From: Sphingobium boeckii
GTDB taxonomy: Bacteria; Pseudomonadota; Alphaproteobacteria; Sphingomonadales; Sphingomonadaceae
Assembly: GCF_014199215.1 (NCBI RefSeq)
Contig: NZ_JACIJC010000002.1
Location: forward strand, 620,001-684,000
Length of the DNA: 64,000 bases
Direction of reading: 5' to 3'
The notes under the pieces are model-generated. The model had not been told where the DNA came from and ran no database searches. It saw nothing but the letters and a program-made list of their open reading frames with translations. The stretch's first letter is position 1. The number at the start of each line of letters is the position of its first letter. A program made the translations under genes and the position numbers. Shown here one piece after another: positions 1 through 64,000 of the stretch.

Positions 1-1
1 C

Positions 2-1258
2 AACGTAGGCCGCACGCAGGCGCAGATCGAAGCGCTGGAACTGACCGGCATCTATCCCGAATATGATGCGATCGTGCCGACGCTTGAGGCAAAGGTCGAG
101 AAATCGGGCGGCGGTCATACCGGCGCGGTGACGGTCGCGTTTGATGACAAACTCCCGCCACGCGCCGCCAATTGGACGATGAATCGCGGCTGCACGATCG
201 CGCCGATCGGTCGTTCCGGCAGCATCGCTCTGATCAAATTTCAGACGCCTCCGGTTGATGGATCGGGCGCCCAGGATCAGGCCAAATGGCCGCTTGGCGA
301 AGCCGGTCTGCCCGTGAAGATCAAGGCTCCTGCAAAATTGGCGGCCACGCTGTCCAACAGCTTCGAAAGTGCGGCCTATGGGGCCGGAATCCGCACCACC
401 GGCACTATCGTCTTGCGCGATGGCAGGATCATCGCGGAACGCTATGCCGAAGGCTTTGGCATCCACACCTCTCAGCGCACCTGGTCTGTCGCAAAAAGCC
501 TGACCGGAACCCTGGCTGGCGCATTGGCGTATCGCGGCGTGATCAGCATCGAAGCACAATCGGGCATCCCCGAATGGCAGACGGGCAGCGATCCGCGTGC
601 TGCGATCACGCTGGATCAATTGCTGCGCATGGCCAGCGGTCTGCATAGCAACACTGCGGGCAATCGCACCGACGCGCTGTATTTCGGCGGCTCCAGCGTC
701 ACGCAGGAAACGGTCGCCTGGCCGCTCGATGCGCTTCCGGGAACGCGCTTCCGTTATGCCAATAATGATATCGTGCTCGCCATGCGCGCCATCCGCGCGC
801 GGCTTGACGACGACGGAGCCTATGCCGGTCTCCCGCAGGATCTGTTTGGCAGCATCGGCATGACCCGCACCGTGGCCGAGACCGATTGGCAGGGCAATTT
901 CATCCTTTCCAGCCAAGTCTGGTCCACGGCGCGTGATCTCGCCCGCTTCGGCCTGCTCTATCTGAACGACGGCGTCTGGAATGGCGAACGCATCCTGCCC
1001 CAAGGCTGGGTGAAATATGTCACCACGCCCTCCGGTCCGCAGCCCGATGGCCCCTTCGGCTATGGCGCCACATTCTGGCTGATGAGCAAATCACCGGGCG
1101 TCCCCGCCGACACTTATGCCGCCTTCGGCAATCGCGGGCAATTCGTCGTGATCGTGCCGAGTCGAAAGATCGTCATCGTCCGTCGCGGTGAAGATCCGGC
1201 CGGTGCCAATTTCGATATCGCGAAATTCACTGCGGACGTTCTAGCCGCGCTGCAATGA
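2..1258 (+). CDS. Beta-lactamase-family serine hydrolase (5' end outside window)
   Basis: The reading frame is open to the left edge, so the true start lies upstream; the GTG at 74 is internal. The protein has the class C beta-lactamase / DD-peptidase / esterase fold signature: an SxxK motif (SVAK, in WSVAKSLTG) and a YxN motif (YANND) about 110 residues later, followed by the usual 'STARDLARFGLLYL' helix and a C-terminal 'GYGATFWL' strand. Family members are periplasmic or cytoplasmic esterases, amidases or peptidases. Nothing here points to antibiotic resistance, and the SVAK motif is common in the esterase-like branch. The stop overlaps the next gene's start (ATGA), suggesting co-translation. 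Function beyond serine hydrolase is unknown. Confidence 0.8.
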   Translation, partial: NVGRTQAQIEALELTGIYPEYDAIVPTLEAKVEKSGGGHTGAVTVAFDDKLPPRAANWTMNRGCTIAPIGRSGSIALIKFQTPPVDGSGAQDQAKWPLGEAGLPVKIKAPAKLAATLSNSFESAAYGAGIRTTGTIVLRDGRIIAERYAEGFGIHTSQRTWSVAKSLTGTLAGALAYRGVISIEAQSGIPEWQTGSDPRAAITLDQLLRMASGLHSNTAGNRTDALYFGGSSVTQETVAWPLDALPGTRFRYANNDIVLAMRAIRARLDDDGAYAGLPQDLFGSIGMTRTVAETDWQGNFILSSQVWSTARDLARFGLLYLNDGVWNGERILPQGWVKYVTTPSGPQPDGPFGYGATFWLMSKSPGVPADTYAAFGNRGQFVVIVPSRKIVIVRRGEDPAGANFDIAKFTADVLAALQ

Positions 1259-2109
1259 GCCATTTCACCCGCTTTGCGGTGATCGACTGGTCCGGGGCGA
1301 AGGGCGCCAGCCACAAGGGTATTGCGCTCGCCCTGTGCGAAGCGGGCGATGCTGCGCCCGTGCTGATCGCGCCGCCCGGCCGCGCCTGGTCACGCGAAGG
1401 GATCGCCCAATGGATTGAAAGCAAGGCTGATGAACCGCTGATCATCGGCATGGATTTCAGCTTCGCCCCGCCCCGCATCGCACGCGGCAGCTATCTGCCG
1501 GGCGATGAGGTGCCGGGCGATGCCAAGGCCTTCTGGGCCTATGTCGAGGCCCGCTGCCACGACATGGATCTGGGCGCGGCGAGCTTCCTCGAAAGCGCGC
1601 ACCGCCGCCATTTCTATTTCGGTGCCGCCGATGGCCGCAAGGCGGATTTCATGCACCTGCGCGTCTGCGAGGCGCATTATAATGCGGGTGGCGGCGGCAA
1701 GCCCTCCACCGTCTATGATGCCATCGGCGCGGCGCAGGTGGCCAAAGCCAGCTTTGCCGGGATGCGTACTTTGCACCGGCTCAACCGCACCCTGCCCGTC
1801 TGGCCGTTCGATCCCCGCCCGCTGTCCGGCGCGCTGATCGTGGAAATCTACACCGCCATTGCCGCCCGCGCCGCGGGCCTGCGCAAGGGACGCAGCAAGA
1901 TCCGCGATCCCGCGGCGCTGGACGCCGCGCTTGCGGTCCTGGGCAGTGCGCCTCATGTCCCGCTCCCGCGTTATGACGATCACGCAACCGACGCGATCGT
2001 GACCGCGGCCTGGCTCCGCGCGCGGGCGGCCGACCCCGGCTTATGGACCCCCGCCCCGCTCACGCCGGAAATATCTCAGGTCGAAGGCTGGACTTTCGGC
2101 GTGGAATGA
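1255..2109 (+). CDS. DUF429-like RNase H-fold protein
   Basis: A 284-residue protein that starts in a 4-bp ATGA overlap with the serine hydrolase gene. Three acidic motifs are placed as in the DUF429 / RNase H-like superfamily: an N-terminal strand 'AVIDWSGA', a central 'IIGMDFSF', and a C-terminal 'HATDAIVTAAWLRARA' helix. In that superfamily such carboxylates coordinate metal ions, so a nuclease-like or nucleotide-binding role is possible, but no substrate is known. There is no signal peptide or membrane segment, so it should be cytoplasmic. The family name is my recognition from motifs and is moderately secure; the enzymatic role is inference. Confidence 0.5.
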   Translation: MSHFTRFAVIDWSGAKGASHKGIALALCEAGDAAPVLIAPPGRAWSREGIAQWIESKADEPLIIGMDFSFAPPRIARGSYLPGDEVPGDAKAFWAYVEARCHDMDLGAASFLESAHRRHFYFGAADGRKADFMHLRVCEAHYNAGGGGKPSTVYDAIGAAQVAKASFAGMRTLHRLNRTLPVWPFDPRPLSGALIVEIYTAIAARAAGLRKGRSKIRDPAALDAALAVLGSAPHVPLPRYDDHATDAIVTAAWLRARAADPGLWTPAPLTPEISQVEGWTFGVE

Positions 2110-2151
2110 CCATTTAGACATGATGATACATTATTACATCAAAGTCCGCCG

Positions 2152-2532
2152 ATGAGCGATGCTCGCACTCCGGCGATCGACATCGCCGAATCCGCCGCCG
2201 TCACCGCATCCCTGCTATGCCTAGCCCATTGCCTGTTGATCCCGCTCGCCATCGCCATGCTGCCACTGCTCAGCGATATGCTGACCCTGCCCGAAGCCTT
2301 CCACATCGGACTCCTCATTTTCGCCGCGCCCAGCGCGCTCTTCGCCCTCAGCCTGGGATGGCGCCAGCATGGCCGCGCCGCGCCGCTGGTGATCGGCCTG
2401 GGCGGCATCGCAGCGCTGTCCGCCGCCCTGGCCTTTCCGGTTCAGGAAGCCCTGCTGACCACCGCCGGCAGCATCCTCCTGATCACCGCCCACATCACAA
2501 ACTGGCACCTGCGCCACGCCACCCGCCCCTGA
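2152..2532 (+). CDS. MerC-domain membrane protein
   Basis: A 126-residue, very hydrophobic protein with about four membrane segments. The first contains closely spaced cysteines (LLCLAHCLL), as in MerC-type inner-membrane mercury transporters; the C-terminus keeps histidines (TAHITNWHLRH). MerC proteins carry Hg(II) across the inner membrane, but chromosomal MerC-domain proteins without merA or merR neighbours are widespread in sphingomonads and may move other metals or have another role. No mer genes are near, so a mercury role is only a family-based guess. It lies just upstream of tRNA-Thr and outside the integrated element. Confidence 0.6.
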   Translation: MSDARTPAIDIAESAAVTASLLCLAHCLLIPLAIAMLPLLSDMLTLPEAFHIGLLIFAAPSALFALSLGWRQHGRAAPLVIGLGGIAALSAALAFPVQEALLTTAGSILLITAHITNWHLRHATRP

Positions 2533-2581
2533 ACAAGAGGGCTGGACCTTTGTCCGAGTTTGAAGCAATGAAACACCCGAT

Positions 2582-2657
2582 GCCGCCTTAGCTCAGCTGG
2601 TAGAGCAACTGATTTGTAATCAGTAGGTCATCCGTTCGAGTCGGATAGGCGGCACCA
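2582..2657 (+). tRNA. tRNA-Thr (anticodon TGT)
   Basis: Complete cloverleaf: acceptor stem GCCGCCT pairs with AGGCGGC, the D-arm reads GCTCAGCTGGTAGAGC, the anticodon stem ACTGA/TCAGT encloses TTTGTAA (anticodon TGT), and the T-arm is ATCCG-TTCGAGT-CGGAT. The CCA end is encoded. Its 3' half is the attachment site of the element that follows; because the repeat includes the whole 3' half, the gene remains intact after integration. Confidence 0.97.
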
Positions 2658-2658
2658 T
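2612..2658 (+). repeat. attL: 47-bp direct repeat within tRNA-Thr
   Basis: Identical over 47 bp to 17920-17966. It runs from the anticodon loop through the T-arm, acceptor strand and CCA to one base past the tRNA. The base before it differs (G here, A at the right copy), which defines the edge. Confidence 0.95.
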
Positions 2659-3264
2659 TGAAAACATTAGGAAATCTTAGATTTCCCCCCCTAATATTTG
2701 GCGAACTAAAGTTCGAAAGTAATCACGCGGTAAGCACGAGATTTTTTTAGCAAAGTCGCTCCAGCCCGGCGCTGGCTTCGTCTCGTTTTGGCACTCCGCG
2801 TTTTGAATTCGCCAACGTTATCGGAATTTTCCGATCATTCGCGGAAATGATTTCGGACCGTTTGCGATGCAACACCACAGTGTTTGATAATGGCTAAAAT
2901 TTCTGCCCGCCCGCCCGCCCGCGCTCCGTGTGTTCACATTAAGCCCAGCTTTTTGGAAGTAACTTCGGCGTTATAGCGTCGGCTTTGAGTGATGAATTTT
3001 TTGCATCCGGTTGCACGATGGTAGCTCGATCGTGCTACATTATGTAAGATGCTGCCAGCTTGGTTACAGTTTTTATGCGTGTACTTGTTTGGCTAATTTT
3101 TGAGGCCATATTGCTTTTACAGCAAGGAAGGTATTAAAGGCCATTCAAGCGGCCACGAATCTATCAGCAGTTTTGTTAACCTAATGGCAACGGAACTCAT
3201 GATAGAGTCGGTGGTATGTAACATTGCGTCTGCGTTTTGCACGACGAATGAGAAGGAGGCGAGT
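2659..3264. other. AT-rich left terminus of the element, no gene recognised
   Basis: About 600 bp of lower-GC sequence with no convincing coding frame. It holds a short palindrome (CGAACT-AA-AGTTCG, 2702-2715) and, 3 bp further, the GTAATCAC repeat pair. It probably carries integrase arm sites and the promoter for the gene at 3265. No other feature is recognised. Confidence 0.5.
2719..2737 (+). promoter_or_regulatory. GTAATCAC-N3-GTAAGCAC repeat near attL
   Basis: Two near-identical octamers separated by 3 bp, 60 bp inside attL. The same arrangement occurs at 17793-17811 near attR and, inverted, at 5073-5091; weaker versions are at 8865-8880 and 11667-11674. The placement near both ends suits integrase arm-type sites; the additional intergenic copies suit a regulator's operator. 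The role is inference; the repeat is directly visible. Confidence 0.55.
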
Positions 3265-3471
3265 ATGGAAATGAGTTCCGAGCGTAAGGCTCTCGCCGAT
3301 CGGTATGCACGCATGCAGGCCGAGGAGGGCCTTGTAGACGTTAAGTTTCTGCTGTCTAACCCCGCAGAGGCGACGACTGATGAAGTGTACCGCGAGGTGA
3401 ATGCCATGTATGAAGCACTTGAGCGCAAAGAAGCCAAGGTGCTGGATTTTGGTGACATCAGCGTACACTGA
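3265..3471 (+). CDS. Small hypothetical protein of the element
   Basis: A 68-residue protein. The ATG at 3265 is chosen because a strong Shine-Dalgarno (AAGGAGG) lies 5 bp before it; an in-frame start at 3100 exists but lacks a ribosome site and would add a non-protein-like extension. The product is hydrophilic and helical (RKALADRYARMQAEEG... DEVYREVNAMYEALERKEA) with no cysteine. It is followed by a strong terminator, so it is monocistronic. I do not recognise the family. Its position at the left end beside an ImmA-like gene could suit a small regulator, but no HTH is visible. Confidence 0.7.
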   Translation: MEMSSERKALADRYARMQAEEGLVDVKFLLSNPAEATTDEVYREVNAMYEALERKEAKVLDFGDISVH

Positions 3472-3492
3472 AACTTCTAAATATTGAAGAAG

Positions 3493-3521
3493 AGGCCTTA
3501 CTGCGGTAGGGCCTTTTTTTT
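3493..3521 (+). terminator. Rho-independent terminator
   Basis: A 9-bp stem (AGGCCTTAC / GTAGGGCCT, one G-T pair) with a 4-nt loop is followed by eight T residues. It ends the transcript of the small gene at 3265 and separates it from the gene at 3543. Confidence 0.9.
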
Positions 3522-3542
3522 GCCCGCAGTCGGTAAGGTTAT

Positions 3543-4184
3543 ATGAACGTCGAAAACAACAAATTGTGCTCAACGTATCGCAAGGTTCAGTTGCTCCAAC
3601 AGCATATGATGGCAGCTTGTCCTGGTCCCCAGGAGCCGACGTTGAGGATCATGGATCTTCGTTGGGCTATTCAAGACATGTACGCCCTGAAGATCGATAT
3701 GTTCGAGGTCTCTTTTGCCGGTACCTATTTGAAGGGCAAAGTAGAGCGATACGCTAACAATAGTGCGAGGGTCTTGGTTAGAGCCAGCCTCAGCGATGTC
3801 GAAAAGCGCTCAACTGCTGTCAAAGAGCTTTGTCATTTAGTCATCGACGAAAAGGAAGATTGGTCGCCGCTTGGTGTCAACACGATCAACGAGGTAATAA
3901 CGGACGCCTCGATGTTTGCCGCTGATGGGATCGGCCATACCAACCCCTCCGCGCCTTTGGTCTCTGAAGCGTTGGCAATCTTAGCCTCATCGGAACTTAT
4001 GTATCCGGGTGAGTACCACGCGGCTGATCAAACGAAGCTAGATCAACAGCAAACGACGCTGTCCGCTATTGCACTCCAGCACGAGGTGCCAGGCTATCTG
4101 ATCCAGCATGCCTTCACCAACCGCCCTCTCCGCGACAGAGTGTACGCGCAGATTGCTGCAGAGGTTAGCAGTAAAGCGGCGTAA
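3543..4184 (+). CDS. ImmA/IrrE-like protein with degenerate zinc motif
   Basis: A 213-residue protein with an AAGG ribosome site before ATG 3543. Residues 90-110 read STAVKELCHLVIDEKEDW, which resembles the helix carrying HExxH in ImmA/IrrE metallopeptidases ('AHELGHLLL'), but the first histidine is lysine (K94-E95-L-C-H98). Downstream 'APLVSEALAILASSELMYPGEY' and 'IALQHEVPGYLIQHAF' fit that family's layout (A-x-E-LL-x-P, then A-x-x-F-x-VP-x-x-L). ImmA-type peptidases cleave phage or ICE repressors to trigger excision. With one zinc ligand changed it may be inactive or bind metal differently. Base composition is lower GC than the chromosome, consistent with acquisition. Family assignment is moderate. 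Confidence 0.45.
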   Translation: MNVENNKLCSTYRKVQLLQQHMMAACPGPQEPTLRIMDLRWAIQDMYALKIDMFEVSFAGTYLKGKVERYANNSARVLVRASLSDVEKRSTAVKELCHLVIDEKEDWSPLGVNTINEVITDASMFAADGIGHTNPSAPLVSEALAILASSELMYPGEYHAADQTKLDQQQTTLSAIALQHEVPGYLIQHAFTNRPLRDRVYAQIAAEVSSKAA

Positions 4185-4224
4185 CGCGGACGCACCGCAG
4201 GCAAGCGTAATCTGCAGCCGTGCT

Positions 4225-4512
4225 TTAGCGCGGCACACAAAACGCCGTCACCCTCGCCGGCCCGTAAATCATCCCCCGCGTATTTGGCGGAGGCGCGACC
4301 TGGCGCCTAACTTCATCCCGTGCCCGCTGGCAAGACAACCCTGTCTTATATTCCGTTCGCGTGAACGCCGATCCGTCCGAGATCATGAGCGTATGAGGCC
4401 CAGGCCCCAACTTTTCGACCGGCGGCTTCTCCTGATACTTTTCCCACGGTCCAGCCTGACCGAGCGCCGCCATCGGCGTTATCATCAGCGCCGCACATAA
4501 AGCGATCCGCAT
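4225..4512 (-). CDS. Small secreted hypothetical protein
   Basis: About 95 residues. ATG at 4512 is preferred over GTG 4518 because GGGAGG lies 8 bp before the ATG but only 2 bp before the GTG. The N-terminus MRIALCAALMITPMAALGQA is a clear Sec signal peptide, cleaved after AxGQA or nearby. The mature protein is polar, with two cysteines (LSCQRA, AFCVP) that could form a periplasmic disulfide. I do not recognise the family. It points towards the plus-strand gene at 3543 and is probably cargo. Confidence 0.6.
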   Translation of the reverse strand: MRIALCAALMITPMAALGQAGPWEKYQEKPPVEKLGPGPHTLMISDGSAFTRTEYKTGLSCQRARDEVRRQVAPPPNTRGMIYGPARVTAFCVPR

Positions 4513-4576
4513 AATCACCCCCTCCCGGCCTCACCAATTTACCGATGATTCAGTGTCATACCGTAAAACGAACATT

Positions 4577-4891
4577 ATGCCTCGTAATAGATCACGTCAC
4601 CCAGGCCGATGGAGCCCGCCAGTCCGAAAGACCAGCGGCGCAGAGATGGCCTTGAAATATGGCCTCTTTGCCGTTGCCGGCGGATTGTTTATCGGTATTG
4701 GCGCCGTGCATATCGAGCGAGGCACCGACCGCCGCGCTAAGCTAGCCGCCCTCCCTCAAGGCTATGAGTTCAGTGGATGCGACGAGGTTAGAGCTGCCGG
4801 GTTGGCGCCCCTCCACGCTTCCGATCCTGGCTTCTCTCAAAGAATGGACGGCGATGGTGACGGAGTGGCATGTGAGCCATATTACCGCTGA
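4577..4891 (+). CDS. Excalibur calcium-binding domain protein
   Basis: About 104 residues; the start is uncertain (GTG 4553, ATG 4577 and ATG 4646 are in frame and none has a good ribosome site). A membrane or signal-anchor segment (YGLFAVAGGLFIGIGAVHI) precedes a C-terminal Excalibur domain: 'FSGCDEVRAAGLAPL' then 'RMDGDGDGVACEPYYR', with the DxDxDGxxCE calcium loop and paired cysteines. In other proteins this domain is attached to secreted nucleases and envelope proteins. Here it stands alone behind a membrane anchor, so it should face the periplasm. Its function is not known. Confidence 0.7.
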   Translation: MPRNRSRHPGRWSPPVRKTSGAEMALKYGLFAVAGGLFIGIGAVHIERGTDRRAKLAALPQGYEFSGCDEVRAAGLAPLHASDPGFSQRMDGDGDGVACEPYYR

Positions 4892-5231
4892 AGCTAGCAC
4901 CCCGGCACCGTGTTGAAAAATAGCAGCGCGGGCCAACACCAACCATGAACCTTACCGTGCGGATCAAATAACCCGCCATTCATGCTTCACAGCGCAGATT
5001 GCCGTCGCCGACCCTGCGGACGGTAGGCCACCGGGCTGATTGCGACTCTGCCCGGTGGCCGCTTGCGGGTCGGTGCTTACCCAGTGATTACCGGTGACGA
5101 CCCGTCCACGAGATTATCTCAAAGGAACGCCTAGAAGTAGGCCTCGCCCACTTCTGCACTTTCTAATCAGGGATTAGATGCTCAGATTGCACCACGCCGG
5201 TCGGCCTGGCACAATGCGGCAGGGGGATACT
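4892..5231. other. Intergenic region with hairpin and GTAATCAC pair
   Basis: It holds a perfect 11-bp inverted repeat with a 13-nt loop (GGCCACCGGGC at 5026-5036, GCCCGGTGGCC at 5050-5060) and no T-run. Next to it, at 5073-5091 on the minus strand, is GTAATCAC-TGG-GTAAGCAC, the same arrangement as at 2719. No coding frame is convincing. It probably contains the promoter of the gene at 5232. Confidence 0.55.
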
Positions 5232-5558
5232 ATGAAAAGCCTGATCGTCGCGACAGCCATTACCATTGGCGCATTTTCTTCCGGGGCTGCAGCCAGTTCA
5301 ATCTTTGGCGCGAAGGGCGAGTTCTCAACGTTTCTTTCACGCTTAGAGTATGACCCTTCGAGTGCATGCTCAAAGCCGTCGAAGCCATACAGCAGCGATC
5401 AATACGCGTTCGACAGTTACAAGAGAGGCATATCGACTTACGTGTCGTGCCTAGAGGACGCCGCCAATTCGGACATTCGTTATGCGACCGAGGTAGTAAA
5501 AGAGGGCTACGACGAGGCCATGGAAGAGCTGACTTCGGAGATCAAGCGAGGATACTGA
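5232..5558 (+). CDS. Small periplasmic hypothetical protein
   Basis: A 108-residue protein. ATG 5232 is chosen because AGGGGG lies 5 bp before it and it starts a signal peptide (MKSLIVATAITIGAFSSGAAA). The earlier in-frame start at 5178 has no ribosome site. The mature part has two cysteines (SSACSKP, YVSCLED) and a helical acidic tail. It lacks any recognised domain. Together with the genes at 4225 and 4577 it makes a group of three small envelope-targeted proteins in the left arm. Confidence 0.6.
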   Translation: MKSLIVATAITIGAFSSGAAASSIFGAKGEFSTFLSRLEYDPSSACSKPSKPYSSDQYAFDSYKRGISTYVSCLEDAANSDIRYATEVVKEGYDEAMEELTSEIKRGY

Positions 5559-5565
5559 ACGTCAG

Positions 5566-5868
5566 TTAGCGTCTCCGCTGTAAATGGAGTCGGCGCTTTG
5601 CTTCAGGTAAAATCCCTTCAGAAGCACTGTAGAGGGCGCGATCCACCTTATCGATCGCGGGAAGATCCATACAGTGAATCGTGGTAATTTCCGTCTGAAA
5701 GGCCTCCCAAATCCGCAACCGTTGATGCGGATCAATGACCTTCTCCTCGACCATATCCATTAGCAGCGCCCGGACCAAGTAGACGGGCGCAGCAGCTTGG
5801 TCAGCCAGCTTTCTCCGCAAATCCAGAATGTCCTTCTCGATCGCTGCCATTCTCTCATTCGGTGACAT
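5566..5868 (-). CDS. Helical hypothetical protein
   Basis: A 100-residue protein with GGAGGG 7 bp before ATG 5868. The N-terminal 30 residues (NERMAAIEKDILDLRRKLADQ) have heptad character and may form a coiled coil. The remainder is helical and charged, ending in an arginine-rich tail that could contact nucleic acid. The small RHH-like gene at 5886-6035 lies just upstream on the same strand, so both may share one transcript. The family is not recognised. Confidence 0.6.
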   Translation of the reverse strand: MSPNERMAAIEKDILDLRRKLADQAAAPVYLVRALLMDMVEEKVIDPHQRLRIWEAFQTEITTIHCMDLPAIDKVDRALYSASEGILPEAKRRLHLQRRR

Positions 5869-5885
5869 TGCCTAGCCCTCCCGAT

Positions 5886-6035
5886 CTAGTCTTGCTTTAG
5901 ACCGCGATCGACCAATCGACGGATCGCCTCAGCTCTAGTTGGGATGTCGGCTTGCCGCCTGCGCCACTCATCAACCTTGTCCATCCATCCGGGCGGCGTG
6001 ACCATCTCAAAGCGGCCAGATTTTTCCTTGCTCAT
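5886..6035 (-). CDS. Ribbon-helix-helix-like small DNA-binding protein
   Basis: A 49-residue frame, short enough to be missed by ORF finders: it begins MSKEKSGRFEMVTPPGWMDK and ends in 'IPTRAEAIRRLVDRGLKQD'. The pattern (short beta strand FEMVTPP, helix of about 13 residues, turn PTR, second helix AEAIRRLVDRGL) is that of MetJ/Arc/CopG-like ribbon-helix-helix proteins, which bind DNA as dimers through the strand. It begins beside a set of TACGTAG repeats that could be its operators. Ribosome site is weak. It is upstream of the helical protein at 5566. A regulator or antitoxin role is possible; no toxin partner is obvious. Confidence 0.65.
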   Translation of the reverse strand: MSKEKSGRFEMVTPPGWMDKVDEWRRRQADIPTRAEAIRRLVDRGLKQD

Positions 6036-6041
6036 AAAAAA

Positions 6042-6088
6042 CTACGTAGCACCCGTTTACACCGTAGGAAATCCGTATCATACGTAGG
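6042..6088. promoter_or_regulatory. CGTAG repeats, candidate RHH operator
   Basis: CTACGTAG (6042-6049, palindromic), CCGTAGG (6062-6068) and TACGTAGG (6081-6088) share the core CGTAG at 18- and 20-bp spacing, about two helical turns. They lie between the divergent genes at 6035 (minus) and 6154 (plus), a suitable place for autoregulation by the RHH-like protein. The regulatory role is inference. Confidence 0.4.
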
Positions 6089-6153
6089 CAGGCCGGAAAG
6101 AGGGTGCAACCTCGATCCGGCCCTGACCACCAATCGTCCTTAGGAGACGTTCA

Positions 6154-6858
6154 ATGGCTAATGCCGCAATACGGGCGGAATCCGTCCTCATCAACACACC
6201 CTCCCCGCGCGTGCTAGAATGCACGATATTCCCGAGCCGACGCGCTATTATGGGCGCTATCGCTCTAGCCCCTGCCATCGCAGCGACGACTCTGCCCGCA
6301 TCCGCTACGATGAGCAGCGCTGCCTGGGACGCAGCGTTTGCCGATATGCAGCGTAAGAAAGCCGCCAGTGACGCCTACGATGATTATCTGAGCGAGCTTT
6401 GCGCCAGAATGAAGGCCAGCGCACCCGATGAGAATGCGATCGACTGGGAAGCGCTAGACGTGCCTCACAGGGCGCACATGCTCCACAGTGCTGATCTCGA
6501 TGAGTATGAGCGCAACTTTGTCGAATATGGGCATCTGTGGGGCGGAGCTGGGAGCAAAGCGCGTGGGGTTGCGGCCATCGAAAGCATCAGGACGTTCCGC
6601 GAGGCGAAAGCCGCCAACGCAGCCGCCCATGGATGGGACGAGGCGTTTGACCGCCAAGAAGCGCTGACGGAAGAATATAGCGCGGCCATCTCCAAGCTTA
6701 TCGAGATGCCAGCCCCGGATAAAGCCGCGCTGATGTGGAAATTGAATTACCTGTACGCGGACGAGGTGAGCGCCGGACATTCATCTGCGGCATATTGCGC
6801 TGCCTGGATTGGGGTTGTGATGGCCGACGCCGATCGCTTCCTTGGCGGGGAGGCTTGA
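6154..6858 (+). CDS. Hypothetical protein with Tat-like segment
   Basis: A 234-residue protein with AGGAG 8 bp before the ATG. Residues 28-52 (SRRAIMGAIALAPAIAATTL) look like a Tat or Sec signal with paired arginines, but it is preceded by a 27-residue extension. The rest is helical and rich in Trp, Asp and Ala (AAWDAAFADMQRKKAA, WEALDVPHRAHM, GWDEAFDRQEALTEEY). It has two repeat-like units around 'WDAAFADM' and 'WDEAFDRQ'. I recognise no family. It starts a tight three-gene cluster with 6862 and 7431. Confidence 0.6.
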   Translation: MANAAIRAESVLINTPSPRVLECTIFPSRRAIMGAIALAPAIAATTLPASATMSSAAWDAAFADMQRKKAASDAYDDYLSELCARMKASAPDENAIDWEALDVPHRAHMLHSADLDEYERNFVEYGHLWGGAGSKARGVAAIESIRTFREAKAANAAAHGWDEAFDRQEALTEEYSAAISKLIEMPAPDKAALMWKLNYLYADEVSAGHSSAAYCAAWIGVVMADADRFLGGEA

Positions 6859-6861
6859 GCC

Positions 6862-7431
6862 ATGCAACACATGACAGTCGAGCGGGCATCGGCCCGCGGC
6901 ATCGTCGCGTCGGCGCTCCCGGCACGTCTCGCCAGCTTTACGCCCGATCAGGAGCGGGCGTGGTTCACGCAGCGTGGTTACCGGGAAGCCGTGCCGCCCA
7001 TGCGGGAACGGGAGATCATCGACCAGTTGCAGACCTGCCAGACGCCCAGCCAATACCGGGCATGGTTGAACGCCACACAGGCTGAGCGGGCACGCGCTAC
7101 ACAAGGGCAGATCGAGCGCATCGAAGGAGAGCGGCTCAAACGAGAATCCTATTTCGCCGATCTGGAAAGCCGCACGCGCATCCGCGAGATTGTCGATCGC
7201 GTAAAGGCCACACCACGCCCTCGGCCCACGTCAGGGCAACGTGACGGGAAGTTGCTGGCCGAGGTTTTGGCCGCGATCGATCGTCACGGTTTGGCGGAAT
7301 CCCGATTTGGCCGTGAGGCGATCAACGATCCGCGTTGCGTCGAGGATCTGCGTAATGGCCGTCAGTTCAAGGCGCGCCTGTCAGCTCGGATCCGTGTCTT
7401 CATTGCCTCGCTCGACCGGGAGGCGGTGTAA
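6862..7431 (+). CDS. Hypothetical charged helical protein
   Basis: 189 residues, 3 bp after the stop of the previous gene and overlapping the next gene's ATG by one base (TAATG), so the three are translated together. The central part (SQYRAWLNATQAERARATQGQIERIEGERLKRESYFADLESRTRIREIVDRVKA) is long and helical, possibly coiled coil; the C-terminus is basic. There is no signal peptide. It is of unknown family; DNA binding or a structural role would fit the charge pattern but is not shown. Confidence 0.6.
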   Translation: MQHMTVERASARGIVASALPARLASFTPDQERAWFTQRGYREAVPPMREREIIDQLQTCQTPSQYRAWLNATQAERARATQGQIERIEGERLKRESYFADLESRTRIREIVDRVKATPRPRPTSGQRDGKLLAEVLAAIDRHGLAESRFGREAINDPRCVEDLRNGRQFKARLSARIRVFIASLDREAV

Positions 7432-7799
7432 TGGCCTCTCGGATCACCCTGGCCGGGCAAAGCCAGATCGTGGGCGCCCATCTGCCCGTTGCCGTGCTCC
7501 TATCAGCAATCCCCAGCCTGCCTCGCCATATTCTCGATCGGCTCGTCGAGCAGATGATTTGCCGCATGGACGACATGGACCCCAATCCCGACGAAGAGGA
7601 TAGCGAGACAGCCAGCCCGTGGGTCGATGGGGCCGGACGGTGGTCCGCGCCCTGGCCCGCCCCCTCAGGGCCATGGCACGAAGACGACGAAGATGGTCAT
7701 GACCGCGAGCTGGTAGAAGAACGCGAAATCGAGGATTACGAAGGCGGCGCGGCCGATATCGCTTTCGACGGTCTGTTTCGGGGCGAACTGACTGCCTAA
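7431..7799 (+). CDS. Acidic hypothetical protein
   Basis: 122 residues, translationally coupled to the upstream gene by a TAATG overlap. The N-terminal half is hydrophobic and helical (VAVLLSAIPSLPRHILDRLVEQMICRMD); the C-terminal half is strongly acidic (DPNPDEEDSE, WHEDDEDGHDRELVEEREIEDYEGG). Such an acidic tail is seen in DNA mimics, phage anti-restriction proteins and scaffolding-type proteins, but no specific family is recognised. It is the last gene before the terminator at 7886. Confidence 0.55.
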   Translation: MASRITLAGQSQIVGAHLPVAVLLSAIPSLPRHILDRLVEQMICRMDDMDPNPDEEDSETASPWVDGAGRWSAPWPAPSGPWHEDDEDGHDRELVEEREIEDYEGGAADIAFDGLFRGELTA

Positions 7800-7885
7800 G
7801 GAACCGCAGCGCATTTTACGCATTTTACGTAATTGACGGGCGGCGCCGGCCAAGTTCCGCCATGTCTAATCATCCCAAGCCTAAG

Positions 7886-7913
7886 GCCCAGCATCATCGC
7901 TGGGTCTTTTTTT
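7886..7913 (+). terminator. Rho-independent terminator
   Basis: Stem CCCAGC / GCTGGG (7887-7892 with 7899-7904) has a 6-nt loop and is followed by TCTTTTTTT. It closes the 6154-7799 operon. Confidence 0.85.
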
Positions 7914-7960
7914 ATGCATGACTTCCTGCGATGCTTGCCGAGGCGTTTTTCGGGGGGCGA

Positions 7961-8845
7961 ATGAACACAAGGGAGAAATTCGGCATTACGGGGGCAATTA
8001 TCGCCGTCGCCATTTTGTGCACTACCATTGGCCTTTACGGTCGCTCTCTTCTGTCACCTGCTGAGACCATCGCGAACCCGCCTGGTATGCCTGACTTTTG
8101 TCGAGTTAGCGTTAATGATCCACGATGCTCTGCAGCGGTTCAATGGAAGAGCGCGGACGCTGCTCGTGAAGCTGCGAACTGGGCTTGGTGGCAGCTGTGG
8201 ATTAGCGCTGCCGGCGTCGTTGGCCTGGGCATTACACTTTGGTTCAATTTCCGTGCCCTGCGCTTGGCCGAGCATGAATCCAACGAAACCAAGGATGCTT
8301 TGCAGATTGCGCGGGAGAACGCTGCTGGTGCTGCTCGTGCAGCGCAGGCCGCGAGCGAGGGCAACCAAATCGCAAGAGAGGCGATGCAGAAGCAGCTTCG
8401 ACCTTATGTTTATCTGGAGGATCTGCACGTCTCGATCACTCACCTGCTCTCGTACGATGCGCTGGCAGATTGTGGGACTGTAGAAATCGTGATCAAAAAT
8501 TATGGGCAGTCGCCGGCCAAAGATGTTTCCATGGTGGCCCAGGTCATCCTCGGGGGTTACTGGAGCGATCGGCCCGGTGTGGATTTGCAGAGCGCCGCGA
8601 GGATCAACTTTGCGGATATTCCGTCCGGGGCGGTGCGACGGCAAGGGGGATACTCAGCACTGGATATTAAACGCGCTCACCAGCAATTGACCGACGCCAC
8701 CGCAAGCATATTTGTGGAAGGCCAGATCCGGTACACCGACGCTTTTGGGAATACCTATTGGACGAATTTTCAGAGGGCACTGACCGGCGAAGATTATCAC
8801 ACTGGCCCGTCAGCGATCACGCCCCATTGGAATCAGGCAAAGTAG
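7961..8845 (+). CDS. Two-TM coiled-coil membrane protein, unknown
   Basis: A 294-residue protein. ATG 7961 is preferred to 7931 because of a GGGGG-type ribosome site. Order: membrane segment 1 (ITGAIIAVAILCTTIGLYG), a short loop with two cysteines (DFCRVSVNDPRCSAA), membrane segment 2 (WISAAGVVGLGITLWFNF), an amphipathic coiled coil (AEHESNETKDALQIARENAAGAARAAQAA), then a beta-rich soluble domain beginning RPYVYLED and containing 'IVIKNYGQSPAKDVSM'. This layout recurs in accessory regions of proteobacteria as an uncharacterised family. It stands alone after a terminator and before the ejection genes, so it is probably cargo; a defence role is possible but unsupported. Confidence 0.6.
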   Translation: MNTREKFGITGAIIAVAILCTTIGLYGRSLLSPAETIANPPGMPDFCRVSVNDPRCSAAVQWKSADAAREAANWAWWQLWISAAGVVGLGITLWFNFRALRLAEHESNETKDALQIARENAAGAARAAQAASEGNQIAREAMQKQLRPYVYLEDLHVSITHLLSYDALADCGTVEIVIKNYGQSPAKDVSMVAQVILGGYWSDRPGVDLQSAARINFADIPSGAVRRQGGYSALDIKRAHQQLTDATASIFVEGQIRYTDAFGNTYWTNFQRALTGEDYHTGPSAITPHWNQAK

Positions 8846-8864
8846 CATCTACCAGCTTTATATG

Positions 8865-8880
8865 GTTACCCGGTGATTAC
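8865..8880 (-). promoter_or_regulatory. GTAATCAC repeat copy between the convergent arms
   Basis: Read on the minus strand: GTAATCAC-CGG followed by GTAACC, a weaker second half. It lies in the 127-bp gap where the left and right arms converge, so it is unlikely to be a promoter element here. Confidence 0.4.
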
Positions 8881-8972
8881 TACTTACAATGGACGCTAGC
8901 AAATAGCGACAGGACGAAGGCAATTCCGTGCGTTTCGAACTCCAGGCCATCTAACCATATGTTAGACGGTGC

Positions 8973-11069
8973 CTAATAGCCTCCGCGATTTTGGTTCATG
9001 TAAGCTTGCATGATCTTCTCGCGGTCGGGATCATTGCGCATTGCATCCGGCACCCTGACACGACCAGACCGGCCATTGCTCTCGAAGAAGAACTCACCCG
9101 GCCCGCCATCATTCGGCACCCACTTCATCAGCAAGCGATCCTGAATTTCGATGATCGTCTTATCGGCGATCACCTTACCAGGGTTTGCAGCCTGCCACGC
9201 GCCCACGTCGCGCATCACATCGCGCTCAAGCTCGTAGATCCTCGCACTTTGCTTCTGTACCTCGTCGCCCTTTTTGCCCGCGCTGGTCAGGCCAAGGGCC
9301 ATGCGTGCCGGTGTGAGGATGCCCTTGATGCGCGCATGCGTGATCTGCTTTGCGTCGCCGTCGCCCTTCATCGCGGAACGGCGCCAGGTAAGGTACGTCT
9401 TGAAATCGCCATCGCTGAGCTTGTTGCGGACATCCTCTGGTCGCATCATAAGAAAAACCGCAGGGTCGCCAGCATAGGCATCTGAGAGGGCGGTCATCGC
9501 CGCCATGTCGGTTTCCCGAGGCGCCGGCTTCCGGTTGCGCTCAGCGATTCCTTCGAACTGCGCGCGCTGCTGCGGCGACAGACGCTTCAATATGCCAGCG
9601 GGCAGTTGCGTGACGCGCGTGAAGCCCGCGCCGAGATTGTTCGATACCTCCCACGCATTGTCCGCTGCGGCTGCTTGCTCCCGCTTCAGCAGATTCTCAT
9701 CGCGCTGCACGCGACGATCGATCTCCGCTTTGACCCGCTCGATCTTTTCAAAGCTCCAGCCTTTCTGCCCCGCGATAAGATCGGCCCGCGCATACCATTC
9801 GGCTAAGTCGTGCTCCCGTGGAGCCTGTTGTGTGCCGGCGTGATCGGTGCGCTCGATGAACTTGGCGACATAATCACGCGTTTCGGCGGGCATGTGTTTT
9901 ATCCAGCCCTCCCCGCCCTTCTTGAGTGCGGCTCTCATAGCACCAGGCCCAGCGTTGTAGGCGGCAGCAGCCATCAAAGGATCGCCAAAATCTTTTAGCT
10001 GCTTACGGAAATACGCTTTGCCAATCGCGGAATTGTAATCGGCATCAGATTTGAACTTGTTTGCATCCCATGTCAGCCCTGCCAACCTTGCCGCTTCAGG
10101 TCCGGTCGCGGGCATGACCTGTGCAATCCCCGTTGCGCCCTTCGGAGACGTGAGAGGCCGACCGCCTTTTCCAAATTGCCTGCCGCGGCTCTCCTGCGTG
10201 ACAATGGCTTCGAACATGTCATCAACCGAAAGCAAGGCGCCATTACCCTCTGTGCCGCTCGTCGGAGGCGTCAGCACGGCGCTAAGTGAATCCACCTCTC
10301 TCGCAGCGTCCCGCGCAGCCATGGGCTCCTTGAGCGCTTGGGTGAGGCGCAGTCGATCGGTGTAGACGAGACTGGAATCGTTCGTGCGCACATAGTCGGC
10401 GGCGGCGTCGATGTTGTCCGCTGCCAGAAGCTGATCAGCCGTTGCGGCGTGGATCCCCGAAACGAACTTCCGTTTCTCGATGCCGGACACCTCGGCCGAC
10501 CAGCCCTTGGACTGAGCCAGTGCATCGAGGGACGCCAACCCGGTATCGATGTGTTTTTGGGTAAGCTCCGGATCTCCATAACTCGCGATGGCGCTGTCAC
10601 CGGAATCTGTCGCGCGCGCCTTACTGACCAACTCCCCCTCGATCTTCAGCTGGCCGAGCGCATGAGCACCGATGTCGTTGAGGTAAGTGGCCTCATATGG
10701 CGCCACCGAATCCTCATACATTGCGCGCATCCGCGGCGAGGTGGCGTCCTTCGCTATCCTTTTGCGTAATTCCTTGAGGTTTTTCTCCGTCTGTAAGCGG
10801 GTCTCCAATGCGTTCACGCCTTCGAGCGCCGTGAACTCACCGACCAAGGGTTTGGCCTCGGCCTGATACTGCAGCGCCAGCCGCTTGCGCATGGTATCTT
10901 CGAATTGCAGGCTGATCTGATCCTGGATCTCAGCCGTATCGGCGAGCGTGTTGCCTGCCTGGCGCAAGCCTTCACCAAGGCCATCGCTCAATTCGACTGC
11001 GCGGACGGCCCCAACTGGCCTCGTGGCAGCGCGAACAGCATTCCCCGGAGACACTGGAACTTGCGGCAT
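8973..11069 (-). CDS. T7 gp16-like virion core protein with transglycosylase domain
   Basis: A 698-residue protein starting in a TGATG overlap with the gp14-like gene. The N-terminal 280 residues are helical. Residues 284-408 form a lytic transglycosylase SLT domain: catalytic Glu293 in TQESRG, then SPKGATGIAQVMP, AYNAGPG (370-376), and ETRDYVAKF. The C-terminal 290 residues are helical and charged. In T7-like podoviruses this architecture is the internal core protein that is ejected at infection, locally opens peptidoglycan and helps form the DNA channel. It is much shorter than T7 gp16 (about 1,300 residues), but similar to reduced versions in other podoviruses. The gp14-then-gp16 order matches T7, with no gp15 homologue between. 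Confidence 0.8.
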   Translation of the reverse strand: MPQVPVSPGNAVRAATRPVGAVRAVELSDGLGEGLRQAGNTLADTAEIQDQISLQFEDTMRKRLALQYQAEAKPLVGEFTALEGVNALETRLQTEKNLKELRKRIAKDATSPRMRAMYEDSVAPYEATYLNDIGAHALGQLKIEGELVSKARATDSGDSAIASYGDPELTQKHIDTGLASLDALAQSKGWSAEVSGIEKRKFVSGIHAATADQLLAADNIDAAADYVRTNDSSLVYTDRLRLTQALKEPMAARDAAREVDSLSAVLTPPTSGTEGNGALLSVDDMFEAIVTQESRGRQFGKGGRPLTSPKGATGIAQVMPATGPEAARLAGLTWDANKFKSDADYNSAIGKAYFRKQLKDFGDPLMAAAAYNAGPGAMRAALKKGGEGWIKHMPAETRDYVAKFIERTDHAGTQQAPREHDLAEWYARADLIAGQKGWSFEKIERVKAEIDRRVQRDENLLKREQAAAADNAWEVSNNLGAGFTRVTQLPAGILKRLSPQQRAQFEGIAERNRKPAPRETDMAAMTALSDAYAGDPAVFLMMRPEDVRNKLSDGDFKTYLTWRRSAMKGDGDAKQITHARIKGILTPARMALGLTSAGKKGDEVQKQSARIYELERDVMRDVGAWQAANPGKVIADKTIIEIQDRLLMKWVPNDGGPGEFFFESNGRSGRVRVPDAMRNDPDREKIMQAYMNQNRGGY

Positions 11070-11623
11070 CAGGCCGGCCCTCTCGATCCGATTGCGCCAT
11101 ACGCGTCACCAAAATTCTGAGCTGAACCTCCGACGCTGCCCTTGAGCTTTCCGTACTGGGTTGCGCCGCCGAGAATTGAAGATCCCATATCGAACACGCC
11201 CTTTACGATCGCGCCTTTAGCGGCGAGTTTCGCTGACTTGCCCTGTGCACTGTAATTAGCGGCTTCAATCTCGAATCCCCTCGCCTCGCGCACGGTGTTC
11301 TGCGCGATCGTCGCAGCATCCTCCTGGCCGTACATCGCGGTATCGCCAACAAGATCGGCTGCGGACCCAAACGAGATATCCAGCCCGTTAGCGGCCATCG
11401 CGGCACGCTGGGAACCCATGGTGGCCGACACTTTGCGATAGTGCTGCTGTTGCTCGATGTTGCCGCGTTCCATGGCATCCATCGCAGAACGATTGGCCTC
11501 ATCGCGATTGACAGCCGCCTGAGCCGCCTGTCCCTTAGCTTGGGCGCTCGCCATGAGGGCAGAATAACCCTGACCAGCGGCTGCAACGCCGGCAGCGACA
11601 AGCGCAAGTGCGGGGCCACACAT
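11069..11623 (-). CDS. Virion core protein, T7 gp14 family
   Basis: A 184-residue protein beginning MCGPALALVAAGVAAAGQGY: a glycine/alanine-rich hydrophobic N-terminus, then a helical body with 'QAAVNRDEANRSAMDAMERGNIEQQQHYRKVSATMGSQRAAMAANGLD', and a second hydrophobic C-terminal stretch. This is the usual signature of podovirus gp14-type internal virion proteins, which insert in the outer membrane during DNA ejection. Translation is coupled to the downstream transglycosylase gene. A candidate operator (inverted repeat plus GTAATCAC) lies 24-51 bp upstream. It is intact, which is notable in an element without capsid genes. Confidence 0.8.
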   Translation of the reverse strand: MCGPALALVAAGVAAAGQGYSALMASAQAKGQAAQAAVNRDEANRSAMDAMERGNIEQQQHYRKVSATMGSQRAAMAANGLDISFGSAADLVGDTAMYGQEDAATIAQNTVREARGFEIEAANYSAQGKSAKLAAKGAIVKGVFDMGSSILGGATQYGKLKGSVGGSAQNFGDAYGAIGSRGPA

Positions 11624-11646
11624 CTAGCGCGCCGCCGCGAGGGAGA

Positions 11647-11674
11647 CAGGCAAAATCGATTGCCTGGTGATTAC
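11647..11674 (-). promoter_or_regulatory. Inverted repeat plus GTAATCAC upstream of ejection genes
   Basis: CAGGCAA (11647-11653) and TTGCCTG (11660-11666) form a perfect inverted repeat with a 6-bp spacer; GTAATCAC (11667-11674, minus strand) abuts it. It sits directly upstream of the gp14-like start at 11623, where an operator controlling late expression would be expected. The function is inferred. Confidence 0.45.
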
Positions 11675-11790
11675 TTGGATTGTTTTGACCGCGAGCATCT
11701 GCATCGGACTTTCAGACAAGATGTTCAAAAACCTTTATAAATCAGTCGCCAGCCATCAAACGAGCGACTGATAAGATATTAGGCGGCGTA

Positions 11791-12165
11791 CTAATTGGCC
11801 TCAAATTCGTCGAGAATATGCGCCGCTTGACGCTGCACGTTGGCATTCACCGACTTGGCGAAATCACTCAGCCCCGTGCGCTGGACCTGAAACCACGCAT
11901 CCCGGCCGCGGATGTTGCTGACATCGATCCCGACGCCGAATAGCGCGCCGCCAACCAAGGTTGCTTCGCTGAGCTGGGAAGGGTGAAGCGCATCCCGGAA
12001 ATTCACGAAACCATCGGTCGTTGGAAAACCGGAGAAATGTGGCTTGATCACGTCAAGCGCGGCATCGGTCGCCTCGCTGAATTTCGTATAGGCTTTGCCC
12101 AATACGGCGACAGCCTCCTCGATCTCCACCGATGCGTCCTCCCGGCGCTTGAGCAGCTTGTCCAT
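11791..12165 (-). CDS. Hypothetical protein of the element
   Basis: 124 residues with a weak GAAGG ribosome site directly before the ATG; the frame is open 45 codons further upstream without a standard start, so the 5' end may be eroded. The sequence is helical at both ends (KLLKRREDASVEIEEAVAVLGKAY; DFAKSVNANVQRQAAHILDEFEAN) with a hydrophobic middle (ATLVGGALFGVGIDVSNIRG). I recognise no family. It lies between the HGGxSTG gene and the ejection genes on the same strand. Confidence 0.5.
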   Translation of the reverse strand: MDKLLKRREDASVEIEEAVAVLGKAYTKFSEATDAALDVIKPHFSGFPTTDGFVNFRDALHPSQLSEATLVGGALFGVGIDVSNIRGRDAWFQVQRTGLSDFAKSVNANVQRQAAHILDEFEAN

Positions 12166-12536
12166 GGCCTTCAGGGCCGCTTTGCGAGCGTTGATCGTGT
12201 CCGTCCGCGCACGGGCCCTGACAAAATTCAGAACTTCATCATGCGAGCGCCCGTGTGCGCAAGGTGCCTCGCAAAACTAGGAAATCCTTCCGGGCTTATG
12301 CATCCGCGCGATGGCGGAAGTAACGTTCGAACCCCAAGACGTGCGCCCGTGCATTCGCGATGTTTCCGGGATAATACGAACTCCCATCATATGCGCAGAC
12401 ATGCGCGCAATTGGCCCGAAGAAACAGGCTCAGGAGTTGCCTGGGTTCGGAAGGTATCGGTGACGGAACGTCAAAATGGACTCCGGACCCCATCCCGCGC
12501 GCGCAAGGCGGCTTCCGAAAACTCTCCAAGGGTCCA
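12166..12536. other. 371-bp gap, no gene recognised
   Basis: Between the HGGxSTG gene and the 124-residue gene. Several short frames cross it on both strands, but none has a ribosome site or recognisable protein character. It may be a decayed gene; the open frame that extends upstream of 12165 supports some erosion here. Confidence 0.4.
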
Positions 12537-12740
12537 TCACGTTTTGGCAACCTGTGACCTTTCCGACCGCGCCCAACGCAATCGAAGGTTTGCCAGCGCC
12601 GCTTTCCGACCCGCCTCGGTCTTCGGCCCCGTGCTCAGTCCACCGTGAAACCGACAGCGGCCATTGGCGAATATAGTTTTCACCCTGCACATCTTCCCCG
12701 ATCTGGTTGTGGCGCGGCACATCGTTTTCTTTCTTGGCAT
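12537..12740 (-). CDS. HGGxSTG-motif small protein
   Basis: A 67-residue basic protein. ATG 12740 is chosen because GAAAGGA lies 9 bp before it; longer in-frame starts lack a ribosome site. It begins MPRKKTMCRATTRSGKMCRV and contains the hallmark 'CRFHGGLSTGPKTEAGRKAALANLR', i.e. CRxHGGxSTGPKTxEG. This motif family is common in proteobacterial genomes and phages and typically has cysteines before the HGG, suggestive of metal or nucleic-acid binding. No function is established. It is downstream of the primase-helicase gene on the same strand. Confidence 0.75.
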   Translation of the reverse strand: MPRKKTMCRATTRSGKMCRVKTIFANGRCRFHGGLSTGPKTEAGRKAALANLRLRWARSERSQVAKT

Positions 12741-12827
12741 TTTTCCATCCTTTCGATCTGTTCGGAACTCCATCCCACACGCACGCACACCCGCGCGTAC
12801 TGGTCCGCTGAGCATAGAATTTCCCCA

Positions 12828-14861
12828 TCACCCTGCCCCGCCGCTCATCGATGAAACCGCGAAAGGATCTGGATCATCCTCTTCTTCATGGGAGGGCGCG
12901 TCGGCCCCAAGGGACGCGCCCGGTATATATTTATATATAGGCTGTGTGTTTCCGGTCGTTTTCTGCGGGTTTCCGGAGGTTTCCGGTTGCTGTTTCCGGG
13001 AGGTTTCCGGAGAGGTTTCCGGTTGCCCAGGGGTAGCTTCCCGGAGCCCGTGAATGTCTTTCCCTTCACCCGTATCGCGATAAAGAAAGCCTCGCTCGAT
13101 CGCCCCAATTCGATAGAGACGGTCCATTGCGTCAGCCAGGCGCTTCCGGTTCAGACCCTTGGCTTGCGGCATGACTTCGAATTGCTTGGGCGCATAGTTT
13201 GCCGCGGTGGGCTTTTCACTCACCTGCCGCCGCTGATCATTCCGCTCAGCCAAGCATGCCAGGAAGATCGCATTGTCGGCATTGGTGCGCGCGACCGCAG
13301 CAATCTCCTTCGCAGTGTCGGCTGGCAAATCCTTGTCCCGCACGAGCGCGAAATCATGCCAGCGAAAGGCGATATCCTCGCCAGCGCGGGCGTAATTGGC
13401 CTTCCCCAGCGACATGCGACGGATGTCGGGATCAGCATCGTCCGAACGCTCCATCAGAACCTGCGAGCGTACTGCGTTCAGCCAGGCGGTGGAGCCGGAG
13501 TAGCTATCGCCAGTCTTATTCCTGTGCGCAATCAACAGCACCGTAACGTCGAGATCGCCACACAATTGGTAGAGCAAATTGATGAATGCGGTGACCTGGC
13601 TGCGGTCGTTCTCGTTCCCCGCGAAGAGGTGGGCCACATTGTCCAGGGTGACCAGCTTTGCGCCCGTCTGGACGATCGTCGCCCGCAGGAGAGCATAGGC
13701 GGGGGTGGAGCGCATTCGGCCATCGTGTTCGAACGTGGCCAGCTCGTTATTCATCCGCCCACGCAGGCTTACGATATGCAGTTGCCCAGCAAGGGCATGA
13801 AGGGTGGTGCCGATCGCTTCGGCGATCTTGGCCAGCCGCCAGTGATTTTCGCGATTGTCGTCCTCGGCAGTGATGTAGAGCGCAGGCCCCGCAATCACAT
13901 CCATACCGAGGAATTTCCGGCCGGCAGCGGCACAAGCGCTTATCTGCAATGCCAAGGTCGATTTGTTGGTTCCGCCGTCACCCGTGATGATGACCACGTC
14001 CTCGCGCGGGATGAATGGCGCCATGAGAAATGTCTTCGGCGTCGGCTTCGTTGCCGCCCAGAGGTTCAGGTCGGCCAGCTCGAACGTTTCCACGGGCTCA
14101 GTAAGTCCGCGATGCGCCAACGCCTGTAGATCGTCGGCAGTGCCACCCCACTCCATGATGTCCTCGCCCTCGGCGAGACCTGGTAGCTCAATGATAAGAC
14201 ATTCAGCAGCGACACTGTCCAACTTGGATTGCAGCGATCCTGCGATGCGCGCGCCAGCCTTATCGTTATCGGGCAGGATGATTACCGTGCGATCAGCGAA
14301 CACGCTCAGATCGCCCGGAAGATCCTTGCTGCTGGTGGCGACAAAGCCCCACGATGCCAGCTTGTCGGCTTTTTGCTCGCCTTCCGCGATATAGACCGGC
14401 ACATCGAGCGCCGCCGCGAGGATATCAGGCAAGCGATAAGGCAACGGATCGCAACCACGGTCCGCCCGCCATCCGCCGACACCGTCTGGATGCTGCCATT
14501 GAAAGGTCTTACTGCCATCGGGTTTATCGATCCGAACCTTTCGGCACACCGTAACGCCATCCGCATCCTGAAACTCGAAATAAGTCCGGCCAGGCTCGCG
14601 AGGTTTCCGCTTTGGAGCGAGCGCGGTCCGCGGGCGAGACGGTTCCCATTTCGGCAACACGCCCTTGGCCCGCAACTCGTCCTTAATCGCAAGCGGATCG
14701 CCACCGTTTTCCGAATGGATCAGCACGCCGTCAGGCGCAGTGGGTGCGAGGCTCGCCCAGCTTCCACGATCCTTTTTGCTATGTCCCGGCGTTGGGAACA
14801 TCGCACGCGTGCCGGAGACCTCCCCGCCCATCGCTGCGGCTATTTTTGCTAACTGGCTCAT
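12828..14861 (-). CDS. Toprim-primase / RecA-like helicase (RepA-type)
   Basis: A 677-residue replication protein. Residues about 90-245 contain a Toprim-like domain (Glu160 in YIAEGEQKAD; D198/D200 in IILPDNDKAG). Residues 265-500 form an AAA_25/RepA-like ATPase: Walker A GDGGTNKST (294-302), 'ITAEDD' (330-334), Walker B LVTLDN (D407), and 'LLIAHRNKT' (442-450). The order resembles the primase-helicases of phage satellites and plasmids. The tail (about 605-640) carries PETS-type repeats whose DNA forms an iteron-like array. Its start overlaps the upstream small gene by 4 bp (ATGA). It probably drives autonomous replication of the excised element. Confidence 0.8.
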   Translation of the reverse strand: MSQLAKIAAAMGGEVSGTRAMFPTPGHSKKDRGSWASLAPTAPDGVLIHSENGGDPLAIKDELRAKGVLPKWEPSRPRTALAPKRKPREPGRTYFEFQDADGVTVCRKVRIDKPDGSKTFQWQHPDGVGGWRADRGCDPLPYRLPDILAAALDVPVYIAEGEQKADKLASWGFVATSSKDLPGDLSVFADRTVIILPDNDKAGARIAGSLQSKLDSVAAECLIIELPGLAEGEDIMEWGGTADDLQALAHRGLTEPVETFELADLNLWAATKPTPKTFLMAPFIPREDVVIITGDGGTNKSTLALQISACAAAGRKFLGMDVIAGPALYITAEDDNRENHWRLAKIAEAIGTTLHALAGQLHIVSLRGRMNNELATFEHDGRMRSTPAYALLRATIVQTGAKLVTLDNVAHLFAGNENDRSQVTAFINLLYQLCGDLDVTVLLIAHRNKTGDSYSGSTAWLNAVRSQVLMERSDDADPDIRRMSLGKANYARAGEDIAFRWHDFALVRDKDLPADTAKEIAAVARTNADNAIFLACLAERNDQRRQVSEKPTAANYAPKQFEVMPQAKGLNRKRLADAMDRLYRIGAIERGFLYRDTGEGKDIHGLREATPGQPETSPETSRKQQPETSGNPQKTTGNTQPIYKYIPGASLGADAPSHEEEDDPDPFAVSSMSGGAG
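12923..13022. other. Candidate replication origin: six iterons beside AT-rich tract
   Basis: Six copies of GTTTCCGG start at 12948, 12969, 12979, 12992, 13003 and 13015 (spacing 10-21 bp). They adjoin an alternating A/T tract at 12923-12940. Iterons next to an AT-rich unwinding region are the usual form of origins bound by element-encoded initiators, and the array lies inside the primase-helicase gene. The alternative is simple expansion of a codon repeat encoding PETS. Origin function is inferred. Confidence 0.45.
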
Positions 14862-15109
14862 GCATCACCGCCTATCGCCGCTGCACGGCGCCGCTCTACG
14901 GACGCCAGAGAGCGCTCGATGATCGGTAGACCTTGCCGACGCCCGCCGTTCACCAGTTGCCACAGGACCACGTGCTTTGCCCCGCTGGCGGTTTCAGTCA
15001 TGGGATGAGGCGTGCGCCCTGCCACGCGACCGTACCAAGTGCCATCGGCGCGTTCCTGCACGATCCACGCCCGCGCAAGCTTCACAGGGAGCTTGATCAC
15101 GTTGCTCAT
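14858..15109 (-). CDS. Small hypothetical protein (operon with primase)
   Basis: 83 residues. The start at 15109 is chosen because it makes an ATGA overlap with the upstream gene, and the protein then begins MSNVIKLPVKLARAWIVQER. The sequence 'WIVQERADGTWYGRVAGRTPHPMTETASGAKHVVLWQLVNGG' looks like a small beta-rich domain followed by a helix. It overlaps the primase-helicase gene by 4 bp, so it is part of the replication operon. The family is not recognised. Confidence 0.6.
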   Translation of the reverse strand: MSNVIKLPVKLARAWIVQERADGTWYGRVAGRTPHPMTETASGAKHVVLWQLVNGGRRQGLPIIERSLASVERRRAAAIGGDA

Positions 15110-15306
15110 GATGCACCGCCAGTCCGATCGATTATCTTCCAGCCGTGCGTCATCCGCAGGCCACCCGCCCAGCCGCGTGCCTCGCGGTAAGTTGCGAACT
15201 CGCGATCCCAATCCTTATCGGCCAAGGGCGGTTTAATACGGACATCAAATCCCACGCCGAAAACTTCGTGTGCGATTTCGATTGAGTGCTGTGATGTCTG
15301 GTTCAC
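15106..15306 (-). CDS. Small hypothetical protein, paralogue of the 15569 gene
   Basis: 66 residues from a GTG at 15306 that overlaps the previous stop as GTGA; a GTG at 15315 is an alternative. The core 'FDVRIKPPLADKDWDREFATYREARGWAGGLR' aligns residue for residue with 'YHIRVVPPLEDVNLDADRPTYRQARLYANALR' of the gene at 15569-15769, so the two are paralogues separated by one gene. Predicted form is two strands, an acidic loop and a helix. Function is unknown. Confidence 0.6.
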   Translation of the reverse strand: MNQTSQHSIEIAHEVFGVGFDVRIKPPLADKDWDREFATYREARGWAGGLRMTHGWKIIDRTGGAS

Positions 15307-15572
15307 GACGCCCACGCCCCCTCATCAAATCCTTCGGGGGCGGTTCCCTCAATTGGCGCGCCATAGCGATGAGCAGCGGCAAGCGCATTTTCCCAAGCCA
15401 GGAATGCGCAGTTGCCGGTGTGAAGATGCAGGTATTTGCTGGCGTCGATTGCAAAGCCATCAGGCTCGCCCCAAAACAGCCACACGCTACGTTCGTCCAC
15501 CTTCACGCGCAGGTTTGCCCGCAGCAGCACATCCCGCTCCCATGGGCGGAAGTTGAGAATCACGGCGGTCAT
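15303..15572 (-). CDS. Small hypothetical protein
   Basis: 89 residues, starting in an ATGA overlap with the gene at 15569. It begins MTAVILNFRPWERDVLLRAN and ends with 'FLAWENALAAAHRYGAPIEG'. The pattern (short strands, aromatic-rich middle 'SVWLFWGEPDGFAIDASKYLHLH', then a helix) is loosely like its neighbours' strand-loop-helix form. I recognise no family. It is translated as part of the overlapping gene stack. Confidence 0.6.
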   Translation of the reverse strand: MTAVILNFRPWERDVLLRANLRVKVDERSVWLFWGEPDGFAIDASKYLHLHTGNCAFLAWENALAAAHRYGAPIEGTAPEGFDEGAWAS

Positions 15573-15769
15573 GCGTCTTCACCCGATGTCAGATCGCGCA
15601 CGTCCCACAGATAGCTCAGCCGCAGCGCGTTGGCGTAAAGGCGGGCCTGGCGGTACGTTGGCCGATCGGCATCCAGATTGACGTCCTCTAAGGGCGGCAC
15701 GACGCGGATATGATAGCCGCGGATATTGGCCATGGGCGCGATGTGGATAGTGTGGCGCTGCCTCTCCAT
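15569..15769 (-). CDS. Small hypothetical protein, paralogue of the 15106 gene
   Basis: 66 residues; its ATG overlaps the preceding stop by one base. It shares the motif V-x-PPL-x-D-x(10)-TYR-x-AR with the gene at 15106-15306. Retention of two divergent copies in a compact stack suggests they are selected, perhaps as small regulators or inhibitors, but no function can be assigned. Confidence 0.6.
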   Translation of the reverse strand: MERQRHTIHIAPMANIRGYHIRVVPPLEDVNLDADRPTYRQARLYANALRLSYLWDVRDLTSGEDA

Positions 15770-16044
15770 TACGCAGCCTCCGGATCATCGCCGAGGATTG
15801 TCAGATGGCGCTCGACCCAAGAACTATCGATCATGGGGATGCCGAGCGACCGTGAGCGCGCAGCGGCCACCCGGAAAGCCTCCGAGTAATCCACGAAGAC
15901 GCCGCCGAAAATCACAGACTCATTTGCCAGAGTGATCTGCACCCGGAATTCGCCCGGCGTGTAAGGATTGTCCATCAGCGTGATCCGGTCGGGCGCAAAT
16001 TCCGGCCCCGTCTCGCCTGGGTGCATTGAAAACACTTCACCCAT
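15769..16044 (-). CDS. Small hypothetical protein, first of the overlapping stack
   Basis: 91 residues from ATG 16044, which has GGAGG 6 bp before it. A longer in-frame start at 16170, directly after the alpA stop, has no ribosome site. Its 'PGEFRVQITLANESVIFGGVFVDYSEAFRVAAARSRSLG' resembles, at lower similarity, the strand-loop-(D/T)YxEA-helix pattern of the two paralogues downstream. It leads the stack of small genes that runs into the primase-helicase. Confidence 0.6.
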   Translation of the reverse strand: MGEVFSMHPGETGPEFAPDRITLMDNPYTPGEFRVQITLANESVIFGGVFVDYSEAFRVAAARSRSLGIPMIDSSWVERHLTILGDDPEAA

Positions 16045-16170
16045 GATCGGCCTCCACAATATTTGCGCGAGCGATGCTGGCAGTGTATGAGAAGCGTGAC
16101 CCGGTGCCTCCAAGCAAAGGTCCGACGCCATCCCTAGCCGGATGGCGTTTTCGTTTGGGCGGGCCGACAT

Positions 16171-16371
16171 TCATGCGGCGACCGTTTGGGAGGTGCTGTT
16201 AACGACATGGGCCGCGACCCAAGCATCGAGGTCGGAAACGCGATAGCGCACCGCCTTACCCATTTTCAAAAAAGGCGGCCCCCCACCATAAATACGACGA
16301 TTGGTTAGGGTCTTTTTAGACAGCCCGAGCCGCTTAGCGGCTATCGCTGTATCGACAACAGTTTCGTCCAT
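16171..16371 (-). CDS. AlpA/MerR-like excisionase-type DNA-binding protein
   Basis: 66 residues from ATG 16371, with GAGG 7 bp before it (a TTG at 16386 is less likely). It has the HTH_17/AlpA pattern: 'DTAIAAKRLGLSKKTLTNRRIYGGGPPFLKMGKAVRYRVSDLDAWVAAH', i.e. winged helix with the conserved PPFxKxGxxVRYxxxDLDxW. Such proteins act as excisionases or activate integrase and replication genes in P4-like elements. It lies between the integrase and the replication stack, its usual place. Confidence 0.85.
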   Translation of the reverse strand: MDETVVDTAIAAKRLGLSKKTLTNRRIYGGGPPFLKMGKAVRYRVSDLDAWVAAHVVNSTSQTVAA

Positions 16372-16494
16372 CTTCTTGCCTCGCAATTATTGGCGACGGC
16401 AATCCAGATATCAGGTTTAATTTTGCTTTGTTCGACGTTCCACCAAGTTCCACTACCCTGCAGTCCCTTGACGGCCCCCTATGTGCTCGAAAGT

Positions 16495-17778
16495 CTAAGC
16501 ATTCGCTTGGACCGGCATCGGGATAACGTTTGTCGTATCTCCAGCTACAAGCGACCGCTCAATATGCACCGCCCAGGCATCGAGCGCGGCCCGCTTCTCA
16601 GCCTTCCAATCATGGCGCTGATAGACGCCGGCAATCCCCGACTTCGATCCGCTCAAGTGATTTAGCACAGCCTCGGTTACCTCAAACCGAACACCTAGAC
16701 GCTGCAGCCCAGTCGCGACCGTGCGGCGCAGATCGTGTAGTTTCCAATGCGGGACATCCTCGGCTTCCTCGCCGCGCTCCTTAGCCTCTTTCGCTCCTAT
16801 TTCTGCCATCGCCTTATCGATGCGGGTTTTCGCACGTGAATGCCCAGACACCGAAGTTTCGCCAGTTGTCGTGAACACGAAGCCACGCCGCGGCCATGTG
16901 TCGCCTTTTGCCATCCCATCCAGCTCGGCAATCGCCAGCGCGCTCAAGGGGCATTCATGGCCATCCTTGTTCTTGCTGCGGCTTCCAGGCAGCGACCACA
17001 TGGCACTGGCGCGGTCCAGTTCCTTCCAGTCCAAGCCGGACACTTCCTCGAGACGCTTGCCCGTCGAGATAAGCAACCGGATCAACGGGCCAAATGGATA
17101 ATCCATCTTCCCAGATGTAATCCACGCCAGTCTCAATTCTCCATCATCCAATACTCTATCGCGCGACTGCGGCAGGGGCGGCGCTTCCATCCCGGTCAAC
17201 GGAGATTCCTTTATGTCGCCCTCGCTAATTGCCCAATTAAACATGCGCCGAAGGAACGCGAACAGGTTGCGGCGGGTTGCGCCTCTCTTTTTGATCTTCT
17301 CTTGGTCAAGGACAGCGCGCATATCGGCGCGGGTTATGGTGTTGATCGGCTTGTCACCTAAAACCGGATTGGCATATCGCGTTAACGTCGCGAGCGCATC
17401 GGCGTGAGAGGCCGGCCACTTAATCTTCAAGCACTGTTCGGAAAACCGACTAAGGTAGACACGAAAGGCCAGATCGACCGCCTGGCGCTGCCTATCCCGC
17501 TTATCCTGAACGATATCCAATCCCTGCCCCACCAGCACCGCGAGGCGCTTTGCCTCCTTCCGCGCATCGTCAGGAGTCAGATTGCCGTGCTTGCCCATGG
17601 TGACGCGCTGGGTCCTGGCTCCGCGCCCGCCCAGTCGATACTGGAACACATAGGATTTGGCGCCTGCCGTGGTCACCTTGAGGCCAAAACCCTTCACCTC
17701 GTCGTCCCACAAAAATTGCTCAGACGCGCCCTTCGCCAGCGCATCGACTGACCGTTTTGTGATCCTACCAATTGCCAT
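16495..17778 (-). CDS. int: P4-type tyrosine integrase
   Basis: A 427-residue integrase with GGAGAG 7 bp before its ATG. The N-terminus (1-95) is the DUF4102/arm-binding domain typical of P4-like integrases (WDDEVKGFGLKVTTAGAKSYVFQYR). The catalytic domain has Arg242 (STGKRLEEV), HDLR (348-351) and the nucleophile Tyr386 (GVYQRHDW). All key residues are present, so it should be active. It is transcribed away from attR, 141 bp inside it, and integrates at the 3' end of tRNA-Thr(TGT). The GTAATCAC pair is directly upstream of its start. Confidence 0.95.
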   Translation of the reverse strand: MAIGRITKRSVDALAKGASEQFLWDDEVKGFGLKVTTAGAKSYVFQYRLGGRGARTQRVTMGKHGNLTPDDARKEAKRLAVLVGQGLDIVQDKRDRQRQAVDLAFRVYLSRFSEQCLKIKWPASHADALATLTRYANPVLGDKPINTITRADMRAVLDQEKIKKRGATRRNLFAFLRRMFNWAISEGDIKESPLTGMEAPPLPQSRDRVLDDGELRLAWITSGKMDYPFGPLIRLLISTGKRLEEVSGLDWKELDRASAMWSLPGSRSKNKDGHECPLSALAIAELDGMAKGDTWPRRGFVFTTTGETSVSGHSRAKTRIDKAMAEIGAKEAKERGEEAEDVPHWKLHDLRRTVATGLQRLGVRFEVTEAVLNHLSGSKSGIAGVYQRHDWKAEKRAALDAWAVHIERSLVAGDTTNVIPMPVQANA

Positions 17779-17792
17779 TTTACCGCTCTCCA

Positions 17793-17811
17793 GTAATCAC
17801 GCAGTAATCAC
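17793..17811 (+). promoter_or_regulatory. GTAATCAC-N3-GTAATCAC repeat near attR and integrase start
   Basis: Two perfect GTAATCAC octamers 3 bp apart, 15 bp upstream of the integrase ATG and 108 bp inside attR, in the same orientation as the copy near attL. Arm-type integrase sites or an integrase operator would both fit. Confidence 0.55.
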
Positions 17812-17919
17812 CGTAGCGGGTATCAGGGGGAACATCAAGGTAACTGGGGGTACGACTCATCTAGGCTTTCAGCCAGTTATCGCCGACACATCGGCAGAAA
17901 CGCTTAGGCATACCGTCTA

Positions 17920-17966
17920 ATTTGTAATCAGTAGGTCATCCGTTCGAGTCGGATAGGCGGCACCAT
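17920..17966 (+). repeat. attR: 47-bp direct repeat of the tRNA-Thr 3' half
   Basis: Identical to 2612-2658. It contains only the 3' half of the tRNA and is not a functional gene. It marks the right boundary of the element. Confidence 0.95.
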
Positions 17967-18309
17967 GTTTTCAGTGACTTAGCCTTCGGATGGGTTAGTC
18001 GATGGAAAGCCAGGTAGCAAATAGGTATCGCCGCACTGCTGTTAAGGGTACCACCCTTTGCAGGTATCAGATTTCCGCTCTATCCCTCATAGTCGGCCAA
18101 AATAGCGAATATAATTTTTGCCGTTTTTTGGCCGCTATGCAGGTTGCGGTGTGTAAGGAGTAGACACGGGGCCGACATAGAGAGATCGGACGCTGCTGCC
18201 ATCGTACACGGCCTCACGCACATCGGAGCTCTTGAGGTCCGCCAACGACGGATTTAAAGATGGATTTGCTGAGACGAACAGTGGGATCCAGGCAACGGTT
18301 ACCGCTTGG
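17967..18309. other. Gap right of attR; possible gene remnant
   Basis: The first 20 bp after attR resemble the sequence after the third tRNA copy at 37410 (TTTTCA-x-TGACTTA). A minus-strand frame of about 55 codons (18143-18298), with no start codon, ends '...SLYVGPVSTPYTPQPA'; it may be the 3' remnant of a gene but I do not recognise it. Nothing else is seen. Confidence 0.35.
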
Positions 18310-18732
18310 TTAAAACGTTATTGGAGACGCAATGATCCCGGGGGGAAGGTGAAGCGAGGCGGTGCGGAACAAATTCTGCTCCGGATCACGCAGGACCGCC
18401 TGCCATTGACCATAATAGGTCACGAAAGGCGCTTTTACCAATGTTCCGTTGAGCGTCCCGACACGCGCGGCTGTGGCGTCAACCTCTTCAAAACAAGGCA
18501 TTTCGATGGTCGGAAACCCACCATCCCCGGGCACCCCAACGGACGCGTCTTCCAAGTTCAAAAGCGTGCGTGCCATGGGTGCGTGAAAGCCGAACAACAA
18601 ATTGTCGGCTTGGAGGGCCCGAAATATCGGACTGCGATAGCGCGTGGCTTCCTGCCAGCCGAACATAGCCTGATAAAAAGACAGTTGGGCATCAATGTCG
18701 CGGCAGAGAATTGTGTATATGACATTCATCAT
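18310..18732 (-). CDS. VOC-family (glyoxalase/bleomycin-resistance-like) protein
   Basis: 140 residues in two beta-alpha-beta-beta-beta modules: 'VIYTILCRDIDAQLSFYQAMFGW...RALQADNLLFGFHA' and 'PTIEMPCFEEVDATAARVGTLNGTLVKAPFVTYYGQWQAVLRDPEQNLF'. VOC proteins are metal-dependent lyases, isomerases, dioxygenases or simple binding proteins. The first module lacks an obvious metal-binding His. It starts 6 bp after the oxygenase stop and is the last gene of the 26.6-18.3 kb block, so it probably acts on a pathway intermediate. Substrate is unknown. Confidence 0.75.
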   Translation of the reverse strand: MMNVIYTILCRDIDAQLSFYQAMFGWQEATRYRSPIFRALQADNLLFGFHAPMARTLLNLEDASVGVPGDGGFPTIEMPCFEEVDATAARVGTLNGTLVKAPFVTYYGQWQAVLRDPEQNLFRTASLHLPPGIIASPITF

Positions 18733-18738
18733 CGCGGC

Positions 18739-19686
18739 TCAGCCATAGGTCTTCTGTACCATCGCGACCATATGCTCGCCGACCGTACAGGGTGGGAGGA
18801 GCGGCGGGCGATCGGCACTTTGCGCGCCGGGAATGGGTTCGATGAACGCCTCAAAATCGAGATCTGTGAAAAACACGACGGACTGTCGATTGCGTCGGCC
18901 CGCGCTCTTATTGATGACGCGATGAAAGTTTGAGTGGTAAAGGCCGTTTGTCCACCGTGGAATCATATCGCCCAGATTGACGACGAAGGTTCCATCAACA
19001 GGGTCGGCCGACACCCAACTGCCGTCCCGCATCTGGATTTCTAGGCCGCCATTCGCATCTTGGGCGAGAATAGTAATCGCGCCCCAATCCGTGTGTTTGC
19101 CCGCGCCAAAGGTGCGGGAGTCGGCCTTGGCGGAATGCGGCGGGTACCACAGAAGACGGAGTGTGTCGGAAGGATGGACGTTGAGCTTTTGGAAATAATC
19201 TTCGGAAAGCTCCAGAGAAAGCGCCAGTAGCTGAAGCAACGTTCGGGACAAGTCGTTTACACTCTCCATATAAAGTTCGCAGGTTTCCCGGAAGTCGGAA
19301 ACCCCCTCTGGCCACAGGTTTTGACCATAAGATGAGTATCCTTTTAGGACATACGGATGGTCGGCTGCACATTCCCAACCGCACTGATAGCTTTCCTTAA
19401 TATCGTCGTGCGCGGCGGCATCCAATGTTTGGCTGCCGATCGTCCCATAGCCCCGCATCGCACCATCCGGCCGTGACGAGACGGCTTGCTTGACGTCAGT
19501 CGGTGACTGGAAGAATTGCTTAGCGACAGCAAACTGCCGACGCACTAATTCTGCGGAAATTCCATGTCCGCTCACGTAGAAGAAACCGCATGTTTCCGCG
19601 GCCGCGCGGATCTGTTCCGCGACTACGTGCCTCCGTGGTTCGTCGGGTGCGAGGGAATCGGTCAGATCAATCAAGGGAATGGTCAA
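18739..19686 (-). CDS. Isopenicillin-N-synthase-like Fe(II)/2OG-type oxygenase
   Basis: 315 residues from a TTG start (the paralogue at 40577 also begins at TTG and aligns from the first residue). The DIOX_N region 'IPLIDLTDSL...CGFFYVSGHGI' is followed by the double-stranded beta-helix core with the iron triad His198, Asp200 (KHTDWG) and His255 (NFHRVIN), and the RxS motif (Arg267-Gln-Ser269) that binds 2-oxoglutarate in most members. Enzymes of this family hydroxylate, demethylate or open rings. It sits between the deaminase-like gene and the VOC gene in the same direction. The true substrate is unknown. Confidence 0.85.
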   Translation of the reverse strand: MTIPLIDLTDSLAPDEPRRHVVAEQIRAAAETCGFFYVSGHGISAELVRRQFAVAKQFFQSPTDVKQAVSSRPDGAMRGYGTIGSQTLDAAAHDDIKESYQCGWECAADHPYVLKGYSSYGQNLWPEGVSDFRETCELYMESVNDLSRTLLQLLALSLELSEDYFQKLNVHPSDTLRLLWYPPHSAKADSRTFGAGKHTDWGAITILAQDANGGLEIQMRDGSWVSADPVDGTFVVNLGDMIPRWTNGLYHSNFHRVINKSAGRRNRQSVVFFTDLDFEAFIEPIPGAQSADRPPLLPPCTVGEHMVAMVQKTYG

Positions 19687-19918
19687 TGGCTGTCTCGTGT
19701 TGAGGTTAAGTATGTGGGCAGCTTCATTCGATGTGATCGTTCAACGCGCAAATCATGCTTCGACAACTGATCGGCGTAGAAAAATTCTGCTTCCGGTCTT
19801 TCAAACTCTATATTTTTCTGGTCCGGAATGAATGTCGATCAGTGCCATGTCCGAATTGTAGAAATCTCGAATTTGGGTCCACCCAACACGACAAGATCTT
19901 GCGCGATACTGGCGATCA

Positions 19919-20986
19919 TCACATTCCCTTGGTCGTTCGAGGATCGGCGAGCGTGCCCTCTGCCTCCGCTCGCCATTGTGCCAAACGCCTGTCTCGATCG
20001 GCTCCCTCGATCCACGCCATTTCCAACGACATCATTGCCAGATCCATCATGTCCTGCCGTGTCCATGAAAAGGCTTGTTGGCCCAGAACATATTCCTGGG
20101 CCAGATCCGTTTGAAAAAACGCTGGATCGTCCGTGCCAAGGCAGGTGTTGAGGCCAGCGCGCCGGAATTCATCGACCGGATGATGGAATGGAGAAGGAAA
20201 AAGGCCGGGAGCCATGAAACAATTGGCGGTGATCGCAGACGTGATACCTATTCCGGCTTCCCGGTATTGAGCGATCAGGCCTGGCTGGCCCTGAAGGTCG
20301 CAGGCGTGATCAGCACGGTCCAGCGGCAAGTCCAGTCCATCCATGACATCTTGCGGCGTGCAGATGTGGCACGTGGTGCTAAAACCTTCCTTCTTCGCAA
20401 ATTCCAAAGCGGGTGCGAACAGCCGCACCGGATGAACGAACGCGCCATCGTTCCCGATGCCGACAACGGGCACTCCCGCATCCCTGGCGGCCATAGCCTC
20501 GACGATCACATCCATGGCAACGGCTGGGTCATCGGCACGATCGGTTTCCAGAATGATCCCACCGCTCAGACCGTTATGCCGCTTCATCTCGTCGAAGGCG
20601 CGGCCCATGGCTCTCAGTGCTTTGGCGACGGGAACGGGGCTATGCCGCAGTTCTCCCGGAGTGGTCATCATCTCGATATGGCGACAGCCGCAACGCACAG
20701 CGTCCTGCAACGCGTGGATCGTGGCGGCCTCGAACATGTCCTCCGTGACCAATGCAGCAGCAATGTCTCGCAAGCCCGAGAAGAACCCGTCCGCATTGAC
20801 ATAGTCCTTCGCAACCCTGTCATAAGCGCTTTGCGTGGCGGGAAAGGTATGGCGTAGGGAGCCGAGAAAATGCATATGCAATTCCGCCTTCGGCAGACGA
20901 CGCGCGAGGATCTGCATGGCAACGGCCTCAGCCAGTGGCCCCGTCTCCGCCTGCTCGATGCTCCATTCCTTGACCATGTCGTTCAT
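19919..20986 (-). CDS. Adenosine-deaminase-superfamily amidohydrolase, atypical
   Basis: 355 residues with AGAAGGA 6 bp before the ATG. Metal ligands of the ADA family are present: HxH (His37, His39 in AELHMHFLGSL), His207 (STTCHICTP), His227 (DRADHACDL) and Asp286-Asp287 (GTDDPAFF). The catalytic glutamate of the ADA 'HAGE' motif is replaced by Thr210 (HICT), and the paralogue at 43936 also has Thr (HLDT). True adenosine deaminases use that glutamate to protonate N1 of the purine, so the activity is probably not adenosine deamination. Context with an oxygenase and sugar dehydrogenase suggests a catabolic hydrolase on an N-containing compound. Confidence 0.75.
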   Translation of the reverse strand: MNDMVKEWSIEQAETGPLAEAVAMQILARRLPKAELHMHFLGSLRHTFPATQSAYDRVAKDYVNADGFFSGLRDIAAALVTEDMFEAATIHALQDAVRCGCRHIEMMTTPGELRHSPVPVAKALRAMGRAFDEMKRHNGLSGGIILETDRADDPAVAMDVIVEAMAARDAGVPVVGIGNDGAFVHPVRLFAPALEFAKKEGFSTTCHICTPQDVMDGLDLPLDRADHACDLQGQPGLIAQYREAGIGITSAITANCFMAPGLFPSPFHHPVDEFRRAGLNTCLGTDDPAFFQTDLAQEYVLGQQAFSWTRQDMMDLAMMSLEMAWIEGADRDRRLAQWRAEAEGTLADPRTTKGM

Positions 20987-21039
20987 GCTGTTTCCTTCTG
21001 AAGATTTTGGCCACGATATTGCTCGCTTGAGCAGGAACT

Positions 21040-22755
21040 CTAGATTTGCCCTGCCTTGAGAAACTCAACCGCGTGGTGCGCTGCTCGAGCGGACAAGGCC
21101 ATGTAGGTCAGCGACGGATTCTGGCATCCGCTTGAGGCCATCGCCGAGCCATCCGTGATAAACAGGTTCGGGACGTCGTGCGCCTGATTGTAGCGATTGA
21201 GGACCGATTTGCGCGGATCCTTGCCCATACAAGCCGTTCCCATCTCGTGGATGCCCATGCCCGCGGGGCCGAGTTCGCCGGGAGAGGGAGCCGGCTGCCC
21301 CGGCAGCAGCTGAGAAGGCACTATAGTCGCCCCGGAAGCCCGCAACATCGCTTCGGCATCTTCGTCGATCTGCTTCGCCATCTTCCGTTCATTCTCGCCG
21401 TGGGTAATGTCGATATGCGCAATCGGCATGCCCCACTGGTCGGTCCGGGTGGCGTGCAGCGTTACCCGATTGCTGGGATTGGGCAGCATCTCGCCGAAGG
21501 AATAGAGATTGATGGTCCAGGGCGGGAGCTTGCGAATAGACTCCTTGAAGTCCGCGCCTGTCCCTTTTGCGAGGGCAACGGCTTCGCGCCATCCGCCGCG
21601 AGTGATGCTGCCTTGATACAGATAGCCACGCAAAAAATCCCCGTCTTCGGAGATATTACGGTAGCGCGGAATGCAAATGCCGGTGGGACGTCGACCGTAA
21701 TAGGTTCTATCCAGAAAGCCGGGATAGATGCCCGTGGTGCCCTGGGTTCCAATATGATCCATAAGGTTCCGGCCCACTTGGTCGGACGAGTTCGCAAGGC
21801 CGTTCGGATTGTCGCCTGACCGTGAATTCAGCAGGATCTGAGTTGTCGGGATCGTCGATGCGCACAGGAACACGATCTTCGCGTCATAACTGCGATGCGC
21901 CTTGGTATGGGCATCGATTACCCGCACCCCCGTCGCCTTGCCGATCTTGGCATCATAGATGACGCTGTGGACGATCGCATCGGTCACGATGGTCAAATTC
22001 CCGGTACGCTCGGCCGCCGGTAGCGAGGAACTGAGACTGCAGTGATAGGCACCGAACGTGCAGCCCCGCTCGCACAGCGAACGATACTGGCAGGGGTTGC
22101 GGCCCAATTCGATGTGGTGCGGTTTGGCTTCGGAAAGGTGCGCGCAGCGTCCGGGGATGACGTGGCGGCCCGGAAATGCCTTGGCCATCTGCGCCTGGAA
22201 ATCCCTTTCGGCATCGTTGAGCGCCATCGGGGGTAGAAAATTGCCATCCGGCAGTTGATCCAGTCCCTCTTTCGACCCCGAAACGCCGATAAAGTTCTCG
22301 ATATGATCGTACCATGGCGCAATATCGACATAGCGGATCGGCCAATCCGATCCATGCCCGTCCTTCGCATTGGCCGCGAAGTCCACTTCGCCCATGCGGT
22401 ATGTCTGGCGCCCCCACATAATCGAGCGGCCGCCGAGATGATAACCGCGGATCCAGAGAAACGGCTTGTTCTCCGGCGTGGAATAGGGATGCTCGGAATC
22501 CTTGACCCAATAATGCTTGGTCGCCGAGTTCACCGCGTAGCACAGACTCTGAATGGGATAGTCGCGCGCCAGTTCCTCTTGCGGGATCATGTTGCCCGTC
22601 GGCAGATCCCACGGCATCATCGAATCGGTATAGTCAGTGCCGTGCTCGAGCTTGCGCCCGCGCTCGATCACCAAGGTTTTAAGGCCGCGTTCACACAGTT
22701 CCTTTGCGGCGATTGCGCCGCTCATCCCGGAACCGACTACGATTGCATCGAACAT
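21040..22755 (-). CDS. GMC oxidoreductase, glucoside-3-dehydrogenase-like
   Basis: 571 residues from ATG 22755 (AAAGGGAG ribosome site). The FAD-binding GxGxxG motif is 'IVVGSGMSGAIAAKELCERG'; further motifs are 'GYHLGGRSIMWGRQ', a cysteine-rich stretch 'NPCQYRSLCERGCTFG', and the C-terminal 'HEMGTACMGKDPRKSVLN...LFITDGSAMASSGCQNPSLTYMALSARAA' with a catalytic His/Asn pair. This matches the large subunit of FAD glucoside 3-dehydrogenases, which oxidise sugar C3 to a ketone and pass electrons to a cytochrome. The small-subunit gene directly precedes it. The paralogue at 48817 is strongly similar throughout. Confidence 0.85.
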   Translation of the reverse strand: MFDAIVVGSGMSGAIAAKELCERGLKTLVIERGRKLEHGTDYTDSMMPWDLPTGNMIPQEELARDYPIQSLCYAVNSATKHYWVKDSEHPYSTPENKPFLWIRGYHLGGRSIMWGRQTYRMGEVDFAANAKDGHGSDWPIRYVDIAPWYDHIENFIGVSGSKEGLDQLPDGNFLPPMALNDAERDFQAQMAKAFPGRHVIPGRCAHLSEAKPHHIELGRNPCQYRSLCERGCTFGAYHCSLSSSLPAAERTGNLTIVTDAIVHSVIYDAKIGKATGVRVIDAHTKAHRSYDAKIVFLCASTIPTTQILLNSRSGDNPNGLANSSDQVGRNLMDHIGTQGTTGIYPGFLDRTYYGRRPTGICIPRYRNISEDGDFLRGYLYQGSITRGGWREAVALAKGTGADFKESIRKLPPWTINLYSFGEMLPNPSNRVTLHATRTDQWGMPIAHIDITHGENERKMAKQIDEDAEAMLRASGATIVPSQLLPGQPAPSPGELGPAGMGIHEMGTACMGKDPRKSVLNRYNQAHDVPNLFITDGSAMASSGCQNPSLTYMALSARAAHHAVEFLKAGQI

Positions 22756-22778
22756 TTGTAGCTCCCTTTGCGCTGCGA

Positions 22779-23330
22779 TCAAGCGCCGCCCTGCGTGCGA
22801 GTTTCAGGAGTGACCGGCAGCGACGGATCCCATCGGCCCGGAACATGTTCATAGCGCAGCTCTGCGGTAGAGCCGGGTTCGGACATGTAATATAACGAGA
22901 CGATCAGCATCTTGATGGTCGCGAATATGGGGGTGTTTTTCGCGCCTCCCTCATCGAACATAGCTAGAACCGATTGGCGTCGCGCATCGTCCAGGTCAGC
23001 AAAGCCCCGACCCCTGCTCGATCGCGCGGCACTGTTGATCTCCGCGAGCCCATCGAGCAGTTGGGTGCGGGATTGGGGCGAGGCCCATTTGTCCAGCAGT
23101 TCCTCAAACAGCGCAGGCACTTTCGCATCGACAGCGCCGGGCGTGTCCGTCCTCGGGATGATGGCATCAGACAGAGCGATCACCAGAGCGCGGCTTAAAG
23201 GGCCGAGGGTGGCAACGCCTGGCGTATCTGCAGATGCCGCTGACACAGCACTCGGCACAATCGCCATTCCCACGAGCAGCATCGCGCTCTGGATCAACTG
23301 CCTTCGGTCAAGCACCGCGCGGTCTTTCAT
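22779..23330 (-). CDS. Gluconate-2-dehydrogenase subunit-3-family small subunit
   Basis: 183 residues with AGGAGGG before the ATG. The N-terminus has a Tat-like signal (DRRQLIQSAMLLVGMAIVPSAVSA). The body matches the subunit-3 family: 'SDAIIPRTDTPGAVDAKVPALFEELLDKWAS', 'YYMSEPGSTAELRYEHVPGRWDPSLPV'. These proteins partner GMC dehydrogenases and are needed for their export and folding; the FAD subunit itself has no signal and probably travels with it. It lies immediately upstream of the GMC gene (23-bp gap), as in other glucoside-3-dehydrogenase operons. Confidence 0.85.
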   Translation of the reverse strand: MKDRAVLDRRQLIQSAMLLVGMAIVPSAVSAASADTPGVATLGPLSRALVIALSDAIIPRTDTPGAVDAKVPALFEELLDKWASPQSRTQLLDGLAEINSAARSSRGRGFADLDDARRQSVLAMFDEGGAKNTPIFATIKMLIVSLYYMSEPGSTAELRYEHVPGRWDPSLPVTPETRTQGGA

Positions 23331-23342
23331 GTCTGCGCCCTC

Positions 23343-24311
23343 CTAGGCCGCAAGTTTTGAAAGATAGTCGAATGACTTCGCGATCGACTCCATCGGCGGC
23401 GTGGTGAAGGCCTCCTGCTCGACATAGAAATGCCGCACCCCGGCCGCATAGGCCGCGGGCAGGATCTTGGCCCAGTCGAGCGTGCCCGACCCGACCTCCG
23501 TCGCTTCCATCAGAAATGCGAAATTGGGCTTGGTTGACGCGCCGACATCCTTGACATGGAGCTGACGAACCCGGCCTCTGTGCTTATGCAGAAATGCTAT
23601 GGGATCCAGCCCCGCAGCGGCAAGCCACGCAATATCGAGTTCGAAAGTGACCAAGCCGGGATCCGTTTGCTGCCAAAGGATGTCCCATCCTGTCATGCTC
23701 CCGACCGAAGCGAATTCAATGTTGTGATTGTGATAGCCGACCGAAATTCCGAACGGCTTCATGGCCGCTGCCTTTTCATTCAACATCGCAGCCGTGCGTT
23801 TCCAGAGATCGGCTCCAGCGGCGGTGAAAATGCGCAGCACTGCGGCTCCCCAATCCTCGCCCGCAAAAGGCTGCGCGCCGCTTGCCGAAAAGGGCGGCAT
23901 GGGCAGGATCAGCCGGTTTATCCCCAAGGTTCCCAAATCGTCGGCTAGTCGTTGCGGCTCGCTATCGAATGATAAGGTGCCGGGAGAAGCGCCATCCAAG
24001 CCGGACAAATGCATGCTGCTGAGAGAAAGTCCCGCACGGTCAGCAGCGGCTTTGACTTCAACCGCCTTGAGGCCGAACAATCCGGCCAGCTCAATATCCC
24101 GGTATCCGATTGCGGCGACGCGGGATAAAGTGCCTTCAAGATCTGGAGCCGCGACTTCTCCGAGGGTGTAGAGTTGCAGGCCGATAGGGCGTTGAACGCG
24201 CCGGAAGAATGGCACTTTAGATTTGGCGAACAGGCGCTCGGAAAAAGCCCCGCCCGCATAAATCGCGCCAGCGCCCGTAAGAAAAGTGCGGCGATCCAAT
24301 ATTGGCATCAT
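23343..24311 (-). CDS. Secreted sugar-phosphate-isomerase/epimerase-like TIM barrel
   Basis: 322 residues with a Tat signal (DRRTFLTGAGAIYAGGAFS). It is an AP-endonuclease-2/xylose-isomerase-like TIM barrel: 'IGLQLYTLGE', 'GYRDIELAGLFG', 'GISVGYHNHNIEF', 'FELDIAWLAAAGLDP', 'RVRQLHVKDV', 'HFYVEQEAF'. Metal ligands (Glu, Asp, His, Glu) appear in the expected strands. Relatives act on 3-keto-glycosides made by GMC dehydrogenases, so periplasmic cleavage or epimerisation of an oxidised sugar is plausible. It stands directly upstream of the small subunit (12-bp gap) in the same operon. Confidence 0.8.
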   Translation of the reverse strand: MMPILDRRTFLTGAGAIYAGGAFSERLFAKSKVPFFRRVQRPIGLQLYTLGEVAAPDLEGTLSRVAAIGYRDIELAGLFGLKAVEVKAAADRAGLSLSSMHLSGLDGASPGTLSFDSEPQRLADDLGTLGINRLILPMPPFSASGAQPFAGEDWGAAVLRIFTAAGADLWKRTAAMLNEKAAAMKPFGISVGYHNHNIEFASVGSMTGWDILWQQTDPGLVTFELDIAWLAAAGLDPIAFLHKHRGRVRQLHVKDVGASTKPNFAFLMEATEVGSGTLDWAKILPAAYAAGVRHFYVEQEAFTTPPMESIAKSFDYLSKLAA

Positions 24312-24380
24312 GGATTTGTACGTCCGCGGCAGCCGACAATCATATCGGTTATATCATTCATATCCCTACCATCCGCTCGA

Positions 24381-26645
24381 TCAGAACTTGACGCCGACGC
24401 GCACACCAAACTTCCGAGGATCCAGAAATTGCGATTGACCGTCAAAGCCGAAGTTGGCGTTTGTAATGACAATATTGTCTTCCAGATTCTCAACGTAGGC
24501 ACCAAGATAGAATGTGTTATCGGGTGCATTGTAAGTAATCGACAAATCAGTCTTGGTGTAGGAAGGCTGATAATAGTCAATCAGATTGGCCGTATCGGTG
24601 AGATAATATTTCGCGCTCATTCTAGTGTTCACCCGAGCAACGATGGAAGCACCTGAGGACAGCGGATATGTGTAGTCCATACCCACCGTCACGACCGAAG
24701 ATGGACTTCGCGGCAGATGATGGCCGGAGAAGTTGACAAATATGGGCAGATCGCTGGTAAGGACACCAGGCGTAAACCGCTCATACCGGGCGTCCAGAAG
24801 GTCGAGACCCGCTCGGAACCGGAGGCCTCGGACGGGCTGCGCGATGAATTCCAGTTCAATGCCATCGATCTGCGCCGCAGCGGCATTCTGGGTCAACTGA
24901 CAGACGCCGCAGCTTGCGAAAGCGCCAGACTGCGTGACCTGTAATCCCTTGTAGTCATAGTGAAATATCGATGCATTCAAGCGAACGGCGTTGTCGGCAA
25001 AGCGCAGTTTAACACCCGCCTCATAAGCGGTCAGGGTCTCGGGCTTATAATAAAGCTCGTCTTCGGTGAATGAGCAGAAATCACCCGATCCGATGGCGCA
25101 GCCATCGTTGAACCCGCCCGCCTTATAGCCCGTTGCAACGCTAGCGTAGAACAGCCCAATTGGTGAATCATAGTCCAATCCGGCCCGCCAGGTGGTGCGC
25201 GAAAAGGTACGCGACGCGTCGTTGATCGCGGACAGAATGCTGTTGCCAGGCACCCCTTGGCTGGGATCCAGCAGGATGAGCGTGATGCCCTGGCGAGATT
25301 TCCGATCGTTGGAATAGCGCGCGCCGGCGGTCAGGCGGACGTTCGGAAAAATTTCCAGATTGGCTTGCCCAAAAACCGACTTATTGATCGCAATAGTCGG
25401 GTTCTGAACGAAGCTCAGCCCGGTTACATAGTCAGGAAAACCGAAAGCGACAGGGTTGAGGAACGTTGCGACAATGCTGGACTTTTCCTTGAAATAATAA
25501 CCACCGACCTGAACCTGCAACGGCCCCTTATCGTAGGCGAGGCGGACCTCATGCGACATTTGCCAGTATTTTTGACCGGGGGCCGTAAATCCGATGCCAA
25601 AACCTGTCGCCTGGTTGTTCCGATCTGAATCCCGGTACGATCCCAGATACGTGAGTGCCAGGCCGCGGGACAAGCCGACATTCAGTTCACCACTAATGCC
25701 ATATTCCCGGTCATCGCGAAACGGACGGATAAGCTGAGCCGAGTTATTGACGCGAAGATCGCGGGAAGATCCGCCGACATAGATCGGCCTGACCGCAGTC
25801 AGTGTGGTGGGATCCGAGAGAGGGGCAGTCGGATCAAAAAAGTTTTCGGTCGACGCAGAACTGATCGTCGTGCCCTTCATCGTGGAATAGTCGCCGATGA
25901 TTTTCAGGCTGATAGCGTCGATCGGCTTCCACAACGCGGTCAAACGCGAAGAAAAATTCTCCTTGAACGGGTCATAACTGTACCCGTCGCTGGCCCCGTT
26001 GATTGCATAGCTATCGGAACGATCGTAGTTCACCGCAGCCCGGACGGCAAAGGTATCGCTCAATGGAATATTCACCATGCCAGTCGCATTGACATGGTTA
26101 AAGCTTTCGTAGCTCACATCAGCCCGGGCACCCAAGTTGAATTCGGGATCATGGGTGATGACGTTCACAACACCCGCAGTGGTGTTGCGACCGTACAGCG
26201 TGCCCTGCGGCCCACGCAACACTTCCACCCGCTGCACGTCAAAGAAACTGACCTCCTGCGACTGCGGCCGTGCCAGATAAATTCCGTTCAGCAGAAATGC
26301 TGCCGACGGATCACCCTTTTCGCTGCCATCGTTACTCGTAACACCGCGAATGGTGATCTGAAGTCCGTCTCCTCGCACCAAGGAGGTGTTCGGCAATAAG
26401 CCATTGAGCTGGGTGGGATTGGTAACCCCGCGCTCAATGAGCTGGTCCCCGCTCAGGGCAGTAAGGGAAAGAGGGGTTTTGGACGCGAATGTCTGAACCC
26501 GGTTTGCCGTCACGACAATATCACCGTCAGGGGCGCCCTCATCAGGAGAGGCTTGTGGTGGCGAGACATCTTGCGCGGCCGCTGGTGTGGCAAAAATCGA
26601 AATCGCAATTACCGATGTCAAACGAGTAAGTTTGTTCTTGGTCAT
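24381..26645 (-). CDS. TonB-dependent outer-membrane receptor 1
   Basis: 754 residues from ATG 26645 (GGGGGC ribosome site). Signal peptide MTKNKLTRLTSVIAISIFATPAAAQ, then TonB-box region 'DGDIVVTANRV', plug domain 'NGLLPNTSLVRGDGLQITIRGV...VEVLRGPQGTLYGRNTTAGVVNVIT', and a 22-strand barrel ending in the aromatic 'RKFGVRVGVKF'. Sphingomonads use such receptors for uptake of oligosaccharides and aromatic or natural-product substrates. It heads the block running to the VOC gene, so it is the likely importer for that pathway. No FecA-type signalling extension is seen. Confidence 0.9.
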   Translation of the reverse strand: MTKNKLTRLTSVIAISIFATPAAAQDVSPPQASPDEGAPDGDIVVTANRVQTFASKTPLSLTALSGDQLIERGVTNPTQLNGLLPNTSLVRGDGLQITIRGVTSNDGSEKGDPSAAFLLNGIYLARPQSQEVSFFDVQRVEVLRGPQGTLYGRNTTAGVVNVITHDPEFNLGARADVSYESFNHVNATGMVNIPLSDTFAVRAAVNYDRSDSYAINGASDGYSYDPFKENFSSRLTALWKPIDAISLKIIGDYSTMKGTTISSASTENFFDPTAPLSDPTTLTAVRPIYVGGSSRDLRVNNSAQLIRPFRDDREYGISGELNVGLSRGLALTYLGSYRDSDRNNQATGFGIGFTAPGQKYWQMSHEVRLAYDKGPLQVQVGGYYFKEKSSIVATFLNPVAFGFPDYVTGLSFVQNPTIAINKSVFGQANLEIFPNVRLTAGARYSNDRKSRQGITLILLDPSQGVPGNSILSAINDASRTFSRTTWRAGLDYDSPIGLFYASVATGYKAGGFNDGCAIGSGDFCSFTEDELYYKPETLTAYEAGVKLRFADNAVRLNASIFHYDYKGLQVTQSGAFASCGVCQLTQNAAAAQIDGIELEFIAQPVRGLRFRAGLDLLDARYERFTPGVLTSDLPIFVNFSGHHLPRSPSSVVTVGMDYTYPLSSGASIVARVNTRMSAKYYLTDTANLIDYYQPSYTKTDLSITYNAPDNTFYLGAYVENLEDNIVITNANFGFDGQSQFLDPRKFGVRVGVKF

Positions 26646-27576
26646 GCTGCCCCCAAAGCAATAATATAAATCACTCATCAGTCATATTATTTGAGTAATT
26701 CATAGAAGATCGTTGCCGATGAATATTAATGGATACATTGATTGTAGACAGCGGAAACTGATCGCTCTGGGCTATCAGAATTGCAGCTCGCAGAAAGCTG
26801 GGCCGTCGATGGGAATTTTATACATACGTGCGCGCATAACTTAAGTGCTATATTTAGTGCATAGCATCCGAAAAATCCGCACAGGTCATTCGCCCAAATG
26901 TCTTTTCATGATGCTTGCCCCTTGCGACCATCTCGCCTTGGTTGTCAGCATTGCGTAAACTGCGTCCGGCACGGCATAAGATTGTGTGACGCGATAATAT
27001 TGCGGTTGACGAGCTTGGAAGCGTGCTGACCGGGGAGGAGCGCGAAGGATCACTGCAGGTAGTCCGAAAAAGCCGCCGGCCTTCCTCTCTACGCCATTCA
27101 TCCAAGATCCCCCTGAAGGGCCGTTATCTCGATCTGTCTGTTACCCTGTTATAGCCAGCTATGCTCGCCGCGAAGGCAACCATGGCTTTTCGCCGATCCA
27201 GAACGGTGCGCGGCGAAGAAACTGTCTCGATCCTTGCGCGACGCGCTTTAGCGAAGATAGAAATTATTCCGGCACCTTGATCTGCAAGGATGAAATCTGG
27301 AAGGTGAAATCACACGAAGGGGAACCGCCGCGCTCCAAGCGCGCGATACGGAAGGGTAGGTTTCGACAGAATAAATTTGCGGCTGGGAGACCGGAATGGG
27401 TCGAAGACCGAAACATGGTAGGTGGAGCCAAGTACTACCGCATACGTTCCGTGTGCTCATGTTCCTAAAGTTCGACACCAAAGCCTTATGAGCCCTTAGA
27501 TGATTTTGGCGAGCGACTAACGGCCTCCAAACGAAGCTTTTAATCGCTTCATCGGAGTTAACGGACTAAACCCTTG
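26646..27576. other. 931-bp region without a recognised gene
   Basis: Between receptor 1 and the flavoprotein gene. Short frames occur on both strands (for example a minus-strand frame at 26886-27101) but none has both a ribosome site and protein-like sequence. The part next to 26645 is AT-rich and should hold the receptor promoter. The remainder may be decayed coding sequence. Confidence 0.45.
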
Positions 27577-28566
27577 TCAGTGATCCAAAGCGGAAACACT
27601 TGCGTGACTGCGTGGGGAGCAGACCCGCTGTCCGGCTACACTATATTCTTTTGTAAGCCTGACAATCAGATCGGCCGCGGAGGTGAGAGCCTCGATTGTG
27701 CCTACGCCTTGTCCGGCAGCCCAGATGTCGCGCCAAACCTTTGCGGCCAGCGTGTCGTCAAACTTCATCGTGGTTATGTCACCGGCAGGCAGATTGTCTG
27801 GATCCAGCCCGCTGGAAACGATCGAGCTGCGCAAATAATTGCCATGCACGCCGGTGAAATAGTCCGAATAGACGATGTCCCTGGCCGTACTGTCGATCAA
27901 AGCCTGCTTATATTCCGGGATGGCATTAGCCTCTGTAGTGGCAATGAAAGGTGTGCCGATATAGGCTAAATCGGCCCCCATGGCCTGCGCTGCCAGAATG
28001 CCGCCGCCGGTCGAGATCGCTCCGGACAAGGCCAATGGGCCATCGAACCAGCGGCGGATTTCGCTGATGAGCGCGAAAGGCGATAGCCTGCCGCCATGAC
28101 CGCCCGCGCCGGTGGCGACGGCGATCAGGCCATCGGCACCCTTCTCCACGGCTTTGCGGGCGAACGGATCGTCGATGATATCGTGCAGCGTGATCCCGCC
28201 CCAATCGTGAACCGCCGCGTTCAGATCTTCTCGCGCGCCAAGCGAGGTGATGATGATCGGCACCTTCCATTTCTCGCACACGGCCAGATCCTGATCGATG
28301 CGACCATTGGACCGGTGAACGATCTGGTTGACCGCGAAGGGCGCTGAAAGAGACTGGGGATTGTCCCGATCCCAGGCCGCTAGCTCCTCGGTGATGCGGT
28401 GCAGCCATTCGTCGAGCAAACTCTGGGGTCGCGCGTTCAGCGCAGGAAAAGAGCCCACGATTCCTGCCTTGCATTGGGCAATCACCAGTTCGGGACCAGA
28501 GACGATGAACATGGGTGAGCCGATCACCGGCAAGCGCAGTCGATCGAACAGGCTGGGAAGAGTCAC
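27577..28566 (-). CDS. Nitronate-monooxygenase-family flavoprotein
   Basis: 329 residues from GTG 28566 (GAGGA 7 bp before); the longer frame upstream overlaps the ligase gene. It is an FMN TIM barrel of the nitronate monooxygenase/2-nitropropane dioxygenase family: 'LPVIGSPMFIVSGPELVIAQCKAGIVGSFPALNARP', 'KGADGLIAVATGAGGHGGRLSP', 'LALSGAISTGGGILAAQAMGADLAYIGTPFIATTEA'. Sphingomonad and mycobacterial relatives beside acyl-CoA genes may be enoyl reductases or detoxify nitro compounds. It is 10 bp downstream of the acyl-CoA ligase. The substrate is unknown. Confidence 0.8.
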   Translation of the reverse strand: MTLPSLFDRLRLPVIGSPMFIVSGPELVIAQCKAGIVGSFPALNARPQSLLDEWLHRITEELAAWDRDNPQSLSAPFAVNQIVHRSNGRIDQDLAVCEKWKVPIIITSLGAREDLNAAVHDWGGITLHDIIDDPFARKAVEKGADGLIAVATGAGGHGGRLSPFALISEIRRWFDGPLALSGAISTGGGILAAQAMGADLAYIGTPFIATTEANAIPEYKQALIDSTARDIVYSDYFTGVHGNYLRSSIVSSGLDPDNLPAGDITTMKFDDTLAAKVWRDIWAAGQGVGTIEALTSAADLIVRLTKEYSVAGQRVCSPRSHASVSALDH

Positions 28567-28576
28567 TGCGATTTCC

Positions 28577-30385
28577 TCAGGATATATGATGCTTGTGCAC
28601 GATCGTAAGGCCGAGGGTGGCCGCGATCGCGTCCGCCTCGGGCGCTGCCGAAGTCGCGGCTCCGGCGGTCCAGGCGACCGTGATCCGGCGCGCGCCGAGA
28701 TCGTCGCAATAGATGCTGTCAATGCCAGCGACCCCCTGCAGGAGCTCGCTCATCCGCATGGCCGAGGCTTTCTGCCGCAGTTGATAGCGCGCGATCTTGC
28801 CCACTAGGGTGAGCGGGAGGTCGTCGACGAAAATCACGCGCTTCGGGCGGGCTGGGGGCTCGTCTATCCCTTCCCCGACAAAAGCGAGCAGTTCGGCTTC
28901 GGATACTTTCGCCCCGGGTTTGCGAACCGCATAGACGATTGGCAATTCGCCTGCGAACGCATCCGGCATGGCCACCGCTGCGGCGATCACGATGTCGGGA
29001 TGGCGAGCCACCACATCCTCGATCGCAAGCGGATCGATATTGTGGCCGCCGCGGATGATCACGTCCTTGGCGCGGCCGAGCAGCTTGAGTTGGCCGTCGG
29101 GCAGGAATTCGGCGAGGTCGCCCGACGCATACCAGCCGTCGGTGAGGCCATCGACCAGGCCATCCACGGTGCGATATCCGCTGAAGAGCATCGGCCCGCG
29201 CACGTACAGCTCATGCGGCGCATCCGGCGCGATCGGGACGAGACGCGCCTCGAGCAGAGGCGCGGGATAGCCGACCGCCTGTTCGCGCATCACGCCATCC
29301 ATGACCTGATAGGCGCCCGCACCGCTCATCTCGGTCATCCCGAGGCCCTGGACCATCGGCACACCGACGAGCTTTACGAGACGATCGACCAGCTCGGCGG
29401 GGATGGAGGCGGCACCCGTGAACATCGATCGCAATTCGGGCCACCGGGCCGAAGGTTCGCCCTGCGCCGCGATCTGCGACCATGATGCGGGCGCAAGGGC
29501 GATGATGTTCGTCTTCATGCGCGCGGCAATCTGCCATAGCGCTGCGACCGTATCGGGATCCCGCGCGCCGGCGATGCTGCAGTTCATGAGCGTAGCCCCG
29601 GCCGAAAAGATACCGAGGCCGACGATAAACGCACCGCCGACATGGAAAAAGGGGAAAAGCTGAAGGATGCGCTCACCATCCCGCCAGCCGATGCCCACCG
29701 ACGACGTATGGATCGACGCCATCACCGCATCGAGGCTGAGCTCGGCGAGCTTGGGAGCCCCGGTGGTGCCGCCCGTGTGAAACAGAAAGGCGGGTCGTGC
29801 GCCGGACACCGCCGGGATAGCGGTCGGGTCGCCGGTGGCAAGGAAGTCGTCCCACCTGAAATGGCGTGCGCTGCATTGCGCGAGTTCGGCCGACGCGCCA
29901 TGGCCGGCATCGATCTCGATGACGATGTCCACCCCCGCGATACGCACGGCCTGTGCCACCGTTTCGGCAAGCTTCATTGCGGGATGCGCGCCGAACGCCA
30001 CAATCGCTTTGACGTGAGCAAATCTGAGTTGGGCAGCCAGCGCTTCGGCCGAAAGCAGAAGATTGAGCGGGAAGGCAATGGCGACGCTTGCGGTGCCGGC
30101 GAGCGCCAGCAGCGTTTCGGGCAGGGACGGCGCGACGATCGCCACCGTGTCACTCTCGGTGATGCCAGCCGACACCAACGCTCCGGCAAACCGCGCTGCG
30201 ATATCGGCCGCTTGCGCATATCTGTAAATCCGGGGCGCGATGTCATCCGCGTGACGAAGATGAACAAAGGCCTCTCGATCGGGATAACGCGACGCCTGAT
30301 CTTGCAACATCGCGACAGGGTCCGGCATCTGGCTGATGCGGCGACGGGCCTCGATCTCGCGCTGCTTTTTATCTTCAGCTTTCAT
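28577..30385 (-). CDS. AMP-dependent acyl-CoA ligase
   Basis: 602 residues from ATG 30385 (AGGAG 8 bp before). ANL-family motifs: P-loop 'LFHTGGTTGAPKLAELS', 'FPFFHVGG', 'MVQGLGMTEMSG', 'DGWYASGDLAEF', 'GRAKDVIIRGGHNIDP', and the C-terminal catalytic Lys in 'LPLTLVGKIARYQL'. It activates a carboxylic acid to its CoA thioester. With the downstream flavoprotein and the upstream acyl-CoA dehydrogenase it forms an acid-activation and beta-oxidation unit. The exact chain or ring carried is not predictable. Confidence 0.9.
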   Translation of the reverse strand: MKAEDKKQREIEARRRISQMPDPVAMLQDQASRYPDREAFVHLRHADDIAPRIYRYAQAADIAARFAGALVSAGITESDTVAIVAPSLPETLLALAGTASVAIAFPLNLLLSAEALAAQLRFAHVKAIVAFGAHPAMKLAETVAQAVRIAGVDIVIEIDAGHGASAELAQCSARHFRWDDFLATGDPTAIPAVSGARPAFLFHTGGTTGAPKLAELSLDAVMASIHTSSVGIGWRDGERILQLFPFFHVGGAFIVGLGIFSAGATLMNCSIAGARDPDTVAALWQIAARMKTNIIALAPASWSQIAAQGEPSARWPELRSMFTGAASIPAELVDRLVKLVGVPMVQGLGMTEMSGAGAYQVMDGVMREQAVGYPAPLLEARLVPIAPDAPHELYVRGPMLFSGYRTVDGLVDGLTDGWYASGDLAEFLPDGQLKLLGRAKDVIIRGGHNIDPLAIEDVVARHPDIVIAAAVAMPDAFAGELPIVYAVRKPGAKVSEAELLAFVGEGIDEPPARPKRVIFVDDLPLTLVGKIARYQLRQKASAMRMSELLQGVAGIDSIYCDDLGARRITVAWTAGAATSAAPEADAIAATLGLTIVHKHHIS

Positions 30386-30460
30386 GCCTGGTCTCCTGAA
30401 AATCCGACTGGCCGCTGGCATTGCGGATGGCCAGTCCCCGAGCAGTGTTGACGACCGGCC

Positions 30461-31657
30461 TCATGGCCTTGTGGACGCCGCAATCGTTGGTGCATTCGAT
30501 CCGTGCCTGATCGAACGCGCGATGATCACCTTCATAATCTCGCTCGTGCCTCCATACACGCGCATGACCCGGCTATCGGCAAAAAGATTGGTGATCGGAT
30601 ATTCCATCATATAGCCATAGCCACCAAAAAGCTGCTGGCACGCGTCGATGACGGTGAACGCGGTTTCGGTGAGCCAGAGCTTGGCCATGGCGGCCAATGC
30701 GTCATCCAGATCATCATTCAAGAGTTGAACCATGAGCTGGTCGAAGAATGCGCGGCCCACGGTCGCCTGCGTCTTTGCATTGGCCAGGGTAAATTGCACG
30801 GACTGAAAATCGAACAGCAATTTGCCGAACGCGTCCCGCTGCAAGGCGTAGTCCGTCGCGAGTTCGACCCCGCGCTCCATATTGATCAGCGCTGACTGAG
30901 CGATCGTCATGCGTTCCCAAGCCAGTTGCTGCATGAGCTGATAGAAGCCCTGGCCGGGCGTTTCCCCGAGCAAATGATCCGCGGGAATGAACACGTCATC
31001 AAAGAACAACTCCGACGTGTCCTGCGCGTGCATACCCAATTTATCGAGATTGCGCCCGCGGCGAAAGCCATCGGCCGTCTCGGTCTCGACAACAGCCAGC
31101 GAGAGAGCACCGTCACTGCCGGATAACCGCGCCGCCACGAGGATCAGGTTCGCCGTCTGTCCATTGGTAATGAAGGTTTTCTGCCCGTTCAGGCGCCAGC
31201 CGCCCTCGCAAGGCGATAGCGAGGTGCGAATCCCTTTCAGATCGGAACCCGCGCCGGGCTCCGTCATTGCGATCGCGCCGATCACATCGCCCTGCGCCAT
31301 GCCGGGCAACCAGCGCCCACGCTGCTCTTCGGTGCCGTAAGCAAGGATGTAATGGGCAACGATCCCCGAATGGATGCTGTGTGCCACGCCCAGATTGCCG
31401 CCAAGACCGGCCCGGCTGAGCTCCTGCAGGATCACCGCCTCATGCGCCAATGTGCCGCCGCCGCCGCCATATTCCTCCGGGATGCTGGCGCAGAAGAGGC
31501 CCGCAGCAGCGACCTTTTTCCATGATTCCGAAGTGATCTGGCGTTGCGATTCCCATGCCGACACATCGGGCAGGAGATCGCTGGCAATGAACCGCGCCAC
31601 CTGATCGCTCAAGAGGTTGAGTTCGTCATCCATCCATGGAGATGCCCCGAGTTTCAT
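30461..31657 (-). CDS. Acyl-CoA dehydrogenase
   Basis: 398 residues from ATG 31657 (GGGGCAGG ribosome site). Typical three-domain dehydrogenase: 'IPEEYGGGGGTLAHEAVILQELSRAGL', FAD-binding 'IGAIAMTEPGAGSDLKGIRTS', 'WRLNGQKTFITNGQTANLILVAA', and C-terminal 'CQQLFGGYGYMMEYPITNLFADSRVMRVYGGTSEIMKVIIARSI', with Tyr-Gly-Gly-Thr in place before the expected catalytic glutamate (SEI). It introduces the alpha-beta double bond in an acyl-CoA. It is transcribed divergently from receptor 2 across a region with two matching palindromes. Confidence 0.9.
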   Translation of the reverse strand: MKLGASPWMDDELNLLSDQVARFIASDLLPDVSAWESQRQITSESWKKVAAAGLFCASIPEEYGGGGGTLAHEAVILQELSRAGLGGNLGVAHSIHSGIVAHYILAYGTEEQRGRWLPGMAQGDVIGAIAMTEPGAGSDLKGIRTSLSPCEGGWRLNGQKTFITNGQTANLILVAARLSGSDGALSLAVVETETADGFRRGRNLDKLGMHAQDTSELFFDDVFIPADHLLGETPGQGFYQLMQQLAWERMTIAQSALINMERGVELATDYALQRDAFGKLLFDFQSVQFTLANAKTQATVGRAFFDQLMVQLLNDDLDDALAAMAKLWLTETAFTVIDACQQLFGGYGYMMEYPITNLFADSRVMRVYGGTSEIMKVIIARSIRHGSNAPTIAASTRP

Positions 31658-31670
31658 CCTGCCCCTATAT

Positions 31671-31684
31671 CTACCGTTCAGTAG
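31671..31684. promoter_or_regulatory. Operator-like site near acyl-CoA dehydrogenase
   Basis: CTACCGTTCAGTAG, an interrupted palindrome (CTAC...GTAG) 14 bp upstream of the dehydrogenase ATG. It shares CTACCGT-x(3)-GTAGAATA with the site at 31834. A TetR-family gene is 2.6 kb away. Confidence 0.5.
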
Positions 31685-31833
31685 AATAATAGCAGAAAAC
31701 CTCCACTTCTTGTCAAGCACCAGAGATGCCCAATCGTCTCATTTGGTTGAGAAATGAGACATGTGGCGATTTTCGCTGGTGATTTCGGCAGCGCGATAGA
31801 TGGCACAGGTATCCTTTCCCAGTTTCCACCTTG

Positions 31834-31847
31834 CTACCGTATGGTAG
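31834..31847. promoter_or_regulatory. Operator-like palindrome upstream of receptor 2
   Basis: CTACC-GTAT-GGTAG, a perfect palindrome followed by AATATATAATG, which could be a -10 region. It is about 105 bp before the receptor start. It is probably bound by the same regulator as 31671-31684. Confidence 0.5.
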
Positions 31848-31950
31848 AATATATAATGAACGATCGTCCGTCACAGACTCGCGAACGAATGTGAAGCGGC
31901 GGACGATTGTCGATGAGCATCGACAATTAGGATTTTTAGGAGGGGTTGAT

Positions 31951-34269
31951 ATGATGAGATACGCAATGCTGTTCGGTGCCGCTTCGGCGTGCGCGATCGC
32001 AACATCGAGCCTGGCGCAAACGCCGGTCGAAACGCAGACCGACGATACCGAAATGACAAACGAGATCGTCGTCACGGCCCAAAAGCGTGAGGAATCGCTT
32101 CGGGATGTGCCGATGTCCGTGACCGCCCTGACGGGTGCCCAGCTTGCAAGCAAAGGGATCACCGACGTCCAGGGTCTGATGAAAGTGACGCCGGGGTTCA
32201 GCTTTGTGGAAAGCGGAAGCGCTGTTCCCGTATATTCCCTGCGCGGTGTCGGTTTTTTTGACACGGCCGCGGGTGCGCGCCCTACCGTCAGCGTCTATCA
32301 GGACCAGATTCCCATCCCCTTTTCAATCGAGACGACAGGGGCATCTTTCGATCTGGAGCGGGTCGAAGTGCTGAAAGGACCCCAAGGTATCCTGTTCGGC
32401 CAGAATGCAACCGGCGGCGCGATCAACTATATCGCCGCCAAGCCATCCGCGGATTTTGGCGCAGGCGCGAGCGTCAGCTATGCGCGATTCAACACGGTCG
32501 ACGTCTCGGGTTATTTGACGGGGCCGCTAGGGCCGACATTGAACGCCCGCCTCGCGGTGCGCGGGCAGCGTGGCGACGACTATCAATATAGCTACACCCG
32601 CGATGATACTCACGGGGCCAAGCGTTTCCTGCAAGGCCGATTCCTGCTCGACTGGAAGCCTTCGAGCGCGTTGAGCGTCGAATTGGGCGTCAGCGGCTTC
32701 CGCGATCGGTCCGATACGCAGGCCGGTCAGTTGCAGCAAGTGCTCCTCCAGACGCCGGCGCGCGCGAGCTTCGTGCCGCTGCTCATCCCTTATCCGACCG
32801 CTCCCGCCAGCAACCGGGCTGCCGATTTCGACGCTGGCGAAGCATTTCGGCGCAATAACAAATATTATCAGCTTTCACTTCGTGGCGACTATTACCTGAA
32901 CGACATGCTGACGGTGACGTCGATCACCGCATATTCCGACATGAGCGTCCATCAGCGGATCGATCAGGACGGCACGTCGCTCACAGCCTCGACGTCGGAC
33001 GTTCGCGCCAACCTATCGTCCTTCTCGCAGGAATTGCGCCTTGCCGGTGATATGGGCGCTGTGCAGTTCGTGGTGGGCGGATACCTCAGCCATGACAAGG
33101 CGAGGGAAGACAATGTTTATGATCTTCCCTATTCGACAATCTCGCGCACGCTGCCGACCGGCCATCTGCCGAACTTCATCCTGAGCAGTGACCAGAATTT
33201 CAAGACTGCCGCCGTCTTTGGCAATGTCGATATCAAGATCGGCGAAGCGCTGACAGCCCATGCAGGGGCGCGTTACACGAATGCGAAGAACGCATATTCC
33301 GCGTGTAACAGGGCGGGTAGTGCGACGACCGCCGCCACATTGACCGCCTTCTACAATATCCTGCGGGCGGGCGCCGGGAGCGCGCCCATTGCCCCGCTTG
33401 CGACCGGCGATTGCGTCACGCTCGACGCGACGCTTACGCCAGTGCCGCTGATGGACAATCTCGATCAGGATAATGTCTCCTGGCGGCTCGGCCTCGACTG
33501 GAAGCCCGCAGGTGAAGGCCTGATCTACGCGAATGTGAGCCGCGGCTACAAGGCCGGCAGCGTATCGACGCCACCCGCACTGGCGACGGCTGCCTTCGTC
33601 CCCGCGACGCAGGAGTCGGTGCTCGCCTATGAAGTGGGTTTCAAATTCCCGATCAAGCGCCGCTATCTCGAAGCATCCGGCGCGTTGTTCTATTATGATT
33701 ATTCGGACAAGCAGGTGCTCGGCCGTGTGCTCACGCAGCCGACCCAATTGGGTGCACTCCAGGCGCTGGTGAACGTGCCGCAGTCGCGCATTCAGGGCGC
33801 GGAGTTTCAGATCAACTCCAATCCCGTGCGCGGGCTGTCCCTCATGATTGGCGGCACCTACCTCGATTCCAAGGTCACCCGCGATTTCATCAATTACACG
33901 ATCACGGCGGTCCAAACCAACTTCAAGGGCAATGCGTTTCCCTACACGCCGAAATATCAGCTCGTGGCCGACGCCCAATATGAAATGCCCATCGGCAATT
34001 TGATAGGTATGATCGGATCCAATATGAACTATCGCAGCACCACGAATTCGGGCTTCGGAAACCTGCCGTCGCTGAACATCGACGGATATACGCTCATCGA
34101 TGTGCGGGCAGCGATCAGGACGGAAGATCGTCGCTGGCAGGCGATGCTGTTCGTCCGCAATCTGACGGACAAATATTATTGGACGAATGTCGCCCGTCTC
34201 ACGGATACGATCCGTCGCTATGCGGGCGAGCCGCGGACATATGGCGTTCAACTCAGCACTAAATTCTAA
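31951..34269 (+). CDS. TonB-dependent outer-membrane receptor 2
   Basis: 772 residues from ATG 31951 (AGGAGGGG 6 bp before). Signal peptide MMRYAMLFGAASACAIATSSLAQ, TonB-box region 'NEIVVTAQKREESLRDVPMSVTAL', plug 'GLMKVTPGFSFVESGSAVPVYSLRGVGFF...VEVLKGPQGILFGQNATGGAINYI', and a barrel ending 'RTYGVQLSTKF'. It is divergent from the acyl-CoA dehydrogenase and followed by a strong terminator. The linked TetR gene and shared operator-like sites suggest it is induced together with the ligase/dehydrogenase operon by an acyl or acyl-CoA ligand. Confidence 0.9.
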   Translation: MMRYAMLFGAASACAIATSSLAQTPVETQTDDTEMTNEIVVTAQKREESLRDVPMSVTALTGAQLASKGITDVQGLMKVTPGFSFVESGSAVPVYSLRGVGFFDTAAGARPTVSVYQDQIPIPFSIETTGASFDLERVEVLKGPQGILFGQNATGGAINYIAAKPSADFGAGASVSYARFNTVDVSGYLTGPLGPTLNARLAVRGQRGDDYQYSYTRDDTHGAKRFLQGRFLLDWKPSSALSVELGVSGFRDRSDTQAGQLQQVLLQTPARASFVPLLIPYPTAPASNRAADFDAGEAFRRNNKYYQLSLRGDYYLNDMLTVTSITAYSDMSVHQRIDQDGTSLTASTSDVRANLSSFSQELRLAGDMGAVQFVVGGYLSHDKAREDNVYDLPYSTISRTLPTGHLPNFILSSDQNFKTAAVFGNVDIKIGEALTAHAGARYTNAKNAYSACNRAGSATTAATLTAFYNILRAGAGSAPIAPLATGDCVTLDATLTPVPLMDNLDQDNVSWRLGLDWKPAGEGLIYANVSRGYKAGSVSTPPALATAAFVPATQESVLAYEVGFKFPIKRRYLEASGALFYYDYSDKQVLGRVLTQPTQLGALQALVNVPQSRIQGAEFQINSNPVRGLSLMIGGTYLDSKVTRDFINYTITAVQTNFKGNAFPYTPKYQLVADAQYEMPIGNLIGMIGSNMNYRSTTNSGFGNLPSLNIDGYTLIDVRAAIRTEDRRWQAMLFVRNLTDKYYWTNVARLTDTIRRYAGEPRTYGVQLSTKF

Positions 34270-34276
34270 ACCACGC

Positions 34277-34306
34277 AGGCGCGCTCCCTAGCAGGAGCGC
34301 GCCTTT
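34277..34306 (+). terminator. Terminator between receptor 2 and tetR
   Basis: An 11-bp perfect stem (AGGCGCGCTCC / GGAGCGCGCCT) with a 6-nt loop and a short T-run. It lies between convergent genes and may end the receptor transcript. Confidence 0.8.
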
Positions 34307-34980
34307 CAATCGTCCTTCTTCTTTGGCCGGGCCTTCACTGCCTTGCCAAAGGCGGTGCCGGTCGGTGTGAGGCCGTGCATCAGCAGATCAAGATAAGCTT
34401 CGGCGACGTCGCGAGCGTTGAATTCCCCGCCGGTTCTGAACCAGCGCGGGATGCCGTTAAAAGCGCCGAACATCGCGCGTGTCGCAATGATGGGATTGCA
34501 GCGCCCGATCGACCCATCTTCCTGACCATCCATGACCATCTGGCATACGGCGTCTTCGATTGCGCGCCGTGCCAGAGTGTCGTTTTTTCGAGCCTCTGGG
34601 TTCAGCGCTTGAGGGTCTACCAGCGCGATGCACCGGCCGAAATCACCGCACATGATTTCCGTATAGGTGGAGAAGAAATGGCGGAGCTTGCCAGCGCCGG
34701 TGACGTTAATCTTCTTCGTCTTCTCCATCGCCTGTTGCAGGGCGTTACGTCCCACCAGGACGCATTGAAAGAGAAGGTCGTCCTTGTTCTTGGCGTAATA
34801 ATACAGCACCGGCTTCGACACGCCGAGACGGTCAGCCAAGCTGCTGACCGACGTCTGATGATAACCCTCTTCGGCAAAGGCCAGAGCCACTTTGTGAAGA
34901 ATTTCCATGCGGCGGGCTTCGAAAGCCGCCGTCCTGTCGCCCGTCTTGGCCAAGTCTCGACGGATAGATTGCGTGCCCAA
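34306..34980 (-). CDS. TetR/AcrR-family transcriptional regulator
   Basis: 224 residues. The N-terminal HTH is typical: 'RRMEILHKVALAFAEEGYHQTSVSSLADRLGVSKPVLYYYAKNKDDLLFQCVL'. The C-terminal ligand domain resembles fatty-acid/acyl-CoA-responsive members ('AIEDAVCQMVMDGQEDGSIGRCNPIIATRAMFGAFNGIPRWFR'). It ends in a basic tail. Position next to receptor 2 and the acyl-CoA genes suggests it represses them through the CTACCGT palindromes and is released by a CoA ester; this is inference. Confidence 0.9.
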   Translation of the reverse strand: MGTQSIRRDLAKTGDRTAAFEARRMEILHKVALAFAEEGYHQTSVSSLADRLGVSKPVLYYYAKNKDDLLFQCVLVGRNALQQAMEKTKKINVTGAGKLRHFFSTYTEIMCGDFGRCIALVDPQALNPEARKNDTLARRAIEDAVCQMVMDGQEDGSIGRCNPIIATRAMFGAFNGIPRWFRTGGEFNARDVAEAYLDLLMHGLTPTGTAFGKAVKARPKKKDD

Positions 34981-35256
34981 AGCGTTTTGCTCACTCGTGC
35001 TGGAAGCTCACGACATCGCGCCAAACGGAACGCGAGCCTGCCTCACATGGCCCGAAGCTATAAGCGGACCGACCGATCGCGCAACATTTCCCTGCGATGC
35101 CGCAATGGCAATCACTTAGCCGCGGCCGCGCTAGGAGAGCGGCGAGGGGTGCCCCCCTTCACAGGTAAGCACGGCCAATATTGAGTGACCAACGCGGTTG
35201 AGGAAGAAAATGCGGCCAACCGACTCATCTCCCCGCGAGGAGCGCCCTTATTCTCA

Positions 35257-36588
35257 TCAACTGAGGGCCCAGCCTCCGCCCTTGACGATGTGAGCGTCAC
35301 GCTCGCGCAGGTCGATACCCAGGTCGAGGAGCGAGACGAGGTCGCTCGCGGTTTCTCCGAACAATCGATTAAGCGCGCGCATTTCAGGTGGGAAGTCGGC
35401 GGAGAGACGTTCAATTCCATTCACGAGTTCACGAGCCGCATTTGACAAGATGCGCTTTGCGCCTTGGCCGGGCAAACCGATATCAGCACAAAACTGCAGC
35501 AAATCGGCAGAGGTCAGCTCTGCCGGGAGTTTGGCTTCGCCCAGGCGAAACGCAAAGTCCTCCTTGAACCCCGCGACCGTCTGGACCGGGACAAGGTCAT
35601 AGAACGGTGCCAGCGTGATCGATTGGCCAGGCCCGTAGAGCAGCGCATTGTTCTTGGCGTGGTTGTCATTGTTGCCAACCAGAAGATTGAACAACGTCAT
35701 GCGCAAGAACGTCTCCCGCGCACGCGCGGGTTGGTCGGTCACTGCCAATATTCTTCCAATCACCTGCGCATCGAAGCGGCGCTGGAGCGTGCCCCGGCGT
35801 TCATATTTGAGGTCCGCAGGAAGGCCTGCGGCTTGCGCGAAATCTTCCTGGTGCTGGCGCTGGATGAAATTGCCCTCGACGTGCCGGTCGAAGCGCTGGA
35901 TCAGCAGAACCTCATGGCCATTGACCGTATCAGCCACCGAACTGCCGACCCGCAATCCGCATTGTGCGGCAAGAAGCGTGAGAAACGCCTCGTCTCTCGC
36001 CTCGTGGCGATAATTCGGGTCCGGCAATTTGAGGATGTGGGTCGTGGGCGCGCCGCTCTTTTGCTTGGGGATCGCAAATCGGCCATCAGGTATCGCGGCG
36101 AGCGAAATCTTCAGCCTAACGCCGGCGACTGGCGAGGGGTCGCGCAATTCGTCGGGAAGCGGGCGTCCCGTAGCCAGCCGTTCTACAAGCTCGGCAAATA
36201 TCGCGTCGTCAATCGGATCGTAGTCCTCCAGCATATGGCCTGGGCGCTTGATTGGCGGGTGGTCGATCGGCAGCACGCTGACAGCGCCGGCGCAATCCGA
36301 TCCCATGAGCGCGAGAAGTCCTGCGATATTCCCCCGATCGATGCCTTCGCGCGAGATGACTGTCTGGAGCAGGTTGTTCTCCTGGAGGAGATTGTCGAAA
36401 AAGGCTCGGACCGGCGCATCACCGAACGGCTCATCGCCAAGCGGTAACGACAGCGACAATGCATGGCGTTCAGCATTGCCGAGCCATTCAGGCGTGTAGG
36501 CAAAAGCGAGGCTGGAATCGTCGCCTTTGACAAGGTGGCCGATCGGCTCTGCCGAAGCCTCAAGCCATACGTTCAAGATCAGCGTCAT
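35257..36588 (-). CDS. hipA: HipA-family serine/threonine kinase toxin
   Basis: 443 residues from ATG 36588, overlapping hipB by 4 bp (ATGA). Motifs of HipA kinases: N-terminal subdomain 'FFDNLLQENNLL', the Gly-rich/regulatory loop region 'PVAGVRLKISLAAIPDGRFAIPK' (153-175), ATP-binding Lys in 'THILKLPD', catalytic loop 'VGNNDNHAKN' (Asp308, Asn313) and metal-binding 'FYDLVP' (Asp331). Family members phosphorylate aminoacyl-tRNA synthetases and cause dormancy. The residue at the usual autophosphorylation Ser in the P-loop region is not clearly serine-rich here except Ser162. It should form a type II toxin-antitoxin pair with HipB. Confidence 0.9.
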   Translation of the reverse strand: MTLILNVWLEASAEPIGHLVKGDDSSLAFAYTPEWLGNAERHALSLSLPLGDEPFGDAPVRAFFDNLLQENNLLQTVISREGIDRGNIAGLLALMGSDCAGAVSVLPIDHPPIKRPGHMLEDYDPIDDAIFAELVERLATGRPLPDELRDPSPVAGVRLKISLAAIPDGRFAIPKQKSGAPTTHILKLPDPNYRHEARDEAFLTLLAAQCGLRVGSSVADTVNGHEVLLIQRFDRHVEGNFIQRQHQEDFAQAAGLPADLKYERRGTLQRRFDAQVIGRILAVTDQPARARETFLRMTLFNLLVGNNDNHAKNNALLYGPGQSITLAPFYDLVPVQTVAGFKEDFAFRLGEAKLPAELTSADLLQFCADIGLPGQGAKRILSNAARELVNGIERLSADFPPEMRALNRLFGETASDLVSLLDLGIDLRERDAHIVKGGGWALS

Positions 36589-37091
36589 GCGCTTCGGCTG
36601 CGCGCGGTGATATCGATCCCTGCAGCCAGGGCACAAGCAAGCACCTTGTCAAATTCCAAGGAGCCCTTGCCTCCGCTTTCGAGCTCGGAAATGAACCGTC
36701 GCCCCACACCAGCGTGTGCAGCGAACTCGGCCTGATTGAGTTTCATGGCCTTGCGCGCTTTTCGGATCATTGCTCCCAGATCTGAAACGGTGCGAATTGG
36801 TGCCTGCGTCGGAGAAAGCTTCGTTTCGGTTTTGGTCCCGGCAGCCGGTGATGCAGGGCGGGTGAGTTGCCGCGCGAGGTCGATCGCCCGCTGCGTCGGC
36901 GCATCTTGAAAAGTGCGGATCCGGTCTTGAAGCAGCGGCTGCATGACACTGTCGCCCGCTGACTGAATCTCACCCAAGGGGCTGCGCAGCCTCTTTAACG
37001 AGCCAATGGAATCAAGCATTTTGAACACGCCATCACGTTCCCGCATTTCGCGCAGGAGGCGGGCAGCGTCGGTTTCTTTAAGAAAAGACAT
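36585..37091 (-). CDS. hipB: HipB-family XRE antitoxin with long N-terminal extension
   Basis: 168 residues from ATG 37091. The C-terminal 65 residues form an XRE helix-turn-helix: 'LGAMIRKARKAMKLNQAEFAAHAGVGRRFISELESGGKGSLEFDKVLACALAAGID'. The first 100 residues are an unrelated helical extension (LLREMRERDGVFKMLDSIGSLKRL...). Typical HipB is under 100 residues, so this is a longer architecture. The start codon lies inside a perfect palindrome that is a likely operator and could also mask the ribosome site. The antitoxin gene precedes the toxin and overlaps it, the usual order. Confidence 0.85.
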   Translation of the reverse strand: MSFLKETDAARLLREMRERDGVFKMLDSIGSLKRLRSPLGEIQSAGDSVMQPLLQDRIRTFQDAPTQRAIDLARQLTRPASPAAGTKTETKLSPTQAPIRTVSDLGAMIRKARKAMKLNQAEFAAHAGVGRRFISELESGGKGSLEFDKVLACALAAGIDITARSRSA

Positions 37092-37116
37092 CCTGCTCCC
37101 TTTCGGGAGCAGGATG
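37089..37116 (-). promoter_or_regulatory. Perfect palindrome overlapping the hipB start
   Basis: 12-bp arms (CATCCTGCTCCC and GGGAGCAGGATG) flank a 4-nt centre. The left arm includes the hipB start codon and the ribosome site GGGAGCAGG falls in it. It could serve as HipB operator and as an mRNA hairpin hiding the ribosome site. Confidence 0.6.
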
Positions 37117-37438
37117 GGCGCAGAATGGGCAAAAGTCAATATATTGACCCGAGCGGGATCAAATTAGAAATTCCGAAGCTCTGATTGACATTTTGCACCT
37201 GTTCGGGATCGATGACGACGTTGAGCTTTGAATTCGACGATCTGTTCAAACGTACCAAGGATGATTTAGCCAACGTTCAACAACCACTTTGATATTGTTA
37301 AACGTTGGCATATATATTTCACGAGCGCAACTATGTAATTGATTTTACACGATATTGTTATGTTTTGTAATCAGTAGGTCGTCAGTTCGACGACTGACAG
37401 GCGGCACCATTTTTTTCAATGACTTACCTGCATTTATT
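37117..37438. other. Gap holding an inverted repeat and the third tRNA-Thr fragment
   Basis: AT-rich sequence between hipB and the integrase pseudogene. CCAACGTTCAACAA (37270-37283) and TTGTTAAACGTTGG (37295-37308) form a 14-bp inverted repeat with one mismatch. The tRNA fragment is at 37364-37410. No gene is seen. Confidence 0.55.
37364..37410 (+). repeat. Third, diverged copy of tRNA-Thr 3' half (old att site)
   Basis: It matches 17921-17966 in the anticodon arm, variable region and acceptor strand including CCA, but the T-arm reads GTCAG-TTCGACGA-CTGAC instead of ATCCG-TTCGAGT-CGGAT. The stem changes are compensated, so the copy derives from another organism's or another tRNA-Thr, and the loop has 8 rather than 7 bases. 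It marks an older integration event. Confidence 0.8.
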
Positions 37439-38134
37439 TTACCAAAAACAACCGCGGACGACCCGGGCTGTGTCCAAAAGTGGGTACAGTCCCATTTTCA
37501 CCATCCGCCGTTTTCTGCCGATCTTCAGCGTCCTCGGTTGGGCCTGAAAAATCAGTTGTTCGGCATAAGGCTGGAGATGCTTCACAGACGAATGCGCATA
37601 ACGCCGCACCATCGATTCGGACTTCCAGCCACCCAGTTCCTGAAGCACCCATGTGGGCACGTCCTTCTGCCGGAGCCACGTCGCCCAGCTATGGCACAAA
37701 TCATGCCAGCGGAAATTTTTGATCCCGCAGCGTATCAATGCCTTTTTCCATGCCTGAGTGTTCACTTGGCAGATTGGTCTGCCAGCATAAGTGAACACGC
37801 GAGTCTTATGCTTGCCCTGTTGGCGCGTAAGCACCGCCAGTGCGAGATCGTTGAGAGGGACACCCAAGGCATCACCATTCTTCGTATCCCCATGCCCGAT
37901 CGTGGCAATGCGGCGGTCCATATCCACGCGGTCCCAACTTAGGTCCCGAATATTTCCTGCCTCAAGCCCGTCGCGAGCGCGAACAGCCAAGCTCCTTCTG
38001 ATGACCGGGCAGTTCCACCGAAAGCCGCTTGGGCGCTTTATGCGAACGATCAACCCTAAATTTGGCGATTGATTAGGTTGCACGCGCTCAATAGGCCTTT
38101 CATCGGAAGTTTCAGGGTTATTCTTGAATCTCAA
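37439..38134 (-). pseudogene. Frameshifted tyrosine-recombinase (integrase) remnant
   Basis: The open frame shows the catalytic half: 'GNIRDLSWDRVDMDRR', 'THDLCHSW'-like box (W-HDLCHSWATW) and 'MVRRYAHSSVKHL' with the Tyr nucleophile. The box I sequence lies in other frames: 'KRLSVELPGHQKELG' in one and 'LFALATGLRQ' in another, so at least two frameshifts occurred near 37950-38030. The conserved Arg of HxLRH is Cys. The N-terminal half is missing. Its 3' end is 28 bp from the tRNA fragment at 37364, as for integrases adjacent to att sites. It is a different family branch from the intact integrase at 16495. Confidence 0.85.
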
Positions 38135-38180
38135 TTGTTACAAAAAAGTGGCTAAGCCACGCAGCCGGGGGGTTCATCTC

Positions 38181-40481
38181 ATGAGAACTAAATTATACGC
38201 GACCGTGGCGCACATGGCGGTGATGATCGCCATCGCGGTGCCACAATTGGCTCATGCGCAGACTGAAGCGAGCGCGCCCGAAAACGAAGAGGTCGATAGC
38301 GCGACACCGCAGGGCGAGATCATCGTCACCGCGCAGAAGCGCTCCCAGCGCGTTGCTGACATTCCCATCTCGATCACCGCACTGAGCGGCGCAACGCTCG
38401 AAAAGCTGAGGATCACCCAGAGCGACCAGCTCGTCGCGGTCACCCCCGGCCTCGCCTGGGGCGGCGCGACCGGAAAGTCGAAGCCCGCCATCTTCCTGCG
38501 CGGCGTCGGCGTGGACGACTATCATTCGACCTCAAACAGCCCGGTCGGCACCTATTCCGATGGCGTCTACATGGGCAACAGCTTCGGCTATGGCCAGCTC
38601 GTCCTCGACCTTGACCGCATCGAAGTCTTGCGCGGCCCCCAAGGAACATTGTGGGGCAAGAACACGACCGGCGGCGTGATCAACTATATTCCCCGGCTCG
38701 CTGAGGTCGGCGAAGACGCCAACATGTCGGCAGAATTGGGCGTCGGCAAATATGGCGGGCTCACGACGAAGTTGGCAGCCGGTATCCCGCTCACCGACAC
38801 GCTCGCGGTTCGTGTTGCCTTTGGGCGCGAACGCACGACGGGTTATTACACACCAGTTGCTGGTTCGGCGGATGAGCATGGCAAGAGCACATGGTATGGC
38901 GTGCGCGGTTCCATCGCCTATGAGCCCAGCGCCAACGTCAGCATCGTCGGCGAACTCAATTACAGCAATCTCGACGGCGAGGCGCCGCCGATGAAGTTGT
39001 TGGGGACATTCGATCCCGCCACCTTCTTCAATTTTGCGCCGTGCACCGCCGCCGATAGCGGGCAGTTGGGCACGAGCTGCGTTGATGCCTTCGGATACTC
39101 CAGTTCGGCTGATCCCTACGAAACATCCGGAACAATGGATTCCACCGAACGGGTCACGACCTTCGCGCCTATCCTGAAGATCGAGATCGGCCTGGGCGAC
39201 TACACGCTTAACTCCCTCACATCCTATAGCCGCAGCAAGCGTCGCTTCCAGCAGGACGCCGACTTCAGCCCTTCGCCCTATCAGTGGAACTTCTTCAACG
39301 ATGATTTCGAATCGGGAAGCCAGGAACTGCGCCTGTCGTCTCCGACGACCGGCAAGCTGAGCTGGATGCTGGGGCTCTATGGCTATAACGACAAGGCCGT
39401 GTCCTACAATACGAGCAGCAGCCCGGCTTTCGCGGCCACGCAGATCGCTGGATTTTACACCAACAAATCACAATCCTATGGCGCGTTTGCCGACGCCACT
39501 TATCATGTGACCGAGAAATTGAACGTCACCGTTGGCGCCCGTTACACCCGCGATCAGCGTCAATTCAATGGCCGGTTGATCAACTATGCCGCCGTCCCTG
39601 ATGGGATCTATGATCAGGAAACCGTGTTGGCGAACAATCTGGGGCCGCGTATCGATTTCTCGCCCGGCACGTCACGTTCCGACGACAATCTGAGCGGTCG
39701 CATCGTGGCCGATTATCACTTTACGGATCGCTTCATGGCCTTCGCCAGCTTTTCCCGCGGGTTCAAGGGCGGCGATGCAAACAGCGGCGCAGCAAAGCCC
39801 GTTGATTTCTACATCACAGGCCCGGAACATCTCACGGCCTATGAAGCCGGTATCAAGGGCGATATCATTCCCGGGCTGCTGACGACCGAGACCAGCGGAT
39901 TCTACTATGATTATCGGGACGCGCAGGTCTATATCCAGCTTCTCGACGATGACCCCAATGATGACGTCATCTACCGAAGCACGCTTTCGAACGCAGGCAA
40001 GGTCAAGATCTACGGCATTGACGGCAATCTTAGCCTGACGCCGACCAGGAACTTGACGGTCGATTTCAACTACGCTTATTTGAACTCCAGCTACACGAGC
40101 TATCAATCGTCCGACGGCACGATCGACTATAGCGGCAATGTGACGCCTTTTGCTGCAAAATGGCAGCTTAACGGCCGGATATCGCACACCTTGCCGCTTG
40201 GTGGTGAGATGTCGCTCGATACGGGAGTCAACGTCGCTTACCGGTCGATGGCCTATTTCACGTCGGACAATGATCCCATCGTATCGCAGCCGGCCTACAC
40301 GCTGGTCGATCTGAATGCGTCGCTCAACATCAACAAGAATGTGAGCATCTCGGGCTGGATCAAGAACGTGACCGATAAATTCTATTGGTCGGGCGGATAT
40401 AGCCTGGCCGCTTATGGCGTGAATTTCCTTATGCCCGGCGCGCCGCGCACGTTCGGTGGCTCCGTCCGCCTGAACTTCTAA
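38181..40481 (+). CDS. TonB-dependent outer-membrane receptor 3
   Basis: 766 residues from ATG 38181 (GGGGGG upstream). Signal peptide 'TKLYATVAHMAVMIAIAVPQLAHAQ', TonB-box region 'GEIIVTAQKRSQRVADIPISITALSG', plug '...VEVLRGPQGTLWGKNTTGGVINYI'-type motif (IEVLRGPQGTLWGKN), barrel end 'RTFGGSVRLNF'. It opens the second catabolic block and is followed by a strong terminator. It begins within 50 bp of the integrase pseudogene, so the block was probably brought in or rearranged with that element. Confidence 0.9.
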   Translation: MRTKLYATVAHMAVMIAIAVPQLAHAQTEASAPENEEVDSATPQGEIIVTAQKRSQRVADIPISITALSGATLEKLRITQSDQLVAVTPGLAWGGATGKSKPAIFLRGVGVDDYHSTSNSPVGTYSDGVYMGNSFGYGQLVLDLDRIEVLRGPQGTLWGKNTTGGVINYIPRLAEVGEDANMSAELGVGKYGGLTTKLAAGIPLTDTLAVRVAFGRERTTGYYTPVAGSADEHGKSTWYGVRGSIAYEPSANVSIVGELNYSNLDGEAPPMKLLGTFDPATFFNFAPCTAADSGQLGTSCVDAFGYSSSADPYETSGTMDSTERVTTFAPILKIEIGLGDYTLNSLTSYSRSKRRFQQDADFSPSPYQWNFFNDDFESGSQELRLSSPTTGKLSWMLGLYGYNDKAVSYNTSSSPAFAATQIAGFYTNKSQSYGAFADATYHVTEKLNVTVGARYTRDQRQFNGRLINYAAVPDGIYDQETVLANNLGPRIDFSPGTSRSDDNLSGRIVADYHFTDRFMAFASFSRGFKGGDANSGAAKPVDFYITGPEHLTAYEAGIKGDIIPGLLTTETSGFYYDYRDAQVYIQLLDDDPNDDVIYRSTLSNAGKVKIYGIDGNLSLTPTRNLTVDFNYAYLNSSYTSYQSSDGTIDYSGNVTPFAAKWQLNGRISHTLPLGGEMSLDTGVNVAYRSMAYFTSDNDPIVSQPAYTLVDLNASLNINKNVSISGWIKNVTDKFYWSGGYSLAAYGVNFLMPGAPRTFGGSVRLNF

Positions 40482-40497
40482 ACTGCATAGAGTTGTG

Positions 40498-40540
40498 GCC
40501 CGCGGGTTGCCTACGGCATCCTGCGGGCTCTTCTTGTTTT
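40498..40540 (+). terminator. Terminator after receptor 3
   Basis: A long imperfect stem (GCCCGC...GCGGGC outside, TGCC-TAC-GGCA inside) at 40498-40528 followed by TCTTCTTGTTTT. It separates the receptor from the oxygenase gene. Confidence 0.75.
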
Positions 40541-40576
40541 AAGGCCGTGCTGCCTGAACCGAGTGGAGCGAATTGC

Positions 40577-41527
40577 TTGACGATCCCCCTGATCGACCTC
40601 ACCGACGCCCTGACGGCCGATGCTTCCGGGCGGGAGCAGGTTGCCGATCAAATCCGGGTGGCCGCCGAGACCTGTGGTTTCTTCTACATCAGCAATCACG
40701 GCGTTCCGCAGGCGTTGATCGACCGGCAGTTCGAAGAGGCGGAACGGTTCTTCAAACGCCCCAAGGAGGCCAAGCAGGCGGTGGCGCTTCAATCCCATGG
40801 CCCAATGCGCGGCTATGAGGCCATTGGCAGCCAGACCCTGGATTCCGCCGCCCATGCCGATCTGAAGGAAAGTTTCCAGTGCGGCCGCGAATATGCCGCG
40901 GATCACCCTTATGTGCTGAAGGGATATTCCTCCTACGGCGCGAATGTCTGGCCCAGCGACATCCCCGAATTCCAGAAAGCGTGCGAATGTTACTTCGATG
41001 CCATGACGAGACTGTCTGGCACGCTGATGCAGTTGCTCGCACGCTCGCTCGACCTGCCCGAGGATTATTTTGGCCGGCTGAACGCTTGCCCTTCCGACAC
41101 CCTGCGTCTGCTGTGGTACCCGCCGCATCCGGCCCGCTCCGATGCTCGCACCTTCGGTGCCGGTGCCCATACGGATTGGGGGGCGTTGACCATCCTGGCC
41201 CAGGACGCGAACGGCGGCCTTGAAGTGCAGATGCAGGATGGGCGCTGGGCACCTGCGGATCCCATCCACGGAACCTTCGTCATCAATCTCGGCGACATGA
41301 TCCCCCGCCTGACCCACGGCCGCTATCGTTCGAACCTGCATCGGGTGATCAACAAGAATGCGGAAGCGCGGCATCGGCAGTCAGTCGTCTTCTTCACGGA
41401 TCTGGATTTCGAAGCGCTGATAGAGCCGATCGCGGGCCTGGCGGCGGCGCAGCACGATCAAACGGATCGTGCACCCTTTACGGTCGGCGAGCATATGGCG
41501 CAAAAGGTGCGTGAAACCTACGGCTAA
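40577..41527 (+). CDS. Isopenicillin-N-synthase-like oxygenase, paralogue of 18739
   Basis: 316 residues from a TTG start at 40577 with GGAG 8 bp before; the start aligns exactly with the TTG of the 18739 gene (both begin TIPLIDLTD). The same iron-binding pattern is kept: H-x-D in 'GAHTDWGALTIL', distal His in 'NLHRVINKN', and RQS before 'VVFFTDLDFEA'. The two proteins are similar over their full length, including 'MRGYxxIGSQTLD' and 'DHPYVLKGYSSYG'. It may act on a related substrate or an alternative stereoisomer. It follows receptor 3. Confidence 0.85.
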   Translation: MTIPLIDLTDALTADASGREQVADQIRVAAETCGFFYISNHGVPQALIDRQFEEAERFFKRPKEAKQAVALQSHGPMRGYEAIGSQTLDSAAHADLKESFQCGREYAADHPYVLKGYSSYGANVWPSDIPEFQKACECYFDAMTRLSGTLMQLLARSLDLPEDYFGRLNACPSDTLRLLWYPPHPARSDARTFGAGAHTDWGALTILAQDANGGLEVQMQDGRWAPADPIHGTFVINLGDMIPRLTHGRYRSNLHRVINKNAEARHRQSVVFFTDLDFEALIEPIAGLAAAQHDQTDRAPFTVGEHMAQKVRETYG

Positions 41528-41604
41528 GCCGGATTTCCCCCTTTCCGCTTTTCAACTGGGTTACGCTTGGCGGCGCAGCGCCGCCCAGAAACTCGCGACC
41601 TCGC

Positions 41605-42567
41605 TTACGGCTGCAGAATAATGCGGCCAAAAGGAGAACCCGTCTCGGCGTGATGGTGTGCTGCCGCCGCATCGGCCAAAGGAAAGATGCGGTCGATCGG
41701 CATCGCGATTTCGCCCGTCACCATCCTGTCCATCAGCCCCGCGAGCGTCGCTCTCACACGCGGCGTGCCAAGTTCCTTGCCAAACAACATGCCATGCACC
41801 GTCACGCCTCCCATCACGACATCCATCATATCGAGCGCAACCTGATGGCCTGGTGCGAGGCCGACCAGAACCATGCGGCCGCGATAGGGAAGCAACCTCA
41901 GCAGATCGCTACAGCTTTCGTCGCCGGCCATCTCCAGATAGAGATTGATCGGCTGGCCTTGCGCCGCTTCGGCGATCCGGCCCGCGATGCCAGCGCCACG
42001 ACGATCGACGCCCGCAGTCATGCCAAGCCCGCGCAACCTGTCCAGCCGCTCTTCCGAAGAGGCGGTGCCGATAACGTGCGCGCCCGCCGCCGCGGCCAGT
42101 TGCACGGCAACGATGCCGACGCCCGACGAAGCGCCGTGGAGCAACACCGTCTCCCCCCTGCTCAGTCCGCCAATGGCGAACAGCGCCTCGTTGGCCGTTC
42201 CAAAAGCCACGGGCACCGTCGCCGCCTGGACGAGGTCGAGCGCGGCTGGCACGGCGTAGACCGTCTCTTCGGGAACGGCCATCAATTCGGCGTGACTGCC
42301 CAGCCAGTGGAATGCGGTCACCCGGTCTCCGGCAACGAAGCGCGTGACTGCAGAGCCAACGGCCTCGACGACGCCCGCCGCCTGATAACCGATAACGTGA
42401 AACGGGCCGGCCACCACACCCGCGCGACGGTGAAACAGATCTCCGGCTTCGATCGCGATCGCGTGGTTCCGGATCAGGACATCGCCGGGGCCGACGACAG
42501 GATCCGGGATGTCGCCATATCGCAGCACATCGGGGCCGCCGGTTTGCGTCAGATAGGCGGCTTTCAC
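41605..42567 (-). CDS. MDR-family quinone-oxidoreductase-like protein
   Basis: 320 residues from GTG 42567 (GAGGAG 8 bp before). It is a zinc-independent medium-chain dehydrogenase/reductase: 'MKAAYLTQTGGPDVLRYGDIPDPVVGPGDVLI', NADPH motif 'VLLHGASSGVGIVAVQLAAAAGAHVIGTASSEERL', 'LEMAGDESCSDLLRLLPYRGRMVLVGL', and the C-terminal 'FPLADAAAAHHHAETGSPFGRIIL'. Relatives reduce quinones, enones or alpha,beta-unsaturated ketones. It is convergent with the oxygenase gene and in line with the MFS and deaminase-like genes. Confidence 0.85.
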   Translation of the reverse strand: MKAAYLTQTGGPDVLRYGDIPDPVVGPGDVLIRNHAIAIEAGDLFHRRAGVVAGPFHVIGYQAAGVVEAVGSAVTRFVAGDRVTAFHWLGSHAELMAVPEETVYAVPAALDLVQAATVPVAFGTANEALFAIGGLSRGETVLLHGASSGVGIVAVQLAAAAGAHVIGTASSEERLDRLRGLGMTAGVDRRGAGIAGRIAEAAQGQPINLYLEMAGDESCSDLLRLLPYRGRMVLVGLAPGHQVALDMMDVVMGGVTVHGMLFGKELGTPRVRATLAGLMDRMVTGEIAMPIDRIFPLADAAAAHHHAETGSPFGRIILQP

Positions 42568-42662
42568 TCAGATTCTCCTCACGATGCCATGGCATGGCGG
42601 GCTGCCCCTTCATGCCCATCAGCGGGTGCCGCGCCCTCAAGCCTCGGCAAACGCCATCGCTG

Positions 42663-43904
42663 CTATGCAGGGCTGCGGTCTGTCGACTCAAGATGACCGG
42701 ACACCGGCTCCGCATCGTCGCGGATCAGACGGGTCGAAGCGTAAAACGCAAGAGCGGACAACAGATAACCAATGGTCATCACCGCAATCAACCCTGCCAG
42801 ACCCATGGCCTGGATCAGCCAACCGATCAGTGCCGGAGCAACCGATGCGGAGATCAGAATCGCGCTGGACGCCGCAATCGCCAGCTTTCCGGTTCGGTCC
42901 AGCGAACTGCAAAAGCCGAACATGAAGGGCATGATGAACGCGTAGATGGTCTGCGCCACCACGAAGGAGAGCCCGAAAACGATTGGCGTTGTGGCGGAAA
43001 AAAAGATGGTCGAAGCGATCAGCGTGGCGACGATCCCGCCGAGAAGCGGCGGCAACCGGCCATAACGGGTGCCGATTGTCGAAGCCAGCCACGCCCCCCC
43101 GAAACAAAGCGCCGTGCCGACCGACAAGGTCATGCCGAAAAATTCGGCCGTGACATGGGCAGCTTCGGCCACCACGCCGGAGAAAGCCCAAAGGCCGACG
43201 CTGAATGTCGAGAAAAGGCCAATGGCCGCCAGCGGAAGGAGCATCACGCCCCGTGACCGGACAATCGCTTCATGGTCCTCAGTAGCGGTTCGGTCAGGCA
43301 AACGCGCAGGCAGCAAGGCGACCAGCGGAAGCAAAACGACGACCCACGCGCCATCAATCGCATAGACGCCCCATCCATCCGTCAGGGCACCGATATAGAC
43401 CATGAATGGCAACACGACGATGCCTGCAAGCGCGCTGGCTGCATAGCTGCCGGCATAGATTCGATCCGGTTCCCGCTGGGCGGACAGGACGACATTGGCA
43501 GCGCATACGCACATGGCTGCGCCCACGCCTGCGACAACGCGAAGAAAAAGAAGCAGATACAGTGGCTCTGCAAGGCTGGACGCGAAATGCGCGATCGCAG
43601 CGATCACCGCCCCGGACAAGGCAAGGCGTCGCGGCGACATACGAGACGCGAGGGATGCCAGCAGAAACGCCGAGATGGCCGTCGTCACCAGTTCGACCGT
43701 CTGCACCAAGCCGGCCATGCCTTCGGTCAGTCCCCTGCCCTGCCGCAGCCCCTCGATCAGCACGGGGCTGAGATTTTGCGAGCCGAAGCCGATGGCTTGC
43801 AACGTCGCGGCCATGGCGAGCATGATCGGCGCGGCGGCACGAAGGCTCTCGAAACGTGGCAGCTTTTTTCCATTGATGACTTCGGCTGGGGCTTGGCTAC
43901 TCAC
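42663..43904 (-). CDS. MFS transporter
   Basis: About 413 residues from GTG 43904 (AAGGA 8 bp before); an alternative start at 43946 would overlap the upstream gene. Twelve membrane segments are apparent, with a basic loop after segment 2 (SLASRMSPRRLALSGA) and a polar central loop (PARLPDRTATEDHEAIVRSRG). It lacks a family-specific signature. Between the deaminase-like gene and the MDR gene on the same strand, it probably carries the pathway substrate or product across the inner membrane. Confidence 0.85.
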   Translation of the reverse strand: MSSQAPAEVINGKKLPRFESLRAAAPIMLAMAATLQAIGFGSQNLSPVLIEGLRQGRGLTEGMAGLVQTVELVTTAISAFLLASLASRMSPRRLALSGAVIAAIAHFASSLAEPLYLLLFLRVVAGVGAAMCVCAANVVLSAQREPDRIYAGSYAASALAGIVVLPFMVYIGALTDGWGVYAIDGAWVVVLLPLVALLPARLPDRTATEDHEAIVRSRGVMLLPLAAIGLFSTFSVGLWAFSGVVAEAAHVTAEFFGMTLSVGTALCFGGAWLASTIGTRYGRLPPLLGGIVATLIASTIFFSATTPIVFGLSFVVAQTIYAFIMPFMFGFCSSLDRTGKLAIAASSAILISASVAPALIGWLIQAMGLAGLIAVMTIGYLLSALAFYASTRLIRDDAEPVSGHLESTDRSPA

Positions 43905-43935
43905 ATCAAAGTCCTTTTCATGGAAACCCCAGCGA

Positions 43936-45015
43936 TCACGCCGCAACCGGAGCGCGGGTCGAACGTGGATCCTCGATCAAGCCTTCGGCCGCCATGCGCC
44001 AGGCAGCCAGCCGCTCGTCACGATCCCGCGGATCGATCCACGCCATTTCAAGCGAGGTCATCGCCACTTCGACCATGTCATAGCGGTCCCAACCGTAAAC
44101 CTGTTGCGCCTGAAGATACTCCTGGGCGATGTCGGTATGAAAGAATGACGGGTCATCGGTGCCGATCGACGTCTTGATGCCGAATCGGCGGAATTCATCA
44201 GCGGGATGGTCGGCGGGAGACTTGACCACACCGGGCATCATGTAAGCCACAGCACCTGGCGCCGAAGTGATCGGGATATTCCGAGCCTTATACTGCGCCA
44301 TGAGTTCCGGTCTGCCCTTGAGATCGTAAGCGTGATCGGCCCGATCGAGTGGCAGTGCGAGTCCTTCGATCACGTCCTGTGGCGTATCGAGATGGCAGGT
44401 GGTGTGGAAACCCTGCTTCCGCGCAAATTCCAGTGCAGGCGCGAAATCGATGACGGGATTGATAAGATCCCCATCATTGCCGATGCCCAGAACGGGAGCA
44501 CCCGCGTCGCGCGCCTTCATAGCCAATTCGACCACGTCGAAACCGCGCTTCGGATCATCGGCGCGATCGGTCCCGAGGATTATTCCGCCCGTTACTCCGG
44601 TATAACGCCTGATCTCTTCGAACGCCCGGCCCATAGCGAGGAGCGCATCGATCGGCGGAACGGGGCTGAACCCGATCTCGCCCGGCGTCGCCATCACCTC
44701 CACATGAACGCAGCCGCAGTTGATATGCTCTTCGAGCAGCCGCAGCGTCGCCTGTTCGAACATGTGCGCACTAGTCAGCGACGGCGCGACCTGGCGAAGG
44801 CGGGCAAAAAAGTCGGTCGCGCCGGCATATTCGTCGGGAAGCAGTCGCTGGGAATTATCCGCAAAAGGAAAGGAGCGGCGGACGGCACCGAGGAAATGCA
44901 CATGCAACTCGGCTTTGGGCAGGCGGCGAGCCAGAACCCGCATGGCCTGCGCGTCGGACAGCACCCCGGCTTCGGCCTGTTCAGGGGTCCAGTCCCCATA
45001 GGATTCGGAATGCAA
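43936..45015 (-). CDS. Adenosine-deaminase-superfamily amidohydrolase, paralogue of 19919
   Basis: About 359 residues from TTG 45015, which has AAGGAGGG 6 bp before it (ATG 45045 is an alternative without a ribosome site). It keeps the ADA metal ligands: HxH (AELHVHFLGAV), His in 'HTTCHLDTP', His in 'DRADHAYDL', and Asp-Asp in 'SIGTDDPSFF'. As in the left copy, the HAGE catalytic Glu position is Thr (HLDT). The region 'GIGNDGDLINPVIDFAPALEFARKQGF' is shared with the other copy. The two define a subfamily with altered catalysis. It is followed by the MFS and MDR genes. Confidence 0.75.
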   Translation of the reverse strand: MHSESYGDWTPEQAEAGVLSDAQAMRVLARRLPKAELHVHFLGAVRRSFPFADNSQRLLPDEYAGATDFFARLRQVAPSLTSAHMFEQATLRLLEEHINCGCVHVEVMATPGEIGFSPVPPIDALLAMGRAFEEIRRYTGVTGGIILGTDRADDPKRGFDVVELAMKARDAGAPVLGIGNDGDLINPVIDFAPALEFARKQGFHTTCHLDTPQDVIEGLALPLDRADHAYDLKGRPELMAQYKARNIPITSAPGAVAYMMPGVVKSPADHPADEFRRFGIKTSIGTDDPSFFHTDIAQEYLQAQQVYGWDRYDMVEVAMTSLEMAWIDPRDRDERLAAWRMAAEGLIEDPRSTRAPVAA

Positions 45016-45209
45016 GCAAGACCCTCCTTGACGAGACCCGTTCATGTCGACCCAGTTCGAATCAAAATGCGACCGGCTACTGCGCTACAACTAGCGCGAT
45101 GGCCGGCCGAGACCATAAGCATCTTTAGGCCCAGCCGACCTAAGAATGAGGTGGCGACATCTCCTCACCCGGAAGGAAAATGCCACCGCAACTCGGGTCA
45201 ACCGACTGC

Positions 45210-46838
45210 TCAGAACAAACTCAGTCGTCCTCCGTTCCTGGCGTGGTCGCGCAACGCCTCCAGACGGGCGGGGCTGGAAACGGCATCCCGCAGTCCGGGT
45301 TTCAGACCGAACGCCATAACCTGCTTCGATTCGTTCACGCGCGGCCATTGGGGGCGCCCGGCGCGGTTAGGATTGCCGGTCTTGATGAAGGCGATCAGAT
45401 CATCCTGCACCTGGCTTGAGACGGTTCGGTCGCCCGCGGCGAAGGGACGGGTGGCGGGATCGAGGTTTCCGAAAAAATAGGAGATTCCGGCCGAGTGAAA
45501 CGATCCGAAATTTGGCCCGGCACGGGTCGGCGAAGGATGATCATACACATATTGGTATATGATCTGGTCGCTGCTGGACGCACGCGCGCTCGTCCACCGC
45601 GACAGCGAGGTCATATAGCGATCCCGCGCCAGCACCTTGGCCGAGACGGCGGCCTCAGCGTCGGTTGCATGAGGATAGAGCGCCAGGATGCGATCTGCGC
45701 GGGAGCCGAACCACCCCTTCACCAAAGACTCGAAATCCGCGACCGTCCTGACCATGATGAGGAAGTTCTCATCCTGATTGAAGCCGGTCATCATCGGCAC
45801 CGGTGAGCGGGGCCGGCTGGAGCCGAGATCGGGATCGGCGGGAAGCGCCCATTGATCGACCACGGGCCAGAACGGGAAGGTGATCGCCGCGGGCGGCAGT
45901 TCCTGGTTCCATGGGACAGCGGCGAGGATCTTCTCGGCCGGAAGCGCGCGCAGAGCCGCAACATCGGGCGCTCCGAGCTTTTCAGCAAAGGATGCGCCAA
46001 AGGTCTCGGCATCCCGCAGATTCGGTGCTGGAAAGCCCATTCCGCTGCCGCTTAACACCACGGCCCGATGAAACAGCCCTGCCGCCAGCGGCGAGAGGAT
46101 AAGCCCATTGGTCGAGATCGCGCCGGCGGATTCGCCCATGACGGTCACGTTCCCCGGATCACCGCCAAAGGCGGTGATGTTGCGATGGACCCAGCGCAGC
46201 GCCGCAGCCTGATCTTGAAGGCCATAGGTGCCAGAGGAATGATGCGGATCTTCCGCGGACAGTCCTGGATGGGCGAGATAGCCAAATGGCCCCAGCCGAT
46301 AGTTGAGCGTGACGACCACGACGCCTTTCGCCGCCAGCGCGGCCCCATCGAACATCGGCATGGCACCCGACCCGATCGAGAATCCGCCGCCATGGATCCA
46401 GACTAGGACCGGGCGCCGCGCCGCCGCAGCCTTTTTTGTCCAGATGTTGAGGAACAGACAGTCCTCGGCAAAGGGTCCCGGCGTCACGAATTCTTCGGTG
46501 TAAGCGCCGCCCGGCGCGCCGGGTGCCTGAACGCAGCTTGCGCCAAAGGTTTTCGCGGCCTTCACGCCCTGCCAAGCCGTCGCCGGTTGCGGTGAGCGCC
46601 ATCGGTTCGCGCCGACGGGAGGCGCGGCGTAAGGGATGCCGAGATAGGAATCGATACCGTCGCGTGTGTTGCCAGCAAGTTTACCCTGTTCGGTCGATAC
46701 GGGCGTTTCGGAAGCCGCCACCACCAAATTGGGCGATCCGAGAAGCGCTATCGCCGCCAGGGCGGCGACTGGCGTCTTCTTTCCGGACGTCGAAAGACGC
46801 CTGGCTATATTTGAAAATTTCCGTGCGAGGATGTCCAT
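45210..46838 (-). CDS. Secreted carboxylesterase type B
   Basis: 542 residues with GGAGA before the ATG. A long signal sequence (about 1-42, GKKTPVAALAAIALLGSPNLVVAA) directs export. Alpha/beta-hydrolase motifs: 'VWIHGGGFSIGSG' oxyanion hole, nucleophile Ser in 'VMGESAGAIST', acidic residue in 'FNQDEN', and the His in 'GSFHSAGISYFFGN'. Family members cleave esters of hydrophobic acids. In this context it may release an acyl group from the imported compound in the periplasm. It is transcribed towards the deaminase-like gene. Confidence 0.85.
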   Translation of the reverse strand: MDILARKFSNIARRLSTSGKKTPVAALAAIALLGSPNLVVAASETPVSTEQGKLAGNTRDGIDSYLGIPYAAPPVGANRWRSPQPATAWQGVKAAKTFGASCVQAPGAPGGAYTEEFVTPGPFAEDCLFLNIWTKKAAAARRPVLVWIHGGGFSIGSGAMPMFDGAALAAKGVVVVTLNYRLGPFGYLAHPGLSAEDPHHSSGTYGLQDQAAALRWVHRNITAFGGDPGNVTVMGESAGAISTNGLILSPLAAGLFHRAVVLSGSGMGFPAPNLRDAETFGASFAEKLGAPDVAALRALPAEKILAAVPWNQELPPAAITFPFWPVVDQWALPADPDLGSSRPRSPVPMMTGFNQDENFLIMVRTVADFESLVKGWFGSRADRILALYPHATDAEAAVSAKVLARDRYMTSLSRWTSARASSSDQIIYQYVYDHPSPTRAGPNFGSFHSAGISYFFGNLDPATRPFAAGDRTVSSQVQDDLIAFIKTGNPNRAGRPQWPRVNESKQVMAFGLKPGLRDAVSSPARLEALRDHARNGGRLSLF

Positions 46839-47008
46839 CGATTCGTCTCCGTCGTTCCGGCCATGCCGCTGCGCGCAATGTGGCGAGAAGTGCCGTCAAC
46901 GCAAGTCTCTCGAATCGAGGCGTTGCGACGTCCTAAAATCGGCAATTGATCTTGCCCTAACGCACCCCCTAAGCTCTCGGCTTGTTCGCTTTCTGAAGGA
47001 TTAAGAAC

Positions 47009-48118
47009 ATCAAGAGTCTTGTACTGGCGGCGCTATTAGCCGCGGCCGTCTCCAGTCCTGCAGCCGCGCGCGCTGTCACAGACTGCGCGCTACGCGACGC
47101 CCCGTTTTCGGCTGATTTGCCGGTGCTGGATATCATGCTGAGCCCGGCGGCCAATGCGGTTTTCGAAAAGGCTCTGCCGAAACCCATCAGCCAGCTTCCA
47201 CCCGACCTGTTAAGCACGAAGACCCCGACATTCGGCGCGATCACCCCCCTTCGCGACGCCGGCTGGATGACGGGCATCAAGGACGAGGCGATCCCGGCAA
47301 TCGACGCCGAACTCAGGAAAATCCCTGTCACTGCTGCCGATCGCGTCTCCCGCTGCGCGCGCTACGATAATGACGTTCCCCACTTCAACCTGCCCGCCGG
47401 CAAGCCCCGCCTGCTGCTGTTCGAGAAGATCACCGGCTTTCGCGATGGCCCTTCGGTCGATGCCGCGCGCGACGCTTTCCTGGCGATGGCGGAGCGCAAC
47501 GGCTGGGCCATCGCGCTCACCGAAAGCGCCGGCGCGTTCAATCCCAAAACATTGAGTCAGTTCGATGCAGTGATCTGGAACAACATCAGCGGTGACGTCC
47601 TGACCCTGTCGCAGCGCGATGCATTTCGGACATGGATGGAAAATGGTGGCGGATTTGTCGGCGTCCACGGTTCGGGCGGCGAAACCTTCTATCTTTGGGA
47701 CTGGTATCCCGACACGCTGATCGGCGCGCGGTTTCTGGCGCATATCATGGATCCGCACTATCAGGATGCCCGGGTTGTGGTGGATGACGTCAATCATCCG
47801 ATCGCCAAGGGGCTGCCTCGCGACTGGATGATGAGCGACGAATGGTATTCCTTCAAAGCCAATCCGCGCGCCTCGGGTGCCAAGATCATCGCCACACTGG
47901 ATGAGAGCACTTATACCCCCGCCGGATTTTATGGGGAGAGCATCCGAATGGGCGATCACCCGATCGCCTGGACCAATTGCATAGGCAAGGGTCGATCCTT
48001 TTATTCAGCGATCGGACACCGGCCTGAGACCTATTCACAGCCCGAATATGTCACAATGCTGCAATCGGCGATCGCGTGGGCGGCGACATCGGGCAAAGGC
48101 ACTTGCCCGGCCAAATGA
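47009..48118 (+). CDS. ThuA-domain protein with export signal and unusual start
   Basis: The ThuA-like (class I glutamine-amidotransferase-like) domain fills residues after about 95: 'KPRLLLFEKITGFRDG', 'DAVIWNNISGDVLTLSQRDAFRTWMENGGGFVGVHGSGG', 'DHPIAWTNCIGKGRSFYSAIGH'. An in-frame signal peptide (KSLVLAALLAAAVSSPAAARA) begins at 47009, but its first codon is ATC, 9 bp after GAAGG; the first ATG (47117) would omit the signal. Either ATC/ATT is used as a rare start or the ATG has mutated. ThuA proteins act in 3-keto-sugar metabolism, which fits the GMC dehydrogenase genes downstream. Confidence 0.7.
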   Translation: MKSLVLAALLAAAVSSPAAARAVTDCALRDAPFSADLPVLDIMLSPAANAVFEKALPKPISQLPPDLLSTKTPTFGAITPLRDAGWMTGIKDEAIPAIDAELRKIPVTAADRVSRCARYDNDVPHFNLPAGKPRLLLFEKITGFRDGPSVDAARDAFLAMAERNGWAIALTESAGAFNPKTLSQFDAVIWNNISGDVLTLSQRDAFRTWMENGGGFVGVHGSGGETFYLWDWYPDTLIGARFLAHIMDPHYQDARVVVDDVNHPIAKGLPRDWMMSDEWYSFKANPRASGAKIIATLDESTYTPAGFYGESIRMGDHPIAWTNCIGKGRSFYSAIGHRPETYSQPEYVTMLQSAIAWAATSGKGTCPAK

Positions 48119-48243
48119 TGGTTTGAGCGCGGCTTTCAGGCCATCGCAATTTCCAGCATGGCCCGCCCTAATCAATGCGTTTGTCCCCCGCACTGCATTC
48201 GCTAGACTGAAACCATGACGGTGCGGACAACACCAAGGGGCAT

Positions 48244-48804
48244 ATGATGAACGACGCAGCCACGCTTCACAGACGGCAATTGCTGCAGCGGGCGATGCTG
48301 CTTGCCGGCCTGGCAGCCATCCCGAGCGAAATTCTCGCTGCCGTGCCGGAAAGCGCTGCGCCGCTGCTCGACAAAGCGAGTTTCAATCTGGTTACGGCCG
48401 TGGCGGACACTCTGATCCCGCGAACTGACACGCCAGGCGCTGTGGATGCCGACGTTCCGTCTTTGCTCGGAGACATGCTGAAGGGATGGGCGTCCGCCGC
48501 AACGCGCAGCGAATTGCTGGGCGCGTTGCAGGGGATCGACAGCGCTGCCCGTGCACGCGCCGGAATGACGTTCGCGGCGTTGGACCCAAGGCAACGTCAT
48601 TTGATCCTGACCGAAATCGACGGATCGATCCCGGCCATGATCCCGGGCTACGCGCGTTTGAAGGATCTGATGACGATCCTCTATTATCTCTCCGAGCCAG
48701 GCTCGACGATCGAGCTGCGTTACGAACAAGTCCCAGGTCGGTGGGATCCATCGCTGCCCGTGACGCCAGAAAGCCGCACCGAAGGCGGGGCAACGCTGTT
48801 TTGA
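48244..48804 (+). CDS. Gluconate-2-dehydrogenase subunit-3-family small subunit, paralogue
   Basis: 186 residues with AAGGGG before tandem ATGs at 48244/48247. Tat-like signal 'HRRQLLQRAMLLAGLAAIPSEILAA', then 'ADTLIPRTDTPGAVDADVPSLLGDMLKGWAS' and 'YYLSEPGSTIELRYEQVPGRWDPSLPVTPESRTEGGA', nearly matching the protein at 22779. It is the presumed export and maturation partner of the GMC protein encoded 12 bp downstream. Confidence 0.85.
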   Translation: MMNDAATLHRRQLLQRAMLLAGLAAIPSEILAAVPESAAPLLDKASFNLVTAVADTLIPRTDTPGAVDADVPSLLGDMLKGWASAATRSELLGALQGIDSAARARAGMTFAALDPRQRHLILTEIDGSIPAMIPGYARLKDLMTILYYLSEPGSTIELRYEQVPGRWDPSLPVTPESRTEGGATLF

Positions 48805-48816
48805 TGAAAGTATATC

Positions 48817-50529
48817 ATGTTTGATGCTATCGTAATCGGTTCGGGCATGAGCGGCGGCATAGCCGCGAAAGAACTGTGTGAGCGTGGATTGAAAACGCTC
48901 ATCCTCGAGCGCGGCCGCAAGCTGACGCATGGCGAGGATTATACCGATTCACTGATGCCGTGGGAATTGCCCCACGCCAACAAGATCCCCGAGGACGAGC
49001 TTGCTGATTATCCGGTGCAGAGCCAATGCTATGCGATGACGGCAGCGAACAAGAGCTTTTGGGTGAATGACCGGGAGCACCCTTATTCCACGCCCGACGA
49101 CAAGCCGTTTGTGTGGATCCGCGGCTATCATCTCGGCGGCCGGTCGCTCATGTGGGCGCGTCAGAGCTACCGGCTGAGTGAATCGGATTTTGCTGCCAAT
49201 GGCAAAGATGGTCACGGTTCGGACTGGCCGATCCGTTATGCCGACATTGCGCCCTGGTACGATCATGTCGAAAAGTTCATCGGCGTCTCCGGATCGAAGG
49301 AAGGTCTGGAGCAACTGCCCGACGGCGAGTTCCTGCCGGCAATGGCGCTCAACGACGCTGAAGTCGATTTCCAGAGCAAGATCGAGAGAAGTTTTCCGGG
49401 CCGGCGCGTCATCCCCGGTCGCTGCGCACACTTGTCGGAAGCCAAGGAGCATCATCTCGAACTAGGACGGAATCCCTGCCAATACCGATCCTTGTGCGAA
49501 CGCGGATGCTCCTTCGGCGCATATCATTCCAGCCTCAGTTCATCCCTGCCCGCGGCTGAGCGGACCGGCAATCTGACCACGATCACCGATGCGATCGTCC
49601 ACAGCCTGATCCAGGATCCGAAGACCAAGAAGGTTACCGGCGTGCGCGTGATCGATGCTCACACCAAGGAGGGGCGGATATATGAAGCAAAGATCGTCTT
49701 CCTGTGCGCCTCGACGATCGGGACGGCACAGATCCTGCTCAATTCGAAATCAGCCGAAAATCAGACCGGTCTCGCCAATTCGTCCGATATGGTGGGACGC
49801 AATCTCATGGATCATGTCAACACCGCGGGCGCGCTGGGCGTCTATCCCGGACTTCTCGATCGCACCTATTTCGGCCGTCGCCCTACCGGCTTCTATATTC
49901 CCCGATATCGCCATGTGACCGAGGCCGCCGAATTCATGCGGGGCTATGGCTTCCAGGGCGGCATTTCGCGCGCCGGCTGGCACGAGGCCGCATTCGCAAC
50001 ACCCGGGGTCGGTGCCGAATATAAAGCGGCGATCCGCAAGCCCGGCCCATGGACCATCTTTCTGAGCGGTTATGGAGAGATGCTGCCCAATCCTGACAAT
50101 CGGGTCACGCTGCATCCCAACCGGATCGACCAATGGGGCATCCCGATCCCGCATATCGAGATCAGCCACGGCGACAACGATCGGCGTGTCGCCAAACAGA
50201 TGGATCTCGATGCGGAAACGATGCTGATTGCAGCGGGTGCCACGATCATCAAAGCGACGCCACCCTCGGGCGAGGCTGATGCACAACCGGTCAGCATCGC
50301 TGCCGCGGGAAGCGGCGTCCACGAAATGGGGACGGCGTGCATGGGCAAGGATCCGCGAACGTCCGTTCTCAACGGATTCAACCAGGCGCATGATGTGCCA
50401 AACCTGTTCATCACGGACGGATCGGCTATGGCCTCGACCGGAACCCAGAACCCCTCGCTGACCTATATGGCGCTGTCCGCCCGCGCGGCCTATCATGCGA
50501 CCGAATTCCTCAAGGCGGGACAGGTCTGA
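48817..50529 (+). CDS. GMC oxidoreductase, glucoside-3-dehydrogenase-like, paralogue
   Basis: 570 residues. It shares all motifs with the 21040 protein: 'IVIGSGMSGGIAAKELCERGLKTLILERGRKL', 'GYHLGGRSLMWARQ', 'NPCQYRSLCERGCSFG', and the C-terminal 'HEMGTACMGKDPRTSVLN...SMASTGTQNPSLTYMALSARAAYHATEFL'-type ending. The residues 'GTQNP' replace 'GCQNP' before the substrate-side motif, a difference close to the active site. It should oxidise a sugar or glycoside at C3 in the periplasm together with the preceding small subunit. Confidence 0.85.
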   Translation: MFDAIVIGSGMSGGIAAKELCERGLKTLILERGRKLTHGEDYTDSLMPWELPHANKIPEDELADYPVQSQCYAMTAANKSFWVNDREHPYSTPDDKPFVWIRGYHLGGRSLMWARQSYRLSESDFAANGKDGHGSDWPIRYADIAPWYDHVEKFIGVSGSKEGLEQLPDGEFLPAMALNDAEVDFQSKIERSFPGRRVIPGRCAHLSEAKEHHLELGRNPCQYRSLCERGCSFGAYHSSLSSSLPAAERTGNLTTITDAIVHSLIQDPKTKKVTGVRVIDAHTKEGRIYEAKIVFLCASTIGTAQILLNSKSAENQTGLANSSDMVGRNLMDHVNTAGALGVYPGLLDRTYFGRRPTGFYIPRYRHVTEAAEFMRGYGFQGGISRAGWHEAAFATPGVGAEYKAAIRKPGPWTIFLSGYGEMLPNPDNRVTLHPNRIDQWGIPIPHIEISHGDNDRRVAKQMDLDAETMLIAAGATIIKATPPSGEADAQPVSIAAAGSGVHEMGTACMGKDPRTSVLNGFNQAHDVPNLFITDGSAMASTGTQNPSLTYMALSARAAYHATEFLKAGQV

Positions 50530-50741
50530 TCCAGGCCGCCTGACTAAATGGCGCGATCGCGTCGCTTCAAGCAAAACGGGCCTCTGCACGAGCGGCTTCA
50601 CATGGTGGCCCCCGTCCCGGCACGCATCGTGCGATCGACGTGGACTTTGACAGGATCGCGGACTTTGACAGGATCAAGGTCATCCATCTGATGCCTCGCC
50701 TGGGCTTTTCTTGTGATCAATCAATTCTGTGGAGACATTCG

Positions 50742-51104
50742 ATGCGCGACGCCAAAGCCCAAGAAATTAGCGACGGCATTCTGCAAATGTATCGTTCGAG
50801 AGACGCAGGATTTCTGGCCAAAATGGCGGCCGACGATTTCGTTTTCTGGGACAATGTGAGCGTTGTCGAAAAAACCGTCGACACCATCATGACGGAGTTC
50901 AATCAACACGTCGGGCAATTTGAATCCCTGGATGCCACGCCGGTGCGGTTCGAGCCGTTGAGCGACGGGTTCCTGCTGCAATATGTCGTCCAGGGTTTTG
51001 TCGAGCGCGATGAAAGCGCGAAGGACCAGCATGTTTGCCTGATCGTTCGATTGAAGGAGGGGCGGATCGCCCGCATCGACGAATATTGCGATTCCGGCGG
51101 GTGA
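50742..51104 (+). CDS. SnoaL/NTF2-like small protein
   Basis: 120 residues from ATG 50742 (GGAGA 7 bp before); the longer frame from 50640 runs through a tandem repeat and is unlikely to be coding. The fold is NTF2-like: 'ISDGILQMYRSRDAGFLAKMAADDFVFWDNVSVVEKTVDTIMTEF', then 'LLQYVVQGFVERDESAKDQHVCLIVRLKEGRIARIDEYCDSG'. Members are isomerases, hydratases, lyases or binding subunits. It sits between the GMC gene and the amine-oxidation module. A role in handling a reactive intermediate is possible. Confidence 0.7.
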   Translation: MRDAKAQEISDGILQMYRSRDAGFLAKMAADDFVFWDNVSVVEKTVDTIMTEFNQHVGQFESLDATPVRFEPLSDGFLLQYVVQGFVERDESAKDQHVCLIVRLKEGRIARIDEYCDSGG

Positions 51105-51333
51105 ATGCGTTGCACCGGCGGTCGCGGACGGCGCGCGCCATCTGATGATCGCCGCTCCATTGACAGTCAGATGTTGAGTGGCAAATTACGACATCCAGCG
51201 ATTGTGACGTTCGACCAGAGCCACACCCACAGCGTAAAGCGGCCATAGGGAAGATTGATTGCCAATAGGAAAATTATTGCCAAACGGATAACTCGTGATA
51301 GGACCAATTTGCGAATGTTGGAGCCTGCAAGTT

Positions 51334-52572
51334 ATGAAGACGGATGTGTTGGTTCTTGGCGCTGGCATCGTCGGCACGGCATCTGCACTCGAACTTCAGC
51401 GGCGAGGACGTTCGGTGGCGGTCGTCGATCTGCGCGAACCCGGTGCCGAAACATCGTTCGGCAATGCCGGCTTCGTCCAGAGCGAAGCGTTCATGCCGCC
51501 CTTGTTTCCGCGCCAACTGGCGACCCTGGTCCGGTACGCGCGCAATAAATCGATCGACGTGCATTATCACGCGACAGCACTCGGCGGTATGCTGAAGCCC
51601 TTCTTTCAATATTGGCGCAATTCGGCTCCCGATCGGGCGATGCAGATCGCCAAGGCCCGGGCACCGCTCATTTCGCGTTCGACCGCCGACCACCTCGAAC
51701 TGGCAGCGGAAGTGGGTGCACAAGATCTGTATCACCAGACCGGTTTCGTCCAGGGATTTCGCCGCGAAGAGCCCTTGGCCGCTCTGATCGAATCCATCCG
51801 GCCCATCTGCGAACAGTTTTCGGTCCCGTTCGACGTTATGGACGCGGATCTGCTCCATGCGCAGGAGCCGAATATATCTCGGGACTTCATCGGCGGCGTC
51901 CATTGGACCGCACCCTATACCGTGCGCGATCCAGGCGATCTCGTCGCGTATTATGCGCAAGCCATCCGCAATGGCGGTGGGGTGATCGCGCGGGGCGATG
52001 CGCAGTCTCTAGAGCGCCATGCCGAGGGATGGACCATGCCATCCTCCGAAGGCCCGATCGTGGCGCGTGAGGTTGTCATCTGCCTTGGCCCTTGGGCCCC
52101 GCCAGTCGTTGCAAAGTTCGGCTATCGGCCGCCGATGTTCCACAAGCGCGGCTATCATTTGAATTACGCCGCCGCGCCTGGTGCGCTGAACCGGCCGTTT
52201 GCGGATTCGGACCATGGCTATGTCCTTGCGCCCATGCGGCATGGGATTCGCCTGCTCACGGGTGCCGAATTTGCGCCGGTCAGCGCACCTTCAACCCCCG
52301 TGCAGATCGGGCGCGCCGAACCACTTGCCCGTGCTGCGCTGCCGGCGCTCGGCATGGCGGCCGATTCGACCCCGTGGCTGGGCGCGCGCCCGTGTATGCC
52401 CGACATGTTGCCCGTGATCGGAGCCGGTTCGGAGCGCGGCCTATGGTATGCTTTCGGACACGCTCATCAAGGCTTCACCATGGGGCCGACCACTGGCGTG
52501 CTCCTCGCCCAATTGATCACCGGCGAGGAGCCGTTTACCGATCCCAAACCGTACCGACCGGACAGGTTTTGA
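51334..52572 (+). CDS. DadA-like FAD-dependent amine/amino-acid oxidase
   Basis: 412 residues from ATG 51334 (GGAG upstream). DAO-family flavoprotein: GxGxxG in 'VLVLGAGIVGTASALELQRRGRSVAVVDL', 'SFGNAGFVQ', and the C-terminal 'PCMPDMLPVIGAGSERGLWYAFGHAHQGFTMGPTTGVLLAQLI'. Close relatives oxidise D-amino acids, hydroxyproline or gamma-glutamyl-putrescine to imines, passing electrons to quinone. The neighbouring RidA, transporter, aldehyde dehydrogenase and XRE-cupin genes are those of an amine-degradation pathway. The specific amine is not known. Confidence 0.85.
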   Translation: MKTDVLVLGAGIVGTASALELQRRGRSVAVVDLREPGAETSFGNAGFVQSEAFMPPLFPRQLATLVRYARNKSIDVHYHATALGGMLKPFFQYWRNSAPDRAMQIAKARAPLISRSTADHLELAAEVGAQDLYHQTGFVQGFRREEPLAALIESIRPICEQFSVPFDVMDADLLHAQEPNISRDFIGGVHWTAPYTVRDPGDLVAYYAQAIRNGGGVIARGDAQSLERHAEGWTMPSSEGPIVAREVVICLGPWAPPVVAKFGYRPPMFHKRGYHLNYAAAPGALNRPFADSDHGYVLAPMRHGIRLLTGAEFAPVSAPSTPVQIGRAEPLARAALPALGMAADSTPWLGARPCMPDMLPVIGAGSERGLWYAFGHAHQGFTMGPTTGVLLAQLITGEEPFTDPKPYRPDRF

Positions 52573-52604
52573 CCGCTTAGCCGTCCCCTGTCCGTCCGAC
52601 GGCT

Positions 52605-52979
52605 TTAGCCGCGCTGGGACGTCCGGCTGGCGATGGCATCGATCTCCACGAGCGCGCCGGGCAGCGCGAGGCCGGAAATGACCGTCGATCGCGCCGGGCA
52701 AGGAGCCTTGAAACGCTCAGCATAAACCCCGTTGAATTCACCGAACAGGCTTGCATCGGTAAGCCACACGCTGGTCTTGACGACATTGTCGAGGGTCAGG
52801 CCCAGCTCGGCCAGCACGCCTTCGAGAGCGTCGATCACCACCTCGGTCTGCTCCGCCACGGTTTCGCCGGCGATCTTGCCTTCTCGAAACGCGATCTGGC
52901 CGGAGAGAAATACCAGATCCCCTGTTTCTATCGCGGCGGAAATAGGAACATTCACGGCAGGGGACTTAACGATCTTCAT
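52605..52979 (-). CDS. RidA-family enamine/imine deaminase
   Basis: 124 residues from ATG 52979 (GAAGGA upstream). RidA signature: 'IETGDLVFLSGQIAF', 'QTEVVIDALEGVLAELGLTLDNVVKTSVWL', 'PARSTVISGLALPGALVEIDAIA' with the conserved Arg in 'CPARST'. RidA proteins hydrolyse reactive enamines and imines released by amine oxidases, so it fits the convergent DadA-like gene. It is transcribed divergently from the transporter gene. Confidence 0.9.
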   Translation of the reverse strand: MKIVKSPAVNVPISAAIETGDLVFLSGQIAFREGKIAGETVAEQTEVVIDALEGVLAELGLTLDNVVKTSVWLTDASLFGEFNGVYAERFKAPCPARSTVISGLALPGALVEIDAIASRTSQRG

Positions 52980-53043
52980 GGGTTGTCCTTCTTCAAGAGA
53001 TCGGACGCCGAACATGCGCCCGCGCCTCCCCTACTACCTCTTA

Positions 53044-53055
53044 TCCGATTGACAA
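53044..53055. promoter_or_regulatory. TCCGATTGAC site upstream of transporter
   Basis: TCCGATTGACAA between the divergent RidA and transporter genes. The same decamer occurs at 56347-56356, beyond the XRE-cupin gene. It is a candidate operator for that regulator. Confidence 0.35.
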
Positions 53056-53102
53056 TCTCATTTCCGGATGGAAAATACCTGTCTCTCAACAAAGGATTGC
53101 AG

Positions 53103-54239
53103 ATGGCGCGACAAGGCAGTTCATTCGTCGACAGAATTCTGCTGCCCGGGCTGGCGTTCAAGGCGTGCGTCATCGGCGGTGGTTATGCCACGGGTCGCGA
53201 GTTGGTCGAGTATTTTCTGAAGAACGGCCCGGCCAACGGCCTTCTCGCAATGATCGTTGTGACGATCGTATGGAGCGTGGTCTGCGCCCTGACATTCCTA
53301 TTCGCCTTTGTGATGAAATCCTACAATTATCAGGACTTCTTTCGTCACATCCTGGGCCGCTTCGCCATCGTGTTCGAAATCCTATACTTGGCTTCCATCG
53401 TGCTGCTGCTCGCCGTATTCGGCGCAGCCGCGGGCGAGATCGGGTTTTCGTTGTTCGGTGCTCCCAGGCTGGCCGGCACGATGGCAATGGTGGCAGCCAT
53501 TCTCGCCGTGACCTATTCGGGCCAGAAGGGTGTGGAGGAACTGTTCAAATATGTTTCGATCCTCCTTTACCTGGTTTACGCGATCTTTCTGGTGGTCACG
53601 CTGTCGCGCTTCGGCGGTGAAGTCGCAGGCGCGTTCGCCCTGCCAGCTCCCCCTTCGAATTGGCTGTTCGACGGACTCACCTTCTCGGCCTATAACGTGC
53701 TGGCTGCAGTGCTGATCCTGCCGGTGCTGCGTCATCAGACCCGCGCGCGCGACGCGGTCGTGTCCGGCCTCCTGAGCGGGCCGCTCGCCATGATACCGGC
53801 CATATTGTTCTTCATCTGCCTGCTGCCCTTCTATCCGACGGTGCTCTCGCAACCGCTTCCGTCTGATTATGTGTTGCAGGCACTGGGCAGCCCGATGCTG
53901 CGCTTCGCGTTCCAGACGATGATCTTCTTCGCCCTGCTGGAGAGCAGCGTCGGCAGCGTTCAAGCGTTTCAGGCCCGTATTTCTGCCCTGGCCGAGCGAT
54001 CGGAAAGCAGGATGCTGGGCCAAGTCCGGTGGATTTTTCCTCTCGTAATCACGATCGGATCCATCTTCATCGCTGAGGGCATCGGCTTGATAACGCTGAT
54101 CGCCAAGGGCTATCGCCTATTCGGCTATGCGATCGTGCTGGTCTATCTGATTCCGCTGTTTGCGATCGCATTGCCCAAGTTGCGGCGTCTCAAATTCAAA
54201 TCCGCTGAGGGCAATGGCGCCAGCGTAGTGGGAGAGTGA
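53103..54239 (+). CDS. YkvI-like inner-membrane transporter
   Basis: 378 residues from ATG 53103 (AAAGGA 7 bp before). About ten membrane segments; the first contains 'GLAFKACVIGGGYATGRELVEYF', characteristic of the YkvI branch of the APC superfamily. Other segments include 'LYLASIVLLLAVFGAAAGEI' and 'YAIVLVYLIPLFAIALPKL'. Family members are presumed amino-acid or amine carriers. Its stop overlaps the region of the aldehyde dehydrogenase start, so the two are co-translated. Confidence 0.7.
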   Translation: MARQGSSFVDRILLPGLAFKACVIGGGYATGRELVEYFLKNGPANGLLAMIVVTIVWSVVCALTFLFAFVMKSYNYQDFFRHILGRFAIVFEILYLASIVLLLAVFGAAAGEIGFSLFGAPRLAGTMAMVAAILAVTYSGQKGVEELFKYVSILLYLVYAIFLVVTLSRFGGEVAGAFALPAPPSNWLFDGLTFSAYNVLAAVLILPVLRHQTRARDAVVSGLLSGPLAMIPAILFFICLLPFYPTVLSQPLPSDYVLQALGSPMLRFAFQTMIFFALLESSVGSVQAFQARISALAERSESRMLGQVRWIFPLVITIGSIFIAEGIGLITLIAKGYRLFGYAIVLVYLIPLFAIALPKLRRLKFKSAEGNGASVVGE

Positions 54240-54241
54240 AA

Positions 54242-55645
54242 ATGCAAGACTATTTTATGCTTATCAACGGCCAGCTCGTCCCCGGGGCCAAGAGCTTTGA
54301 CGTCATCGATCCCGCCAACGAAAGCGTGCTGGCGCGGTGCCCCTGGGCGTCCGAAGAGCAATTGAACGAAGCCGTGGCCGCCGCCAAATCCGCTTTCCCC
54401 GCTTGGGCTTCCACGCCGATCGCCCAGCGCAGCGCGCTTCTGGTGAAGATTGCGGATGCGATCGACGCCGACGCGCCGAATCTGGCGCGTCTTTTGACGC
54501 AAGAGCAAGGCAAGCCGCTCCCCGAGGCAGAAGCGGAGATACTGTATTCCGCGTTGTTTATCCGGAGGTTTGCAACCTTTTCGCTGGAGCCCAAGACGAT
54601 CGAAGACAGCGAAGGTCGCCTCGTCGAGGTTCATCGGCGACCCTTGGGCGTCGTCGCGGCGATCGTTCCGTGGAACTTCCCGGTGCTGATCGCGACCTAC
54701 AAATTCCCCTTCGCGCTTCTGGCCGGCAATACAGTCGTCCTGAAGCCAGCGCCGACAACGCCGCTCACCATGTTGCGCATCGCATCATTGGTGGCCGACA
54801 TTCTGCCGCCGGGCGTTTTCAACGTCATAGCCGACCAGAATGACCTTGGTCAGAAGCTGGCGGAACACCCCTCCATCGCCAAGATATCCTTCACCGGCTC
54901 CACCGCGACCGGGCGCAAGGTGATGGCGTCCGCAGCCTCAACCCTGAAAAGGATGACCCTTGAACTCGGCGGCAACGACGCAGCGATCGTGCTGGGTGAT
55001 GTCGATCCCGTCGCCGTCGCGAAGGACATCTATGGCAGTGCGTTCATGAACGCTGGCCAAGTGTGCATCGCGATCAAACGCGTTTACGCTCATGCCGACA
55101 TTTACGACGCGCTTTGCGACGAGCTCGCGCGCCTCGCCGATGCGGCGATCGTCGATGACGGCCTGAAGCAGGGCGTGCAGATGGGACCGCTGCAAAACAA
55201 GGCGCAGTTCGACAAGGTCAAGGCGCTGCTGGAAGAAGCACGCGGCGATGGAGCCATCGTCGCCGGTGGCGTGGTCGAAGACCGTCCGGGCTATTTTGTC
55301 CGGCCGACAATCATTCGGGACATTACCGATGGCAGCCGCCTGGTGGACGAGGAGCAATTCGGACCGATCCTGCCCATCGTTCGCTATGAAGACGTGGAAG
55401 ACGCCTTGCGGTCTGCAAACGCGTCGGAATATGGCCTCGGAGGCTCGATCTGGTCGAAAGACCGCGCTACGGCGCGTGATCTCGCGCTGCGCATGGAAGC
55501 GGGCACGGTCTGGATCAACAAGCATCTCGATTTCGGCCCCGACATCCCGTTCGCCGGCGCTAAGCAATCGGGCATCGGCGTGGAAGTCGCCCAAGACGGG
55601 CTTGACGAATATACGCAGATCCAGGTTTTGAACGAAGCGCGATAG
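54242..55645 (+). CDS. NAD(P)-dependent aldehyde dehydrogenase
   Basis: 467 residues from ATG 54242 with GGGAGA before it. Classic ALDH motifs: 'VPWNFPVLIATYK', 'KPAPTTPLTML', 'ISFTGSTATGRKVM', catalytic Glu in 'LELGGNDAAIV', nucleophile Cys in 'NAGQVCIAIKRVY', and 'EQFGPILPIVRY'. Closest in pattern to succinate-semialdehyde / aminoaldehyde dehydrogenases. It probably oxidises the aldehyde produced by the DadA-like oxidase. It follows the transporter gene with overlap and precedes the XRE-cupin regulator. Confidence 0.9.
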   Translation: MQDYFMLINGQLVPGAKSFDVIDPANESVLARCPWASEEQLNEAVAAAKSAFPAWASTPIAQRSALLVKIADAIDADAPNLARLLTQEQGKPLPEAEAEILYSALFIRRFATFSLEPKTIEDSEGRLVEVHRRPLGVVAAIVPWNFPVLIATYKFPFALLAGNTVVLKPAPTTPLTMLRIASLVADILPPGVFNVIADQNDLGQKLAEHPSIAKISFTGSTATGRKVMASAASTLKRMTLELGGNDAAIVLGDVDPVAVAKDIYGSAFMNAGQVCIAIKRVYAHADIYDALCDELARLADAAIVDDGLKQGVQMGPLQNKAQFDKVKALLEEARGDGAIVAGGVVEDRPGYFVRPTIIRDITDGSRLVDEEQFGPILPIVRYEDVEDALRSANASEYGLGGSIWSKDRATARDLALRMEAGTVWINKHLDFGPDIPFAGAKQSGIGVEVAQDGLDEYTQIQVLNEAR

Positions 55646-55728
55646 GCCGGACGAAAGATCGAAGGTGGCGGTCCGCGTCCACTAACCACCGCGTTGCGCT
55701 TGGCACGGACACCTCTTAAGAGGTCGCC

Positions 55729-56325
55729 ATGAACAAAGACAAACCGCAACTGGGCTCGATTATCCGCAACTTGCGTTCCGAACGCGGCTGGACGCTGAAG
55801 CAGATGAGCGAAGCGGTGGACATCACCATGTCGACCCTTTCGAAGATCGAGCGTGGGCAATTAACGCTGTCTTACGACAAATTGCAGCAGGTCAGCGACA
55901 GTCTGGGCATCAGCTTGTCGGACCTGTTTGCGCCCAACCGGAATTGGGTTGCGGCGGATGCGCCGGTGACTGGGCGCCGCGCCATCGACACTTTGGAAAA
56001 GGCGCTCCGCGTCAATACCAACAATGGCGATATCTTCTATCTTTGCACCGAGCTTCGCCAGAAGCAGATGGTCCCGCTCGTCTGCCAGGTCAAAGCCCGC
56101 AACCTGGATGAGTTCGGACCATTATCTCATCACCGCGGCGAAGAGTTCGTCTATGTGCTCGAAGGCAGCGTCAACGTGGTGACTGAATTCTATAGCGATT
56201 TCATCCTCAATCAGGGGGAGTGCATGTATTTCGATTCAAGCATGGCTCACGCCTATCTCATTGCGCCGGGGTTCGAAACCGCAAGCATCCTGAGCGTCGG
56301 CATGAGCGATCGCGCGCAGGTTTGA
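55729..56325 (+). CDS. XRE-cupin transcriptional regulator (PuuR-like)
   Basis: 198 residues. N-terminal XRE HTH: 'LGSIIRNLRSERGWTLKQMSEAVDITMSTLSKIERGQLTLSYDKLQQVSDSLGIS'; C-terminal cupin barrel with 'HHRGEEFVYVLEGSVNVVTEFYSDFILNQGECMYFDSSMAHAYL'. This architecture is that of PuuR and related regulators of amine and amino-acid catabolism. It lies directly after the aldehyde dehydrogenase, so it probably controls this module through the CCGATTGAC sites at 53044 and 56324-56360. Confidence 0.9.
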   Translation: MNKDKPQLGSIIRNLRSERGWTLKQMSEAVDITMSTLSKIERGQLTLSYDKLQQVSDSLGISLSDLFAPNRNWVAADAPVTGRRAIDTLEKALRVNTNNGDIFYLCTELRQKQMVPLVCQVKARNLDEFGPLSHHRGEEFVYVLEGSVNVVTEFYSDFILNQGECMYFDSSMAHAYLIAPGFETASILSVGMSDRAQV

Positions 56326-56360
56326 CAATCGGGTCACAACAAGTTTTCCGATTGACCCAA
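56324..56360. promoter_or_regulatory. Paired CCGATTG / CAATCGG sites
   Basis: GACAATCGG (56324-56332) and TCCGATTGACCC (56347-56358) form an inverted pair in front of the SMP-30 gene. The second half also occurs at 53044. They may be binding sites of the XRE-cupin regulator. Confidence 0.35.
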
Positions 56361-56464
56361 TTTGTCTGATCGGATAAATTGGATTCTCATAAATTGTCCG
56401 TATGGCGTTTAGACGCCATGCTCGATTGAGGATGCCGGTTGTGATATTGAAGCCCACCAGCAGG

Positions 56465-57415
56465 ATGCCGAATATCACCAAGCTTCAGTGCTTGCTCGCA
56501 GCGACGTGCCTCATGCCGTTCGGCTCCCACGCGCTGGCGCAAACACCGGCAGCAGCGGAGACAATGATCGTCTCGGGCATCGGCGGCCCGGAAGCGCCGG
56601 TCCTCATCGGACGCGATGTCTATTACGTAGGCTGGACCGATAACATCCTCGCCAAATGGGATGGACACCAGGCCAAGGTGTTGCACCACGATGCCACCTG
56701 CGAACATAATGGACTGGCCGCCACCGCGGATGGCCACCTGCTTCTCGCTTGCCTGGCGGACGCCGGAGCGATCGTGAAATTGACCCGCGACGGCAAGGAA
56801 ATCCAGCGCTGGAAAACCGACGTAGCCGGCAGGCCGCTCAAAGGCGGCGTCAATGATTTCGCGGTCACGCCTAATGGCGGCATCTATGCGACCATCTCGG
56901 GGCCGCTGTCGGATCCGCCCGGGCTGATTGCCGGCAAGGTGCTATATCTGGCCCCGGGCGCGCACGATTGGGTCGAAATGGCGGATGCGCTCAACTACGC
57001 CAACGGCCTCGCAGTTTCGCCTGATGGACGCACGCTCTACGTCGCCGAGTCGATCGGGAACTCGATCACGAAATTCACGATCCAGGCGAATGGCACCCTT
57101 TCAGATCGTGCCAATTTTGCGCTGCTGAACGTGCTGGTGCGCGACAAGATCCAATCGGCATTCATCGGCCCCGACGGCATCAAGGTGGACCGCGCAGGAA
57201 ACCTCTACGTCGCCCAATTCAACGGCGGCAAGGTGATCAAGATTTCGCCGACCGGCAAACTGATTCATGTGTTTGAGATCGCTGCCGGCGACGGCGTGAC
57301 AAATGTCGCGCTCAGCCCGGATGAGCGCGCGCTTTATGTTACTACTGTTCGTGATCCGTCGGATCCCAAGGCGACGGGATCGCTCATCCGTATGCCGAAC
57401 CTGACTGCGCCTTAA
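56465..57415 (+). CDS. Secreted SMP-30/gluconolactonase-like beta-propeller
   Basis: 316 residues from ATG 56465 (AGCAGG just upstream; two earlier in-frame ATGs are possible). Signal peptide 'KLQCLLAATCLMPFGSHALAQ'. The six-bladed propeller is visible as repeats: 'EHNGLAATADGHLLLACLADAG', 'GGVNDFAVTPNGGIYATISG', 'YANGLAVSPDGRTLYVAESIGN', 'GPDGIKVDRAGNLYVAQFNGGKV', 'VTNVALSPDERALYVTTV'. The Asn and Asp residues that bind Ca2+ are present. Such enzymes hydrolyse lactones, for example those made by sugar dehydrogenases, which would suit the GMC enzymes. Confidence 0.8.
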   Translation: MPNITKLQCLLAATCLMPFGSHALAQTPAAAETMIVSGIGGPEAPVLIGRDVYYVGWTDNILAKWDGHQAKVLHHDATCEHNGLAATADGHLLLACLADAGAIVKLTRDGKEIQRWKTDVAGRPLKGGVNDFAVTPNGGIYATISGPLSDPPGLIAGKVLYLAPGAHDWVEMADALNYANGLAVSPDGRTLYVAESIGNSITKFTIQANGTLSDRANFALLNVLVRDKIQSAFIGPDGIKVDRAGNLYVAQFNGGKVIKISPTGKLIHVFEIAAGDGVTNVALSPDERALYVTTVRDPSDPKATGSLIRMPNLTAP

Positions 57416-57542
57416 AGACCAGTGCGCCATCTGTGCGCAAGACGAGCCAGGTTCGGGCCATTCGATTCCAGGCGGCGCGCGGTGTTTTGGTCCGATGCCC
57501 CATTGGCAAGATGTGGGACCGCTGTTGGATAGGGAGGCCACG

Positions 57543-59132
57543 ATGAACGATACTATCGGTGCAGCGCTCCACCGGGCGGCACGCAAATTCCGCGATCGCA
57601 CGGCAATCAGCTTCGGAGACCGGAGCTGGAGCTTTCGCGATCTGGATCGGGCGGCCGGAAATGTGGCCCGCGGACTCCTCGCAACGGGGCTGCAAAAGGG
57701 AGACAGAGTCGCGGTCTTCGGGGCGAATTCAGACGCTTACCTGCTGTGCTGGCTCGGATGCGCCCGAGCCGGGCTGGTCCATGTGCCAATCAACAACAAA
57801 CTGTCCAGCGGCGAATTGGCCTATATTGTCGGGCAATCCGGATCCCGCGCGATGTTCTGCGATGCCGACCGCCTGGCGGAAGTGGCCGCCCTACCCGACC
57901 TGCCTTCGCTCTCGATCTTCGGCACACTGGCTGCGGATGCCGGGTTGGATGTGCTTCGCCTGGCTGGTCAAGGCGACGGCTCACCGCCCGATGTCGCGGT
58001 CGAAGGCCATGACCTGGCACAGATCCAATACACGTCCGGAACCACGTCTGCCCCCAAGGGCGCGATGATGACGCACGCAGCGATTCTTGCCGAATATATG
58101 TCCTGTATTCACGATCTCGAATATGCGGAAGGCGATGCGTGTCTGGCCGCTCTGCCGCTTTATCATACCGCGCAGATGCACGCATTCTCCATGCCGCAAT
58201 TGCTGGCCGGGGGAACGATATGGATATTGGACCGGCCCGATCCCATGCTCGTGTTCGAAAGGGTGCGGCGGCATAGGATCGTTTCATTCTTCGCGCCTCC
58301 GACGGTATGGATCAGCCTGCTGCGTCACCCCGCGTTTGACGACCACGATCTGACGTCCCTGACCAAGCTTTATTATGGCGCGTCGATCATGCCCCGGCCC
58401 GTGCTTGACGAGATCGCGCGACGCCTGCCCAATGGCGGCCTTTTCAACGTCTATGGCCAGAGCGAGATCGGGCCGGTTGCCACGGTTCTGAAGCCGGGCG
58501 AACACGCCGCACGTCCCACGTCAGCGGGGCGTCCGGTATTGAATGTCGAAACGCGAATCGTCGACGAACAGATGAACGAAGTGCCGGCGGGTGCGCGCGG
58601 CGAGATCGTCCATAGATCGCCTCAGCTCTTGGCCGGCTATTGGCAGCGTGACGACGAGACCGAGGCGGCCTTCAAAGGGGGATGGTTTCATTCCGGCGAT
58701 GTCGGGATCATGGACGAGCAAGGCTATCTCCACATCGTCGATCGTGTCCGCGACGTGATCAACACCGGAGGCGTCTTGGTCGCCAGCCGCGAGGTCGAGG
58801 ATGTGCTGTTTACCCATCCCGCAGTTTCGGAGGTTTCGGTCATCGGCTTGCCGGATGACAAATGGATCGAGGGCGTAACCGCTGTGGTGATCCTTCGCGC
58901 TGACGCCGCGGCCAGCGAGGGTGAATTGATCGATCATGCGCGCCGCTCGCTCGCCGCCTATAAGGTGCCGAAGCGTGTCTATTTCGTCGATGATCTGCCG
59001 CGCAACGCAGCGGGCAAGATCCTGAAGCGCGAGCTTCGCGAACATTTCGGCGCGACGCGCGATCCATCCAATGATCGCGGCCTATCGATCATCCCAAATG
59101 TCCAAGAATTGTCTGGAGATCACACATCATGA
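57543..59132 (+). CDS. AMP-dependent acyl-CoA ligase 2
   Basis: 529 residues from ATG 57543 (AGGGAGG 5 bp before). ANL motifs: 'IQYTSGTTSAPKGAMMTH', 'LPLYHTAQMHAF', 'NVYGQSEIGPVATV', 'GWFHSGDVGIMDEQGYLHIVDRVRDVINTGGV', and catalytic Lys in 'PRNAAGKILKREL'. It activates an organic acid to CoA ester or adenylate. Its stop overlaps the flavin monooxygenase start (ATGA), so they are co-translated. Confidence 0.9.
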   Translation: MNDTIGAALHRAARKFRDRTAISFGDRSWSFRDLDRAAGNVARGLLATGLQKGDRVAVFGANSDAYLLCWLGCARAGLVHVPINNKLSSGELAYIVGQSGSRAMFCDADRLAEVAALPDLPSLSIFGTLAADAGLDVLRLAGQGDGSPPDVAVEGHDLAQIQYTSGTTSAPKGAMMTHAAILAEYMSCIHDLEYAEGDACLAALPLYHTAQMHAFSMPQLLAGGTIWILDRPDPMLVFERVRRHRIVSFFAPPTVWISLLRHPAFDDHDLTSLTKLYYGASIMPRPVLDEIARRLPNGGLFNVYGQSEIGPVATVLKPGEHAARPTSAGRPVLNVETRIVDEQMNEVPAGARGEIVHRSPQLLAGYWQRDDETEAAFKGGWFHSGDVGIMDEQGYLHIVDRVRDVINTGGVLVASREVEDVLFTHPAVSEVSVIGLPDDKWIEGVTAVVILRADAAASEGELIDHARRSLAAYKVPKRVYFVDDLPRNAAGKILKRELREHFGATRDPSNDRGLSIIPNVQELSGDHTS

Positions 59133-60517
59133 ATAAAACGAAAAAGCCCCTGTCCTTCGGCGTGATCCAGGGTCTGGCAATGTCCGGCATGGTTACCGGC
59201 ATCTGGGCGCATCCCGATAACAATTCGCACAACTTCCTTGCCTTGAATCACTGGATTGATCTGGCGCGCAAGCTCGAGTCCGGCGGCATCGACTTCCTCT
59301 TCTTCGCCGATCAATTCGCCTATCCGTTGAAGAACGGCACTCTGGCGCCACGCACTGTTCAGGATGCCGTGTCGTTTCCCATGGGCGATCCTGTGGTGCT
59401 GCTCTCGGCGCTTGCAGCCGCCACGACGCACCTCGGGCTCGTGACGACGATGTCGACCATGACCGAGGCCCCGCCCCATATCGCGCGTCGCCTGTCCACG
59501 CTGGACAGCCTTTCCGGTGGCCGGATCGGATGGAATGTCGTGACCGGCGCAAACCAGCAGTCCACCACCCGGATCTTCGGGACCGCCCTGCGCGAACACG
59601 GCGAGCGCTATGCCATCGCCGACGACTTCCTGGAACTGGTGCTCAAATTCTGGGAGGGAAGCTGGGAAGATGGTGCCGTCCTGAACGACAAGGCGGGCCG
59701 CGTCTATGCGGATCCCGCCAAGGTGCATGAGATCAAGCATCAAGGCCCGTATTTCAGCGCCGAGGGCGCGATGATGGTGCCGCCTTCACCGCAGCGCACT
59801 CCCGTTCTCTTTCAGGCCGGCACGTCGAGCGCCGGGCGCAGGTTCGCAGCAAAGTTCGCCGAAGCGGTCTTCATTTCCGGAAGCAATCCAAGCAAGGCGA
59901 TCGCCGACATCACAGCCATACGCACGCTGGCGCAAGAAGAGTTCGGCCGCGATCCCGGGTCGATCAAATTCATGGCTGGCGCGTTGTTCATCACCGGGGA
60001 CACCGAAGCGGAAGCGCGTCGCCGGCGCGAAGAAGCGGCATCCTATTCAACGATGGAATCGGCCATGCTGGAATGGTCCTACCACACCGGCATGGAGCTG
60101 ACCGAAGCCGATCTCGACAAGCCCATTCCCGGACAGACGAATGCGGTGGATGCGAAATCGCTCGTCGAAAAATATGCCGCTGGCAAGGGCGAGCAGCAGC
60201 AGCCGCAGACCATCGGCGAGATGCTTGAGCATCTGCGCCGCAATGGTCCGACAGGGCTTGGCTTCACCGGAACGCCCGAGCAGATCGCTGATGAAGTCGA
60301 AGCATTCGTCGACCAGACCGGTGTCGATGGGTTCCTGATCGAGCCGTTCTTGACGCCTTCGACCTATGACGATTTCGTGGATGGCATCATGCCCGCGCTG
60401 CGCAAGCGCGGCTTGGCCAAGAGCGGCTATGCGGGATCCACGCTACGCGAGCACCTCTTCGGCGAAGGGCACGCGCGACTGGGGAACGACCATATCGCAG
60501 CATCATTCCGGCGCTGA
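59129..60517 (+). CDS. NtaA/DszA-type flavin-dependent monooxygenase
   Basis: 462 residues. It belongs to the LLM class NtaA/SnaA/DszA branch: 'WAHPDNNSHNFLALNHWIDLARKLESGGIDFLFFADQ', 'HLGLVTTMSTMTEAPPHIARRLSTLDSLSGGRIGWNVVTG', 'ERYAIADDFLELVLKFW', 'PVLFQAGTSSAGRRFAAKFAEAVFIS'. Members use reduced FMN from a separate reductase to oxidise C-N or C-S bonds (nitrilotriacetate, dibenzothiophene sulfone, EDTA). No FMN reductase is nearby. It is the second gene of a ligase-monooxygenase-SDR-RraA group. Confidence 0.85.
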   Translation: MNKTKKPLSFGVIQGLAMSGMVTGIWAHPDNNSHNFLALNHWIDLARKLESGGIDFLFFADQFAYPLKNGTLAPRTVQDAVSFPMGDPVVLLSALAAATTHLGLVTTMSTMTEAPPHIARRLSTLDSLSGGRIGWNVVTGANQQSTTRIFGTALREHGERYAIADDFLELVLKFWEGSWEDGAVLNDKAGRVYADPAKVHEIKHQGPYFSAEGAMMVPPSPQRTPVLFQAGTSSAGRRFAAKFAEAVFISGSNPSKAIADITAIRTLAQEEFGRDPGSIKFMAGALFITGDTEAEARRRREEAASYSTMESAMLEWSYHTGMELTEADLDKPIPGQTNAVDAKSLVEKYAAGKGEQQQPQTIGEMLEHLRRNGPTGLGFTGTPEQIADEVEAFVDQTGVDGFLIEPFLTPSTYDDFVDGIMPALRKRGLAKSGYAGSTLREHLFGEGHARLGNDHIAASFRR

Positions 60518-60595
60518 CGAGCCGCTTTGCCGTGTTCGAAACGGCGCTCGACATCGGCAGGCATGTCGGCATTTTTACGATTAAGGAGACGAACA

Positions 60596-61360
60596 ATGGC
60601 AGATTCTTATAACCTCTACGGCAAGGTCGCGCTGGTCACCGGCGCGGCCCAGGGCATCGGCGAACATAGCGCCCGGCGCCTGGCCTCGCTCGGTGCCAGC
60701 CTGATCTGCACCGACGTGAATGAAGCGGGTGCCGCAGGTGTCGCTGCCGATATCTGCGCGCAGGGCGGCAAGGCGATCGCGGTCTCGCTCGACGTTGGCG
60801 ACGAGATCGCCTGGCAGGCTGTGGTCGCCAAGGCGATGGAAACCTTCGGCAAGGTCGATATCCTGGTCAACAATGCCGGCAAGCTGGAATTCGAACTCAT
60901 CCAGGACATGGAACTGGAGTCGTTCGACCGGATGATGCGCGTGAACGTGCGCGGCACATTCCTGGGCTGCAAATATATCCTGCCCGCCATGCAGGCGGCC
61001 GGCGGCGGAGCGATCGTCAACATCTCGTCCAACTCCGCCATGGTCTCCGACATGCCCGGCTGCGCGGCCTATTCCGCCTCCAAGGGCGCGACGCGGGCGA
61101 TGACCAAGGGCGTGGCGATAGATTATGTGCCGTTCAACATCCGGGTAAACTCCGTGCATCCCGGGCTTATCGCAACCCCGATCGCCAAGCCCTTTATCGA
61201 CGATCCCGAATCGCTGCCCATCGTGCTTGGCCGCACCCCCATGAAACGGCCCGGCGAGCCCGAAGAAGTCGCCAATCTGGTGGCCTTCCTTGCATCCGAT
61301 CAGTCATCTTTCATGACGGGCTCCGAAGTCGTCATCGACGGTGGTTTCACCGCTTGCTGA
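60596..61360 (+). CDS. Short-chain dehydrogenase/reductase
   Basis: 254 residues from ATG 60596 (AAGGAG 6 bp before). Rossmann motif 'ALVTGAAQGIGEHSARRL', 'LVNNAG' (DILVNNAGKLE), catalytic Ser region 'IVNISSNSAMVSDMPG' and YxxxK in 'AAYSASKGATRAM'. The end 'SSFMTGSEVVIDGGFTA' is typical of the 3-oxoacyl reductase-like / glucose dehydrogenase-like branch. It probably oxidises an alcohol formed in this pathway. It follows the monooxygenase by 78 bp. Confidence 0.9.
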   Translation: MADSYNLYGKVALVTGAAQGIGEHSARRLASLGASLICTDVNEAGAAGVAADICAQGGKAIAVSLDVGDEIAWQAVVAKAMETFGKVDILVNNAGKLEFELIQDMELESFDRMMRVNVRGTFLGCKYILPAMQAAGGGAIVNISSNSAMVSDMPGCAAYSASKGATRAMTKGVAIDYVPFNIRVNSVHPGLIATPIAKPFIDDPESLPIVLGRTPMKRPGEPEEVANLVAFLASDQSSFMTGSEVVIDGGFTAC

Positions 61361-61417
61361 TCCATGCGGCACAAGGGCGTCCGCTTCGCATCCCCTCTTG
61401 TTTGAAAGGGCAACGCA

Positions 61418-62113
61418 ATGATCGATGAAGCTCCTCTCGTCACCATTCAGCGAAACTTTCCCAGGCCTGATGAGCAGGCCATCGCGCCATTCAGAACAGC
61501 ATTCTCGAGCAATGTCGTGGATGCCATGGGTGGCCGCGGCGCGCTGGATCACAGCATCAGGCCGATGACGGGCATCGATCCGATCGGCATTCGCATCGTC
61601 GGCACGGTGCTGACATGCCACGCAGGGCCGGCCGACACATTGGCGCTGCTCGCCGCGATCGAGATCGCGCTGCCCGGCGATGTGCTGCTTTGCGCTACCG
61701 ACGCATTCACTGGCACCTGTGTCGCCGGTGATACGGTGTTGGGTCTCGCCCGGAATCGCGGGGTGGCCGGCTTCATCACCGATGGCGTCGTGCGCGACGT
61801 CAAGGGTATCCTGGCAACCCGAATCCCGGTCTATTGCCGGGGGATCAGCCCTAATTCACCGCACAATAACGGCCCCGGCACGGTCGGATTGCCGATCGTT
61901 ATCGGAGGCGTGCAGGCCCAGTCCGGCGACGTCGTGATCGCCGATTGCGACGGTGTCGTCATCGTCCCCCGGGTGGAGTTGGCGGCGCTGGCCCAGAAGC
62001 TGCTGGACGTCGAGGCGGCGGAAAAAGGCGTCGAGAAGATGGTGCGCGAAGGCCTGACCGCGCCGAGCGATCTGCTGCCCATACTCAAGTCGGACCGCAT
62101 CAAATATGTTTGA
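61418..62113 (+). CDS. RraA-like aldolase/decarboxylase
   Basis: 231 residues with AAAGGG before the ATG. Family motifs: 'SSNVVDAMGGRGALDHSIRPM', 'CHAGPADTLALLAAIEIALPGDVLL', 'GVAGFITDGVVRDVKGI', 'PVYCRGISPNSPHNNGPGTVGLPIVIGG' and 'GDVVIADCDGVVIVPR'. The G-x(20)-R-D/D pattern matches 4-hydroxy-4-methyl-2-oxoglutarate aldolase/oxaloacetate decarboxylase-like proteins rather than the RNase E inhibitor. In this operon it may cleave a hydroxy-oxoacid, giving pyruvate for the 2-oxoacid dehydrogenase encoded next. Confidence 0.8.
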   Translation: MIDEAPLVTIQRNFPRPDEQAIAPFRTAFSSNVVDAMGGRGALDHSIRPMTGIDPIGIRIVGTVLTCHAGPADTLALLAAIEIALPGDVLLCATDAFTGTCVAGDTVLGLARNRGVAGFITDGVVRDVKGILATRIPVYCRGISPNSPHNNGPGTVGLPIVIGGVQAQSGDVVIADCDGVVIVPRVELAALAQKLLDVEAAEKGVEKMVREGLTAPSDLLPILKSDRIKYV

Positions 62114-62153
62114 CGTTGCGTGCTGCTGAATGCCCATCACGCTGGATAGATTT

Positions 62154-62199
62154 GTGCGAACGGAGCAGCGGGCTGGATAGCCCGATGCTCCGTTCGCAC
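62154..62199. terminator. Bidirectional terminator hairpin
   Basis: A 14-bp perfect stem (GTGCGAACGGAGCA at 62154-62167, TGCTCCGTTCGCAC at 62186-62199) encloses a second stem (CGGGCT/AGCCCG). It lies between the convergent RraA-like and E2 genes. Confidence 0.85.
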
Positions 62200-62236
62200 C
62201 ATCAAGGTGCCGGATCGTTTCGTGGCGGCTGAAACG

Positions 62237-63466
62237 TCATACACATAGCAGCATCGGATTTTCGACCAGTTCCCGAAATGCCTGCATGAACTGCGCCGCG
62301 GTCGCGCCGTCGATGGCGCGGTGATCGAAGCTGCCTGTCGCCGACATGATCGTTGCCAATCCGATAGCGCCTTCCACCTTCCATGGTTGCTCAACGCCCG
62401 CGGCGACGCCCAGGATCATTGCCTGAGGCGGATTGATGACCGGTATCATCTCGTCAATGCCGAACATCCCCAGGTTCGAAAGCGAAGCGGTGCCTCCGCT
62501 ATAGTCCTCAGGTGCCAGCTTTCCGTCTCGCGCCTTTTGTGCCAGCGCCTTGCTGTTCCGCGCTATCGCCTTGAGCGAGAGGCTGTCGGCGGCGCGAATG
62601 ACCGGCGTCACCAATCCACCCTCGATCGCGACCGCCATTGCGATGTCCGCCCGGCCGAAATGATGCAGGGTATCGCCGCCGAACTGCACATTCGCGTCCG
62701 GCACCGCGATCAACGCCGCGGCCATGGCCTTGATCAACATGTCGTTGACACTGATCCGGTCCGTGCCATCTGTCAGGCTGCCGTTAAGCGCGCCCCGCAG
62801 CGCCAGCAGCGCATCGAGATTGCAGCGCGCCGTCAGGTAGAAGTGCGGCACGGTTTGCTTCGCTTCCGACAGTCGCCGTGCGATCGTGCGTCTCATGCTC
62901 GATAATGGCGTGGTTTGGACAGGAAGGTCGGCGGGTGGCGGCGCGATTTCGGCCCGCGGCGCGCACGTCGGACCAACCGCCCGCGCGCCAGCATCGGGCT
63001 GCGCGAGGCCAAGATCGACCCGCACGATGCGGCCGTTGGGTCCGGTTCCGGTGACGGTCGAAAGATCAATTCCCTGGATCCTGGCGATCCGCTGAACCAG
63101 GGGACCGGCCTTGATGCCGTCGAGGATCGGCTCAGGCGCGATGACCGGCACATCCGGCGCGGGCTTGGCCGACGAGGAAGTCAAAGGGACGGCAGCCTCC
63201 CGCGTCGGCTGGGCATCCATGTCGCCCGCCTGCGCAAGCAAAGCTATGACCGTGCCCACCGCAACATCCTGCGGCCCCTCACCGACAACGATTTGCAAGA
63301 TTGTGCCGTTGTCGATCGACTCCAATTCCATGGTCGCCTTGTCAGTCTCTATCTCTGCCAAGAGATCACCGGTGCGGATGATGTCGCCCTCCGCAACCAG
63401 CCACTTGACCAGGGAGCCCTTTTCCATGGTTGGCGACAAAGCGGGCATCTTCAATTCGACGGTCAT
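62237..63466 (-). CDS. 2-oxoacid dehydrogenase E2 (dihydrolipoyl acyltransferase)
   Basis: 409 residues from ATG 63466; the longer frame overlaps the E1 gene. One lipoyl domain (Lys in '[14 protein letters not shown]'), a peripheral-subunit-binding domain '[29 protein letters not shown]', and the catalytic core with '[25 protein letters not shown]' and '[20 protein letters not shown]' (His and Asp of HRxxDG). It transfers acyl groups to CoA. It follows E1 with 1 bp between stop and start (TGA-C-ATG). Together they may oxidise pyruvate or a pathway-specific 2-oxoacid. Confidence 0.9.
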
Positions 63467-63467
63467 G

Positions 63468-64000
63468 TCAGTGGCCCAGAAAAAGTTCGGCGGCGGCGTC
63501 GATGATCGCCTCGCTATCGAGTCGATAGGCGCGGTGAAGGTCCGGCAAATCGCCGGTCTGGCCAAAGCGGTCGGTGCCGAGCGGGCTCACCCTCATGCCG
63601 GCGACGCCGCCCAGCCATGACAAGGCACCAGGCGATCCATCGAGTACAGTGACCAGCCCGGCCCCCGGCGCAAGGTGAGACAGCAGCATCTGGGCATGAC
63701 ACGGCATTGGCTCGGAGCCGTTCCAGCGCGCCGCGCGCTGCGCAGACCAGCCGCGGTGGAGCAGATCGGGAGAGGTGACATTGAGCAGGCCGAGGCCCGG
63801 CAGATCGTCGGCCAATTGTTCCCAGGCCAACAGCGCCTCGGGTGCAACCGCGCCGGTGAAGACGATCGCCGCCTCGGCCCCTTGCGTCGGTTTGCGCAAC
63901 CAATATCCACCCTTCAGCGCATCCGCCTCCCAGGCGTCGTCCGCCCTTTCGACCTGCGGGATCGATCGGGTGGTCAGCCGCAAATAGGCAGAGCCGCCAT
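63468..64000 (-). CDS. Homodimeric-type 2-oxoacid dehydrogenase E1, C-terminal part
   Basis: About 177 codons of the 3' end; the frame is open to the right edge (…[15 protein letters not shown]), so the TTG at 63983 is not the start. The visible part is the transketolase C-terminal domain of AceE-like E1: 'GGYWLRKP', '[22 protein letters not shown]', '[23 protein letters not shown]', '[53 protein letters not shown]'. The His and Gly residues of the DRFGQTG loop are conserved. It is co-operonic with the E2 gene. Confidence 0.85.

Follow-up and report, generated by a model that had tools for sequence, protein, structure and literature searches.

A putative podophage satellite at a tRNA-Thr gene of Sphingobium boeckii carries two genes for DNA-ejection proteins

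We have analysed a stretch of 64,000 nucleotides from Sphingobium boeckii (positions 620,001 to 684,000 of contig NZ_JACIJC010000002.1; this whole stretch is the window, and coordinates are those of the window) in which a mobile element of ~15.3 kb (2612-17966) is inserted at the tRNA-Thr of the bacterial chromosome. The tRNA-Thr (TGT; 2582..2657, + strand, ARAGORN) contains one att copy at its 3' end (2609..2658, +) and the other lies at 17917..17966 (+); the two agree at 49 of 50 bases, with the final 47 perfect. A weaker third copy, at 86%, is found at 37361-37411. The backbone genes are all on the - strand and comprise a P4-type tyrosine integrase of 427 aa (16495..17778; Arm-DNA-bind_3 1.1e-14, Phage_integrase 1.3e-10), an AlpA-like HTH protein or excisionase (16171..16386; HTH_17 4.9e-7, phrog_66 excisionase 1.1e-8), a Toprim/AAA_25 primase-helicase of 677 aa (12828..14861; AAA_25 1.7e-35, phrog_239 5e-28) and an HGGxSTG protein (12537..12815; NF041373 8.7e-17, phrog_6177 8e-10), for which a match to phrog_10899 TerS (6e-3) gives a weak hint of a TerS-like role. 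Repeat alignment and the Pfam and PHROGs matches bear out the 47-bp perfect repeat, the P4-type integrase and the AlpA-like protein of the original prediction; its Toprim/RecA primase-helicase holds for the AAA_25 part, whereas Toprim is matched weakly (PF13155 4.6e-3, under the Pfam cut-off). A small ORF follows (11791..12165, -), whose homolog in genome G057 (phmmer 2e-6) lies directly upstream of a gene that weakly resembles the transglycosylase described below (1.6e-4); a proposed homology of this ORF to ORF 20559-21116 of element G017b was unsupported by comparison.

The left part of the element holds cargo ORFs on the + strand. These encode a 213-aa protein with weak M78/IrrE likeness (3543..4184; PF06114 3.3e-4, just below the Pfam cut-off), an Excalibur-domain protein (4553..4891; PF05901 3e-15), two proteins with homologs in the G084 element (6154..6858, phmmer 2.4e-17; 7431..7799, phmmer 3.3e-7), a protein with a weak homolog on contig L085 (6862..7431; phmmer 2.3e-7) and a 304-aa protein (7931..8845) with homologs in two podophage-prophage regions, in G504 and on contig 6 of G084 (phmmer 6e-9 and 1.7e-10).

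Between cargo and backbone lie two genes, on the - strand, for a gp14-like internal virion protein of 184 aa (11069..11623; PF24072 T7_gp14 7.8e-7, phrog_418 1.3e-34) and an SLT transglycosylase ejection protein of 698 aa (8973..11069; phrog_10475 5e-61, PF01464 1.4e-12), the phrog_10475 match spanning residues 2-696 of 698. Both genes are intact and overlap by 1 nt, as had been claimed, and the identical overlap occurs in phages PfDIW6 and phiV10 and in prophage G122. Their identity as ejection-protein genes is given by family matches (phrog_418, phrog_10475) together with a gene order found in BPP-1, PfDIW6 and G122. The SLT protein is 30% identical to that of the G122 prophage, and its Glu293-Ser294 pair, presumably the catalytic motif of SLT enzymes, does not vary among 5 aligned relatives and hardly varies among 20. 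The gp14-like protein is 79% identical over residues 18-161 to that of phage contig L230 (dN 0.167; dS ~2.0, a saturated value with the window branch not separable), and counts of private changes (12 vs 10 and 15 vs 9) give no clear sign of a faster window branch. From this comparison gp14 looks to be under purifying selection, with the caveat that dS is saturated, and a dN/dS near 1, the sign of decay named beforehand, is not what we find for this gene.

Two descriptions of the pair have to be revised. The second gene had been called gp16-like, yet it sits in the gp15 slot (that of bbp11); in BPP-1, PfDIW6 and prophage G122 the gp15-slot gene is followed by a gene for a protein of ~2,000 aa, the giant gp16-slot gene, and this is absent from the element. 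The label T7-type fits the Pfam T7_gp14 match but not the kinship. The phage records nearest to the SLT protein are of BPP-1 and PfDIW6 type, and those nearest to gp14 form a mixed list headed by phiV10-type phages and Pseudomonas phage AF; we therefore reject a T7-like helper. Profile searches of solved structures found no sequence relation to the T7 core chains: the full SLT-protein profile matched lytic transglycosylases only, the C-terminal and gp14 profiles yielded no informative match, and T7-core matches in a fold search were weak (7eyb_I, E 0.35; 6yt5_A, 0.85; 7k5c_B, 1.1).

None of 18 reference proteins for terminase, portal, capsid, scaffold and tail matches the element at E<=0.01, while the same references gave 14, 13 and 13 matches in prophages G017a, G122 and G017c, 5 of the 18 deriving from G017c itself. 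PHROGs agree on the scanned ORFs, naming no head or tail gene besides the two ejection proteins, and the predicted lack of terminase, portal, capsid and tail genes is thereby confirmed. The AlpA-like protein has a weak match to a TerS profile (phrog_57, 3.5e-4), and the matches of the SLT protein to tail and virion families in PHROGs run through the SLT domain.

Relatives of the individual genes are scattered. The primase has relatives in 20 of 298 genomes of the family, its own included, and gp14 in 6 genomes besides its own among 397, with no overlap with the 19 other primase genomes; the family searches covered at most 397 genomes, a sample of a larger group. Neither gene has a match in 4 other members of the genus, in each of which a homolog of the left-flank gene (44-82% identity) adjoins a tRNA-Thr. 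Some elements of the same bacterial family that have head genes also carry this primase family (with MCP in G036, with TerL in G088), and it presumably accompanies TerL, MCP or portal genes in L084, L085, G148 and another G036 element as well. As the SLT domain turns up in 295 of 397 genomes and so swamps genome searches, we turned to a profile of the C-terminus, A3. Counting the own genome in both cases, it matched in 6 of 396 genomes at the level of the order and in 3 of 367 at that of the class. The remaining order matches (G122, G504, G599, G559, G478) lie in phages with tail genes; the remaining class matches tell little, one being at a contig end (G974) and the other a weak one on an 11.9-kb contig that no reference matched (G814). 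Pattern scans with the SLT protein alone found nothing in genomes or viral contigs, and neither did one with the gp14 of element L226 alone in viral contigs. One phage contig, L176, has integrase and primase genes lying past its gp15-slot gene.

The exact set of integrase, AlpA, primase, HGGxSTG, gp14 and SLT genes, which the original prediction proposed to seek in other sphingomonad genomes at tRNA-Thr, was found in no other genome searched, and the integration tRNA differs between elements wherever it is known. We do find similar elements. Another genome of the family carries at its tRNA-Lys a 10.7-kb element with a 46-bp att, G017b, encoding an integrase, an AlpA-like HTH protein, an O-like replication protein, a TerS-like protein and a 698-aa SLT ejection protein. 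The first 30 residues of this ejection protein are identical to those of its counterpart in G017c, one of two BPP-1-like prophages of the same genome; the two are 48% identical over 243 aa, and the remainder, including the C-terminus, differs. In L226 (Magnetospirillum) an ejection module (gp14, phrog_992, phrog_1145, phrog_684) follows an integrase-primase backbone, and in L217 (a Rhodocyclales MAG) such a backbone is followed by gp14, a gp15-slot gene and a gp16-slot gene for 2,224 aa. These two, both known without defined ends, have backbone genes in common, three small ones at 57%, 49% and 37%, and their ejection modules differ. A tRNA-Leu was rejected as the att site of L226, there being no repeat. 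The virion genes of L226 run cement, small protein, gp14, which is not a phage order and would be hard to derive from one deletion. L226 thus encodes a cement protein too, and the claim that ejection proteins are the sole structural genes stands for the S. boeckii element but not for L226. G084 is a weaker fifth case. None of 17 terminase, portal, MCP and tail references matches any of the five elements; the scaffold-position reference matches G017b alone (3.7e-4).

Full BPP-1-like prophages occur in the same bacterial family. In the S. boeckii genome itself we found neither a BPP-1-like portal, with a query that does match in G017 and G084, nor the giant ejection protein, with a query that had no positive control, and so no resident helper is known. 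Podophage-like regions in the G084 and L226 genomes hold no relatives of the ejection-type proteins of those elements, and the L217 genome has no portal match, which leaves G017 as the sole genome with a matching candidate helper.

We give roughly even chances to the reading that the element is an integrative satellite of BPP-1/epsilon15-type podophages that fits its own ejection proteins into helper virions. By homology it is equipped to integrate and to replicate itself, and it lacks a full set of virion genes, as satellites in general do. An active helper phage would turn the element on through AlpA, after which the integrase would excise it and the primase copy it, while head, portal, tail and lysis would come from the helper. 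The satellite gp14 and gp15 may then enter the core of the new virion, replacing the helper's proteins or mixed with them. In the next infection they would degrade peptidoglycan and make up the outer-membrane and periplasmic section of the DNA conduit, the gp16-slot protein being supplied by the helper. The gain would be entry where the helper's conduit is blocked, for example by prophage-encoded exclusion or by a different cell wall. P22 with the ejection genes of HK620 partly resists SieA, according to the part of the source available to us (PMC10883804), a precedent for ejection-protein exchange changing susceptibility to exclusion.

Against the satellite reading, the element keeps two of the three core genes, as random loss of the third could have left it, and it may instead be a reduced prophage, either BPP-1-like or the product of a prophage-satellite crossover at the primase, in which head, tail and lysis genes were recently deleted and gp14 and gp15 are leftovers. 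The gp14-gp15 order and 1-nt overlap shared with full phages, the own genome without a detected helper and the full BPP-1-like prophages of the family would all fit this. However, the primase is akin to ones from satellite-type elements, the 38-kb surroundings of gp14 in G122, G057, G008, G011, G017a and G339 contain no match to it, the dN/dS of gp14 is low, similar elements recur (G017b, L226, L217 and, more weakly, G084), and the L226 order is not that of a phage, though deletion plus rearrangement could yield it. We consider a reduced prophage unlikely, if a serious contender. The recurrence lends support to the satellite reading, which had been preferred at the outset and which these sequence comparisons partly support as the better of the two; the exact gene set does not add to it, and since the set differs in each case, as does the site where known, convergence on remnants is possible.

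Partial sets, as in this element and G017b, and the way in which G017b combines an N-terminus identical to the helper's with a C-terminus that differs, would also fit a dominant-negative design, in which gp14 and gp15 are decoys that co-assemble with the helper core and render helper virions defective, shielding the host population, with no use in entry. We think such interference improbable: the window protein keeps the Glu of its SLT motif, and the L226 and L217 modules are larger than poisoning should need. The several unknown cargo genes beside the pair raise the thought that gp14 and SLT genes were kept by the host for an anti-phage or cell-wall function unrelated to virions. That seems very improbable indeed, given full-length homology to virion proteins and an operon-like overlap in phage order; PADLOC gave no match in the 10 cargo and small ORFs scanned, the pair not being among them.

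Returning to the satellite reading, we suggest more tentatively, and with the balance somewhat against it, that a class of satellites in Alpha- and Betaproteobacteria re-arms hijacked podophage virions with its own DNA-ejection machine and so enters cells closed to the helper. Such a class would range from one docking-compatible protein to an entire module, once with a cement protein. If so, it could explain why satellites and helpers differ in cell range, and G017b and G017c would be a natural experiment on the part of these proteins that docks in the virion (the identical N-terminus) and the part that faces the host (the exchanged C-terminus).

P4-like satellites carry capsid-size (Sid) and Psu/Delta genes, families with no match among the scanned ORFs of the window in general Pfam and PHROGs scans. 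Satellites of the cfPICI/PICI type resemble the element in being small, with an integrase, an AlpA-like regulator and a primase, but the element has ejection proteins where no terminase, portal or capsid gene was found, and so lacks the own capsid and packaging genes that define cfPICIs. The PICMI of Vibrionaceae also have few genes, with AlpA and replication functions and no capsid remodelling genes; in the part of the source available to us they lie beside fis and have a core of three excision and replication proteins, virion proteins going unmentioned (PMC10803314), whereas the window element lies at tRNA-Thr and holds more than such a core. The marine Charybdis elements, as far as the accessible part of their description goes, are a different thing (PMC12324425). 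BPP-1 (Rauchvirus; Bordetella), PfDIW6 (Purivirus; Pseudomonas) and phiV10 (Uetakevirus; Escherichia) have the same order of gp14-slot and next ejection gene, and the first two also the SLT protein, but they are complete phages, having head and tail genes and at least one further ejection-module gene; of the terminase, portal, MCP, tail and three ejection genes of a BPP-1-like podophage, the element has the gp14 and gp15 slots only. The T7 gp14-gp15-gp16 core is alike in its Pfam T7_gp14 match and in the role to be expected, and differs in that its transglycosylase is gp16, as seen in part of the source (PMC8954989), rather than the gp15-slot protein. A search of the open-access literature, mostly at the level of listings, yielded no description of satellites with ejection proteins. 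Known satellites are described, in the part of the source available to us, as hijacking packaging and capsid assembly (PMC11389934), and a satellite with DNA-entry machinery would, if true, represent a new step of satellite action.

The better-supported reading of the tRNA-Thr element at 2612-17966 is that of a putative phage satellite with virion genes that serve chiefly in DNA ejection. Its left border is the 3' end of a tRNA-Thr gene (2582-2657) and its right border a second copy of that end (17917-17966); 49 of the 50 bases are the same in both copies, including all of the final 47. From right to left, all on the minus strand, a P4-type integrase comes first, followed by an AlpA-like HTH protein and small ORFs, then by a primase and an HGGxSTG protein and, after one more small ORF, by a gp14-like protein and a 698-aa protein bearing an SLT transglycosylase domain; about 6 kb of cargo, mainly on the plus strand and mostly of unassigned function, lies on the tRNA side. 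The GC content is 0.578 (left flank, 0.642; next 19 kb rightward, 0.577). None of 18 reference proteins (terminase, portal, major capsid protein (MCP) and tail proteins of BPP-1, PfDIW6, phiV10, element G148 and prophage G017c, plus the G017c scaffold-position protein) matched the element at E<=0.01; the same set gave 14 matches in prophage G017a, 13 in prophage G122 and 13 in G017c, to which 5 of the references belong. The att copies, gene content and absence of reference matches uphold what was originally observed, with two corrections: the related phages are of the BPP-1/PfDIW6 type and not T7-like, and the SLT gene occupies the gp15 slot. We note that a third tRNA-Thr 3'-end copy (86%), at 37361-37411, points to a second, tandem island; the stretch 17967-37411 holds genes of catabolic appearance (GMC oxidoreductase, gluconate dehydrogenase subunit, TonB receptor, AMP-binding enzyme, acyl-CoA dehydrogenase, TetR) and, near its end, a HipA-like gene.

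Profile searches link the gp14-like protein to Pfam T7_gp14 (7.8e-7) and to the internal virion protein family PHROG 418 (1.3e-34), and the SLT protein, along its whole length, to PHROG 10475 (5e-61). In BPP-1, PfDIW6 and G122 the corresponding genes are adjacent and are followed by a gene for 2,039-2,225 aa; a 1-nt overlap of gp14 with the next gene is common to the window, PfDIW6, phiV10 and G122. Because the giant third gene is absent, we read the element as having the gp14 and gp15 slots without the gp16 slot. The original prediction had called the SLT gene "gp16-like" on the basis of its transglycosylase domain, a label that gives way to gp15 slot. An alignment of relatives shows that the protein retains the Glu-Ser of the SLT motif, which we take to be catalytic. 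Its AlphaFold model (mean pLDDT 79.8, pTM 0.41, 20 aligned sequences) places the SLT domain among long helices; Foldseek ranked Slt lytic transglycosylases best in the PDB, with T7 core/ejectosome chains only at E 0.35-1.1, and an LT_GEWL-domain protein of an uncultured Caudovirales best among predicted viral structures (1.4e-26).

A gp14 profile scan of genome contigs gave 23 loci, of which 20 have BPP-1-type head or tail genes within the fetched stretch and one (L221) ends at gp14. No such genes were found in the fetched stretches of the other two, L226 (Magnetospirillum aberrantis) and L217 (a Rhodocyclales MAG), whose outer ends are undefined as read here. Each starts with an integrase and carries a primase and an excisionase/AlpA-like gene (PHROG 66 in L217, a homolog in L226); small genes are homologous between them (57%, 37% and 49% identity), as is gp14 (44%). 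L226 encodes a phiV10/epsilon15-type module of PHROG 418 (gp14), PHROG 992 and PHROG 684 (863 and 816 aa, matched end to end) and PHROG 1145, which covers part of a 576-aa protein. L217 encodes gp14, a 552-aa gp15-slot protein matched by PHROG 10475 over residues 1-273, and a gp16-slot protein of 2,224 aa (PHROG 9880). A distant region of the L226 genome has podophage-like portal and tail genes, and none of the L226 ejection proteins is encoded there; a portal search of the L217 genome gave no match. We also note a perfect 45-bp direct repeat (L226:844-888 and 2249-2293) resembling part of tRNA-Leu, each copy directly upstream of one of two genes that look like integrases, which gives the appearance of two successive insertions.

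Ahead of gp14, L226 encodes a homolog of Bbp16, the cement protein of BPP-1 (2e-10; PDB 3j4u "cementing protein", 4.5e-5), and then a 103-aa protein; among 80 viral loci (best 80 of 202), 23 have a homolog of the latter (51-86% identity) directly upstream of portal. Phages have the small protein first, then portal, MCP, cement, tail and gp14, and the order in L226 is cement, small protein, gp14, an arrangement that one deletion does not yield but that deletion with rearrangement could. In position, the gene of the 103-aa protein resembles T7 genes 6.7 and 7.3. The products of 6.7 and 7.3 leave the virion along with the core, according to PMC11784390.

In another genus of the family, the 10.7-kb element G017b is flanked by 46-bp repeats, identical to each other, from the 3' end of a tRNA-Lys gene. 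It encodes an integrase, a short HTH protein that resembles the one annotated as AlpA in phiV10 (8.5e-6), an O-like replication protein (1.3e-9), a TerS-like protein (PHROG 2538, 6e-6), a 698-aa SLT ejection protein (PHROG 10475, 1.2e-69; 594-aa part scanned) and two further genes; gp14 was not found among them. Two BPP-1-like prophages, G017a and G017c, share its chromosome. In the G017b ejection protein, residues 1-30 are identical to those of a G017c protein and identity over 243 aa is 48%; beyond that no similarity was detected, and the SLT domain and BPP-1-type C-terminus of the G017b protein are missing from the G017c one. The preceding gene (L054:467-1207) shares a C-terminal motif (tblastn 1e-5, phmmer 3.6e-5) with the G017c scaffold-position protein, encoded between portal and MCP, and is possibly a capsid-size factor. 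G017b has the features that a satellite adapted to G017c could have. By reading, the gp15-slot protein of G017a (L051-L052) has an apparent M23-type peptidase stretch instead of the SLT domain, which suggests that this slot is subject to exchange of cell-wall domains.

Within the family, 20 of 298 genomes, counting the element's own, have relatives of the window primase (E<=1e-30), and a 15-kb IMG/VR contig (L084) has one at 65% identity. Head genes occur in some of these elements: PHROGs place MCP next to one G036 primase and TerL next to that of G088; TerL, MCP and portal were read off the sequence, without a profile, in L084, L085, G148 and a second G036 element. The 22.6-kb G084 element, at tRNA-Leu with an 18-bp stretch common to both ends, shares with the window the primase (50% identity), two cargo genes and, weakly, the HGGxSTG protein (2.7e-4), and matched 0 of 18 head, terminase and tail references (E<=0.01). 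Its 1,037-aa protein resembles (30% over 302 aa) a gene of Rhizobium phage RHph_I1_23 located between structural genes and a cell-wall hydrolase gene, and matches PHROG 5880 (function unassigned; 5e-32) and, weakly, PHROG 2534, "released from the phage upon host infection" (8.5e-4). Another, podophage-like region of the G084 genome encodes no relative of this protein. G084 is possibly a fifth ejection-protein element.

Such elements are uncommon in the samples searched, since gp14 occurs in 7 of 397 family genomes, the 6 besides the window lying in regions with head or tail genes, and a C-terminal gp15 profile, run on 396 genomes of the order and 367 of the class, matched 6 and 3 (each count including the own genome), the other order matches being phages and the other class matches uninformative. 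Among viral contigs, 78 of 79 new gp14 loci (best 80 of 134) have head or tail genes, the remaining one (L281) ending at gp14, as do 80 of 80 loci in a second search (best 80 of 202); because IMG/VR is enriched for contigs with hallmark genes, these counts do not measure rarity. Every ejection-protein element found was unlike the rest, and the proposed search for the window's exact gene set found it in none of the other genomes and contigs searched. On one phage contig (L176), an integrase and then a primase gene lie about 2.7 kb past the gp15-slot gene, and no giant ejection gene was found.

The competing explanation, a reduced prophage, had been expected to show decay (dN/dS near 1). Window gp14 is 79% identical to that of phage contig L230 (residues 18-161), with dN 0.167 and dS about 2.0, the latter near saturation; this speaks against decay for gp14 alone, which does not look like a pseudogene. 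Private amino-acid changes number 12 in the window and 10 in L230 with L231 as outgroup, and 15 and 9 with L232. The greater share of the divergence may, however, predate capture. We favor a satellite over a reduced prophage, mainly because of recurrence, the L226 gene order and the match between G017b and G017c.

Satellites are switched on by AlpA-type regulators, and AlpA is called a key regulator of PICMI activation in PMC10803314; if the element is a satellite, its own AlpA-like protein would do the same. Excision and replication would use the element's own proteins, and a helper would have to provide the particle, because no head, portal or tail genes were found. According to PMC11784390, T7 gp14 and gp15 belong to the internal core and, after ejection, extend across the outer membrane into the periplasm; the satellite's proteins would therefore act in the next cell and not the current one. 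A reason to carry them is offered by P22, in which the prophage protein SieA stops DNA injection, escape mutations map to the ejection proteins, and P22 carrying HK620 ejection genes is partially SieA resistant (PMC10883804). This chain, from excision through escape from exclusion, is our inference from sequence. In contrast, the 80alpha ejection protein gp44 is dispensable for SaPI transduction (PMC7290940). Phage satellites as such are already known; what would be new is one whose virion genes are chiefly those for DNA ejection.
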